Positions 1-64,000 of a stretch of DNA of 64,000 bases are shown one piece after another. The translations under genes were made by a program, and so were the position numbers. Position 1 is the stretch's first letter. Every line of letters starts with the position of its first letter. The DNA is from Siphonodentalium dalli (lineage: Eukaryota; Mollusca; Scaphopoda; Gadilida; Siphonodentaliidae). Below the pieces are notes generated by a model, which did no database searches, had not been told where the DNA came from, and saw nothing but the letters and a program-made list of their open reading frames with translations. Where the stretch lies: contig CP136068.1 of assembly GCA_032622095.1 (NCBI GenBank), positions 57,496,025 to 57,560,024 on the forward strand. The letters are read 5' to 3'.

Positions 1-57
1 TGGGACCAATGTTTTTTTAAAAGAACATTCAGTGTCCCAGAGCCATTGGGATTATTA

Positions 58-342
<285 letters not shown>

Positions 343-582
343 TTATATTAGATTTTTTTTCCACAGCTTCAATGGCCACAACACGGGTGGATATTAAGCA
401 CATAATTTTGTGGAGTAGAGAGAGAGATAACATTAAATCAACAAGAGGTTGCACCTCGGGTACTGAATCGCATAGTGCCAAATTGAAACATGGGTAGGAT
501 GGAATTCAAATTTAAAATCAAGGATACATCACTCTCAAAATTGAAATCCAATAACCCATTGCTGAGATAATCAGGCAGATGG

Positions 583-2388
583 ACAACAAGAGCATCGCTA
601 GGGCGTGGCAAAATATGCCCTTCAGCCATTTTGAATTGTATTACCGCAAAATAAAATAATACTTTGAGCTTACATTTGAAGAAAATCGGATATACCCCTA
701 ATTTCAATGCCAAAATACGGTCAAATTCGAAGTCGAAAAATGGCCGTAACTCATGTAAAAATAATTAGACAGAACCTATATTCGAACTTGGCCTGTAGTT
801 TTAGCTGGGAAATACACATACCAGCTTTGGTTCAGATCAAATAACCAAAACTGGAGTTATCGGTCGGAAACCAAAATGTTATGAAATTGATCAAATTCTA
901 AGTCGAACGAGGGGCCGATCACGATCGGCAGATGTTAACCCATCCCTTGGCGATAGTAAATTACTATGATCGGAATCATAAATGAGAGTTTTGGTGTTGA
1001 ATTATAGAGTATACTGTTATGTACTATTATAGACAAATGTACATAACACTAATTATTGGAATTTATGGGTCACTCGCATTTATATAATAGAATGCACTGG
1101 CACAGGATCTGTAATGCTGCACCACCACAGCCTTGGGTTAAATGTGAAAGGCGACCTAGACATGGAATACTTGGGTTAAGAGAGTCTAATTTAAGTTTAC
1201 AATGATAATGTATCAAATTCTACCAACAATATAGATCAAGATAAGCCACCTCACTGCTGACCCATTAATATCAATTATATAGCAGAGCAGTCAACAAATC
1301 ACAGGAATTGTTTACGTTGAAAGCTGACATCTCTATTAAACTAATAACATTTATAATGACCTCAGACCATCTCTAGAGTGATATCTTCAGCTGTGCAAGG
1401 CAGCACAGATGTCCAAGTCTACTGTTAATATCATGTGATCTGTATTGTTGAATCTTTATTTTAAATTGGATACCATAGCTTTCTTAATCAGATTATCTGC
1501 ACATTGGCATAAGAGACATCAGAAAAAAATAGAGCGTTATCAATAGCTAAGTAGTCCAAAGGCATGGGATGGAATTGATGAACTGGATTTAATGTCGCTC
1601 CAAACAAATTAACCAGTACATAACACAAGATTTTGGAACGATTTAAACAAATTTGGTGTGGTCACTCGGGGTACCCTTGGCAGAGTTATAATGGTGTTAG
1701 TTTTTCAATTTTTTTTTTTTTTAAGAGTGAATATTTTTTTTTCGAAAAAATGCCATAACTCAGTTAAAAATAGTTGCATCAAACCCATATACGAACTCGA
1801 TCTGTCTTTTGTGCTGAGAAATATACAAAATTTGGTTCCGATCAGATAGAAAATATTTGAGTTATCGCACCATGGGTAAAGCGTCTACAGACAGACGGAC
1901 GGACGGACTAACGACGAGTGGTCAATCGGGACAACGACACTATGTTTACCATACTAAGGTATGGGTAAACATAAAAAGAGCCATAACTCATGTAAAAATC
2001 ATTGGATGGAACCTATATTCGAACTTGGCCTGTATCGTTAGCTGGGAAATACACAAACCAACTTTGGTTCAGATCAATTAATCCAAACTGGAGTTATCGG
2101 TCGGAAACCAAAAAATTTAACAGAATGGTAAAATTCTAAGTTGAAAAAGGGCCGTAACTCATGTAAAAATAATTGGACGAACCCATATTCGAACTTGGCC
2201 TGTATCTTTAGCTGCGAAATACACATACCAACTTTGGTTCAGATCAAATAATCCAAACTGGAGTTATCGATCGGAAACCAAAAATGTTAACGGACGGACG
2301 GACGCACGACAGATGGACAGACAGGCAGGCAGATGGACGGACAGACTGATAACATAATACAACCTTTTTTCAAAAGGGTGTATCAAAA
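583..2388 (+). mobile_element. Family C element, split by DEF1
   Basis: The left part is 583-908 and the right part 1973-2388. The 5' end (ACAACAAGAGCATCGCTAGG) matches the intact copy at 41271. The core repeats a unit containing CCATAACTCATGTAAAAAT, TTCGAACTTGGCCTGTA and CCAACTTTGGTTCAGATC. The 3' part has an ACGG/ACAG microsatellite, then CTGATAACATAATACAACC, a CCTTTTTT/AAAAGG hairpin and GGGTGTAT. The left part stops inside TTCTAAGTCGAA and the right part resumes with AAAAAGAGCCATAACTCATG, exactly as the intact core runs on. This was therefore one element before DEF1 inserted. It is non-coding. Confidence 0.75.
909..1972 (+). mobile_element. Family DEF element, complete copy
   Basis: The element starts with a palindrome (GCCGATCACGATCGGC) followed by ATGTTAACCCATCCC. 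It carries a core with CCAAAATTTGGTTCCGATC-type text, then (ACAG/ACGG)n, and ends in a hairpin, GTTTACCATAC / GTATGGGTAAAC, followed by ATAAAAA. The 5' motif ATGTTAACCCATCCC is complementary to the 3' GGTATGGGTAAACAT, so it has subterminal inverted repeats. It is inserted within an A-run of element C1. No coding capacity. The segment around 1085-1140 resembles MITE family I. Confidence 0.75.
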
Positions 2389-2394
2389 GTACAT

Positions 2395-2760
2395 TATTTC
2401 TAGATAAACAGAGAAGTACATGTATAACTCCAGAACTATTTTGAAAGCACTGCCAAAGCCAAACATCCTTATCAAATTTCCTTCAGATCCAATAAACCGT
2501 AGCTGAGATATCTGAGCGGACGGACATGTATCCAATATATTTCCAGATAAACAAAGAAGGATAATTGTAGAACGGAAAATGAGAACAATATCATTGGACC
2601 CTCTTTGGAAAGCAATCATTATGTGGAACCTCCATACCAAATTTCATTCAGATGCGATAACCCATGACTGAGATATATGCTAGGATGGCTAGACAAACAG
2701 ATGGACAAAGAAAATATACATCGAAAGGGTGGGAGTACAACAGTGAGTTGTGATACAGAA
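2395..2760 (+). repeat. Family Q core repeats
   Basis: Two degenerate ~150-bp units. Each contains a run such as CAATATATTTCCAGATAAAC, then AATATCATTGGACCCTCTTT, CCAAATTTCATTCAGATGCG, GACTGAGATATATG and a run of GGAC/GACAAACAGATGGAC. A related copy lies at 37795-38215. Non-coding; probably another tandem-core element whose ends I cannot define. Confidence 0.55.
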
Positions 2761-3025
2761 TTTGATATAATTAAAAGACAAAAATCCTATAATTTATCTA
2801 TATATATATAAAAGAGTAGGATCTGTCTGTCTGTTCAGATTTTTTTCCCAGACCCCTGGACCATTCTGAACCAAATTTAGCGTTATAACAGCGTTAGTTT
2901 TTTTACTTCAAAATATTGATTTAAAAAAATTAACTTAAATGAAAAAAAACATTGTTTTTGTCAAATTGAGCAAGGAGTTCAATCCAAAAAAAAAAAAAAT
3001 TATTTAAAAAAAAAAAAAATTAATT

Positions 3026-3252
3026 TAACCCTTCCATGACTGGAGCTTCCTGTAATTTTGCAAAAACCCTGTGCCAATGCATTCTCTTACATTTGTGAGT
3101 CTCCCATAAGTGGCCTCACATATAGATAAGAGAATGCATTGCATGGCCTAACAATATTTACCTTGATTATGTAGCCAGTGCATTCTCTTATATATGTGAG
3201 TCTCCCATATTCATAAGGCTTAAAAAAATAATACCTGTGTTTCCAGTATCCC
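3026..3252 (+). mobile_element. MITE family I copy 1 (partial)
   Basis: It begins with TTAACCCTTCCATGACTGG and contains several copies of CAGTGCATTCTCTTATATAT and GTGAGTCTCCCATA in both orientations. It matches the reverse complement of the more complete copy at 51884-52119. The right side ends in AGGCTTAAAAAA...TACCTGTGTTTCCAGT, shared in inverse orientation with the copy at 8883-9036. Confidence 0.6.
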
Positions 3253-3379
3253 GACCGACCCTAATAAAACCACCCGACCCAAATTATTTTTTTTTTTTAC
3301 TGCGATCCGTCGGCAACCGGTTAAAGTATGATAAACCCATTAACTGATATGTAATAGACACATACGAAGCCAATGACAA

Positions 3380-6300
3380 CAAGACAGTCAATGACAACAA
3401 GACAGTCAATGACTGTGGGTCGCTCACCAGACTCTGAAAACTATCTTTTAAAGAAGACAACCACACCACAGTACTAAGTTCACAAAAATCCTTTTGTACA
3501 TCCCTCTTTAATAGGTTGAATTTTACGACTGGTACAAGTACTTCAAGCTCTCAAACGTTTGAAAATTACCAACCTGACACCCCCCCATAAAGTTAAAATT
3601 TGTGGCCAATTTGGTCCAACAGTTTATCCTGAAGTAGGAACATATGGACTGATGGTTTAAAAACATACATGTTGGAAAATCAAACCAAACTATAAGAACA
3701 ATTCTAACCTATTTTTGGTGTGAATATCTAATCTACAACTAATGTAGTATCACGCATGAAATTTTCAACTGTTTAAATTTTGATCAAAGTAGGGGGTCAA
3801 ATATCCACCCCTCTACACTCCCTCCCCATTGCCTCAAACATTGCCCCCACCCAGGCTGCCTAGAAATCAATATTATTATACCAGTACCAAACAGCATAGA
3901 GAAGAGTTAAATCTCTTATCTCTGCCCCTATTAGAACAAATGTGAATCCCCATCTATGAGATCGATTCATCTAGTAATATCAATATACCCCCCAATATCC
4001 AATATACCCCCAATTTTTCTTTGAAAAATCAGGGTATGATTTCACCTGGATAAGTGGTGGTTAAGAAATAATATTGGAACAGCCAAGTCTGTATTTAGTG
4101 TGTCTGACATTTGCAGGTGAATTTAATGACACTATTCCGCAAGGTGGACTAGCATCACCGAATTCACCCTCTGGGGACCTCATTTCCTAAAAATAACCCC
4201 ATTTGAACAAATCTGAACCCCGGTCACCCAACACCCCTCCATACCAAATATAAGCTATATAGGCCCAATGGTTCTTGAGAAAAAAAATGTTTTAAGAATT
4301 ACTATGGAGGGAAAGAGTTATGGCCCTGGCTTCGCACCTATTTGATCTGATGAACTTATTTGAACAAATCTGATTGTGAGACACCTAGGGAACATGCACA
4401 CTGAAATATATAAACACATTCGGTCTTTAATATGGAGAAGAAAACAATTGTTGATAGACGGATGGATAGACATCCCAAGATTCCCAACAGGCAGACGGAT
4501 GGAAGCCTGACAGACATAAGACAAATTCAATCCAATATATACCCCCCAATTTTTCTTTGAAAAATCAGGGTATGATTTCATCTGGATAAGTGGTGGTTAA
4601 GAAAATAATATGAAACCGCCAAGCCTGAATTTAGTGTGTCTTACATTTGCAGAATGAGGTCCCCAAAATGTGAATTTAATTACACTATCCGCAAGGTGGG
4701 CTAGCATCACCGAATTCATCCTCAGTCTGATTAGGACTCAACGCCCAATAATGAAAGTGTCAATGACACTGTAGCTGAACTTAGGTAGGGGAATAATTTA
4801 ATGGTTGACAGTAAATGGAGGAATAGGAAAGGTGCTAATTGAAATGTCTAACCTAGCTGTGCCAAAGGATTTAGTCATGCAAAGAGTAAAATCCAAGATG
4901 GCTGCTGACGGCCATGTTTTTTGGCCGAATGACCCCAAAATGACTCGTTCCCATCTACATGTCAATATTACCATTCATGACAAATTTCATGATGATCAGA
5001 CGAATAGTACGACCTGTAGCCCGCGCCAATGGATTTAATTTGGAAATCCAAGATGGCCACTAACGGTCATGTTTTTTGGCCGAATGGCACCAAAATAACT
5101 CATTCCCATTTACATGTCAAGGTCAACAGCCATGGACAAATCTCATAATGATCTGACCAAAGATACGACATGTAGCCCGCGCCAAAGGATTTAGTCATGC
5201 AAAGAGTAAAATCCAAGATAGCTGCTGGCAGCCATGTTATTTGGCCGAACGACCCCAAAATGACTCGTCCCCATCTACATGTCAATATTAACATCAATGA
5301 CAAATTTCATGATTATCAGATGAATAGTACGACCTGTAGCCCGCACCAATGGATTTAATTTTGAAATCTTGTTTTTTGGCTGAATAACCCCAAAAGGACT
5401 CGTTCCCGTCTACATGTCATTGTTAACATCCATGACAAATTTCATGAAGTTCCGACCAAAGCTACGACCTGTAGCCCGCGCCAAAGGATTTAGTCATGTA
5501 AAGAGTAAAATCCAAGATGGTTGCTGGCAGCCATGTTTTTTGGCGGAATGACCTCAAAATGACTCGTTCCAATCTACATGTCATTGTTAACATCCATGAT
5601 AAACTTCATGAAGTTCCGACCAAAGCTACGACCTGTAGCCCGTGCCAAAGGATTTAGTCATGTAAAGAGTAAAATCCAAGATGGCTGCTGGCGGCCATGT
5701 TTTTTGGCCAAACAACCCCAAAATCACTCGTTCCCATCTACATGTCAATATTAACATCCATGACAAATTTCATGATGATCAGACGAACAGTACGACCTGT
5801 AGCCCGCGCCAATGGATTGAATTTTGAAATCCAAGATGGCCACCAGTGGCCATGTTTTTTGGCCAAATGACCCCAAAATGACTCGTTTCCCGTCTACATG
5901 TCATTGTTAACATCCATGACAAATTTCATGAAGATTCAACTAAAGCTACGACCTGCAGCCCGAGCCAAAGGATTTAGTCATGCGAAGAGTAAAATCCAAA
6001 ATGGCTGCTGGCGGCCATGTTTTTTGACAGAACGACCCCAAAATGACTCGTTCCCATCTACATGTCAATGTCAACATTCATGACAAATTTCATAAAGATC
6101 AGACCAAAGGTACGACCTGTAGCCCGCGCCAAAGGAAATTGTTGATGGACACACACAGACACACGACGACGGACGCCAACCCACGGCAATAGCTCAAACT
6201 TACAAAGTAAGTTGAGCTAAAACCAAGGATCAGATTGAAGTTCTACAGTTGAAGTTGGTGATGGACACCCATTGAGGACCTCAATTATGCATTTTATCTT

Positions 6301-7326
6301 CTGCAAATTAGGGGGACATTGAAACTGAACAGGTGTGAAAAAGTCAAAAAGTAACTAAAACAAAATTTCAATTTGATACTTAAGGATACTTCCCAGAAGA
6401 TGAGGCCTAAGCAGAATTAGGTCCCTGGAGGGTGTATTTGGTGATGCTAGCCTGCTGTACGGGGTAGCAACACTAAATTCACCCTCTGGGGATCTCATTC
6501 TGCAAATGTCAGACACACTATTTCCAGCCTTGAAGAAATCTAAGCCATTCACAGTACCATTGTATGGCAGGGAAACCAATTCCCATCAGCCATCACCTAA
6601 CCTTGGGAACAGCAGTTTGTTTTTAATTTGCTAGCAGTTATGTTTATACAAGCTTGCCAGATGACATCTATTATTCTAATCTAAATTAATTACCTGTGTC
6701 TTGCAAAGATATATCTGCTTCTGTGGTGAGAAGAGGTATTAAATTGGGAGATGATATGGGTTGGAAGGGACGTTGGTTGATGGCAGGGTGGGTGTGGGTC
6801 TGGGCCATTTTGGAGGGGGGATGGGTAATGGAATGTTTCCATAATTTCATTAAAGAGTAAAGTTTCATAACTCTGCAGATGTTATAATGGTGTAACTTTT
6901 TTCAAATTTGATAACATGTTTAAAAAATAATTTTTTTTTTGTTAAATTGAGCAAGGTCGCCCTGAAAATTCCAAAAATCTGAATTTAACATTTTTTTTTT
7001 TTTTAGTAATGTCACTGTCTCCGCCCACATTCGACCCAGTGACCTCATTTGAACAACTGAACCACAGTACCCCAAGGACCCTTTGTACCAAATATGAACC
7101 CATTCGGCCCAATGAAATTCGAGAAGTCGCTGCAAGAATTACTATGGTGGAAAAGAGTTATGGTCCTAGCTTCGCAACTAGTTGACCGGGTGACCTCATT
7201 TGAACAAATCTGAATGTGATTCACCTAGGGAACATCCACACCAAATATGAACCCATTCGGTCGTACGGACGACGGACGAGGAGTGATGACTATAGATCCA
7301 CCGGAGACTTCGTCTCAGGTGAGCTA
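3380..7326 (+). mobile_element. Family B element carrying a nested A element
   Basis: The 5' end has the palindrome ACAGTCAATGACTGT followed by TCGCTCACCAG; an 18-bp stretch of this end is duplicated (3380 and 3398). The 3' end is ACGGACGAGGAGTGATGACT, then the hairpin formed by AGATCCACCGGAGACTTCG and TCTCAGGTGAGCT, then AAAAA. Inside are ~160-bp cores with TTTGAACAAATCTGAA, ACCAAATATGAACCCATTCG and GAGTTATGGCCCT, an internal TATACCCC...GGGTATGAT hairpin, and the ~90-nt GAGGTCC/GGACCTC snapback units. Element A1 sits at 4751-6221. Short ORFs here are shadows. Confidence 0.8.
4751..6221 (+). mobile_element. Family A element A1, intact, nested in B1
   Basis: The 5' end is ATGAAAGTGTCAATGACACT (palindrome AGTGTCAATGACACT) followed by TAGCTGAACTTAGG. 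There are about eight tandem ~160-bp cores containing CCAAGATGGCTGCTGGCGG, TTTTTTGGCCGAATGACCCC, CATCTACATGTCAAT and TACGACCTGTAGCCCGCGCC. The 3' end has an ACAC/ACGG-rich stretch, the hairpin AGCTCAAACTTAC / GTAAGTTGAGCT, then AAAA. It interrupts B1 at a site readable as uninterrupted in the B3 and B4 copies (20275-20287). Non-coding. Confidence 0.85.
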
Positions 7327-7471
7327 AAAATTAACGTATTCAGGACCTTAATCAGCGTGAGATTGTCAACAGTAGCTTTTTTTTTAAGTGTACTTTATTA
7401 ATTTTGCCACAAACTTTATCACTCAAAGGGGGGGTATACAGTCGAAATTAAACGTATTCAAAGTATAACAA

Positions 7472-8215
7472 AATGAAAGTGTCAATGACACTGTAGCTCA
7501 ACTTAGGTAGGGGAATAATTTAATGGTTGACAGTTAATGGAGGAATTAGGAAAGGAGCTAATTGAAATGTCTAAGTAAGACAAAATGTAAATGTGAAGAG
7601 AAACAAATACCCCAAAATGACTCGTTCCCATCTACATGTCAATATCAACATTCATGACAAGTTTCATAATGATCGGATCAGGGATGTGGTCTGTAGGGTG
7701 TGCCAAAGGATTTAGTGATGCAAAAAGTTAATTCTAAAATGGCCACCGGCGGCCATATTTTTTTGCCGAATGACCCCAAAATGACTCGTTCCCATCTACA
7801 TGTCAATGTCAACATCCATGACAAATTTCATGAATATCAAACAAACAGATCGGTCTATAACCCATGCTAATGGATTTTGTAGAAATATTTAGTCATACAA
7901 AGAGTAAAATCCAAAATGGCCATTGGTGACCATATAATTTTGCTGAATGACCCCAAAATGACGTGTTCCCATCAAGAGGTCACCCCGATGATCCATATGA
8001 AGTTTGCTGATGATCAGATCAGGGATGTGGTATGTAGGGTGTGTCAAAGTATTTAGTGATGCAAAGAGTAAAATTCAATATGGCTGCCGGCGGCCATGTT
8101 TTTTGGCCAAATGACCCCAAAATGACTCGTTCCCATCTAGAGGTCACCCCGATGATCCATATGAAGTTTGGTCAAAGGATTTAGTGATGCAAAGAGTAAA
8201 ATGCAAGATGGCCGC
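7472..8215 (+). mobile_element. Family A element A2, 3'-truncated
   Basis: It has the typical 5' end (AATGAAAGTGTCAATGACAC, then TAGCTCAACTTAGGTAGG) and four or so diverged cores. The cores carry a variant segment (GAGGTCACCCCGATGATCC) not seen in A1 or A3. Homology stops near 8215 with no microsatellite or 3' hairpin. Confidence 0.75.
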
Positions 8216-8882
8216 AATCGTTTTAAATGCAGCATGGCCTGGTCATTTGACATCTACTGTCCGACTCACTAGTAGTCCCTGTAGACTGTAATCTTGTAAG
8301 GATACTCGAGACATACATAAATCAGATGTCTGGGCACATTTCGTTCTGCTCGAAGGAAAAAAACAGAAATTTGCAGAATGCAAACTCTGTAGAACAAGAT
8401 TTTTATATGCAGGGTCTATACGTGTACTTCTAATATACCAAGTTTCTGAATTACACAAATAGGTCAACCGTTTCAGCACTACTGTAGCTTAGCTTATGAG
8501 TACCCACACTGTCATTGGTATGTGCACAACCATTTGCAATACGATTTGTCAACTTATATGTATTATTTGTCTAATACGTGAATTTTCGCCTTTTATATGC
8601 CCAATTTAATGGTAAAAAAAACAGGACATACTATGTTATTTGTCCATCTGTCCACGCGTTAATTACACAGACTAGTAAGTAGCCCTAATAAAAGAATTCA
8701 GAAAATCATAATATTAACTCTTTTCAGTCATAATTCCCAGCAAAATCATCTCCAGTTGTGTTCTAGCTATATATACTCTAAATTAGTGTGTAATATGGTC
8801 ATAATTTTCCCCATTTTCTACTTACGAAAAAATAAATAAATAAATAAAATAATTTCCCTACCTACCTACACAAAATAGTTTG

Positions 8883-9036
8883 CTCCGTTACTGGAAACAC
8901 AGGTACATTTTTTTTTAAGCCTAACAATATTGACCTTGATCTTGTAAGCCAGTGCATTCTCTTAAATAAGGGAATGCACTGGCACAGGATCTTTAATGCT
9001 GCACCAGCGCTGCTCCCATTATGGAAGGGTTAATTT
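8883..9036 (-). mobile_element. MITE family I copy 2, inverted to copy 1
   Basis: Read on the minus strand it begins TTAACCCTTCCATAATGGG, contains CCAGTGCATTC and TTAAGAGAATGCACTGGC, and ends AGGCTTAAAAAAAAA...ACCTGTGTTTCCAGT, the same right boundary as copy 1. The two copies bracket B1 and A2 as a 6-kb inverted pair. Confidence 0.55.
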
Positions 9037-9433
9037 TTTATTTTTTTTTACATAAAATATTCAAAACAATCAAAATGTGCACATATTGGCCGTCGCTGAA
9101 TAAAGGCTCCATTTTAAGATAAAAACAGGCCCCTAATGCACAAAAGATTCAGCTAGTTTTTTAATATCTCAAGTAGAATAGCCATTGATGAAAAGAACCC
9201 TGAGCAGTACTAGTTGAAAATATCAGTCAATGAGAAAAGAAAAGAAATCACCTGTCCCATTAATCACTTTTTTTCCATCAAGACTGTATCAGACATATTG
9301 ATTTTGATGCACGCTGTAACGATCTCCATTGACATTTTCAAATGGTACAAAGAAGATAGTCTATTGTGAATATGGTGGATTAATGTGGCTAACTCAATAA
9401 TTCCTCCAGTGAGAATGCTGAGGAAGCGACTGG

Positions 9434-9463
9434 TGACGTCTGCCTACGTCAGTGATGACGCAA
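9434..9463. promoter_or_regulatory. Cluster of CRE/ATF-like sites (candidate)
   Basis: TGACGTC (9434), TACGTCA (9445) and TGATGACGCAA (9453) lie within 30 bp, in a stretch (about 9420-9700) with more CpG than its surroundings and no repeat homology that I can see. CREB/ATF proteins bind such sites, and SIK kinases act on CREB coactivators, so an intronic enhancer is conceivable. Chance occurrence is not excluded. Confidence 0.25.
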
Positions 9464-10087
9464 GATCACACAAGTTCAATTAGGCACAACACTCCAAGCT
9501 GCGAGTTCTTCAGTGTGAAAAATCACAAGGGAGTCGAGAAACGATGCGAGATAATGGGTGATTGTCGGTGGAGTCGATCATGCCAAGGAATCACAATGCC
9601 CGGTGGGGACTCGGCCACACAAAAGGCATCGTGCTGCCAACTCGAGAACAATTTTCTCTGACTGCTATGTCGTCATATGATCGTCACTGTATTGTGGATG
9701 GTTTCAATCGGACAATTGTGACTTTATGAATTATTAATTTGCAGTTTTATATTTGGGGCGCTTTTATCTTTGGCACCAAAATGGAACGTCTGCACCTAAG
9801 AAATATGGTGGCGGTGAATATGGTCCTGTCTTGGAGACAGCCCTCATTCCAAGGTCACTAAAATATAAGTTATACTTTAATAAGGACTTACACAGTATGT
9901 AATGAATAGCCATTAATCAGGATTAAATCACCTGGGAGAGGACTGAATTTTAGCTTCAAGATTCACTCCAATTTTATCTATTTCATTTATGAATGAAACA
10001 ATTATTACAGTATTATAAATCAGTGTATAGTGTACTAGTACTAGCATATTAACAGTACGATGGATACAAACTTTAAGACTTAAGAAA

Positions 10088-12861
10088 CAAGACAGTCAAA
10101 GACTGTGGGGTCGCTCACCAGACTGCAAAGACTGATGAGACTGGGACTCTGGAGACCACAATAGTCAGAACTTTTCATAAGCACTTTGAAAAAAGTAGAT
10201 CTAAACACGAAATGTGGCTAGAGAGGCTTCAGTAGTGTACAGTGGGTAATTTCAAGGTGAATATCCACCATGAAATTGCCCACTGATCACCCCCCTCCTC
10301 CAGCTCAACAAGTCCCCTCCCAACCGGGCTCCAGACTCCCAAGTCTTGGGTTGGAATTTCACAACCGACATCTCAAACTTTCTCAATTTTTGGAAATTTC
10401 CAATCTCACAAGCACCTTTTTATAAAACCATTTAGACATGTTTGAAGCCCATTTATCCATGGACCCAAAACACCATACATGTATGTCAGATTAATCAGTT
10501 AGGTAGTTCCAAGGAAGATGTTTTAATGAATTTGGTATTTCAATGATTTTTTAAACACAAAATTGTTAACTCCCCATAGCCCCCCGTCATTTCTTAACAG
10601 GTTGACCTGATGTGAACAAATCTGAATATCAGTCACTAAAGGATCATCCATACTATATGTAAGCTAAATAGTCCAACCTCTCTTGAGAAGACAATTTAAG
10701 AATGACTATAGAGACATACAGTTATGTCCCTGGTCCCACCCTATTTAACCTGATGACCACATCTGAATAAATTTCAATACCAGACACCAAAGAACCCTTC
10801 ATACTAAATATCAGCAAAATAGACCTGTTAACATTTGTGGCGATTTCGGTCGAACAGTTTAACCCAAAGTAGGAAAATGTGGACTGTTACTGGTTGAAAA
10901 ATCAAATCTACAGCCTCATTGCCTCCACCCATGCAGCTTAGAAATCAATAGGAATCTATATATTATTATACCAGTATCAAACAGCATACATACAGGTAGG
11001 GTGGGTGGTTGAGAGTTAAATCTCTTATCTCTGCCCTTATTTGAACAAATGTGAATCCCCATCTATGAGATCTATTCATCTAGAAATTTCAAACGGTAGA
11101 TTTTAAGAGTTGAAGAAAACTGATTTTCCTCAAAAGTTTCCTAAAAATGACCTCACGTGTACAAATCTGAACCCCACTCACCAAAGAACCCTCCATACCA
11201 AAAGCTAAATAGGCCTGATGGTTTCTGAAGAATTACTATGGAGGGAAAGAGTTATGGCCCTGGCTTCTCACCTATATGACCTGATGAACTCATTTGAACA
11301 AATCTGAATGTGAGTCAAAATATATAAACCATTTCGGTCTTTAATATGTATGTGGAGAAGAACAAAATTGATAGACAAATTCAATCCAATATACCCCCCC
11401 CCCCAAGTTTTCTTTGCAAATCAGGGTATAATGAGTACAACTGGATAGGTGGTGGTTAAGAATATAATAGTGGAACAGCCAAGCCTGAATATAGTGTCTG
11501 ACTTTTGCAGAATGAGGTCACTAAAGGGTGAATTTAGTGCTGCAATCCTGTAAGGTGGGCTAGCATCACCAAATTCACCCTCTGTGGACCTCATTATGCT
11601 TGGGCCTCAACTGCCATGGGAGACATAGGAACAGATTGAAGTTGTCCAGTTAATTGGTGATGTGCACCCATTGGGCACTTCAATTATCAATTTTATCTTC
11701 TGACAGCAAATTAGGGAATATAGAAACTGAACAGAAGGGAAAAAGTAAGTAGAAATGTCAATTTAAGACCTGTATACTTCCCTGAAGATGAGGCCTAAGC
11801 AGAATGAGGTCCCTGGAGAGTGTATTTGGTGATGCTAGCCTACTGTGCAGAGTAGCATCACTAAATCCACCCTCTGGGGACCTCATTCTGCAAATGTCAG
11901 ACATACAGCATTTTGTTTTGATATGATATGTTAATGATACACACAGAGCATGACTGTTTACACCTAGCTGTCACCCAGCTAGATAACATCTGAATTGATG
12001 ACTGTTATTAACTCTTTCTGTCTGGGGCTAATACCATACTTTATGGATGTTACAAGGTGTCAGTTTTTCTAATAAATTTTTTCTTGACTGCAGTGGGTGC
12101 AGGGCTACGCAGATGGGGGGGGGGGGGGTGGTAGTGGGGACAGGGGTGTAGAGGGGTGAGGAGGGAAAGGGGTGGAATGGGGTGTTTTGTGTCTAAAAAA
12201 ATACAAAAAATCAGGGGTTAAAATGAAAAAAAATATTTTTGTATTGGTTCATTTTGAATTGTGATTTGTTTTTTGAATTGAGCAAGGATTTAAATTTTTT
12301 TTTTTTTTTTAAGTTATGTTCCTGACATGGCCCCTATTTGACACACTGACCCCATTTGAACAAATCTGAACCCCAGTCACACAAGGACCCACCATACAAA
12401 ATATTAGCTAAATCGGCCTGATGATTCTGGAGAAGAAGTCATTCTAATAATTACTAGGGAGAATAGAGTTATGTCCCTGATTCTGCCCCTATTTGACCCA
12501 GTGACCCCATTTGAACAAATCTGACCCCCAGTCACTCAAGGACCTTCCATACCAAATATAAGCTAAATAGGCCTGATTGTTCTTGAAAAGAAGTTGTTTT
12601 AAGAATTACTATGGCGGGATAGAGTTATGGCCCTAGCTTCGCAACTATTTGACTCAGTGACCTTATTTTAACAAATCTGAGTCTGAGTCAAGCAGGGAAC
12701 ATCCACACCAAATATGAACTCATTTGGCCTTATGATACTGGAGAAGAAGATGATTGTTGACGGACGGACGGACGGACGGACGGACGGACAGACGGTCAGA
12801 CGGACGACGGACGAGGAGTGATGACTATAGCTCCACCGGAGACTTCGTCTCAGGTGAGCTA
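10088..12861 (+). mobile_element. Family B element B2, both ends present
   Basis: The 5' end is CAAGACAGTCAAAGACTGTG with TCGCTCACCAG. The 3' end is GACGGACGAGGAGTGATGAC, the AGCTCCACC...GGTGAGCT hairpin, then AATAA. It holds cores with GAGTTATGGCCCTGG, the TATACCCC...GGGTATA hairpin near 11390-11430, two snapback hairpins (11506-11598 and 11797-11892) and a (GGAC)n tract. Confidence 0.8.
12759..12813 (+). repeat. (GGAC)n microsatellite of B2
   Basis: About seven uninterrupted CGGA units followed by imperfect GACGGTCAGACGGACGACGG. It is the tetranucleotide tract that precedes the 3' hairpin in this family. Confidence 0.95.
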
Positions 12862-13825
12862 ATAACAAAAAGAGAACATAACAAAATAGATCAACTACTG
12901 ACTATTTTTATTGCCCCCAAATTTGGCTAATTGATCATTATTGTTTAAACAATAGCCACATGTAAAAAATGTACAGCTTGCACAATATTTACAAACAATG
13001 GATATAGAATTTCGAGAATTTTATAATTTGATGTGAAATAAATGGTGAATATATGTTTGTGTCATTCTATATTATTGCTTTATCTCTGTTCATGGTTTGT
13101 TTGTGCTTGTCAAATTTTAGAACTCATCACCAATACTTCAATAAGCTGACTCAAGTAGAATATTGTTTGGCTGCAGGAGATTCCCACCAAGTGGCTGAAA
13201 TGTTAACAACACTTGTGCCTAGACATAACTAGCAATAATACCTTACTCAATAGTCTGGATTTCTTTAAATTTCACACTATCCGCTCAAAGTGTATACAAT
13301 AAATTACATGATATATATAAAGGCGTGTATCTAGAGGCAATATTGAACTACCACATGTGAAGAATATCATATAACTGTGTGATTACAAAACTTGTCATTA
13401 AACATTTGGAATTTAATATATAATAGATCAGATGGAATTGAGCCAGCAGTAATATTTGGTCTACTGCACTTGTGCTCTCTTACATACCTACATGGGGTAT
13501 GCCTGTAGGGCATGCACCAAGAATACTATGTGTGACACACTGAAGGCCAGCCAGTGAATAGTGGCACCTGCACAATGAACACTCACGACAAAAACTGGCC
13601 ATGTTAGAGACTAATAATCATACCATATTACACCCCAGGCAGGTCAGGCGACACTGCTGGTCTCTCCCACAAAAAAAACCAGGCAAGTGCTTCTGTCTCA
13701 TCATCAGGAGCTGAGACATTTCTAGTTCGAAATATACTGTCACAAGGCCATTAACCAACTTACATAATTTTTAAAATGGAAGGTTTTTATATTAAGATAT
13801 TAGATATTAGTTGTTTCATAGCTAT

Positions 13826-13918
13826 GTTCCATAGACACCATCATCGTAATGAGATCATCGTAATGAGATCATCATCGTAATGAGTTGTTCCATAGACACC
13901 ATCATCGTAAAGAGATCA
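13826..13918 (+). repeat. Short tandem repeat, CATCGTAATGAGAT
   Basis: Several copies of ATCATCGTAATGAG, with the longer unit TTCCATAGACACCATCATCG occurring twice. It lies just left of the composite at 13959. Confidence 0.8.
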
Positions 13919-13958
13919 GCCTGAAAAGTTAATTTTGATAAAAAATATTCAGAGATTA

Positions 13959-15220
13959 TAGTCCATGAGCTGGTAGGACCCCTCGTGCACCCCACCCCCC
14001 CCCCCCAATACTTAACTTCCTTGGTATTTTCATGTACCCTAATATCTACTGGTCAGGAAAAACGATGATAACAGCGAATATTTTGGGTCCTATTGTACCT
14101 ACTGGATCAAAGTTTAGTCTTACTCGGGTACCATTTTTTTTCTGATTATGATGGGGTGCGGGAAACTGATATCCCATATAAAGGGATGTCATTGTGACTG
14201 GATTTGAACAGGTGATGCATCATTTTGTAGGTGTTTGAATACACTGGTAGCAAAAAAAGATATGACTTTTTCATTGATGACTTCATCAGAGGTCAAAACA
14301 AGACAAGACGGCGTCCAACATGGCCGCCATTTTTAAGAGGAGGCACAATAAGTCAGTTTGATGCAAATTATTAAGAGAAAATCTTGTATTATAGTGAAGC
14401 TAAGACATAATGCTAACTATTTTTCACTAATATCTTCTAAATTAGTTTCTGATTTGGGAATTGGTTGAGAATTGCGACTGTATTTTATATATTTCATGTT
14501 AAGTAATCATTGGAGCAATGAAATATGCCTTTCCGATCACTCAAAAATTTGCTTTTACAGAACTTGGTATAAATTTCACCAAAAAATCACCATTTGGATT
14601 CTAGTCATACATATTTCAACAAGAAATGACGAGAAATGTGCTACCAGTATATAAGTCAGGCATTTCATTAGTTATGAATATTCCAACTCAATGGATCAAA
14701 AATTGTCACTTTAGCTCAAAATGGTCGCCAAAATGACAGCCAAATAATGGAAAATGGTAGATATTGCCCCAGCGTGCCCTACAATTGGTTACAAGTTGTC
14801 GATGAATAAAATTGACTAATATGCCTTCTATACATTGAATACTAACATTGATGATGTACGATAATTTTTTTCAAGTAAAATGGAACCATCTTCGGTAGCA
14901 AATGTGTTGTTTGTTTTTTTTATCTGTCTTAAATGTGTCAGACCGATGTGTTTTCGACCAAAAATTACTCAAGATAGCTTGAAAAATGACAACCAAATTT
15001 TGTAACAAGTTTAGTTTTCACATATATACTGAACATTATTCTCTGCTGTTCCGAAAAGGTAGCAAATTGTGACTCACTTGGTTATTAAACATGTTAAATG
15101 AGAAAATGAGAATAACTTTCAAACGGAACTGAGAGAGACCTTAATATGTGGCTACTCTGGCCCATTTGCATCAAAATTGGTCAACTTAATACAGGGTATA
15201 TGTCAAGATGGCAGCCAAGG
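13959..15220 (+). repeat. Left inverted arm of J
   Basis: About 1.25 kb, pairing with 23420-24654. It includes a poly-C run near 13988-14004 whose counterpart is a 20+ poly-G run at 24604-24624. It contains ACAAGACGGCGTCCAACATG and AATGGTCGCCAAAATGACAG. A third partial copy is at 63066-63640. Confidence 0.75.
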
Positions 15221-15221
15221 A

Positions 15222-15313
15222 CTATGTTCAATAGGTATACAGGGAGTTATTAAATGATCATGAATGATGTGAATAGGTATACAGTGAGAGACTATATGGT
15301 TATGGGTGAGGTG
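15222..15313 (-). repeat. 57-bp minisatellite, left part
   Basis: Units like AATAGGTATACAGTGAGAGA and CTATATGGTTATGGGTGAGG. They continue at 16445-16754 and 22738-23310 once the inserted K and T1 elements are set aside. Confidence 0.65.
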
Positions 15314-15321
15314 TCAATGAT

Positions 15322-16436
15322 GAATGCCGGCTGATACGGACCCTGGCTCTTATGGACCCTGGCTCATACGGACCCTGACTCATACGGACCTCCGGCTGAT
15401 ACGGACCCTGGATTATACGGACCCCCGGCTTATACGGACCTTGGCTCATACGGACCTCAATTAAAATACACAATTTTATTTTTTATGTTTTATGTTTATT
15501 TAAATAAATTTAAATTATGACAACATACATACAGAGATAACAAAAATATGATTATAACAAAAATGGAACAAAGTTACATCAGACGAACATTATTTAAACT
15601 GGGGCGGACAGCTTGGCGGCTTCTTTTAGTAGTTTGTAGCCAATAACCTCCTGACGATACCGAATGGTATCTCCACATGAAGCACAGTTAGACATTGTGG
15701 AATTATGCCAGTCAACAATAAATCAGTTGAATATATACCAGTTGTGTTTTTACTAACATGTTTTTATAGCAAATCAAACTCAGTGGATTCATCCTGATCA
15801 CCATTCACTGACCATTCATCCTAGCATGTCTGTTTATAAAACAATATAAAGGGATCACCTACGAGTGTTTATATAACGGACAATGAATCAGTTGAAACAA
15901 GATGTGTTTTTACTAACATGTTTTCGTAACAAATCAAACTCAGTGGATTCATCCTGATGACCATTCATCACCGCATGTCTGTTTATACAACAACATAAAG
16001 GGATCACACACGTGTTTATACAACGGCGAAGAGATTAATTAACACGATTCAATAAATGCTTTTTCAAGTCAGAACATCACATAAATTCTCAATTAATACA
16101 GATATATGTGTGAAAAGACAATCATAATTATATATTAAATTCATAAATATAAGTTTGAAAATCACCGAAAAAATCGGTTAAATTCATAAATATATGTTTG
16201 AAAATCACCAAAAAAATCACATAAATTCTCAATTAATACAGATACATGTGTGAAAAGACAATCATAATAATAAATTAAATTCATAAATATAAGTTTGCAA
16301 ATTGCATAATTTAATTGAGGTCCGTATGAGCCGGGGTCCGTATAAGCCAGGGTCCGTATCAGCCGGTGGTCCGTAAAAGCCAGGGTCCGTAAGAGCCAGG
16401 GTCCGTAAGAGCCAGGGTCCGTATAAGCCGCATACC
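15322..16436. mobile_element. 1.1-kb TIR element K with 8-bp TSD
   Basis: TCAATGAT occurs directly on both sides (15314-15321 and 16437-16444). The terminal inverted repeats are built from six to seven ~19-bp units of GGCTNATACGGACCCT: the left end reads GAATGCCGGCTGATACGGAC and the reversed right end reads GGTATGCGGCTTATACGGAC. The interior is AT-rich, with two tandem duplications (about 170 bp at 15670-16025 and about 135 bp at 16075-16305). An 8-bp duplication fits hAT-, P- or Merlin-like transposases. There is no coding capacity, so it is a non-autonomous (MITE-like) element. Confidence 0.8.
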
Positions 16437-16444
16437 TCAATGAT

Positions 16445-16754
16445 AAGGTGTATCTAGGTGTACAAGGGGTGGCTGTATTGCCATGTACAATATTAATAGG
16501 TATACAGGTATGAGCAAGGTGAATAGGTATACAGGGAGTGTGCATGGTTATGTGTGGGTGTACAGGTATACCTGATGTGGCTATATGGTCATTGGTGTGG
16601 AGTATGTGTATAGCAAGAGTACCTACATGGTCATCTATGTGTAGTTTATGTATATATGTAGTGACTGTATGGTCATGTGTAGGATGTACAGGTGTACCTT
16701 GTGTAGCTGAATTGCCACAGGTTGGTGCATATGTATATACAGCTATGCTCTCAG
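16445..16754 (-). repeat. 57-bp minisatellite, middle part
   Basis: Degenerate repeats of GGCTATATGGTCAT, GGTGTACAGGTATAC and related text. On the minus strand the 57-bp period keeps a frame open with a recurring DHIAT.GIPVHP-like peptide of about 19 residues. I regard the frame as a by-product of period and composition. Confidence 0.65.
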
Positions 16755-18414
16755 TAAGCGACCTGTTTAACGAGGTTATGGGCCGGTACGTTATAATACC
16801 GCGGTGATACCACCAAACTACCGCGGTTATCATTCTGTACCGCGACGGAGGGCGGTTGACCCGCGGTACTGGTATGGTATTTTTACCGTTGGTTACCGCA
16901 GGTCACCGCGTTATTGGTGTTCGTTACCGCCATACACCGCGTTATTTTATTCGTAACCGCGTTCAAATTACGGCTAGCGGCCCTCCACCGCGGAGAGAAC
17001 ACGACTGAAACAAGGCGTCACACAGTAGGTAAATGATTATGAATAACTTTTGTATTGAATGAATACCTGTAAGCGGCACGTAATTATGTATACGTAATGA
17101 ATATAAATGAATAATAATGCAATCGGATTACATATGAACATGTCGGTTTACATGTAACATATTACAAATGTACACGTACATCACGTTTAATCACGTCGGC
17201 GTTTTTTTTAACTCAGCTATAGTTGCTTACGGCGACTGGATTACGCAAAACACCGTGGAGTAATAGTTTTGTTGTTAGCATCTATCTAACATAACGTCAA
17301 ATGATTTATGCACCCGATTCCTATATCGGTTTCCACTAATGCAGAATTTTTTGTTTTGTTTGTGTTTCCGAAATCTAAATTTCTTATAAAATGGGAAAAG
17401 TAAATCCTCCATTTATCTGAATTTGGTCGAAACCAGCGGGGACGGTGCATTAGTAACACTGAGTCCGATTTTAGTCTTAGAGGCCAGGGCAGCGATCATT
17501 GCAGAAATATTCATATTCGTTCAAATCTATAGTTTTGTTCATATGCCAAACATAATCGGCGCGTAAATAGTATATTGTCGTCAAGACGTATGATTGTACG
17601 CATGCGTGAAATAGTAAAGCAATTTACAAACATTTGCGCCTGAAGATTTCTTGTCGGTGGGAATAAAATGTATAACTAAGAAAGCGTGGCACATGTCATG
17701 CAGCAAAGTAAAGTTGTTATCATCACCAATATGCGCGACAAAAGACACACGCAAAACACCAAACATTGAAAGACACAACGTTGTTTGATTTTGTTACGTG
17801 AACATTCATTGAGCTCACGAGTGCGTGTCGGGCGGCATCGTTTGATGTGAAATTGCAACTTTTGGCGAGGGCGTGCACTTGTAGTTCTCGGTGATTCGCA
17901 GTATAAATTATATCACATACCGGTATTCCTATCTAATCGTTATTCGGAAGAAAACATGCATGGTGTTGGAAAGTTGACCTCTAAATATGTTTGTTTGGTT
18001 ATATACAGAGGTTAACATTGTAACATAATTATTTCAAGTGATCGAATTTGGTGTGTTTTAGTCCTTGTTAGTTTATTCCCGATACGGTAGCAATAAAGAG
18101 CGTTTGTCTCATTTTTGTGCGACAAATATTTATAAATAGCTATTACGTGCACAACATTTAAAAGATATAATGAGACTTGTCTGTTTAAAGCCACGTGGCG
18201 GTTCGCACATAATATTATTCGCAATACAAAAATAGATCGATAAATATCTGAAATACCTTCTGCGAGCATTATGTAAGCCAAATGGACACATTGAAGTAAT
18301 GGAAATACAAGGGTCCAAAACACAAAACAGCCATTCGTGCGTCACATGTGTAGTTTTACTAATAGCACCAACAACAAAACAAATATTTATTTCACCCATT
18401 GAGGCCAGTTATAA

Positions 18415-21400
18415 CAAGACAGTCAATGACTGTGGGGTCGCTCACCAGACTGCAAAGACTGATAAGACTGGGACTCAGGAGACCACAACAGTCAGAACTT
18501 TTCATAATCACTTTAAAAGAAGTAGATATCTAAAGAGTTAAATCTAAAACAAAAAATTTGGAGTTATGTCCCTGGCCCCGCCCACATTTGACCCAGTGAC
18601 CTGATTCATACCAAATATGAACCCATATAGCCTGATGGTATTTGAGAAGAAGTCACTTTAAGAATACTATGGAGGGAAAGAGTTATGGCCCTGGCTTCGC
18701 AACTATTTCAAGTGAACTCATTTGAACAAATCTGAATGTGAGTCACCTAGGGAACATCCACACCAAATATGAAACCATTCGGTCTTATTGTTCTGAAGAT
18801 GTTTAAAAGAATTACTATGGTGGGAAAGAGTTATGGCCCTGGCTTCGCAACTATTTGACCCAGTGACCGCATTTGAACAAATCTGAATGAGAATCACCTA
18901 GGGAACATCCACACCAAATATGAACCCATTTGGTCTTATGGTTCCAGAGGAGAAGATGTTCAAATAATTGTTGTCGGACGGATGGACGGACAGACGATGG
19001 ACGGACGAGGAGTGACGACTATAGCTCCACCGGAGCACGTGTAGGGTGGCTGGTTGGTAATTAAATCTCTTATCTCCGCCCCTATTTGAACAAACGTGAA
19101 TCCCCATCTATGAGATCCATTCATTTGGTAATTTCAGACATTAGATTTTAAGAGTTGAACTGAACTGATTTTCCTAAAATGACCCCAAATCTGAAAAAAT
19201 CTAAACCCCAGTCACCGAAGGACCATCCATACCAAACATAATCTAAATAGTCCAGATGGTTCTGGAGAAGAAATTGTTTTAAGAATTACTATGGAAGGAA
19301 AGAGTTATGGCCCTGACTTCTCACCTATTTGACCTGATGAACTCATTTGAACAAATCTGAATGTGAGTCACCTGGGGGACATCCACACCTAAATATATAA
19401 ACCCATTTGGTCTTTAATATGTATCTGGAGAAGAAAACAATTGATGGACGGATAGAGACATAATGACAGATGGATGGATGGGAGAACAGTCTGACATAGA
19501 GACTGACAAATTCAATCCAATATACCCCCCCCCCAAGTTTTCTTTGCAAAATCAGGGTATAATGAGTTCAACTGGATACTGGTGGTTAAGAACATAATAT
19601 TCGAACAGACAAGCCTGAACAAATTGACTGACATTTGCAGAATGAGGTCCCCAAAGGGTGAATTTAATGACACAATCCTGCAATGTGGGCTAGCATCACC
19701 AAATTCACCCTCTGGGGACCTCATTCTGTGTAGGCCTCAACTGCTATGGGAGACATAGCATTAGATTGAAGTTCTCCAGTTAAAGTTGGTGATGTGCACC
19801 CATTGGGCACCTCAATTATGCATTTTATATTCACAAATTAGGGGATATAGAAACTAAACAGAAGGGCAAAAGTAAGTAAAAATGTCAATTTAAGTGCCTA
19901 TATACTTCCCAGAAGATGAGGCCTAAGCAGAATGAGGACCCTGGCTAGTGTATTTGGTGATGCTAGACTGCTGTGCAGGGTAGCATAACTAAATTCACCC
20001 TCTGGGGACCTCATTCTGCAAATGCCAGATAGAAGACAAATTTAATCCAATATATACCCCCCCCCCCCCCCCCCCCATTTTTCTTTGAATATTAGTCGTA
20101 TGATTTCATCTGGATAATTGGTGATTAAAACAATAATATGAAATGGCCAAACCTGAATTTAGTATGTCTGACATTTGCAGAATTAGGTCCCAAAAATGTG
20201 GATTTAATGACAATATTCTGTAAGGCAGGCTAGCATCACCAAATTCATCCTCAATCTGATTAGGCCTCAATGGCCAATAAAACCAAGGAACAGATTGAAG
20301 TCCTACAGTTGAAGTTGGTGATACACACCCATTGAGCACCTCAATTATGCATTTTATCTTCTGCAAATTAGGGGGACATTGAAACTGAACAGGTGGAAAA
20401 AAGTTACTAAATCAATGAAGTCCTACAGTTGAAGTTGGTGATACACACCCATTGAGCACCTCAATTATGCATTTTATCTTCTGCAAATTAGGGGGACATT
20501 GAAACTGAACAGGTGGAAAAAGTGACTAAATCAAACTGTCAATTTGATACTTAGGATACTTCCCAGAAGATGAGGACTAAGCAGAATTAGGTCCCTGGCG
20601 GGTGTATTTGGTGATGCTAGCATGCTGTATGGGGTAGCAACACTAAATTCACCACCTGGGGACCTCACTATGTAAATGTCAGACACACTATTTCCAGACT
20701 TGAAGAAATCAAAGCCATTCACAGTATCATTGAATGTCAGTCATCACCTAACATTGAATGGAAGCACCAGTTTGTTGTTAAATTGCTACAGATATGTTTA
20801 GATTAGAATAATACATGTCATCTGGCCAGTTTATATAATTAATGACCTGTACCTTTACAGATATATATGTCTTGTAATGACAGATGGTAAACTGGTCTGA
20901 AGCAAGCAGTATTCAGCAAGAGGATCGGGTGACCACACTATGATAAATTGGCTTTTTCAATAATACAGGCTTGAGTGTCCTCTTAAAAATTAATAGTGCA
21001 TAGCAAAGGGGTGTGAATTATAAAGGGCCATAACTCTGTTAAAATATATCGGATCAAACCCATATTTTAACTTGATCTGTATATAAGTGTCAAAAATTCA
21101 TATACCAAATTTGGTGTTGATCAGATGAAAAATGTTTGAGTAATCCTGTCTTGGATGAATTCTATATCAAAACAAGAGTGGAAGGGGTTAAATAAACAAT
21201 ACCAAAATCCATACAGATGAAGCACATGCTAAGAAAAATCTAGGTAAGGAATATGAGGCTGTGATGTGTCCTAAACAAAAATTAAAGGTAAAAATGCAAA
21301 AATTAAATTTTTTGTTTTTAAAGTTATGTCCCTGGCTCTGCCCCTATTTGACCCAGTGACCCCATTTGAACAAATCTGAACCCCAGTCACCCAAGGTATC

Positions 21401-21852
21401 TCTGTACCAAATATAAGCTAAATCGGCCAAATATTTTTTTAGAAGAAGTCATTGTAAGAATCACTATGAGTTATGGCCCTGGTTTCTCAACTAATTGACC
21501 GGGTGACCTCATTTGAATAAATCTAAACACCAGTCACCCAAGGACTCTCCATACCAAATATTAGCTAAATTGGCCCAATGGTTATGGACAAGAAGTTGTT
21601 GTAAGAATTACTATGGAGGAATAGAGTTATGGCCCTTGTTTCGCAACTATTTGACCCAGTGACCTCATTTGAACAAATCTGAATGAGAGTCACCTAGGGA
21701 ACATACACACCAAATATGAACCAATTCGGTATGATGGTTTAAGAGGAGAAGATGTTTTTAAAAAAGTTGACGGACAGACGGACGGCTCGACGGACGACGG
21801 ACGAGGAGTGATGACTATAGCTCCACCGGAGACTTTGTCTCAGGTGAGCTAA
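18415..21852 (+). mobile_element. Family B element B3, inside T1
   Basis: The 5' end is CAAGACAGTCAATGACTGTG, and the 3' end is the AGCTCCACC...GGTGAGCT hairpin plus AAAAA. It is nearly identical to B4 along most of its length. Differences are a ~120-bp tandem duplication near 20283-20524 present only here, a longer poly-C (about 20058-20077), and a ~400-bp segment missing near 20865. It contains a fragment of the DEF core (20995-21150) and snapback hairpins at 19636, 19926, 20176 and 20578. Confidence 0.85.
19636..20022. repeat. Unit bounded by two ~90-nt snapback hairpins
   Basis: Each end is itself a hairpin with arms CAGAATGAGGTCCCCAAAGG / CTCTGGGGACCTCATTCTG and a GCTAGCATCACC loop side. 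The interior flanks TAGGCCTCAACTGC and GATGAGGCCTAAGC are also inverted. The same unit recurs in every B copy (4650, 6411, 11506, 11797, 26246, 26536, 26776, 27058, 27538, 32783, 34895 and others). Confidence 0.7.
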
Positions 21853-22737
21853 AAAGACATGACGACATCTTAATTTAAGTGGCCCGTGCCATATATTAAC
21901 AAAGTCTGCCAGCTGCAGTATGACGTAATCAGTGACACGTGCTTTTGCGCAGAATGTGTTTTTTCCTGGATATACAGGAGTTCCACTTTGTGTCTTTTAT
22001 TGCTAAGACAATAATTCCCGTTATACAAACAAATGGTGTTTGTGATTTGCAGTTAATGAATGTCAATAAAGTTAATAACGATATTTATTCTGGGGACTAT
22101 TTAAATAGTGTCGTTATCATTCAATTTAGGGATCACGTACATCTGAACATTGATATAAACTGTAGATACGGGATTTATCGAGCTGTCTAAAATGGCCGAA
22201 ATCATTTGTTCCCTTCCCGATAACCAACACTGATTACAAATAGTGGCATTTATGGGAATTTTTGGCAATAAAACGAGACTAGAAATATTATTGTAAAATT
22301 TTAATATTCACATTAATTGAATAATGACTTTCTCAAAGTAACTTATACTTACCTTTACTTAATCTGGGCATATTTCCCGATACTCGGCTTTCATCTATTT
22401 CAATATTTTAATAATACACTTCACGGTACACAATCATGGACGGAGATCGTGAGAACGGCCGTCCTATTTTGGAAGATTGACGGTCAGCCATCAAATCCCG
22501 TCATTAACCTCGTTATAAAAATGCTACCGCGTAGCGGTAATGTCACCGCGTTTGTGCGGTGCATTACCACGTGCCACCGCGCTACCAGCATTCGTTACCG
22601 CTGGTAGTGCGGTGGTACCGTGAACGTCGCGGTGGTACCGCGGTACGCGCATGGTAGTGCAACCGCGAATAGGCGGTATGTCGCGGTATTGCACCGCGGT
22701 ATTAACGCATGTACACCTCGTTAAAACAGGTCGCTTA

Positions 22738-23310
22738 AATTGAGCAGTGCTGTATGTGTTGTCTGTATGATCATGGGTATATAGGGAGTGATTTTATGGT
22801 TATGGGTATTAAATGGGTATATGCGTGGTATATGCGTAGATGGAATGATTGTACGGTCATGATTGAAGGGTATATGCATACCTGGAGTATAGCTGGATGG
22901 TCATTGGTGGACGTCTGTATATGAGGAGCACCCTTGTGGTACTGGGTGGGATGGATATGTATATATGTCATGGATGTATGGCATTTGTTGGTAAAAAGGT
23001 ATACAGGGAGTAGCTCTACGATCATGGATAGGCTACACGTGTGAGTTCAAAGTGAGTAGCTAAATTGTCATGTGTGAGGTGTGCAAGTCTGAATGGTATG
23101 AGTTGCTGGGCGAGCGAGGTATTGATATATTTGGAATGGCTGTAAGGGTATACACAGGTGTGGTGGTATGATCATGGCTGAGGTGTATGTGTATACAGCG
23201 AGTGGCTATATGGTCATTTTTTTTGGTGGTGTTTATGTACCTATGGAGTGAATATATGGTCATGGTGGGTTGTACATGTATTCCTTGGGTGGCTATCACT
23301 TCCCACAATA
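22738..23310 (-). repeat. 57-bp minisatellite, right part
   Basis: Degenerate repeats such as GATCATGGGTATATAGGGAG and GGCTATATGGTCATTTT. They are in the same orientation as the middle part, which supports the view that T1 split one array. The minus strand carries two ORFs (82-84 codons) from the same periodicity. Confidence 0.65.
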
Positions 23311-23419
23311 ACTATGAATATGTCAATCGATAGAGAGGTCATGTCAGATAGTTCTCAATCTAGATGGTGTTTATGTACAATGGACTCGAATGGAGAAAAA
23401 GTTAAACGGTTTTCCTGAC

Positions 23420-24654
23420 ACTAATTGATAATTTTGATGCTAATCAGGCCAGAGTAGCCACATATTTTGGTCCATCTTAGTTCCATTTGAAAGTTTAGCC
23501 CATTTCATTTCAAAAGGCATAGCCAGAATCCCAAAAGAAGACTTCAGCAAAATTCTATACTGAAACCTATAAAATGAATTTGTCATGCTTCACATGGTAC
23601 TGAGATGACCAGAATAAAACATTTAGTTGTCAGTTGATGAAGTAAAATGTGCATCATCAATGTTAGTATTCAATGTATAGAAGGCATATTAGTCAATTTT
23701 ATTCACCAACCACAACTTGTAACCGATTGCAGGGCACGCTGGGGCAATATCTACCATTTTCCATTATTTAGCTGCCATTTTGGCAACCATTTTGAGCTAA
23801 AGCGACAATTTTTGATCCATTAAGTTGGAATATTCATAAATAATGGTAAGCCTGACTTACATTGCACAGTTCTGCTCATTTCTTGTTGAAATATGACTAG
23901 AATCCAAATGGTTATTGTTGGTGAAATTTATACCGCGTTCTGTAAAATCAAATTTTTGAGGGATCGGAAGGGGCTGGTACTAACAGAATGGCATATTTCA
24001 TTGCTCCAATGATCAGTTAACATAAAAAATATAAAATAAAGTCACAGTTCCAATTTTGCCAAAGAAAGGTAGCATTATGTCTTAGCTTCACAATAATATA
24101 TACATTTGTATACATTTGTCAAGCTTTTCTCTTAATAATTTGCATCAAACTGACTTATAGTGACTCGTCTTAAAATGGTGGCCATGTTGGATGCCATCTT
24201 GTCTCATGTGTACACAGCTACTTTGTTTTGTGTTAACATTGCTTAAATGTTGAGGGACATAATAAGGAATAAAATGAGTGTGGCGAAGTTAAGTCCTGTG
24301 CTCGGGGGTGCAGGGGTACCCTATCAGATCCGATCCAGACTATTATATTTGTGTTTTCATAGCCGTTTGGTGATCTTCTGACCTCTGGTGACATCATCGA
24401 TGAATTAGTCATATTTTTTTTTGCTACCAGTTGATAGAGTATCCAAATACCTACAAAATGATGCATCACAATGACATCCCTTATTAAGCTAAACTTTGAC
24501 CCAGTAGGTACAATAGGACCCAAAACATATGCTGTTAACACCATTTTTCCTGACAAGTACATATTAGGGTACATGAAAATACCAAAGAAGTTAAGTAGTT
24601 AGTGGGGGGGGGGGGGGGGGGGGGTGCACGAGGGATCCTACCAGCTCATGGACA
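23420..24654 (-). repeat. Right inverted arm of J
   Basis: Reverse complement of 13959-15220, including AATATGACTAGAATCCAAAT, ATTTCATTGCTCCAATGATC and CCTACCAGCTCATGGAC. A 113-codon minus-strand ORF (24233-24574) has no recognisable domain and is not kept open in the left arm, so I do not call it a gene. Confidence 0.75.
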
Positions 24655-25016
24655 ATTAGTTTTAATGCTGATTTCATCACGAAGGGATGTAAATAGATTT
24701 TATTTAAATGAGAGGCCGATCATGATCGGCAGATGTTATAAACCCATCCCTTAGCGATAGTAAATTACTCTGATCGGAATTATAAATGAGAGTTTTGATG
24801 TTGAATTATAGAGTATACTGTTAGGTACTATTATAGACAATGCACATACAACACAAATTACTGGAATTTATGTGTCACTCACATTTATATAAGAGAGTGC
24901 ACTGGAACAGGATCTGTAATGCTGAACCACCACAGCCTTGGGTTAAATGTGAAAAGGTGACCTGGACATGCAATACTTGATCAAGAGATTCCAATCTATA
25001 TATATACAAGACAGTC

Positions 25017-28000
25017 AATGACTGTGGGGTCGCTCACCAGACTGCAAAGACTGATAAGACTGGGACTCTGGAGACCACAACAGTCAGAACTTTTCATAAT
25101 CACTTTAAAAGAAGTAGATATCTAAAGAGTTAAATCTAAAACAAAAAAATTGGAGTTATGTCCCTGGCCCCGCCCACATTTGACCCAGTGACCTGATTTG
25201 AACAAATCTGAACCCCAGTCACCCAAGGATCCTTCATACCAAATATGAACCCATATAGCCTGATGGTATTTGAGAAGAAGTCACTTTAAGAATACTATGG
25301 AGGGAAAGAGTTATGGCCCTGGCTTCGCAACTATTTCATGTAAACTCATTTGAACAAATCTGAATGTGAGTCACCTAGGGAACATCCACACCAAATATGA
25401 AACCATTCGGTCTTATTGTTCTGAAGATGTTTAAAAGAATTACTATGGTGGGAAAGAGTTATGGCCCTGGCTTCGCAACTATTTGACCCAGTGACCGCAT
25501 TTGAACAAATCTGAATGAGAATCACCTAGGGAACATCCACACCAAATATGAACCCATTTGGTCTTATGGTTCCAGAGGAGAAGATGTTCAAATAATTGTT
25601 GTCGGACGGATGGACGGACAGACGATGGACGGACGAGGAGTGATGACTATAGCTCCGCCGGAGCACAGGTAGGGTGGCTGGTTGATAATTAAATCTCTTA
25701 TCTCCGCCCCTATCGGAACAAACGTGAATCCCCATCTATGAGATCCATTCATTTGGTAATTTCAGACATTAGATTTTAAGAGTTGAACTGAACTGATTTT
25801 CCTAAAATGACCCCAAATCTGAAAAAATCTAAACCCCAGTCACCGAAGGACCATCCATACCAAACATAATCTAAATAGTCCAGATGGTTGTTTTAAGAAT
25901 TACTATGGAAGGAAAGAGTTATGGCCCTGACTTCTCACATATTTGACCTGATGAACTCATTTGAACAAATCTGAATGTGAGTCACCTGGGGGACATCCAC
26001 ACCTAAATATATAAACCCATTTGGTCTTTAATATGTATCTGGAGAAGAAAACAATTGATGGACGGATAGAGACATAATGACAGATGGATGGATGGGAGAA
26101 CAGTCTGACATAGAGACTGACAAATTCAATCCAATATACCCCCCAAGTTTTCTTTGCAAAATCAGGGTATAATGAGTTCAACTGGATACTGGTGGTTAAG
26201 AACATAATATTCGAACAGACAAGCCTGAACATAGTGTCTGACATTTTCCGAATGAGGTCCCCAAAGGGTGAATTTAATGACACAATCCTGCAATGCGGGC
26301 TAGCATCACCAAATTCACCCTCTGTGGACCTCATTCTGTGTAGGCCTCAACTGCTATGGGAGACATAGCATTAGATTGAAGTTCTCCAGTTAAAGTTGGT
26401 GATGTGCACACATTGGGCACCTCAATTATGCATTTTATATTCACAAATTAGGGGATATAGAAACTAAACAGAAGGGCTAAAGTAAGTAAAAATGTCAATT
26501 TAAGTGCCTATATACTTCCCAGTTGATGAGGCCTAAGCAGAATGAGGACCCTGGCTAGTGTATTTGGTGATGCTAGACTGCTGTGCAGGGTAGCATAACT
26601 AAATTCACCCTCTGGGGACCTCATTCTGCAAATGCCAGATAGAAGACAAATTTAATCCAATATATACCCCCCCCCCATTTTTCTTTGAATATTAGTCGTA
26701 TGATTTCATCTGGATAAGTGGTGATTAAAACAATAATATGAAATGGCCAAACCTGAATTTAGTATGTCTGACATTTGCAGAATTAGGTCCCAAAAATGTG
26801 GATTTAATGACAATATTCTGTAAGGCAGGCTAGCATCACCAAATTCATCCTCAATCTGATTAGGCCTCAATGGCCAATAAAACCAAGGAACAGATTGAAG
26901 TCCTACAGTTGAAGTTGGTGATACACACCCATTGAGCACCTCAATTATGCATTTTATCTTCTGCAAATTAGGGGGACATTGAAACTGAACAGGTGGAAAA
27001 TTGACTAAATCAAACTGTCAATTTGATACTTAGGTTACTTCCAAGAAGATGAGGACTAAGCAGAATTAGGTCCCTGGCAGGTGTATTTGGTGATGCTAGC
27101 ATGCTGTATGGAATAGCAACACTAAATTCACCATCTGGGGACCTCACTATGTAAATGTCAGACACACTATTTCCAGACTTGAAGAAATCAAAGCCATTCA
27201 CAGTATCATTGAATGTCAGTCATTAAATTGCTACAGATATGTTTAGATTAGAATAATACATGTCATCTGGCCAGTTTATATAATTAATGACCTGTACCTT
27301 TACAGATAGATATGCCTCTGTGGTGAGAAGACATATTAAATTGAGAGGTGATATGGCTTGGAAGGGATCTTGGTTGATGGCAGGGTTGGGCCTGGGCCAT
27401 ATGGGAGGGGGTGGGTGGGGGAGGGTGGAATGTTTCCATAATTTCATTAAAGAGTAAAGTTTCATAACTCTGCAGATGTTATATATAATGGTGTCACTTT
27501 TTTTCAAATTTTAAAACATGTCCCAGAAGATGAGGCCTAAGCAGAATAAGGTAATTGAGGTGTATTTGGTGATGCTAGCCTGTTGTATGGGGTAGCAACA
27601 CTAAATTCACCATCTGGGGACTTCATTCTGCAAATGTCAGACACACTATGTCCAGGCTTGGAGAAATGAACTATTCCTTGTAGACTCTGGTAGTTGTTTA
27701 GCTAATGTCATGTCTTGTAATGACAGATGGTAAACTGGTCTGAAGCAAGCAGTATTCAGCAAGAGGATTGGGTGACCACACTATGATAAATTGGCTTTTT
27801 CAATAATACAGGCTAGAGTGTCCTCTTAAAAATTAATAGTGCATAGCAAAGGGGTGTGAATTATAAAGGGCCATAACTCTGTTAAAATATATCGGATCAA
27901 ACCCATATTTTAACTTGATCTGTATATAAGTGTCAAAAATTCATATACCAAATTTGGTGTTAATCAGATGAAAAATGTTTGAGTAATCCTGTCTTGGATG

Positions 28001-28746
28001 AATTCTATATTAAAACAAGAGTGGAAGGGGTTAAATAAACAATACCAAAATCCATACAGATGAAGAACATGCTAAGAAAAATCTAGGTAAGAAATATGAG
28101 GCTGTGATGTGTCCTAAACAAAAATTAAAGGTCAAAATGCAAAAATTAAATTTTTTGTTTTTAAAGTTATGTCCCTGGCTCTGCCCCTATTTGACCCAGT
28201 GACCCCATTTGAACAAATATGAACCCCAGTCACCCAAGGTATCTCTGTACCAAATATAAGCTAAATCGGCCAAATATTTTTTTAGAAGAAGTCATTGTAA
28301 GAATCACTATGAGTTATGGCCCTGGTTTCTCAACTAATTGACCGGGTGACCTCATTTGAACAAATCTGAACACCAGTCACCCAAGGACTCTCCATACCAA
28401 ATATTAGCTAAATTGGCCCAATGGTTATGGACAAGAAGTTGTTGTAAGAATTACTATGGAGGAATAGAGTTATGGCCCTTGTTTCGCAACTATTTGACCC
28501 AGTGACCTCATTTGAACAAATCTGAATGAGAGTCACCTAGGGAACATACACACCAAATATGAACCAATTCGGTATGATGGTTTAAGAGGAGAAGATGTTT
28601 TTAAAAAAGTTGACGGACAGACAGACAGACGGACAGACGGACAGACGGACAGACGGACAGACGGACAGACGGACGGACGGACGGACGGACGACGGACGAG
28701 GAGTGATGACTATAGCTCCACCGGAGACTTTGTCTCAGGTGAGCTA
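25017..28746 (+). mobile_element. Family B element B4
   Basis: Near-identical sister of B3 across its whole length (constant offset of about 6.6 kb), with the same ends. It retains a segment (about 27305-27700) missing from B3 and has only one copy of the block duplicated in B3. The 3' microsatellite is much longer (28612-28699). It starts after TATATATA and is followed directly by element G. Confidence 0.85.
28612..28699 (+). repeat. (GGACAGAC)n/(GGAC)n microsatellite of B4
   Basis: About 88 bp of GACAGACG and GGAC units, expanded relative to the corresponding tract in B3 (about 21770-21810). Confidence 0.95.
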
Positions 28747-28748
28747 AA

Positions 28749-30872
28749 AACCCGTCGTCTGTGTGTGTGTGTATCTGTCTGTGTGTGTGTGTGTGTATAA
28801 CTCGGTCACGCTTTTGGCGCGTTTATAACTTTTCTACCGTGCGTCCAATGTGGCCCAAATTTGTACCACGACCTATAGTGTGTCATAAAAGGTGACTCAC
28901 CAAATTTCACGCCGATTGGTCAAAGCAAACCTGAGATATAACATGGTCCCCAAATGCAGCATTTGCACTCAAGTAGACACTATTTCTTATGACGTTTGTC
29001 GAAATGACGTCATTGACGTCGAACGCAAACCAACACTTGCTTTGCTATTGTAGGCGAAACATCCAGCGCTCTACCAAAGCGTTGTTGGACATAGGCGCTA
29101 AATTAATGTGTCAGTTCAGGTTCAGTGTGAATTTAGGTAACGAATGTTGATTTTGTTGCGGAAGTGCATGTATATAGTGGGGTGTAGAGTCAAGATTCGA
29201 ACGTTCTACCGTCGTTGGGAATGGGTGGATGTATAGTGGGGTGCAGAGTCAAGACGCGAACGTTCGTCGTTGGGAATTGGTGCTAATATGGTATATTTTA
29301 ATTTGCCAGTTGGGTTTGAACATAAGTAAAGAAAGCTGTCTTTGATACGAAAGTTGTGCATTGAGTGTGGAGTACCGGTATACACGGAAGATGGCGAATG
29401 GACACAGTCTGACCTCCCGCCAGTGGGTACCGTGAACTCAGTAAATTCGCCGGAACTCAGTTGGAAAAAGCACATTCCCGGGACAGGCATAATAATAGGG
29501 CCTATACAGTGTAAACACTATACTGCCGACGCTAATTAATGCTCTTTTAATCTTTCGGTTGAGTGCAAATCTGATACAAGAATAAATGTTTAAAAGATCA
29601 CAATGCGCAAAGCGCACGCAGTTTAAATTCATATAATGTGCGCGAAGCTCACAAAGGGGCTGCAGGCCCCTCCCCTGCTAAATAAAGGTTCCGAATTGAG
29701 CCTGTTTCAGTTAGTATAGATTAAGTAAAATATCTTGATTGTTGCGTTCCATATGCGCGCGTGCATGCATATACGTGGGTTAGGGAGATGGTGGTGGGGG
29801 CAAAAATACAGTTTTATTGAAATAAAGTGTTCATACAAATGGGCCACGCCTAATAATAGGGCCTACAGTGTAAACACTATACTGCCGACGCTAATTAATG
29901 CTCTTTTAATCTTTCGGTTGAGTGCAAATCTGATACAAGAATAAATGTTTAAAAGATCACAATGCGCAAAGCGCACGCAGTTTAAATTCATATAATGTGC
30001 GCGAAGCTCACAAAGGGGCTGCAGGCCCCTCCCCTGCTAAATAAAGGTTCCGAATTGAGCCTGTTTCAGTTAGTACCGGTATACCGGTATAGATTAAGTA
30101 AAATATCTTGATTGTTGCGTTCCATATGCGTGCATGCATATACGTGGGTTAGGGAGATGGTGGTGGGGGCAAAAATACAGTTTTATTGAAATAAAGTGTT
30201 CATACAAATGGGCCACGCAGTGCAGGGCGTGTGATCAATAGGCTACATGTTGAATAAAGGGTCCGTTTAAAATGTGCTGCAAGCTCCCTATATGTGCGCG
30301 AAGCTCACGCAGTTTAAGATCATATAATGTGCGCGAAGCGCAGAAAGGGGTTGTAGGCCCCTCCCCCTCTAAATAAAGATTCCGAATTGAGCCTGTTTCA
30401 GTTAGTATAGATAAAGTAAAATATTTTGATTGTTGCGTTCCATATGTGCATGCATATACATGGTTGGGAGATGGGGGTGGGGTTAAAAATACAGTTTTAT
30501 TGCAATAAAGTGTTCATACAAACGGGCCGCGCAGTGCAGGCGTGTGATCATTAGGCGACATGCATGCTGAATACAGGTTCCAAAGGGGGTCCGTTCAAAA
30601 TGTGCAGCAAGCTCCCGAATGTAGGCTCCTGAATTGAGTATGTTTCAGTTGGTGCATAGTATTTAAATAATATACTGATTTTGTTTCGTTCAATATGTGC
30701 ATAGCACATGTGTGGACTGGGTGTGTAGAAATACAGTTTTAGTGAAATCAAGTGTTCCAACGCGTATTCAGTAACAAAAAGGAGAAGCATGACCATTCCA
30801 TGTGTCCATGAACGCGGACACTAGAAAATAACAAAGAAAATTTATATACCCGTCATTTTGTGACGGGCAACC
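28749..30872 (-). mobile_element. Element G, tandem-repeat-rich, minus orientation
   Basis: The right edge carries the hairpin CCCGTCA / TGACGGG next to ATATA and AACCCCCTAG. The left edge is CCCGTCGTC followed by a GT/CTGT microsatellite and a core with ACCAAATTTCACGCCGATTG. Read on the minus strand, the order is hairpin, tandem units, core, microsatellite, end, as in the other families. The ORFs at 29206-29632 have no recognisable domain. Confidence 0.5.
29489..30630. repeat. ~330-370-bp tandem repeat inside G
   Basis: Three to three and a half units containing TAATAGGGCCTA, AGTGTAAACACTATACTGCC, GTGCGCGAAGCTCACAAAGG, GGGGCTGCAGGCCCCTCCC and TTGTTGCGTTCCATATG. Units 1 and 2 are almost identical; unit 2 has an extra CCGGTATACCGGTATA. 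Later units decay. Confidence 0.85.
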
Positions 30873-31564
30873 CCCTAGATAAACACCTCACTGCTGACCG
30901 ATTAATATCTGTTATACAGCAGAGCTGTCAATAAATCACAGGCTTATGTTAAATAGGGCAAGGAATTCAAACTAAATTTATTTTTTTAAGAGTGAATTTT
31001 TTTTTCTCGAAAAAGAGCCATAAATCAGTTAAAAATTGTCTGATCAAACACATATTCGAACTCGATCTGTCTTTTGTGCTAAGAAATTCATATACAAAAT
31101 TTGGTTCCGATCAGATAAAAAATGTTTGAGTTATCGCACCATGCGCAAAGTGTCTACAGACAAACAGATGGATGGACTATAAATGACAGTTGGTCAATCC
31201 GGATGTTGACACTTCCATACTATGATATGGGTAAACATAAAAATTAGTCTTTTGTGGGTATTAAAGTATCAATTTTCCCCATCTCCACCAGCATGGGCAT
31301 GCATTTGATTTTTTTGTCTGTGAAACACTGGACAAACATGACAAAATATACCTTCTCAGAAACCCAGGGTAAGAGTGCAAATTAATTAGATAGAGCTACA
31401 GCCTGTAAGCCAGCCCTCAAAAACATATATCTGGTTACGCCTCACACTAATGTCTAAAAATAACTCTAATTATCAATAACTCAGATTTACTGTTTGTCTC
31501 TCACAGAGTTAAAGTAATACTGCTGGTAATCAATTAGTTGTTGACTGCTATGGTTATCTGTTCA

Positions 31565-32063
31565 ATTCTTAGTTGAAAAAGGGCCATAACTCTGGTATAA
31601 AATGTTGGATCTAACCCATATTCAATCTCGATTTGTATTTTGAGTTGAGAAACTCGCATACCAAATTTGGTTCTTATCAGTTGAAAAATGGTTGATTTAT
31701 CAAAATATGCAGAAATTCTATGTCAAAGGGCCATAACTCCATTAAAAAATATCGGATCAAACCCATATTCGAACTCGATCTGTATTTTGGTCCGAGATAC
31801 TTGCATACCAAATTTGATTCTGATCAGATAAAAAAATTTTGAGTTATGGTAGCATGCATGAATTCTAAGTCAAAAAAGGGCCATAACTCCGTAAAAAAAA
31901 CTAGGATCGAACCCATATTTGGATCCGATCAGATAGAAAATATTTCAGTTAACGCACCATGCGTAAAGTGTCTACAGACAGACAGACAGACGGACGGACT
32001 AACGACGAGTGGTCAAACCGGACAACGACACTATGTTTACCATACTATGGTATGGGTAAGCAT
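31565..32063 (+). mobile_element. Family DEF element 3, 5'-truncated
   Basis: Three cores with AAAGGGCCATAACTC, CCCATATTCGAACTCGATCT and ACCAAATTTGGTTC. Then (ACAG)n and the 3' hairpin GTTTACCATACTATGGTATG / GGTAAGCAT. A further core fragment is at 32235-32412. Confidence 0.7.
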
Positions 32064-32414
32064 AATTAAAGGGTTAATTATTTTCTAAAGGGTTAATTAT
32101 TTTCTAAACCGATCAACCAATCAATACCAAAAACTATACAGATAAGGGGCGTGTCATCATAAACCTACATATCAAATATGAACACAATCGGACAAAATAT
32201 ACTTCGGTTATAGCATCGGATTTTTGTTTGTTTTTTATTTTATTTTCGAAAAAAGGGTCATAACTCCTTTAAAATAAATCGGATCAAACCCATATTCGAA
32301 CTCGATCTGTATTTTGGGCTCTGAAAGTCGCATACCAAATTTGGTTCCGATCAGATAAAAATTGTTTGAGTTATTACAGCATGCGTGAATTCGAAGTCAA
32401 AAAAGGGCCATAAC

Positions 32415-33902
32415 AGGGCCGCTGTGCGGGATAGCATCACAAAAAGCGTGTCTGTTCCTACATTGTGCATGCCTGGCCTCAAGCAACACAATGTATTATA
32501 CAATCAAGCCTTGAAATAGTGTGAAAATGTATCTAGCGGGCTAGCATCACTAAATTCACCCTCTGGGGACCTCATTCTGCTAGGCCCCCCAACTGCTATG
32601 GCAGACCTAGGATAAGATTGAAGTTCCCCAGTTGAAGTTGGTGATGTTCACCCATTGGACACCTCAATTATGAATTTATCTTCTGCAAATTAGGGGATAT
32701 AGAAACTTCCTAGAAGGGAAATGTAACTAACAACAATGTTAATTTGATACTATAGATACTTCCCAGAAGATGAGGCCTAAGCAGAATGAGGTCTCCATAG
32801 GGTGAATTTGATGATGCTAGGCCGCTGTGTGGGATAGCATCACTAAATTCACCCTCTGGGGACCTCATTCTGCAAATGACATTAGTCCTGATATGTCAGA
32901 ACAATACATGAGAGATTGGGAATTAATGACTTCTAGCAGATCTGCAGGAATGTTTATAAGCATATCAAGATTGACATGATTGTGTCGGCATACCCAGCAT
33001 ATATACAGTTACAGCCAAAGTAAATGCTTCTTATTAATGATTCTGTCAAGAATTTGAGTAAATTTTATTTTTGAGACCAGGCCAGGGTGGCAGAAGCAGT
33101 GCACTTGAGTGAAGGGCCAGGGGCCACAACCAACAGAAATGTAATGGCATTAGTTTTTCAAAAAATGTTAAACAATATATATATATAATTGACCATGGAG
33201 TTAAATACAATTTTTTTTATTTTTCTAAAAATATTTTAATAAAAAAAAAACAATTCCAGTTTTTTTTAAATATTCTTTTATTTTTTAATATATCATTTCT
33301 TTTCTATTCTTTTCTTTTTTGGTTAAAGAGTTTAATCTGAATTTTTTTTCTTTCTGAGTTATGTCCCTGGCCCCACCCACATTTGACCCAGTGACCTCAT
33401 TTGAACAAATCTGAACTCCAGTCAACCAATGATCCTTCATACCAAATATGAACCCATTTGGCCTGATGGTATTTGAGAAGAAGATGTTTCAAAGAATTAC
33501 TATGGAGGGAAAGAGTTATGGCCCTGATTTCTCAACTAATCAACCTGGTGACCTCATTTGAACAAATCTGAATGTGAGTCACCTAGGGAACATCCACACC
33601 AAATATGAACCCATTAGGCCTTATGGTTCTGGAAAAGAAGTCGTTCTAAGAATTACTATCAAGGAATAGAGTTGTGGCCTGCTTTCGCAACTATCTGACC
33701 CAGTGACCTCATTTGAACAAATCTGAATGAGAGTCACCTAGGAAACATCCACACCAAATATGAACCAATTCGGTCCAATGGAACTTCAGAAGAAGATGTT
33801 CAAAGAATTGTTGACGGATGGACGGATGGACGGTCGGACGATGGACGACGGACGAAGAGTGATGACTATAGCTACACCGGAGACTTCGTCTCAGGTGAGC
33901 TA
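32415..33902 (+). mobile_element. Family B fragment B5, 5'-truncated
   Basis: It opens inside a snapback hairpin, has a complete one at 32783-32876, then two to three cores, (GGAC)n and the 3' hairpin AGCTACACCGGAGACTTCG / TCTCAGGTGAGCT with AAAAA. An AT-rich stretch lies at 33170-33350. Confidence 0.75.
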
Positions 33903-34255
33903 AAAAGTAGATCTAAACAGGATATGTAGATAGAGAAGTTTCATGTACCAACTGTACGCTACTGATCTCGGGTCCCACCCTATATCTGATGGTAGATGAG
34001 AAGAAGATGTTTTTAAGAATTACCATGGAGGGCAAGAGTTATGGCCCTGGCTTCACAACCATTTGAAAGAGTGACCTCATTTGAACAAATCTGAATATGA
34101 ATAACCTAGGGAAAATCCACACCAAATATGAACCCATTCAGTCTTATGATCTAGAGAAGATGTTCACAGAATTGTTGACAGATTGATGGATGGACAGAAA
34201 GATGAACGGGTGACAGATGAGAAGTGATGACTATAGCTTCGTCTCAGGTGAGCTC
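33903..34255 (+). mobile_element. Family B fragment B6
   Basis: It starts directly after B5 with AAGTAGATCTAAACAGGA, which belongs near the 5' end of B2, then one core and a shortened 3' hairpin (CTATAGCTTCGTCTCAGG, TGAGCTC). Most of the interior is deleted. Confidence 0.7.
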
Positions 34256-36124
34256 AAAAATTACATTTCATTGAACAAATCTGTAAATCACCTCCCCAAC
34301 ACTGTGGGGACATCCCTGCAAGAATATGACATTATATTATTATACCAGTAGCATACAGCATAGATACAGGTAGTGTGGGTGGGGGTCTCTGCCCCTATTT
34401 GAACAAACATGAATCCCCATCTCTGATATCTATTCATCTTATAATTATAAACATTCGCTTTTAAGAGTTGAAGTTAATTGATTTTCCAAAAAGGCCCCCA
34501 TTGGAACAGATCTAAACATGCCACCCAAGGACCCTGAATACACAAATATAAGCTAAATAGACTTGATGGTTCTTGAGTAGTAATAGTTGTTAGAATTATT
34601 ATGGAGGGAAAACGTTATGGCCCTGGCACCCCTCCTATTTGACCTGGTGAACTTATTTGAACAAATCTTAATGTGAGTCACATACAGGTAGGGAATTCAT
34701 ATAGATCTCGAGAAGAAAACAATTGTTGATGGATGGATGGACAGAACAATGGATGGAAGGACACTCCGACAGACCAACATATTTAATCCAATATATCCCC
34801 CACACTTTTTTGTCCATAATAAGGTATAATGAGGTCACATAGCTAAGTGGTTAAGAAAATAATATTGGAACAGCCAAGCGCGAATTTAGTGTGTCTGAGG
34901 TCCCAAAAGGGTGAATGTAGTGATGCTATTCTGTATTAAAGGTAGGCTAGCATCACCAAATTCACCATCTGGGAACCCAATTTTACTTAGTCCTCAACTG
35001 CTATGGGAGACCTAGGGACAGAGAGAAGTTCTCCAGCTGAAGTTGGTGACATTACTGACATATGACAGTATGCGCACCCATTTAACATTTAGATACTTCC
35101 CAGAAGATGAAGCCTAAGCAGAATGAGGTCCTCATAGGATGTATTTGGCGATGCTAGCCTCTGGGAACCTCATTCTACAAATGCCAGACACACTTAAAGC
35201 TCTGAGAAAATTAATTTAATCTGATATTAATGACCATTGTATTGTAAACAATGATGGTGCTACTGACAACTTCAGAAAACAAATGTACAACACCATTAAT
35301 CTCATTTAAATTATGAATGACATGAATACACTCCCTGGGGACTCTACCTATAGCTACAGAAGTTCTCTTATCTATCTGGCCCTGATTATAACAACATGTG
35401 TCATGTCTGTCAGTTCAGAGCAGAGTTGGATTGTAATGGGAATGCACAGATACTAGTATTAAAAGGAATTTACTGAACATTTCTGTACATCTGTCTGTTC
35501 ATCTTTTCTCCCAAACCCCTGATTTCAACCAAATTTAGTGGGGAGACTAGAGGTACCTACCCCCCCCCCCCCCCAAGATGTAATGTCATAAGTTCTTCAA
35601 AATTTTAATTAAATGTTTTTTATTTTATTTAAATAAAAAATATTTTATTTAATAAAAAAAAATATTTATTAAAAATAAAATATATATAATTTTTAATTTT
35701 GTTTTGTTAAATTGAGCAATAAGTTAAATCTAAAAAAAAAAATATTTCTTCAGATTTATGTCCATAGCCCCACCCACATTTGACCCAGTGACCTCATTTG
35801 AACAAATCTGAACCACAGTCACCCAAGGCACCCTCATACCAAATATGAACCCAATCGGCCTGACAACTTCAGAAAAGAAGTTGTTTTAAGAATTACTATG
35901 TGGAAAAATAGTTATGGTCCTGACATCAAAACTATTTGACTTGGTGACCTCATTTGAACAAATCTGAATAAGAGTCACCTAGGGAACATCCACACCAAAT
36001 ATAAACCCAATCGGTCTGATGGTTTCAGAGGAGAAGATGTTTAAAGAATTGTTGACGGACGGACGGACGACGGACGAGGAGTGATGACTATAGCTCCACC
36101 GGAGACTTCGTCTCAGGTGAGCTA
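34256..36124 (+). mobile_element. Family B fragment B7, 5'-truncated
   Basis: It contains the internal TATCCCCC...AAGGTATAATGAGG stretch, snapback remnants (34895-34985 and 35118-35175), a poly-C tract near 35561, AT-rich sequence, two cores, (GGAC)n and a complete 3' hairpin with GGTGAGCTAAAAA. Confidence 0.75.
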
Positions 36125-36237
36125 AAAAGGACTGGCTCATCAGAATAGATGAAAATCAATAGCTGACCTCTAAAAGTTCTAATTATATGAAATAAAGATG
36201 TTGAAAGCTAATACAAAACAAACACATTATATAGTAC

Positions 36238-36775
36238 TAGCCGATGAGCCCGACGTTGTCCGGGCTATTCAAAAACCAAATTTCAAGTCGATAGCTCTAC
36301 CCGTTTCCGAGATCTGGTCTGCGCATGCGCGAAGCTGGCGTCGCACGGGATCGGCGACCCGATAAAATTTGTATCCGGGGCAAGATACATTCACATACCA
36401 AATTTCAAGTCGATAGCTCCACCCATTTCCGAGATCTCGTCTGCACATGCGCGAAGTTGGCGTCGCATGGGCTCGGCGACCCGATAAAATTCGTATCCGG
36501 GGCAAGATACATTCACATAGCAAATTTCAAGTCGATAGCTCCACCTGTTTCCGAGATCTCGTCTGCGCATGCGCGAAGCGGGCGCCGCACGGGCTCGCCA
36601 ATACGACAACGTCCACCGCCTGGTCAAACTACACACAAGTACCAAGTTTCGTCCCGATCGGTCGAGAATCGTAGATTTGTATTAATGACAGACAGTCTTG
36701 AGACAGACAGACAAACAAACAAACAGACAGACAGACAGACAGACAGAGGTTTTCAAAATATATATGAGATTACTT
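36238..36775 (+). mobile_element. Element H with GC-rich tandem core
   Basis: A 5' hairpin AGCCCG / CGGGCT is followed by three ~120-bp units containing AAATTTCAAGTCGATAGCTC, TTTCCGAGATCTCGTCTGC, GCATGCGCGAAG and ATCCGGGGCAAGATACATTC. Then come CCAAGTTTCGTCCCGATCGG, an (ACAG)n tract and AT-rich sequence. The overlapping ORFs (84 to 150 codons on both strands) come from the repeat period and are not genes. CpG-rich against an AT-rich background. Confidence 0.65.
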
Positions 36776-37216
36776 AGTAATTGATACTTTCACAATATCA
36801 ATTAATTTTTATCATTACTAAGCATATTGTGCTATTGAATCTAATGATATATTTGGGAGTTCCTTTGTATAGGTGGTGTTTAATATTGTTTAGGCTTGAA
36901 CATGACATGTCGTGATCAGTGACATCAGAAAGAACTGTAACTGTTAACCCTTCTTTGTGAGTCCTTCTTTGTCAACTTACTGGTATCCAAGTGAGCTGGC
37001 CACCAACCTTAGCAAGAAAATAAATTGTGTGGAATATATTTGCTTTATACAAGAGTTGTTTCTGAGTGGGGTGCAGGTCCTTCCAATATACACTAGCATC
37101 TGTCGGAGGTCTATCTGGGAGTTTGCATAACATTATGAAAACATTAACAATCTAAGTTCTGATTATCAAGTGTCCCATTCAGCAAAGGAAGGATGAACTT
37201 GCAAAGGGACTGGATA

Positions 37217-37301
37217 TAAATTAGAGGCATGAGAGGTGACATGTTATTGTGATCATGTTAAATTAGAGGCATGAGATGTGACAGGTTATTGTGATCAAGT
37301 T
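37217..37301 (+). repeat. 43-bp tandem duplication
   Basis: Two copies of AAATTAGAGGCATGAGAGGT plus GACATGTTATTGTGATCA, with three or four mismatches. Confidence 0.85.
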
Positions 37302-37513
37302 CTTGTTTGATAATCTGAAGTCAAGCAGCAATGAGCCCAGTGGTCACCAGAGACTCTCTCAGTTTTTGTTTTTATTAACATGTATGTGTTCAACAATATC
37401 CACCAAACTCTGACAGGAATGTCCAAAGAGTGTGTTTCAAATCTTGCACCACATGTGGCGCTTCCCTGGACAAGGACTTCAGTCATAATTTTCTGGCACC
37501 GATCATGTATTAA

Positions 37514-37683
37514 AGGGGTACTCTTCACTGAAACCGGCCATTTATGGGACCATCTCCTTTTATACTCCAGTCATAAATTCATTTTCATTATAATAACCAT
37601 GTTGTTTGCATCATTCATAGAGTGCATGAGTATATTTGGCACTAATCCATGGCTCATGACCGGATTTAGGGTACAGTACCCCT
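37514..37683. mobile_element. MITE with TTAA target duplication
   Basis: TTAA flanks both sides (37510-37513 and 37684-37687). The termini are AGGGGTACTCTTCACTG and, reversed, AGGGGTACTGTACCCTAAAT, followed by CCGGCCAT and CCGGTCAT. The 170-bp length and TTAA preference fit piggyBac- or Kolobok-type non-autonomous elements. The 122-codon ORF across it is a shadow. Confidence 0.75.
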
Positions 37684-37794
37684 TTAAAACGAGTCAGGAG
37701 TTGCTTCTTATCAGTATGTGTTGCTTTTGTTCTGGGCAGCCACCTTGACAATTCTAAGACTTGTGTTCAAAGACTAAATTCCAGGATATGTAAT

Positions 37795-38215
37795 TACATA
37801 TACCTACATGGACGGATATAAAACACCGGTCATAACTATAGAACCCCGAGCAAACATTTGGTAGACAAAAAAGCAAAAATTAATGGACCCACTTTTGAAA
37901 GCACTCCTAACAGCAAACTTCAATACTAATCATTACTGCACAAATTAATCATGGCTGAGATATCTGAATGGACGGACAACAAATCCAATATTTAAAGATA
38001 AGAAAAGAACGATAACCTTGAAAATTAAATGTGAACAATATTATTGAACACTCTTTGAAACTTTGAAAGCACTGCTGGTGGCGAACGTCCAGACATATGC
38101 CCAGGGCCCCGGACAGATTGATGGACAACTAGACAAAGAGATGAATTTGGAAAGTCAATCTAGTATATCCTGAAATTTTCTTCGATGTCAGAGTATGATA
38201 TACTTCCACTTCTAA
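37795..38215 (+). repeat. Family Q core repeats, second copy
   Basis: Two units with GGACCCACTTTTGAAAGCAC, AATCATGGCTGAGATATCTG, GGACGGACAACAAATCCAAT and AACACTCTTTGAAA, parallel to 2395-2760. They end at AGTATATCCTGAAATTTTC and TCAGAGTATGATATAC, an imperfect hairpin. Confidence 0.55.
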
Positions 38216-39375
38216 ACTATGAAGGTTATTCAGTACTACAGGTACATGCATCTTTATGTTCCATAATATGCAAGAACACCAGTGCCACTAACCATAACCA
38301 AAATCACATTGCCATACACCACTGAAGCACTGTCCGATCTGATCAACTGTATTAAACTTATTTAGGCCAAATAACAAATATTAGTTGAGTCTCATCTGCA
38401 GACACTGCCGCATTGAAATAAATTTCCCACATTGGATGTTTTATTTTGAGTTTTGATATTATGACAGGGTTTCCGCTATACCGGCAGGGGTCCCCTTGAC
38501 AGCCCCGTTCCCCTCGCCAAGTTTTCCCCTCCTGCCATACCCCAGGACATACAGCATGTCAATAAAGGTATAAAGATGTTTAAAACTTCTGAATTTTGTT
38601 GGAATAGTACTAAGGAATTTTAAAAGGTGAATTTATTATATACTCTAAACGCGTTGTTATACAGAAAATTGAAACAGGAAGTGATCGGAACTGACATCGC
38701 TAGAAGCTATGCCTTTGAGGCTGGTTAGTTACGTTGCGGTTAGTACCCGGTTATGTTATGCAAAAGAGCAGTATTTTAATTGTACCTGTCATGTTTTATA
38801 CTGCAAAATATACTGTTCACTTTGTAATAGAGCCACTTTGTAATAGAGCAAGAGAGAAATGTGGGAGTAGCCGCACCGGGCATCAAGGTATCTTACCACT
38901 GCCCACAAAGAATACTCTCAGGTGCCAAATAAACGTGCCGGCACGTTTATTAATTTGGAGCAAAAATACACACAATCACGCTTATTGTGACCCATCACGT
39001 TTATTATTTTTTGGGGGTAAATCCATCACATACTGTGACATTTATTCTTTTTTTGGGTGATAAACAAACGAATATAAGAATGGAACGAATCACGAGTGTG
39101 CTAATGTTAATACTAGAAGTCACAAACCACTAAATAAAGTTGTTTTAGTCGACTGAGATGCGACATCGCTTCAATATAAAACCTATTTTGAGAGTCACGG
39201 TTCGCCCAATCTTTTACTTCGTCTACTTTCGGTTTGTAATAAAGCTTAATGTAAAATTGTAAACTGAGTATGATTTTGGACAAGAACTTCAATCTACTAG
39301 TACACAAGTTTCAACCTAAATATATTAATCAATTGAATTATACAGTGAGTGAGTTACTTGAGTTAACTATCACTC

Positions 39376-39380
<5 letters not shown>

Positions 39381-39408
<28 letters not shown>

Positions 39409-39626
39409 ATTGGCAATGATAATAACACATATATAAATACAATAGATTGTTGATATACATAACTTAGGAGCAAACACATAGCATTGTACATAGTTTGTTC
39501 AGCATTAGATATCCTTTTATTTGTGATGTTGAAAAGGGGTTGTTTTGTGCAACACAACTGAAAATCATATTTAATAAACAGCCTTAAGTTTTCCCACTCC
39601 TTCTTGTATTCCGTATGGCTAATCAC
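39381..39626 (-). mobile_element. Possible non-LTR retrotransposon 3' tail
   Basis: On the minus strand the sequence ends ...GCCAATACAATCAATCAATC, a (CAAT)n tail like those at the 3' ends of CR1/L2-type elements, preceded by an 87-codon open frame that I cannot assign. The 5' side is truncated. It lies inside N. Confidence 0.3.
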
Positions 39627-39699
39627 TATATAGTATACAAAGTGGTGAAATGGTGTGTAATTTAGGTTTTTTCTGTTTTGTTTGATTCATTATTCCGAT

Positions 39700-39855
39700 C
39701 CCAAATTATCTAGTATTCTAAGCCATATAGAAGGTATCGGAATATTGAAATAGTCGGAATTATGAACCCTCATGGAAAAGCGGAATAATGAACCCTCAGA
39801 TTGGCTCAGAATAATGATTAATGAACCATCGGAATAATGAACCATCTATACCCGA
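39700..39855 (+). repeat. Degenerate CGGAATAATGAACC repeat
   Basis: Four to five irregular copies of CGGAATAATGAACCCTCA or CATC variants, within element N. Confidence 0.7.
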
Positions 39856-41270
39856 AGACCCCCAACCTACAAGAGAAAAAAAGTCATGTGCAGTGTGTAC
39901 TGTATAATACAACAATCAACATGTAAGACAATCTATTCCAACTTTATATCATATGAGTAATATGTAATTTCACGCATGGTCTTACATAATGTATGAATGG
40001 GCCGGGGTAAACAAGATAGTGAAGATACATGATGCATAATACCTAAATGTCACATCATCCGCACAGGTATGATTCCCTGTACTATATAAATGTATGCATA
40101 AGCCTTCATGGCTCGAGTTTTAAGCATACAACCATGAAAAGTAAAATCCGTAACCCAGCACATTTATTGTGCACCAGCACTATTATTCTTTTTTTGGTAA
40201 AAATGTCACCCAGCACTTGTATTTGGCCAGCACTTTTATTTGGCACCTGAGAGTACTCATCGACCAGATATGTAATCAGCCTTTTATATTTACACTGCAG
40301 CTGCTAAAATATATTCCGATTATGTTATGCATCCAAAATATCTGCTGGGTCTTCCACAGTGAGTCTTTTAACATTAACGAGCACGTTTAACTCGGGATCC
40401 AAATTACTGGTGTTCTGTACTTCGTAAATTAATTTATATCTAATAAATTTACTAGTTTTAAAGTTACATGTATAAGGTTTGATAGCTTGGCACTTGGGCA
40501 GAAATGGAACAAAACAATCTGCCATTTCTACTCTCACACGATTCTATTGGCCGATATAATGAAAGTAGTTTAACCAGTGCTAAAACAAGGTACTTTTACC
40601 TGGATTTGTCCCCTTGACGGCTACCGGCCCCATTCCCCTAGCGGAAACCCTGATTATGACAACAATATATATTTTGGTATGTTTTACCAAAATGTCCATA
40701 ATAAATGAGCATTAGTTGCAAAATACATGAACTCTTAACATATCTCTGTGTAATGTGTGAAGATTGACTATCATGTAGTGACATATAGTGACACGTAGAA
40801 GTAGATGATTACATTGAAGGAAATGATTAGCTGATCATCATAGTCTGGTGTAACTCCAGAATTGTTTTTTGTCGGTTGTTTATCTTCTTTTTTTTGTTTT
40901 TTAAACAGTATTTGCTATGAATTCCCCTCCTATTTTGCCTCTCTTAATTATATACTTCAAAACATACTGTAATATGTGCAGATATGAGACCTGACCTAAA
41001 GTGACCTTTAGGTACAATTATGAACCAAGTAGATATCTCTAATCTGTACAAATACTCTCCTATGCTGGAGGTCAATAAACATCACCAGGGGCATTAGAAC
41101 ATTATAGGTAATCCCTATGTCATATACTAGTAGCACAATGTAATTTGTATCATATCATATTATATGAGTGTATATGCATAACAAAGTTCTATCTACATTT
41201 TCTGACAATTACCAGACAAGGGAAGCTATCATAATCCATGATTATCTTATGATTATCTTACGATGTGTAA

Positions 41271-41976
41271 ACAACAGCATCGCTAGGGAGTGGCAAAATA
41301 CGCCCTTTAGCCATTTCGAATTGTACTATCGCAAAATAAGATAATACTTTGAGCTTACATTTGAAGAAAATCTGATATACCCCTAATTTCAATGCCAAAA
41401 TGTGGTAAAATTCTAAGTCTGAAAATGGCCATAACTCATGTAATAATAATTAGAAAGAACCTATATTCAAACTTGGCCTGTAGTTTTAGCTGGGAAATAC
41501 ACATACCAGCTTTGGTTCAGCTCAAATAATCAAAACTGGAGTTATTGGTCGGAAACCAAAATGTTATGAAATTGGTCAAATTCTAAGTTGAAAAAATATG
41601 TAAAAATAACTGGACGGAACCCGTATTCGAACTTGGCCTGTATCTTTAGCTGGGAAATACACATACCAACTTTGCTTCAGATCAAATAATCCAAACTGGA
41701 GTTATCAGTCGGAAACCAAAATGTTAACAGACGGTCAAATTCTAAGTCGAAAAAGGGCCGTAACTCATGTAAAAATAATTGGACGGAACCCATATTCGAA
41801 CTTGGCCTGTATCTTTAGCTGGGAAATACACATACCAACTTTGGTTCATATCAAATAATCCAAACTGGAGTTATCGATTGGAAACCAAAAATGTTAACGG
41901 ACGGACAGACAGATGGTGCGGCGGACGGACGGACGGACTGATAACATAATACGACCTTTTTTCAAAAAGGGCGTAT
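41271..41976 (+). mobile_element. Family C element C2, intact
   Basis: 5' end ACAACAGCATCGCTAGGG with AAAATACGCCCTTT. Three to four ~150-bp cores (TAACTCATGTAAAAATAA, TTCGAACTTGGCCTGTA and CAAACTGGAGTTATC). Then an ACGG tract, CTGATAACATAATACGACC, and a CCTTTTTT...AAAAAGG hairpin followed by GCGTATAAAAAAG. The 5' ATACGCCCTTT is complementary to the 3' AAAGGGCGTAT. Confidence 0.8.
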
Positions 41977-42738
41977 AAAAAAGCAAAGAATAAAAATAAA
42001 GTCCTGTGCTCCCTCTTTGATTCAGAAAAAAAATTGTCTCAGACTTGAATAAATTTTTTTTTGGCCGTATTTGAAAATCAAGATTGAAGTACCAGACAGG
42101 ATTTGTATTAAATAGCTCTAATATATTCACAATATGATGACATAGCAAAAGAAAATTGTCACAGGATGGGTTATAGTTGAATTCTTGCGGAAGTCACAAG
42201 CATGTCAATGGGGGTAGGTTATCGCTAAAAGATACCATAATCGAAGAGAACGGTTTAAGATCAAACTGAATGGTTGATCATATCGCCTAGCATCCGGTGT
42301 ACCTAGCGCCATATAAGGTTAGGAGACGAAAGTGTCCTACTAAGGAGCTCGCAATGCAGGCGAAATAAAGCTAAAACATTTGCTAACAGGTCACATTTGA
42401 ACTTAAAATACTGCAAACAGTTAGCTAAAACAACCAAATACAAGTACGAATTTCTCCAGAATTATATTAAGATTTTCATGTTTCCATGTCACAATATTTT
42501 CTATCTGACGAAAGAATATATTTAGATTCAAGTGAGACCAAAATAATTTCATCAGCTCAATTGAGGAAAACTTGACCAGATATAGAGAAAAAACTTCTTT
42601 AAATAGGTTTTATGATGGCTAAGCATACATCAGCTGGTCTGTGGCCTTATTTTAATGAGAACAGTGTGTACTTTAAATTTGATCAGGTTCACCAATGAAT
42701 GCATTTTCAACATGACCTAATTATATAGGCAGATAAAA

Positions 42739-42800
42739 CAGTGCCTCCATAAATCTGATATAATTATATATATCAGATTAAATCATTTATGGAGGCACTG
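42739..42800. repeat. 62-nt imperfect palindrome
   Basis: CAGTGCCTCCATAAAT pairs with ATTTATGGAGGCACTG, and an inner CTGATATA pairs with TATATCAG, leaving a small bulge and an AT loop. It lies in otherwise unique sequence. It could be a hairpin RNA or the remnant of a tiny MITE. Confidence 0.7.
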
Positions 42801-44051
42801 GGTCAGTATGAGTGTTCATTGCTTGAAATGTGCACGGTTCAGTGAGAGTGAACACATCAGAATGGCAAACTGATATGTCATTCAACTCAGATCAAGCTTG
42901 GAAGATTCACCCATATCAGGGTTATGCTAGTTTCCTAGGATACACTATTAGAAAGGGGAGGGATACAGTAATATTTTTTTATTTTTTCCCCTAACAGTTA
43001 AGAAGACATTAATGCTTTACTCTTTATACTTGTGTTAAGGCTGTCCATGTATATTGCAAGTAAACAGTTAATGTAGCACAATAATATGATAAGTATTGTC
43101 AATGTGGACAAACAAATGCCTCCCAGGCACTCAACTGTGCAGCTCTCTTGTAATTATTTTCTCAGTATAGATTGTGGTGGCACATCTTCCTCAGAGCACA
43201 ATATGGACATATCAACAGGCCCAAGACGAACACCATAATACGGTTTTCTATGACTTTATAATAACATAACTTGTAAGATATTAACCCAAACCTCACTTAA
43301 ATACACCTCAGGACCTAAGTACACACCTCCACTGGCAGGATATCTCACATGCGCCTCACACACATTGCACAGGGTGTAAATGTTCCTCAGACACACCTCA
43401 ATTGCATTGAGATATAAAGTCCCACACCACACTGAATATGGTACCACAGCCCACACCTTGACTGAGGTACCACACCTCAGCATTCAAATTGCCCCCAACT
43501 TTGAAGTACCTTATACACACTGGCATATGCATGCTTGTAAGTTTTTTACACCCAAACAAACCAGTAGATAATTTCATGTGCTTTTTAGTGCCCATCCCAG
43601 AAGGGTGTTTGATATGGTAGACATGCAGTCATCTTTATACTGTCTGTATACATACTAATAACTATGCATGAACACTATGAATCCTTGATTGACTGGGGAG
43701 AGGAACTTTAAATTCTGATATAGAAAGTCTTATAAATGTATATTGCTCTCTAACAGATAAGACTTCTTCCCACAAGACATGGGAGTTAACAAACAAGATT
43801 ACCACAGGCAGGTTTTAAAGACTGCAGATTTATGGGTGAGATTGCGATTCATCTGCAACCAGAAATGGACATGTATTTTAATAGAAGTAAATTGTTTTAG
43901 AAAATTCCATCTAAAATTATTGCTGCTTAATGTAAACGTAGTATATACTATATATTTAGCAATATAGATGTGTTTACATGCCAATTACATGCATTAAACA
44001 AAATGAAAAAAAAAAAAATTTGGGTTGAAATCTGTTGAAATTTGAAAAAAA

Positions 44052-44662
44052 CAAGACAGTCAATGACTGTGGGTCGTTCACCAGACTGTATGGACTCTGA
44101 AGACTACAAGAGTCAGTACTTGACAAAATCACTTAAGACAAGTAGTTCTAAACATGGACATAGCTGGATGTTCTCAGATGAGCAGGGCTCTTCACCTTGA
44201 AATTTCTAATTGCACATCACTGACAAATCTCCAACCTCTTACCTTTTAAAGAGGACAACCATACCACAGTACTAAAGTTCACAAAAATCCTTTTGTACAT
44301 TCCTCTTAGGTTGAATTTTACGACTGGTACCAGTACTTCAAGCTCTCAAACGTTTGATAATTACCAACCTGACACCCCCCATAAAGTTAAAATTTGTGGC
44401 GAATTCGGTCCAACAGTTTAACCTGAAGTAGGAACATATGGACTGATGGTTTAAAAACATACATGTTAGAAAATCAAACCAAACTACGAGAACAATTCTA
44501 ACTTATTTTTGGTGTGAACATCTAATCTACAACTAATGAAGTATCAGGCATGAAATTTTCAACTGTTTAACTTTTGATCAAAGTAGGGGGTCAAATCTCC
44601 ACCCCTCTACACTACTTCCCCATTGCCTACAACATTGCCCCCACCTAGGCTGTCTAGAAATT
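44052..44662 (+). mobile_element. Family B fragment B8, 3'-truncated
   Basis: 5' end CAAGACAGTCAATGACTGTG with TCGTTCACCAG. The text parallels 3398-3870 of B1, including ACACCCCCCATAAAGTTAAA and the AGGCTGTCTAGAAAT stretch, where homology stops. Confidence 0.75.
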
Positions 44663-44736
44663 AGAGGTGCCACGATTATTGATTTTGATAATCGATAATC
44701 GGTTGTCAATAATCGACTATAATCGATTAATCGTAC
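44663..44736 (+). repeat. AATCGAT-rich terminal repeat (hAT-like end?)
   Basis: AGAGGTGCCACGATTATTG is followed by alternating ATAATCGATAATCGG, AATCGACTATAATCGATTAA. Ends of the type GGTGCCACGATTAATCGAT occur on some hAT elements. No matching opposite end was found before A3 begins at 45029. Confidence 0.4.
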
Positions 44737-45028
44737 CTAATAATAATAACATCAGTGGAAGTATTCCGTAATATGGCCTATTGTCATATTGGCTGGGTGC
44801 TGGTTAACTGCAACCGCTGCTTGTTTGAGGCATAGGCTGATGTAATTTTTGTGTTAATAAAGAGCATAATAAACCACCAGTAATGAGAATAATGTATTCA
44901 ATACAAGAGTTCTCGGCGATGTCATGGTTATAATATTTGTGAGTTCATTGGAACGAACATAGCGATTAATCTAACAGCCAAACGTACAAGCAAAGTAGGA
45001 ATGCACGAAGGACCGACGGTGGTTCCTA

Positions 45029-48000
45029 AATGAAAGTGTCAATGACACTGTAGCTCAACTTAGGTAGGGGAATAATTTAATGGTTGACAGTAAATGGAGG
45101 AATAGGAAAGGTGCTAATTGAAATGTCTAACATGCGCCAAAGGATTTAGTGATGCAAAGAGTAAAATACAAGATGGCTGCTGGTGGCCATTTTTTTTGGC
45201 CAATTGACCCCAAAAGAACTCGTTCCCATCTACGTATAATTGTTAACATCCATGACAAATTTTATGAAGATCTGACCAAAGCTACGACATACAAATTTCA
45301 TGATGATCAGACGAACAGTACGACCTGTAGACCGCGCCAATGGATTGAATTTTGAAATCCAAGATGGCCGCTGGCAGCCATGTTGCTGCCATGTTTTTTG
45401 GCCGAATGACCCCACAATGATTCGTTCCCATCTACATGTCAATGTCAACATTCATGACAAATTTAATAAATATCAGACCAAAGGTATGACCTGTAGCCCA
45501 CGCCAAAGGATTTAGTCATGCAAAAAGTAAAATGCTGGTGGCAATGTTTTTTGACCGAATGACCCCAAAACGACTCGTTCCCATCTACATGTCATTGTTA
45601 TAATTAATGACAAATTTCATGACCATTTGACCAAAGCTACGACCTGTAGCCCGCACCAAAGGATTTAGTCATGCAAAGAGTAAAATCCAAGATGGCTGCT
45701 GGCGGCCATGTTTTTTGACCAAATGACCCCAAAACGACTCGATCCCATCTACATGTCATTGTTATCATTCATGACAAATTTCATGATGATCAGACTAACA
45801 GTACAACCTGTAGCCCGCGCCAATGGATTGAATTTTGAAATCCAAGATGGCCGCCAGCAGCCATGTTTTTTGGCCGAATGACCCGACAATGATTCGTTCC
45901 CATTTACATGTCAATGTCAACGTTCATGACAAATTTTATAAAGATTAGACCAAAGGCAACCTATAGCCCGCGCCAAAGGATTTAGTCATGCAAAGAGTAA
46001 AATCCAAAATGGCTGCTGGCGGCCATGTTTTTTGGCCGAACGACTCCAAAATCACTCGTTCCCATCTACATGTCAGTGTTAACATCCATGACAAATTTCA
46101 TAAACTTCCGACCAACACAACGACCTGTAGCCCGCGCCAAAGGATTTAGTCATGCAAAGAGTAAAATCCAAGATGGCTGCTGGCAGCCATGTTTTTTGGC
46201 CGAACGACCCCAAAATCACTCGTTCCATCTACATGTCATTATTAACATCAATGACAAATTTCATGATGATCAGACGAACAGTACGACCTGTAGCCCGCGC
46301 CAATGGATTGAATCTTGAAATCCAAGATGGCTGCCAGCGGCCATGTTTTTTGGCCGAATGACCCCAAAATTACTCGTTCCCATCTACATGTCAATGTCAA
46401 CATTCATGACAAATTTCATAAAGATCAGACCAAAGGTACGACCTGTAGCCCGCGCCAAAGGATTTAGTCATGCAAAGAGTAAAATACAAGATGGCTGCTG
46501 GCGGCCATGTTTTTTGGCCGAACGACACCAAAATCACTCGTTCCCATCTACATGTCATTGTTAACATCCATGACAAATTTCATGATGTTCCGATCAAAGC
46601 TACGACCTGTAGCCCGCGCCAAAGGATTTAGTCATGCAAAGAGTAAAATCCAAGATGACTGCTGGCGGCCATGTTTATTGGCCGAACGACCCCAAAATGA
46701 CTCGTTCCCATCTACATGTCAATATTAACATCCATGACAAATTTCATGATGATCAGACGAACAGTACGACCTGTAGCCCGCGCCAATGGATTGAATTTTG
46801 AAATCTAAGATGGCCGCCAGCGGCCATGTTTTTTGGCCGAATGACCCCACAATGATTCGTTCCCATCTACATGTCAATGTCAACATTCATGACAAATTTC
46901 ATAAAGATTAGACCAAAGGTACAACCTGTAGCCCGCGCCAAAGGATTTAGTCATGCAAAGAGTAAAATCCAAGATGGCTGCTGGCGGCCATGTTTTTTGG
47001 CCGAACGACACCAAAATCACTTGTTGCCATCTACATGTCATTATTAACATCAATGACAAATTTCATGATGATCAGGCGAACAGTACGATCTGTAGCCCGC
47101 GCCAATGGATTGAATCTTGAAATCCAAGATGGCTGCCAGGGGCCATGTTTTTAGGCCGAATGACCCCAAAATGACTCGTTCCCATCTACATGTCAATGTC
47201 AACATTCATGACAAATTTCATAAAGATCAGACCAAAGGTACGACCTGTAGCCCGGGCCAAAGGATTTAGTCATGCAAAGAGTAAAATCCAAGATGGCTGC
47301 TGGCGGCCATGTTTTTCGGCCGAACGACCCCAAAATCACTCGTTCCCATCTACATGTCATTGTTAACATCCATGACAAATTTCATGATGTTCCGATCGAA
47401 GCTACGACCTGTAGCCCGCGCCAAAGGATTTAGTCATGCAAAGAGTAAAATCCAAGATGGCTGCTGGTGGCCATGTTTATTGGCCGAACAACCCCAAAAC
47501 GACTCGTTCCCATCTACATGTCAATATTAACATCCATGACAAATTTCATGATGATCAGACGAACAGTACGACCTGTAGCCCGCGCCAATGGATTGAATCT
47601 TGAAATCCAAGATGGCTGCCAGCGGCCATGTTTTTTGGCAGAATGACCCCAAAATGACTCGTTCCCATCTACATGTCAATGTCAACATTCATGACAAATT
47701 TCATAAATATCAGACCAAAGGTACGACCTGTAGCCCGGGCCAAAGGATTTAGTCATGCAAAGAGTAAAATCCAAGATGGCTGCTGGCGGCCATGTTTTTC
47801 GGCCGAACGACCCCAAAATCACTCGTTCCCATCTACATGTCATTGTTAACATCCATGACCAATTTCATGATGTTCCGATCGAAGCTACGACCTGTAGCCC
47901 GCGCCAAAGGATTTAGTCATGCAAAGAGTAAAATCCAAGATGGCTGCTGGTGGCCATGTTTATTGGCCGAACAACCCCAAAATGACTCGTTCCCATCTAC

Positions 48001-48806
48001 ATGTCAATATTAACATCCATGACAAATTTCATGATGATCAGACGAACAGTACGACCTGTAGCCCGCGCCAATGGATTGAATTTTGAAATCTAAGATGGCC
48101 ACCAGCGGCCATGTTTTTCGGCCGAATGACCCCACATTGATTCGTTCCCATCTACATGTCAATGTCAACATTCATGACAAATTTCATAAAGATTAGACCA
48201 AAGGTACAACCTGTAGCCCGCGCCAAAGGATTTAGTCATGCAAAGAGTAAAATCCAAGATGGCTGCTGGTGGCCATGTTTTTTGGCCGAACAACTCCAAA
48301 ATCACTCGTTCCCATCTACATGACAGTGTTTAATAACATCCATGACAAATTTCATAAACTTCCGACCAAAACAACGACCTGTAGCCCGCGCCAAAGGATT
48401 TAGTCATGCAAAGAGTAAAATCCAAGATGGCTGCTGGCAGCCATGTTTTTTGGCCGAACGACCCCAAAATCACTCGTTCCCATCTACATGTCATTATTAA
48501 CATCAATGACAAATTTCATGATGATCAGATGAACAGTACGACCTGTAGGCCGCGCCAATGGATTGAATCTTGAAATCCAAGATGGCTGCCAGCGGCCATG
48601 TTTTTTGGCCGAATGACCCAAAAATGACTCGTTCCTATCTACATGTCAATGTCAACATTCATGACAAATTTCATGAAGATCAGACCAAAGGTACAACCTG
48701 TAGCCCGCGCCAAAGGAAATTGTTGACGGACACACGGACACACGCACACACGAACACACGCACACACGGACACACATGCACCCATATATAACTGTTGGAC
48801 TAAAAA
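45029..48806 (+). mobile_element. Family A element A3, long satellite array
   Basis: Standard 5' end (AATGAAAGTGTCAATGACAC, then TAGCTCAACTTAGGTAGG). About 22 cores of 155-163 bp follow, in two alternating types: one with CCAAAGGATTTAGTCATGC, the other with CCAATGGATTGAATCTTG. The 3' side has an ACAC/ACGG-rich tract and a decayed hairpin end (ACTGTTGGACTAAAAA). From about 47100 to 48550 the units form a 483-bp higher-order repeat. Many overlapping ORFs of about 73 codons arise from the period and are not genes. Confidence 0.85.
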
Positions 48807-49977
48807 CAACAAATACCCCACAAAACACACTTCAAAGGACTTATATACCCCTTTTATAATGCTATATTTTGATTCTGAAGTTCAGTTAGTTGTAACTCAA
48901 AACAGATACAAAATAACATTGATACTTTAAAGGGACCCAAGGCATTTGCAGTGGGAAATGTACAAAAATATATGTCTGTAAAACCATCACTTCTAAGAAC
49001 ATGGGAAAAAAAATAAACTGTGTTCACTATTGATAGTTCTTCAATAACAGATTGTGCATGTTGAAACCATTGCTATGTAAACAAAACTGTTACATAGATT
49101 TGTCAACAAAAATCACTAAATAATATACCTAGTAAGTTTTAAATATTTAAGTCTGAATATGATTTTCAGAAACTTTCCCTCCATGAAACACATCAAAATG
49201 TAGGATATGTTATTGTGCGGTCATATCTAGCAGTCAAGGATCTCAACTGAGCATATGTGGTCGCTAGATTAGTTTATTAGGAAAATTCCAATTTTCACTT
49301 CTTTTTTTTTACATATTCCTGACTTTTGACCCAAAAATGACAACTTTCCCGTATTGGGATTGATGGGGATTTTGGATATGTAATTGTATGGGTATAGTGA
49401 CATTCAAAAACACCAAATAGCATTGCATAGCAATTTTTCAATGTTGGGTGTTTCTTTTCATCAGATTGACTGGACTAATAAGGAACAGCAAACTTGATAT
49501 AAAAGTAAAATAGAAATATAAATAGGACCCTATTTCATAGAGTTGTAGAAAATTTTCTCCAAAACAGATTTTGGATACATTATTCCCCATATTCTGCCTG
49601 ACAATATAACACCAAAAACAGGTTGTCAACAATAATTTGTTCTAGGTTCACCTAAAAAACGACCAGACTATTCCTCATTGTCAAGTTTGGCGGTTTGAAT
49701 ATTTTATACCAAGAATATTTGCCATTTAAGTGACCGATCAACGAACCGCCAAGTTCAAATTTTAAATCAAAATATGAAGCTGATTTTCTGCCGATTTCTC
49801 ATTTCTAAGGCATCTTCCATCTAGTTTTTATGTAAAAACATGTTCAATAATTGTGAAGATGGTAAAATTATTAAGAAATTGTTGCCGTTCTTAAACTAGT
49901 ACTTAGCATGTCACACTGTAGCGAGCGATGCACTCATTATTATGGGAGCCCTAGATTGATAGCATTCAAAATACCTA

Positions 49978-50283
49978 TGGAATTACCGATGGAAGGGTGA
50001 GAAATTACTAATAGTCCTCAGAGTGATATTTTTACTGATGAGACTGAAAATTTACAGATCGAACGACTGACAAATTACCGATGTGGGCAGTAAGAAATTA
50101 CCAATGGAATTACCGACTGTTTTTGTGAAATTTCTGATGGAATTACAGACAAATTACCAATGGTTAGTGAGAAATTACCGATGGAATTACAGACAAATTA
50201 CCGATGACAAACAAAGAATTACCGATCAGGAAGGGTGAAATTACCAGTGAAATTACCGATGAATTTACCAATATGGGCAACAT
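49978..50283 (+). repeat. Degenerate AAATTACCGATGG minisatellite
   Basis: Fifteen or so irregular units of AAATTACCGATGG / GGAATTACAGAC. It lies about 190 bp from the 3' side (donor) of the exon at 50475-50538. Confidence 0.85.
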
Positions 50284-50442
50284 TTTACTGTAGGTAATAC
50301 ATGTACACCTCTGAGAACTGATGAAATATCCCTTTCTTTCAGAGCAATTTTATCCCCATCCGAAGTAGGACCAAGCCCTTTCTTTCCTTGGTTATATACG
50401 CATGATAACAGTAAGTGACAGTCTGGTCAACATTACTTGTCA

Positions 50443-50553
<111 letters not shown>

Positions 50554-50563
50554 CTAGTATGAA

Positions 50564-50645
50564 CAAGACAGTCAATGACTGTGGGGTCACCGGACTGTAA
50601 AGACGGAAAAGAATGGGACTCTGAAGACTACAATAGTCAGTACGT
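50564..50645 (+). mobile_element. Family B fragment B9 next to an exon
   Basis: CAAGACAGTCAATGACTGTG, GTCACCGGACTGTAAAGACG and CTGAAGACTACAATAGTCAG match the first 80-90 bp of family B. Everything downstream is missing. It begins 26 bp from the kinase exon, so the intron branch-point region is probably within or beside it. Confidence 0.75.
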
Positions 50646-50907
50646 TGTTATATTGAATTTACATGTCTTCTTTATTAAGTTCCATTGAATATTGTAAAAG
50701 TGACCTGTGGTCTAATATTGTTGTCTTATAAGAATGTCTAATTGAATGCATTAATAGTCAAGCCATAGTTCTGAATATAATGCCACAAAACAAGATTTTC
50801 AGTGCTTGTAATTACTAGCTAAATTCTGAAATCGAAGTATGATCCACTGAAATTAAAGTAACTTATATGAGGTTTTTTGAGAATTGAACCAATTAAGTAA
50901 CTCATAT

Positions 50908-51055
50908 TACTGTCATCATGGACAATAGAATTATTAAATGATCCGACCCTACTTTACTGTCATCATGGACTAGAATTTATTACATGATCCGATCCTTCTT
51001 TACTGTCATCATGGACACTAGAATTTATTAAGTGATCTGACCCGTCTTTCCTTGT
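50908..51055 (+). repeat. 47-bp tandem repeat, three units
   Basis: Units of TACTGTCATCATGGAC, TAGAATTTATTA and ATGATCCGACCCTTCT with few mismatches. Confidence 0.85.
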
Positions 51056-51360
51056 ATCAACCGGTTTCAACCCCATTTTATAATACCGATAATCAATGAC
51101 CGTTGTATAACAGGCAATAATGAAATGTATTGTTGCGCGGAAATGTGAACTTAGACTAAGACTTCCAGCTTGTCGTCTGTTTACATTCTGTACACTACAT
51201 ATGCTATATCGATGTTTGTGAGTATTGTTGATTTAGTTTGAACAAATATTTTATTAAATTTAAGTCATTAAATAACTCAAAGCGTGCTATTTCTTGATGT
51301 GTAGACCACAGATAAACTTCCAGCTTGACTTCCGGCTTGCCTTATAGAAGTCGCTTTTAG

Positions 51361-51530
51361 TTTCTTGTCCCATTTAAGTACGTTTATGGATTTTATGGAG
51401 GTTTTCGATGAAGTCATAAATAGAATCTTCATCTCGAAACAGCTTTTTGTTCCTCGTCCCATTTGAGTAAGTTTATGGATTTTATGGAAGTTTTGGATCA
51501 AGTATAAATAGAATCTTCAACTCGTCCCCA
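51361..51530 (+). repeat. ~88-bp tandem duplication
   Basis: Two copies of CGTCCCATTTGAGTAAG, TTTATGGATTTTATGGA and AATAGAATCTTCA with about 10% mismatches. Confidence 0.8.
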
Positions 51531-51883
51531 GTTTATAGCAAAATTTACAAAACTTATCCAGTGAATTAGTGATATAAACTCGGGACATGTTGAAGATCCT
51601 CTATATATTAAAATATTTGCAAAAAGCACCAATAATTTCATTACAAATCTGGAAATTGGATATAATCAGTTTTCTTTTATGACTGGTGACACAGAACTTT
51701 CGAGTGTCAACATTCGTCAACATCAGTACTAAGTTTTAAGTAAAACTAGAATGGAAAACATGAACAAAAGTTGGCAATCATGGCATATTACATGATTGTG
51801 CTTCACATCTTTAAAAATGTGCAACGCAAATTTGTGTGTCCAACTACAAATGGGAAAGAAGCAGTTTTGTCTAACCATAACAA

Positions 51884-52119
51884 TTAACCCTTTCATGATG
51901 GAAACTGCACTGGTGCAGCATAAAAAGACCCTGTGCCAGTGCATTATCTTATATATGCAAGTCTCCCATAGGGAGCCTCACATATATAACAGAATGCACT
52001 GGCTTACAAGAACAAGGTAATTATTGTTAGGCCCTATGGGCGACTCGCATATATAATAAGAGAATGCATTGGTACAGGGTTTTCGCAAAAAATCTGGGAG
52101 ATTCAGTCATCAAAGGGTT
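51884..52119. mobile_element. MITE family I copy 3, both ends present
   Basis: Ends are TTAACCCTTTCATGATGG and, reversed, AACCCTTTGATGACTG. Internal inverted copies of GTGCCAGTGCATT and AATGCATTGGTACAGGG, and CTCCCATAGGGAGCC / GGGCCTAT stretches, allow almost the whole 236 bp to fold back. No clear target duplication. Partial copies are at 3026, 8883 and perhaps 57105. Confidence 0.75.
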
Positions 52120-53103
52120 GTTTTATAATACTGGTAGCAGTGTACACCATCATTCTTATGAAGAAATAATACGCAATGACTGGCAGATTCATTTTCCTAT
52201 TGCATGTTTATAAGTAATTATTTGTTTAAAAAAACTTGTAAATATTTACATTGTATGTTATATGTTTTTTCAAAATGGTAGATAACGTTAGTGGTTGAGA
52301 ATGTTATTTGAATTTTTGGAAATTATTGTTCCGATATTCTACCTGCATACTAAATTTTTTAAACATTAAAAGATTCATTAAAGATGATAATAAGAACTGT
52401 ATGTATGGAATTCTCTTGGACAAGGTGGCTATAATTGACAATATGACTGCTGCATCCGTGATCCCATCAATATTGGTACTATTGATTGATCGGTACCACG
52501 AAAACCCACATCATCCTCATCCCGGTTCTGAAGCCGTGTAAATGTGTCCTCATAAGAGCAGTACTGATATCTGTACCTAATTATTAGATGTCATCTCCTC
52601 TGTCAAATACAAGACAGTTGAATTGCTAGCCAGACTGGACAGACTATTAAGAGAGATTTGTCTTTATACCACAGTTGTTTGATTCAAAATATGTTTCTGT
52701 TCACTATAATTACCCATACATGTTGTGAGCTCAAAATTTCAGAAGAAATAAATACATACAAGTAATAAATTCATATTTTTAAGACATAATAACAACTAAA
52801 TTCAACTCACTAACCTTATGTTCTTCAAAAGTAAAGCTCATAAAAACTTAAGGATGTGTTCAACAAAATTTGGCACCATTGAGGAATCTTGGTTAGTGTC
52901 AAACAACTTTTACCGAGAATATGTTGTTTGGGTCTGGTTTCAGATAGGAAATACATTTCCAAAAATATATAACATGTTGGGATACGTCCAGCGTACTATT
53001 TTTGTAGAGTTGATAGGCACCAGTTAGTCTGAATCATGATTGTTTTGATGCAGAACATTACATTCTCTACCATGACATCACGAAAAGTTAAACAAACCAG
53101 AAA

Positions 53104-53160
53104 GGAAAGTGCCAATGACACTTAACCTGGAGAGGGGATAATTACGTACATTACAGTAAA
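53104..53160 (+). mobile_element. Relic 5' end of a family A element
   Basis: AAAGTGCCAATGACACTTAA, then GGGGATAATTACG and ACAGTAAATG: the A 5' end with several substitutions and no core following. Confidence 0.5.
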
Positions 53161-53339
53161 TGTAGTCCAAGTTTCCTTCGACATAAACCAGCTTGTGATA
53201 TCTGAAGGGATAGATACTGCTTTACATCATAGCATTATCCCTATATCTTTCTATGTAGGGGTTTATTAAGTGTCAATTACATCTAAAATAACCAATAATG
53301 GTAATAAAATGTCACGACAGTAAACCAGTTAAACCATAG

Positions 53340-54075
53340 AAGACACAAATGATACTTGTTCCGAATCTGACACCAAAATCCAATATGGCGACCAAGATGG
53401 CGGCAGAAATGAGAATTGTTATTACATTTTCGGTATTTCACGACATATCGTTTGTCTCTGTAGAAAAAAAGTGGGCATTTTGGCGTGATATTCATCCTAT
53501 AGAATTGTCATTTACGCACACATTGGGATGATAAGAAACATTCCTGGCTGGATATTTTTGCCCGATATGACTTTTTTCCAAATGCCAGTATTATCCGGTC
53601 AAAGCCGAATTAATAGTAATAACGCAATGTATGTTTCGAATCAGTCGGTGTTATTGTTATTATAACTCCATCCATGCATTTATATGTGTAGGAGATATCC
53701 GTGCTAGGATTCCTCTTATACATGAGTTGAGGAATATTCACCCACATCCATGCTGACTGTTGTTGAGTTGGGAACACTGAGGCGAAGTATTGTCCTTTAA
53801 TATGTCGGATAAAAAGAAGTCACCAAAATCCAAAATGGCCAACATATTTTGAAAAAAATCACATAAAATCCCCTCATATGCACATCATTGGGTGTTATTT
53901 TCATTCAACTCCATCCATGCTTACAGTAATTATCTTACGTCTCATGCAAAAATGGTTTTCTAAATCAAAGATGGCGGCTAAAATGTTGTCCGAAATTTGG
54001 AAACACGCCATTGTTTCTTTACTTTCTGATATAATGGGTGTTATTGCTATGAGAATTCTACCCATATCTACGTGT
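53340..54075 (+). repeat. Diverged ~200-bp repeat P
   Basis: Three loosely similar blocks, each with CCAAAATCCAATATGGCG- or AAGATGGCGGC-type text followed by GGTGTTATT...ACTCCATCCATGC. Old satellite or element interior. Small ORFs here are not genes. Confidence 0.45.
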
Positions 54076-54079
54076 CAAA

Positions 54080-54265
54080 CTTGAAATATGGTCCAGATCC
54101 TCCCACCCCACATAGTCCATAGTCTGCTCCCTCCCAACTGAAGCAAACACACTCCCAAGTTCGTAAAATTCCTTTGCATATGTTGGAATTTTACAACTGA
54201 TACCTCAAGCTTTCCTAACTGTGGCAAAGTTACAACCTGACATGCCCCCGTTTTTTAATGGTGGA
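54080..54265 (+). repeat. Fragment similar to family B interior
   Basis: ACTCCCAAGTTCG, GGAATTTTACAACTGATACC and TCAAGCTTTCC parallel 10290-10420 of B2. Confidence 0.4.
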
Positions 54266-54275
54266 CCCCATTCAA

Positions 54276-55000
54276 AATGAAAGTGTCAATGACACTGTAG
54301 CTCAACTTAGGTAGGAGAATAATTTAATGGTCGACAGTAAATGGAGGAATAGGAAAGGTGCTAATTGAAATGTCTAATTAAGACAAGATGTACATGTCGA
54401 TATCAACATTCATGACAAGTTTTATAATCATCGGATCAGGGATGAGGTGATTATGGTGTGCCAAAGGATTTAGTGATGCAAAGAGTAAATTCTAAAAAAA
54501 TTCCGAATTACCTCAAAATGACTCATTCCCATCTATGTACATGTCAATGTCAACAGTCTTTACAAATCTCATAATGATCTGACCAAAGGTAAGACCTGTA
54601 GCCTGTGCCAAAGGATTTAGTCAAATCCAAGATGGCTGCTGGCGGCCATGTTTTTAGGCCGAATGACCCCAAAAGGACTCGTTCCCATCTACATGCCATT
54701 GTTAACATCCATAACACATTTCATGATCAGATGAACAGTACGACCTGTAGCCCGCGCCAATGGATTGAATTTTTAAATCCAAGATGGCTGCCATCGGCCA
54801 TGTTTTTTTGGCCAAATGACCCCAAAATGACTCGTTCCCATATACATGTCAAAGTCAATATTCATGACAAATTTCATAAAGATTAGACCAAAGGTACGAC
54901 CTGTAGCCCGCGCCAAAGGATTTAGTCATGCAAAGAGTAAAATCCAAGATGGCTGCTGGCGACCATGTTTTTCGGCCAAACGACCCCAAAATGACTCGTT
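54276..55000 (+). mobile_element. Family A element A4, 3'-truncated
   Basis: 5' end AATGAAAGTGTCAATGACAC and TAGCTCAACTTAGGTAGG, then about four cores; homology is lost after AAAATGACTCGTT near 55000. Confidence 0.8.
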
Positions 55001-55039
55001 ATCATGTGTATTTGCATGTATATTTACATGAAGTTATTT

Positions 55040-56815
55040 ACAGATGCACTTTTCAATTTGAGAAAAAAAATGATAGAGGAACTGTTTTCCAATCAATTCA
55101 TTCATTTCTACTTCAATTTTAAGTTTTACAATCATGGTGCAAACACAAAACACATGTTGGATTTTCTGTATATATGTCTATTTGTGGCGAAAAATCAACA
55201 TGTACTTGAATACAGCACACCATTTACGAACTGCCATCCATTTTCATTAAGGCAATTTTGAAACAAACATTTCATTTTGCTGGTCATTTCATTCATTATG
55301 GATGCTTAAGAATCATACTTCATTGAGCCTAAAGGTTATGTATACTGTGATAATGTGCTATTAGGAGATCCTATGCTGTGATAATGTGCTATTAGGATTC
55401 TAAGTGTTGATTGTAATATAATGTTACAAACTTTAAAATATTTTAAATGTTTTATGCATTTCCTCAAACCATCCGTTTTGTTGTTATTTATTGGTAATGT
55501 ATTGCTACTTTATTTATGTGACATACATGCATATTTTTGTACACCAGCCCACTGAACTGGCATCAATGTAGAATTTAAGCCTTTCAATATTAATTTCTCA
55601 TTATTACACACTCATTGTTGAGTAATCACCATAAGAGACATTAAATTTAATTTATTATTGGAAAATTTTCCAAATATTGAGGATTTTTTTTTAAGAAATA
55701 AGATTAAATGTCAATTTGGAATCCCAAAGAAACATGTCCAACCAAAATATTTGACCGGATTGTTTTTCCACCAATGGCTATAAGTTTTGATTAAATGAAT
55801 CGATCGTAACCCTTTATGACAAATCAAATACTATTGTATTCGATGGAATTAGTGTATTCTCCTACATACTAGTATATATGCCTTTGGGGTGGGTTTTTTT
55901 TTTGTGCCAGGGATCTGTGGAGAATTTAAAATCAATTATCATGCCACTTACATTTGTATATTTTGTCTATTGAGAACGATTTTTACATTTGGTAACATTT
56001 TCTAAACCAACAATTTTGTTGTAATCTATGGGTGATGTATTGCCACTTAACCCTTTCTATAGCAATTACTCATTTTTGTGTAACCACACTGAGTAATTAC
56101 ATTCATTGTTGAGTAATTACTAGAAGAGACATTCAGTTGAAGTTTAATTTATCATTTGAAACATTTCCACTAAATACTGAAGATTTTCAAAGTAATGGGA
56201 CTTCAAATGGTTTGTGACCGTCTGTCTGAACGACCAATATACATGAAATATTTTGAGGTGTCACTAATGAAAGTTAGTATGAGCCTTCATCACTTTCAAA
56301 CAAACCATATTTTTTGCATGAACGGTCATCTCATTTCAATCCAGTAAGTAAAGCTAACATAAATTGTATTGTGGCACAGAAAAGAATTATTCTCAGGCAT
56401 ATTTTTTTATTATAACATACACTATGAACATTTCAATAGAACATATTGCAATATTTTAATAGCAAGAGAAATTGCAGATCTGATGAGGATTTACCGTATA
56501 TATAAAAAGACGCATTATTCAATTTCGTATAAATTTTTCAGTTTATAGAGGAACTTTTTTCCATTCAATTCATGCATTTCTACAGTTTTCAGACTTACTA
56601 GTACATACAATCATGATGCAAGCATGAATTATGTGTGTATGTGCTTTCGTTCTGGATTTCCTTCATATATTTCTATTTATGGGGAAAATTAATTTTGCTG
56701 ATCGTTTCATTCAATGCAGATGCTTGAGAATCGTACTTTATTGAGCTTAACCTTTGTATAGAGTGATAATGTGCTGTTAGGATTCTAAGTGTTGATTGTA
56801 ATATAATGTTAGATT
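55040..56815 (+). repeat. Local segmental duplication
   Basis: 55040-55435 and 56530-56815 share TTCAATTTGAG / TTCAGTTTATAG, AGAGGAACTGTTTTCCA, GTGATAATGTGCTATTAGGA and TTCTAAGTGTTGATTGTAAT in the same order. A second pair inside (55450-55640 and 55980-56130) shares TTTTGTTGT...GGTGATGTATTGCC and TGTTGAGTAATTAC. Non-coding. Confidence 0.7.
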
Positions 56816-56852
56816 TTTATTTTGATACAGAAAAATAAATTATTTCACTCAC

Positions 56853-56883
56853 AAACAGTTTCTTAATTTCATCCATGTCTTTC
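56853..56883 (-). CDS. Tentative SIK3-like exon (alphaC region)
   Basis: A 31-bp stretch with a good acceptor (CTAAC branch-like motif, then CCTTTTCCAG) and a strong GTGAGTG donor on the minus strand. In the frame that leaves one leading base it reads KDMDEIKKLF. Position by position this resembles the LDEENLKKIF segment that precedes REVQIMKM in SIK3. It ends in phase 0, and the exon at 50475-50538 starts in phase 0. About 19 residues (REVQ...RLYQ) would still be needed between them, and I could not find that 57-bp exon in 50540-56850. The exon is therefore either chance, or the intervening one is diverged or missing from the assembly. The order and strand are right for the gene. Confidence 0.35.
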
Positions 56884-57231
56884 CTGGAAAAGGTTAGTGC
56901 ATGCATGGTTGATATGCAAGGGCACAGAACAATGTGTTGATCTGAATGTAGTTTTCAAAATTTTCCCTTTAACTCCCCAGACTCTGAGATCCCGTTCTCC
57001 CACCTATGAGACGTTGTGCTGCCCACCATATTTTAGCCTATATTCTTGGTTGCCCCCACCCCCCCCCCTCTTCTCAAGATTTATAGAACCACCACTGTGA
57101 ATAAACTGGCTCGCAAGGTAAAGGTAAATATTGTTACATCAATGTACTTTTATACATGTTGAGGCATCCTATGGGCGACTTGTATATATGAGAGATTGAA
57201 TTGACACATGGTTAGGGAGCCTCCCATATAT

Positions 57232-58675
57232 AACCTGTAGCCCATCCTAACATTGAATTTTGAAAGATGGCTGTAGGTGGCCATGTTATTTTTGCCAAAT
57301 GACCACCAAATGCCTCGTTCCCATCTACATATGTAGTCAATGTCAACAGCCATTACAAACTTCATAATTATCCGACCAAAGGTAGGACCTGTAGCCCGTG
57401 CCAAAGGATTTACTAGTAGCCAAAGAGTAAAATCCAAGATGGCTACTGGCAGCCAATATTAACATCCATGACCTGTAGCCCGCGCCAATGGATTGAATTT
57501 TGAAATCTAAGATGGCAGCCAGGGTCCATGTTTTTTGGCCAAATGACCCCAAAATGATTCGTTCCCATCTACATGTCAATGTCAACATTCATGACAAATT
57601 TCATAAAGATTAGACCAAAGGTACGATCTGTACCCCACGCCAAAGGATTTAGTCATGCAAAGAGTAAAATCCAAGATGGCTGCTGGCGGCCATGTTTTTT
57701 GGCCAAACAATTCCAAAATCACTCGTTCCTATCTACATGTCAGTGTTAACATCTAAGACAAATTTCATAAAGTTCCGACCAACGCAACGATCTGTAGCCC
57801 GCGCCAAAGTATTTAGTCATGCAAAGAGTAAAATCCAAGATGGCTGCTGGCGGCCATATTTTTTGGCCGAACGACCCCAAAATGAATTGTTCCCATCTAC
57901 ATGTCAATATTAACATCCACGCCAAATTTCATGATGATCAGACAAACAGTATGACCTGTAGCCCGCGCCAATGGATTGAATTTTGAAATCTAAGATGGCC
58001 GCCAGCGTCCATGTTTTTGGCCAAATGACCCCAAAATGATTCGTTCCCATCTACATGTCAATGTCAACATTCATGACAAATTTCATAAATATTAGACCAA
58101 AGGTACGACCTGTAGCCCGCGCCAAAGGATTTACTCATGCAAAGATGGCTGCTGGCGGCCATGTTTTTTGGCCAAACGATTCCAAAATCACTCGTTCCCA
58201 TCTACATGTCAGTGTTAACATCCAAGACAAATTTCATAAACTTCCGACTAACGCAACGACCTGTAGCCCGCGCCAAACGATTTAGTCATGCAAAGAGTAA
58301 AATCCAAGATGGCTGCTGGCGGCCATGTTTTTTGTCCGAACGACCCCAAAATGACTAGTTCCCATCTACATGTCAATATTAACATCCATGACAAATTTCA
58401 AGATGATCAGACGAACAGTACGACCTGTAGCCCGCGCCAATGGATTGAATCATGAAATCCAAGATGGCTGCCAGCGGCCATGTTTTTTGGTGAAATGACC
58501 CCAAAATGACTACATGTCAATGTCAACATTCATGACAAATTTCAAAAAGATCAAACCAAAGGTACGACCTGTAGCCCGCGCCAAAGGAAATTGTTGACAG
58601 ACACACGGACACACGGACGACGGACAACAAACCATGGCAATAGCTCAAACTTACAAAAGTAAGTTGAGCTAAAAA
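57232..58675 (+). mobile_element. Family A element A5, 5'-truncated
   Basis: Eight or nine cores, then CACACGGACGACGG and the complete 3' hairpin AGCTCAAACTTAC / GTAAGTTGAGCT followed by AAAAA. The canonical 5' end is absent; the left flank resembles MITE I (TAGGGAGCCTCCCATATATA). Confidence 0.8.
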
Positions 58676-58729
58676 TGTTGATCCCAACTCTATATATGCC
58701 ATATACACCTAAGGCCATTTATTGATTGG

Positions 58730-60279
58730 TCAAACCCATTTTAACAAATCTGTAACCCAGTCCCAAGTAACACAAGGACCCTCCATACTAGTTACTACAT
58801 ATAAGCTGATGGCTCTTGAGGAGGGGCCATTTTAAGAATTACTATGGGGAAGAGTTATGTCCCTGGTCGCACCCCTATTTGACCTGGTGAACCTATTTCA
58901 ACAAATCTGAATCCCAGTCACCCAAGGACTCTCTATACCAAAATGTATGCTAAATATGCCAAATGGTTCTTGAGAAGATGTTTTAAAAATAACCAATGAG
59001 GGAAAGAATTATGTCCGTGGCTCTGACCCTATTTGACCCAGTGATCCAATTCTGAATCAATTCTGAATCCTAGTCACCCATACCAAATATAAACGGAACA
59101 GGTCTGATGGTTCTTGATAGGAAGACATTTTAAGAATTACAATGGATGGACAGGTTATGTCCCTGGCTCCGCCCTTATTTGACCAGGTGACCTCATTTTA
59201 ACACATATGTATCCCTGTCACACAAGGACCTTCCATACGAATTATAAGCTAAATAGCCCCGATGATTCTTGAGAAGATGTTTTAAGAATTACTATGGATG
59301 GAAATAGTTAGGTCCCTAGCTATGCAACTTTTTTGACCATGTGACCCCCATTTGAACAGAAAACTGAATCCCAGCCACCTAGGGACCATCCACACAAAAT
59401 ATGTCTCAATTCTTCATCTCAGGTAAGCCAAGAAAAATGCCTCCTTCTTTCTCATCCAGTTTCCCCATATGTAATTGCCTGAGTTACTGGCCTAACTGTC
59501 AGATTCATCATTCACACTTGGCCTTGGGAGTTTGTTATCATAAGCCATATGTCATTTATATACAAACTCTCTAACAGGCAGATCATTTTAGGGTATTAAT
59601 CAATGGAGCTGTCATTCCAATCAGATTTTGTTAAAACTGCCATTTCATTTATTACTTTACAATCAATGTGACTTCTAAATGGTGTTAAGTAAACATTCTG
59701 TGATAGCAGCCACCTTCCTCATATCTCATAGAGCTCTGAGTATCTGCTGTTTGCATGTTCTTGATTTTAGACTGATTTAATAGAGCAAGAAATGAATCTC
59801 AATTAAAATTAAAAAAATGATAAGTTTTTTTTATCAATTTTTTTTTTTTTTCTTGTTAAATTGAACAATATTTGTTTTTGTTTTTTGTATGAGTTGTGTC
59901 CCTGACTCTGCCCCTATTTGACCCAGTGACCCCATTTGAACAAATCTTAACCCCAGTCACCCAAGGACCCTCCATACCAAATGTAACCTATAGTTCCAAT
60001 AGTTCTTGAGAAGAAGTCATTCTAAGACTTACTATGGAGGAATAGAGTTATGGCCCTGCTTTCGCAACTATTTGACCCAGTTACCTCATTCGAACAAATC
60101 TGAATGTGAGTCACCTAGGGAACATCCACACCAAATATGAACCCATTCGGTCTCATGGTTCCGAAGATGTTTAAAGAATTGTTGACGGACGGATGGACGA
60201 ACGGACAGACAGACGGACGGACAGACGGACGAGGAGTGATGACTATAGCTCCACCAGATACTCAGTCTCAGGTGAACTA
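58730..60279 (+). mobile_element. Family B fragment B10, 5'-truncated
   Basis: Seven or so cores (GAGTTATGTCCCTGG, TTTGACCCAGTGACC and ACCAAATATGAACCCATTCG). A decayed 3'-like end near 59400-59430 (CATCTCAGGTAAGCC) is followed by more cores, (GGAC)n and a final hairpin with CTCAGTCTCAGGTGAACT and AAAAA. Possibly two fragments in tandem. Confidence 0.7.
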
Positions 60280-60280
60280 A

Positions 60281-60662
60281 AAAGGAAACTCCTCAGATGA
60301 TCATATGGAAACTTCTCCTGATGACAGTGAGAGTGACCAAGAAGGAAAATCTAGAAATCAGTTTGATTCTGATGACGAACAAGTGTGTGACAATTCAATA
60401 TCAGATGTAGCTGAGGATTCAACTGAAAAACGATCTGTGTCAGTACATTCATCAAGCATTACTCCAAATATTGGACAATATTTCTCATATGATAATGATG
60501 AAGGGGACTGTTACATTCAAAGTTTTGTTTCGAGCAGGAAAATCTACTGGGAAGTATAAACATTCGGAACTAGTATGGTCGTGGTACGCAAAAAAAGGGG
60601 GTTGACCCAGAAGAAATTGGTAAAGAAGCGATTTTGGGGTCATTGAACGCGGGAGAATCTCT
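60281..60662 (+). pseudogene. Broken coding-like fragment, family unknown
   Basis: It begins immediately after the B10 end. The first frame (60281-60557) is an acidic, Ser-rich segment (MET.SPDDSESDQEGKSR region, then FDSDDEQ). A shift to another frame near 60507 gives a better-looking segment, TVTFKVLFRAGKSTGKYKHS and ELVWSWYAKKG. A second shift at the A/G run near 60590-60603 would give VDPEEIGKEAILGSLNAG and end in a stop near 60668. Composition and codon-like periodicity suggest a decayed protein-coding remnant, perhaps from a mobile element, truncated on the left by B10. I do not recognise the family and no domain name is justified. Not part of the minus-strand kinase gene. Confidence 0.4.
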
Positions 60663-60763
60663 GGTATAACATATCCAAAATCCGCTAAAATCCTCTTTGG
60701 GGAAAATCCAGGATGCAAGATGGCGTCCAACATGGCCGCCGTTAGTCAAAGGAGACTCGGACT

Positions 60764-63060
60764 GTAGTCCAGTGCATTTATGGTTTTACCCAGAACTAAT
60801 TGCAACAGAATTTTTTTTTGCTGGAATAGGTACTTAGACCCTCCATAAACAACATACTAAAAATCAGCAAAAATCGGAAAAAGGAAAATTGGTGATTTTC
60901 GTGAAATAAATTTGGGAAAATTTGGTCAAATCATCCATTTATGGATTTTCTTTAGCGCATATGAATAAATTAAATACACAAGTCCTACAGCTATCATGCC
61001 TAATATGTTGCCCTCACTTTCCTGAATACAGAACTGAGAACCATTGCCAGATTTTTGGAGTATTTTTCGAGTTGTGTGACTTCAAAAACGCGAATTTACC
61101 TTATTTCGGAGCCTAAATTTCGCAGAATGAGCCAAATGTCATATTTTATGGTTAATTATCTAAAAAACGAGCCCAACACACAGGGCTTTTTCACTGTTTT
61201 TGCCATTTCCTCACTAGACAAAGCACAACAAATTATTATTATGTGCATCTATGGTTAAGAGGAATAAAATATTCTCGAACAAAATGTGTGTTCCATTGTA
61301 TGGACTTAGCCAAATTTGCCACTGACATAGAACTCGTGTGATGAAATGCAATATTTGGGGTCATGTAACTGAATAAATTACAATCTATATGCTCTGCCTT
61401 TCTCGTTACCTTTTAAGAGTACAAGATAGAACAAATTGTGATGGAATTTCTAAATACATTTGTGAAGAAAATTAAATTATGGCTCCATGAACTCTTAGTC
61501 TAGCCTCTTTTCCGAAAATGCTATTTTGGGGCGTTTTTATAAATATTTTAAAGGTTTTTGTGCATATTCAGAAAAAATAACGAAATTTATTGTGTAAAAG
61601 TATTTTATCTTTCTTCTTATATTAGTTTTTTGATGAGAAAATAACATTTCAATGGTTATACCAATGAATGTCACTGGATTTCTCTCATCACTTCGGATAA
61701 TTTACTCCAAATATGAATGGCAGAAACATGGGGTAGGGGAAAGCATATCAACAAAAACTTCAAAATCAGGCATCTTGAAACATACAACATTATATTATCA
61801 GCTTCTGCATGTATTGTTCGTTCATACGTAACTTAACACTTTCTTTGTTTATATACATTGACAGCGCTATAATCCTTTTTGTCGTAATTTGGCAGTGAAA
61901 TGTCAAATTGTCATTTTGGAATTATTTTTAATCAACATGGCAATAACATTCTAAATAAACATCCAGTAACGTATTAAGCTGTTTAATAACGCAAAAGGAA
62001 TATACACAAACTGGAAGACAACAACTTTGTGTCTGAAATGGCTGTAATTTGGTGATAATATTGCATTTTATGATTACCCCTACCCCTACACCAACGTTCA
62101 AATTTGGAGTCAGTTTACTGAAAAATGAGAGAAATCAAGTGATATACGAGGGCATAACCAACGTAAGGCTTATTTTTCAAAACTAAAGTGTTGTGGGAGG
62201 AAAGTTCAAATAATTTTACGCACTAAAACACCATTTATTTTTTCTCTTTATGCCCAAAAACCTTTTTGAATGAACAAAAATGTCTCAACATGGCATTTTT
62301 GGAAACAAGTTAAGACCAAGGATTCAAAGGGCCATAAGTTGATTTTCTTCAAAAATAGTTTGTTAATATCTTTGCAATTTGTTCAATCTAGTATACTTAA
62401 AAGGTAATAATAAAAGCAGGGCATATGGATATCAATTTATTGATTTAGATGACCTCAAATATTGCATTTCATCACACGAGTTCAGTGTCAGTGGCAAATT
62501 TGGCTAAGTCCATACAATGGAACACACATTTTGTTTGAGAATATTTTATTCTTCTTAACCATAGGTGCACATATTAATCATTTTTTGTGTTTTATCTAGT
62601 GAGGAAATTACAAAAACAGGGAAAAAGCTCTGTATTTTGCGTTAGTTTTTTAAATAATTAACCATAAAATATGATATTTGGCTCATTCTTCAAATTTTAG
62701 GCTCAGAAATAAGGTAAATTCGCGTTTTTGAAGGCACACAACTTGAAAAATACTCAATAAATCTTGAAATGGTTTTCAGTTCTGGATTCATGAAAGTGGG
62801 GACAACAAAATATGTATGATATTTGTAGCACTTGTCAATTTGATTTTGTTATATACATCCATGAAAATCCATAAATTGATGATTTGACCAAATTTCCCCA
62901 AAATTATTTCACGAAATTCACCTATTTCCATTTTTCCGATTTTTGCCGATTTTTAGTATGTTGTTTATGGAGGGTTTATGTACTTGTTCGAGCAAAAAAA
63001 AATTCTGTTGCAATTAGTTCCGGGTTTGGAATTTTTTCTCATAAATGCACTGGACTACTG
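60764..63060. mobile_element. 2.3-kb foldback element L
   Basis: Ends are TGTAGTCCAGTGCATTTATG and, reversed, CAGTAGTCCAGTGCATTTAT. Inverted arms of about 850 bp (60764-61610 and 62220-63060) share many blocks: TTGGTCAAATCATC, AACAACATACTAAAAATC, GGACTTAGCCAAATTTGCC, ACTCGTGTGATGAAATGCAA and TTTTGTGCATA. A ~600-bp unpaired centre separates them. No coding sequence. It appears to have landed in a copy of the J arm. Confidence 0.7.
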
Positions 63061-63065
63061 AGATT

Positions 63066-63640
63066 AATTTGATTATAGTGAGAACAAATGTTGTCATATG
63101 TATACAAATGTATACATTTTTGCGAAGGTAAAATATTATGCCACCTGTTTGTGTCAAAAATGGAACTCCTTGACACAGATGGCCACCGAAATGGCGCCAT
63201 AAACTCAACAATTTTAAGTTTTTGCCTGATATCTTAAAGATCAGTTCCTGTTGTTAATGATAATGGTTCAGGCTAGCGACTTTGCTTGTTCTTATTCATG
63301 TTAATTGGAGCATTGAAGCAATGAAAGATACCACATGGCCGTGACATGGGGTCCCAGACTCATCCACACCCTCAAAAATTTGATTTTACAGAACGCGGTA
63401 TAAAATTTCACAAAAATCGCTATTGGGATTCCAGTCATATATCAACAAAAAATTGACAGAACAATACAATGTAAGTTGGGCATACCATTATCTATGAATA
63501 CTCCAATTCAATGAAACCCAAATTGGCGCTTTGTCTCAAAATGGATGCAAAAATGGCGGTCAAAATATGGAAAATGACGGATATTGCCCAGTGTCATTCA
63601 ATCGATTATAAGTAGTGTTTGATGAATAAAATTGACTAAA
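63066..63640 (+). repeat. Third partial copy of the J arm
   Basis: Parallels 14390-14820: ATGTATACAAATGTATAC, AATTTGATTTTACAGAACGC, GGGATTCCAGTCATAT, AATACTCCAATTCAATG, GACGGATATTGCCCA and GATGAATAAAATTGACTAA. Similarity fades after about 63640. The left side may continue across element L to about 60716, where GATGGCGTCCAACATGGCCG stands. Confidence 0.6.
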
Positions 63641-63914
63641 TAAATATGAATGTATACATGTACCTCTTTTAATATGATGCCATTATGCTAGCTCTATGGA
63701 AAAAAAACTTTAAAATCCGTACCCAAAATGGCCACCCAATGTGAAAAATACTATTTTATATCACTTCTTTTTATCACTTATTGCTCTCTGAACTGGGGTA
63801 CAATGGGTATACTCGTGTCAACTGATCATTCCATCAATGACATGTGTAATTGTTTAAGTCATAGTTTACTCCGGTCCTTCACTCATTAGTTCTAATGAAA
63901 GTAGTGTTCAAACG

Positions 63915-63977
63915 ACTCTGGGATTCTGGAGTCGACTAGTCGAACCCCAAAAGTCGAGTCGACGTCGACTAGTCGGC
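63915..63977 (+). repeat. GTCGACTAGTCG-rich palindromic repeat
   Basis: GAGTCGACTAGTCGAACCCC and GTCGAGTCGACGTCGACTAG: repeated short palindromes, similar in style to the AATCGAT block at 44663 and to ends of some hAT elements. Cut by the window edge at 64000 or a few bases before. Confidence 0.45.
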
Positions 63978-64000
63978 CAAATACATCACCAACCTTATAC

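Follow-up and report, generated by a model that had tools for sequence, protein, structure and literature searches.

What kind of element fills this 64,000-nucleotide stretch of the Siphonodentalium dalli genome (the window, that is, the whole stretch analysed), and do its several repeat families share one terminal design? The repeats are genuine and lie well beyond chance, and we have little doubt that they are degenerate remnants of non-autonomous Helentron or Helitron2 elements (HINEs), of four families or more, on the minus strand. The 2013 paper on the Helitron2 group is reportedly the work of Bao and Jurka. A first-pass annotation had already proposed a Helentron-associated origin, rightly, as the published HINE layout is matched when the minus strand is read. 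Its polarity was inverted: by the published definitions, what it called the "3' hairpin" marks the 5' end (subTIR plus IR) and what it called the "5' palindrome" is the palindrome of the 3' end, which is why the elements are placed on the minus strand.

The palindromes it recognised occur far more often than in shuffled sequence. AGTGTCAATGACACT has five sites in the window (four exact, one with a single mismatch) and ACAGTCAATGACTGT has six (five exact, one with a single mismatch); when up to two mismatches are allowed on both strands, 10 and 12 matches are found, respectively, against shuffle means of 0.26 and 0.14 and a maximum of 2. GCCGATCATGATCGGC is present at 914 (one mismatch) and at 24715, with an expectation of 0.00. 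One attribution has to be corrected: the GCCGATC palindrome, apparently credited to a family "DEF" (to judge from the order of the annotation's lists), adjoins ATGTTAACCCATCCC at 914-946 and 24715-24750 and belongs to family C. The family carrying ATACGCCCTTT (588-2384 and 41275-41976) is D, and it terminates in GCATCGCTAGGGMGTGGC. A suggested partial likeness of two further elements, G and H, was given without coordinates; in two candidates for them, at about 36240-36790 and 28751-30877, the ends share no inverted match of 7 bp. The copies recognised are collected in Table 1; B11 is preceded by B-like sequence in a more decayed state (about 58790-59430).

Table 1. Repeat elements and host exons located in the window. 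Profiles are named X_left and X_right for each family.
Feature	Description	Position	Strand	Evidence
D1	Family D (DEF of the first-pass annotation); contains C1	588..2384	-	nhmmer D_left 589-704, D_right 2281-2385
C1	Family C; nested in the A-run of D1	909..1973	-	D units with uninterrupted A-run; profile ends
B1	Family B; split by A1	3398..7326	-	B_left 3398-3461, B_right 7257-7330
A1	Family A; nested in B1	4752..6220	-	Empty sites in B3, B4
A2	Family A; 3' end intact, 5' end not found; right limit approximate	7474..8245	-	A_left 7474-7588
B2	Family B	10088..12863	-	B_left 10088-10181, B_right 12766-12865
B3	Family B; partial 5' end inside at 18969-19035	18415..21851	-	Profile and sequence
C2	Family C; split by B4 and an unclassified piece, 28751-30877	24708..31239	-	C_left 24709-24864, C_right 31139-31240; by-eye comparison with C1
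B4	Family B; nested in C2	25007..28746	-	95.5% identity to B3 over 2,033 aligned bases
C3	Family C; 5' end alone; left limit approximate	31240..32064	-	C_right 31957-32065
B5, B6, B7	Family-B 5' ends at 33902, 34254, 36124; left limits approximate	32400..36124	-	B_right matches
D2	Family D; both ends	41275..41976	-	D_left 41274-41389, D_right 41888-41977
B8	Family B; 3' part; right limit approximate	44052..44660	-	B_left 44052-44129
A3	Family A; about 20 core units	45031..48800	-	A_left 45031-45137; TRF
B9	Family B; 3' end alone; right limit approximate	50564..50680	-	B_left 50564-50649
A4	Family A; degenerate 3' end AGTGCCAATGACACT	53104..53160	-	Motif, one mismatch; missed by A_left profile
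A5	Family A; 3' end intact, 5' end not found; right limit approximate	54278..55000	-	A_left 54278-54390
A6	Family A; 5' end intact; left limit approximate	57230..58671	-	A_right 58551-58673
B11	Family B; 5' end intact	59830..60279	-	B_right 60182-60283; self-matches
SIK-like kinase exon	Downstream end of host intron	69..230	-	
SIK-like kinase exon	21 residues + G; upstream end of 50,244-bp intron	50475..50538	-	

Read along the minus strand, the elements follow one order: a TTTT flank, a 5' subterminal repeat, a GTCC-type microsatellite, tandem repeats, a 3' copy of the subterminal repeat, a 3' palindrome and TT. The tandem units measure about 147-170 bp (19.8 copies of 164 bp in A3, by TRF) and are probably passengers; the tandem cores, ACGG/ACAG tracts and trailing A-runs described earlier are all visible. 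In all four families the 5' subterminal repeat, directly after the T-run, pairs with its own downstream complement to give a terminal hairpin that folds from nucleotide 1, a fold equalled by none of 200 shuffles, and the hairpin includes the ATIR as in Helitron2. The subterminal match begins at nucleotide 1, 3, 2 and 1 in A, B, C and D, within the 0-2 bp from the 5' end that is expected of Helitron2, and the 3' copy lies 20, 25, 23 and 23 nt from the 3' end, within the 20-30 bp of that group. The first-pass proposal that a subterminal motif at one end has its complement in the hairpin of the other holds strongly for A, C and D (match scores of 24, 24 and 22, equalled by 3-4 of 1500 random pairs) but not for B, whose score of 15 is not significant alone (16 is reached by 35 and 14 by 128 of 1500 random pairs); the B 5' repeat fits the A 3' repeat equally well (score 16). 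Folding at the 3' end is less distinctive, with 9, 6 and 4 of 200 shuffles folding as well as A, B and C. Family D differs from Helitron2 in a 3' hairpin that is weak in D1 (7 of 200 shuffles as good) and lost in D2 (86 of 200). In A, B and C the 3' repeat is followed by the palindrome, a tail of 4-6 nt and then TT in 12 of 13 copies; the 3' flank of B4 is TA instead. The 5' end of A3 has no hairpin recognisable by eye.

Insertion sites bear directly on where these elements end. A1 lies within B1, and empty counterparts are found in B3 (about 20280) and B4 (about 26880); C1 lies within the A-run of D1, which is uninterrupted in D units at 2131, 41578 and 41737, one of the three being in D1 itself. 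Neither comparison reveals a target duplication, and they show that both A and C terminate in the hairpin and the palindrome, within an A/T-run, as the first-pass annotation's own refutation check required. The ends of B and D are set by the flanking T-runs of copies in this window alone. Among 15 full 5' ends, drawn from all four families, T occurs at positions -1 to -4 with frequencies of 0.80, 0.93, 0.93 and 0.87, falling to 0.33 at the next position (strand average, 0.326), so that insertion in T-runs without target duplication emerges from the empty sites of A and C together with the flanks of all four families. It is very improbable, then, that these are MITEs, moved by cut-and-paste through a DDE transposase and bearing subterminal inverted repeats; the elements are non-coding, with inverted repeats near both ends, and DINE-1 itself was termed a MITE in 2008 (PMC2374699), but the repeats are placed unequally, lying 0-2 nt in from one end and 20-25 nt in from the opposite one, the two ends are unlike in structure, and duplication is absent from both empty-site comparisons. 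Still more remote is the notion of dispersed satellite arrays without a transposition unit, their ends alike by chance or recombination: tandem units do fill much of several copies, some 20 of them in A3, but a whole unit sits inside another element, with a matching empty site known, and five A and six B 3' ends are near-identical in differing flanks, A4 and B2 being one palindrome letter off.

Assignment to the Helentron side of the Helitrons is likewise favored by comparison with known systems. None of these elements has the 5'-TC and CTRR-3' ends, or the insertion between A and T, of canonical Helitrons (Helitron1); their ends read TAGCTC.., TATG.. and ATAC.. at one side and ..TTCA, ..CTTG, ..CTCA and ..CTG at the other, flanked by TTTT and TT. 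The ATIR and hairpin features described for Helitron2 match those found here, insertion of Helitron-1N1_CRe after TTTT is reported, and the importance of such terminal pairings has already been proposed (PMC3627910). In Crassostrea gigas, Cg_HINE elements are described as a subTIR and IR, a microsatellite (GTCY, GTCC or GTCK), satellite-like tandem repeats, and a 3' subTIR and palindrome, inserted at T-rich sites with, in the account given, no duplication (PMC7492417). The present elements resemble them, by description alone, in module order, T-rich site and absence of duplication; the Cg_HINE microsatellite lies 10-500 bp from the repeats, whereas here it appears, by eye, close to them (PMC7492417). 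SubTIRs, central repeats, a 3' palindrome and an unmodified TT or T-rich target are shared with published descriptions of HINE and DINE-1 elements (PMC4067079, PMC2374699), although the subTIRs of mite HINEs are placed 38-60 bp from the 3' end (PMC4067079), compared with 20-25 here. Bivalve pearl elements, with short arrays of central repeats of about 160 bp, have been reclassed as non-autonomous Helentrons (PMC7492417); the likeness here is one of repeat length and array layout, again by description. The use of one end design by unrelated families is thus already known from the accounts of Cg_HINE (where Cg_HINE 5, 7, 8 and 9 have a common layout and unrelated modules) and Helitron2 (PMC7492417, PMC3627910, PMC4067079), and a shared end design has been described for oysters and flies. 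What this locus contributes is a gain to the catalogue, with four families added to a known class.

These families are only partly "sequence-unrelated", as they had been termed. The 5' ends of A and B have TTTTTAGCTCA in common and their 3' palindromes share TCATTGA, in keeping with the common palindrome center reported earlier; the cores of C and D align with a score of 231, compared with a shuffle maximum of 53. A core common to all families is not supported, the C-D kinship alone being clear: the A core is not clearly above shuffles against B, C or D (the best, A-C, is reached by 6 of 300), and B and the D1 unit, compared across opposite strands, give a marginal match, reached by 2 of 300 shuffles, or by 0 of 300 when another B unit is used. 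Between the 3' palindromes of A and B, two of six pairs differ, with both sides changed and pairing at 100% (17-50% in slid controls), although this covariation amounts essentially to a single contrast (11 rows, of which 4 are distinct), its score being reached by 15 of 500 shuffles. In that contrast the letters change and the pairing is kept.

By analogy with known families, a Rep/helicase encoded elsewhere would nick at a T-run, and rolling-circle replication would displace one strand; replication would stop on reaching the 3' palindrome, where the two subterminal repeats may pair with each other, and the displaced strand would be joined into another T-run. One enzyme may, as the first-pass annotation supposed, recognise the structure of these ends and not their letters. 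No Rep/helicase was found among 30 of the 551 window ORFs (at least 45 codons) that were scanned against Pfam; the sole scanned ORF to pass curated cut-offs was a kinase (Pkinase, PK_Tyr_Ser-Thr), and other matches, below those cut-offs, were taken as chance. Pattern scans of viral contigs for element copies gave 0 matches, and a distant-mode search of phages with A3 alone gave none. A 17-base end motif was encountered in 11 bacterial stretches among genome contigs, which we took to be chance since blastn against the window returned a single 24-base match. A full-text literature search with five end motifs produced, by title, no transposon paper among the matches listed.

The one unusual feature of the locus is orientation: the 15 recognised 3' ends and the 15 full 5' ends all agree with the direction in which the SIK-like gene is transcribed, and its 50,244-bp intron holds 12 of the former and 13 of the latter. 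This run of orientation is only a lead, from one locus and noticed afterwards. It is quite possible, if short of probable, that it reflects chance together with tandem expansion among the copies: 5' ends of B and C succeed each other at short distances in several cases, and the pattern is post hoc at a single locus; against this, the 14 profile-detected 3' ends alone give a two-sided p = 1.2e-4 if independent, and the three nested pairs are concordant. B5-B7 are perhaps not independent, since that run of B sequence is possibly tandem. Somewhat less plausible is random insertion followed by selection in the SIK intron, purging the opposite orientation through splice or poly(A) signals. The concentration of ends in one intron would suit such selection, as would the rarity of HINE donor motifs on the sense strand (5 versus 13), but loose acceptor motifs (35 versus 8) and poly(A) signals (46 versus 36) are commoner there; simple motif counts, crude as they are, leave splice or poly(A) selection unsupported as the cause.

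Orientation might also be fixed at insertion, the incoming strand being joined preferentially to one transiently single-stranded strand, either the lagging-strand template or one exposed by SIK transcription. We regard this as unlikely, though it would account for the agreement of every recognised end and for the p value cited, and among other dispersed repeats in the window both orientations occur (6 matches direct, 10 inverted, not independent since they are pieces of fewer repeats). It has a bacterial precedent in IS200/IS605 elements, which are described as following fork direction (PMC5371812). Weighing against it are the single, post hoc locus, the possibly tandem nature of B5-B7 and C2-C3, and the report of Cg_HINE in both orientations genome-wide, in passages that hold no local test (PMC7492417). 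Maize Helitrons are described as inserting preferentially near one another (PMC3288121); runs of Helitron orientation were not seen in the literature searched, a scope with subscription papers mostly outside it. Less likely again is the fuller proposition that Helentron insertion could be strand-coherent over tens of kilobases, successive nested families having been joined to the same exposed strand at a lagging-strand template or transcription bubble. Were it true, the orientation of HINEs in animal genomes would serve as a fossil record of the direction of forks or of transcription; and should the orientation run hold genome-wide, it would offer a direct test of the target strand for a eukaryotic rolling-circle transposon.

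Short palindromes that the first-pass annotation had placed at the 5' ends of these elements are real: AGTGTCAATGACACT, ACAGTCAATGACTGT and GCCGATCATGATCGGC occur at 5, 6 and 2 window sites, with 10, 12 and 2 matches on both strands when up to two mismatches are allowed, far exceeding shuffle means of 0.26, 0.14 and 0.00, respectively. The ends, tracts and A-runs it described are likewise seen directly in the window sequence, and the tandem cores have periods of 147-170 bp for most, with 135 in one row. The polarity assigned there is reversed. Read from the minus strand, family A of what are very probably non-autonomous Helentron/Helitron2 elements (HINEs) runs TTTT / TAGCTCAACTTAC..GTAAGTTTGAGCTA / GTCC-type tract / cores / TAAGTTGAGCTA / AGTGTCATTGACACT / TTCA / TT; families B and C have a similar layout, as does D but without a firm palindrome, some element limits being approximate. 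This reading fits the order published for the class (5' subterminal repeat closely followed by its complement, microsatellite, central repeats, 3' subterminal repeat and 3' palindrome; PMC7492417, PMC4067079, PMC3627910), so that the supposed 5' palindrome is the 3' end. The GCCGATC palindrome adjoins ATGTTAACCCATCCC and belongs to C, not to DEF, where the order of the first-pass lists would put it.

The description of the families as sequence-unrelated is true of the A/B group against the C/D group and of the A core against the B core, but not in general: the 5' end TTTTTAGCTCA and a TCATTGA palindrome centre are common to A and B, and the C and D cores align with a score of 231 (shuffle maximum 53). 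No clear match was found between the A core and those of B, C or D. The 5' hairpins of all four families were better than every one of 200 shuffles; 3' hairpins were equalled by 9 (A), 6 (B) and 4 (C) of 200, the weak one of copy D1 by 7, and in D2 the folding test found no 3' hairpin (86/200 shuffles as good). Matches between 5' and 3' repeats scored 24 in A and C, 22 in D and 15 in B, against a background of 1500 random window pairs that includes real repeats (maximum 40) and in which 24 was reached or exceeded by 3 pairs, 22 by 4, 16 by 35 and 14 by 128. The match within B is therefore not significant alone, and its 5' end fits the 3' end of A equally well, with a score of 16; among the 12 cross-family pairs, the 5' repeat of C against the 3' repeat of D scored 13, and the remainder at most 10. 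Between the 3' palindromes of A and B, 2 of 6 pairs are different, changed on both sides with every cell still paired (slid controls, 17-50% paired), a covariation that represents a single contrast (11 rows, 4 of them distinct) whose score was reached by 15 of 500 shuffles.

Twelve profiles made from window copies and run on both strands recovered 14 left (3') ends in identical orientation, of which 6 belong to B, 4 to A and 2 each to C and D. The 15 full right (5') ends recovered, 8 from B, 3 from C and 2 each from A and D, are oriented as the 3' ends, with no end-profile match on the opposite strand of the whole window; the sole minus match was a weak core match within the array of A3 (E = 3e-4). 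This polarity is also the direction of transcription of a SIK-like kinase gene, two exons of which join in frame, so that the 50,244 bp between them constitute one intron. By hand-set intervals roughly half of this intron is HINE, and it contains 12 of 15 HINE 3' ends and 13 of 15 full 5' ends. Agreement of 14 of 14 gives a two-sided p = 1.2e-4 if insertions were independent, a value calculated after the pattern was noticed; B5-B7 and C3 may be non-independent insertions. Among matches of other dispersed repeats in the window, 6 are direct and 10 inverted, several being pieces of one repeat. Inside HINE intervals, 63 of 781 self-matching pairs at least 2 kb apart are minus-strand, and by their coordinates these seem to sit in foldback-like segments of B elements. 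The single orientation may reflect insertion bias, selection, tandem growth or chance, which one locus does not separate; signal counts give selection no clear support.

Copy A1 is nested in a B copy, and two further B copies keep the intact empty site CCAATAAAACCAAGG; C1 is nested in D1, and the intact A-run is found in three D core units, one of these within D1. Neither of these two comparisons, which cover A and C (B and D being without an empty site in the window), reveals a target duplication. At both joints one or two A/T letters could be counted to either side, an ambiguity likewise described in PMC4067079. The four bases preceding the 15 full 5' ends are 80-93% T, the next base out 33%. 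Families A, B and C have 13 palindrome tails between them, 12 of which are followed by TT and the other (B4) by TA.

Several additional repeats were observed (see table). Internal partial 5' ends make B3 and B4 look composite. An unclassified piece in C2 ends in what we take to resemble a canonical Helitron 3' end; the next base, however, is A, not T. A tandem repeat whose compared ends lack a 7-bp inverted match is possibly element G or H of the first-pass annotation.

Positions of features in the window
Feature	Positions	Strand	Remarks
SIK-like kinase exon	50475-50538	minus	best solved-structure match SIK3
SIK-like kinase exon	69-230	minus	best solved-structure match SIK3
All recognised HINE ends	588-60279		four families and three nested pairs share one orientation
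Degenerate fifth A end	53104		orientation agrees
B foldback-like segments	4500-4740, 6395-6532, 19505-20700, 26119-27660, 32535-32881, 34896-35160	both	self-matches; ~100-bp repeated segments, foldback-like by eye
Internal partial B 5' end	18969-19035		in B3
Internal partial B 5' end	25598-25663		in B4
Unclassified repeat piece	28751-30877		in C2; starts ACCCGTCGTCTGTGTG, ends with CCCGTCATTTTGTGACGGG hairpin then CAACCCCCTAG; two near-identical ~360-bp copies within, by eye
Unit between inverted arrays	15314-16443		16-bp repeat (GGCTCATACGGACCCT / GGTCCGTATAAGCCAG)
Inverted repeat, ~960 bp	60764-61717 / 62097-63058		81% identical, ~380 bp apart
Tandem repeat, 122 bp	36267-36750		2.7 copies, then AGAC tract

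No autonomous partner was found among the 30 of 551 window ORFs scanned. The subterminal repeats of the window families lie 20-25 bp from the 3' end, in contrast to the 38-60 bp published for mite HINEs. Eleven Cg_HINE elements of oyster have this layout, and the modules of elements 5, 7, 8 and 9 are unrelated to one another and to the remaining elements (PMC7492417). The same geometry is described as the hallmark of Helitron2 in PMC3627910, where compensatory changes are noted in two related elements and pairing of the two repeats is proposed to end replication. The window families are additions to an already described element class.
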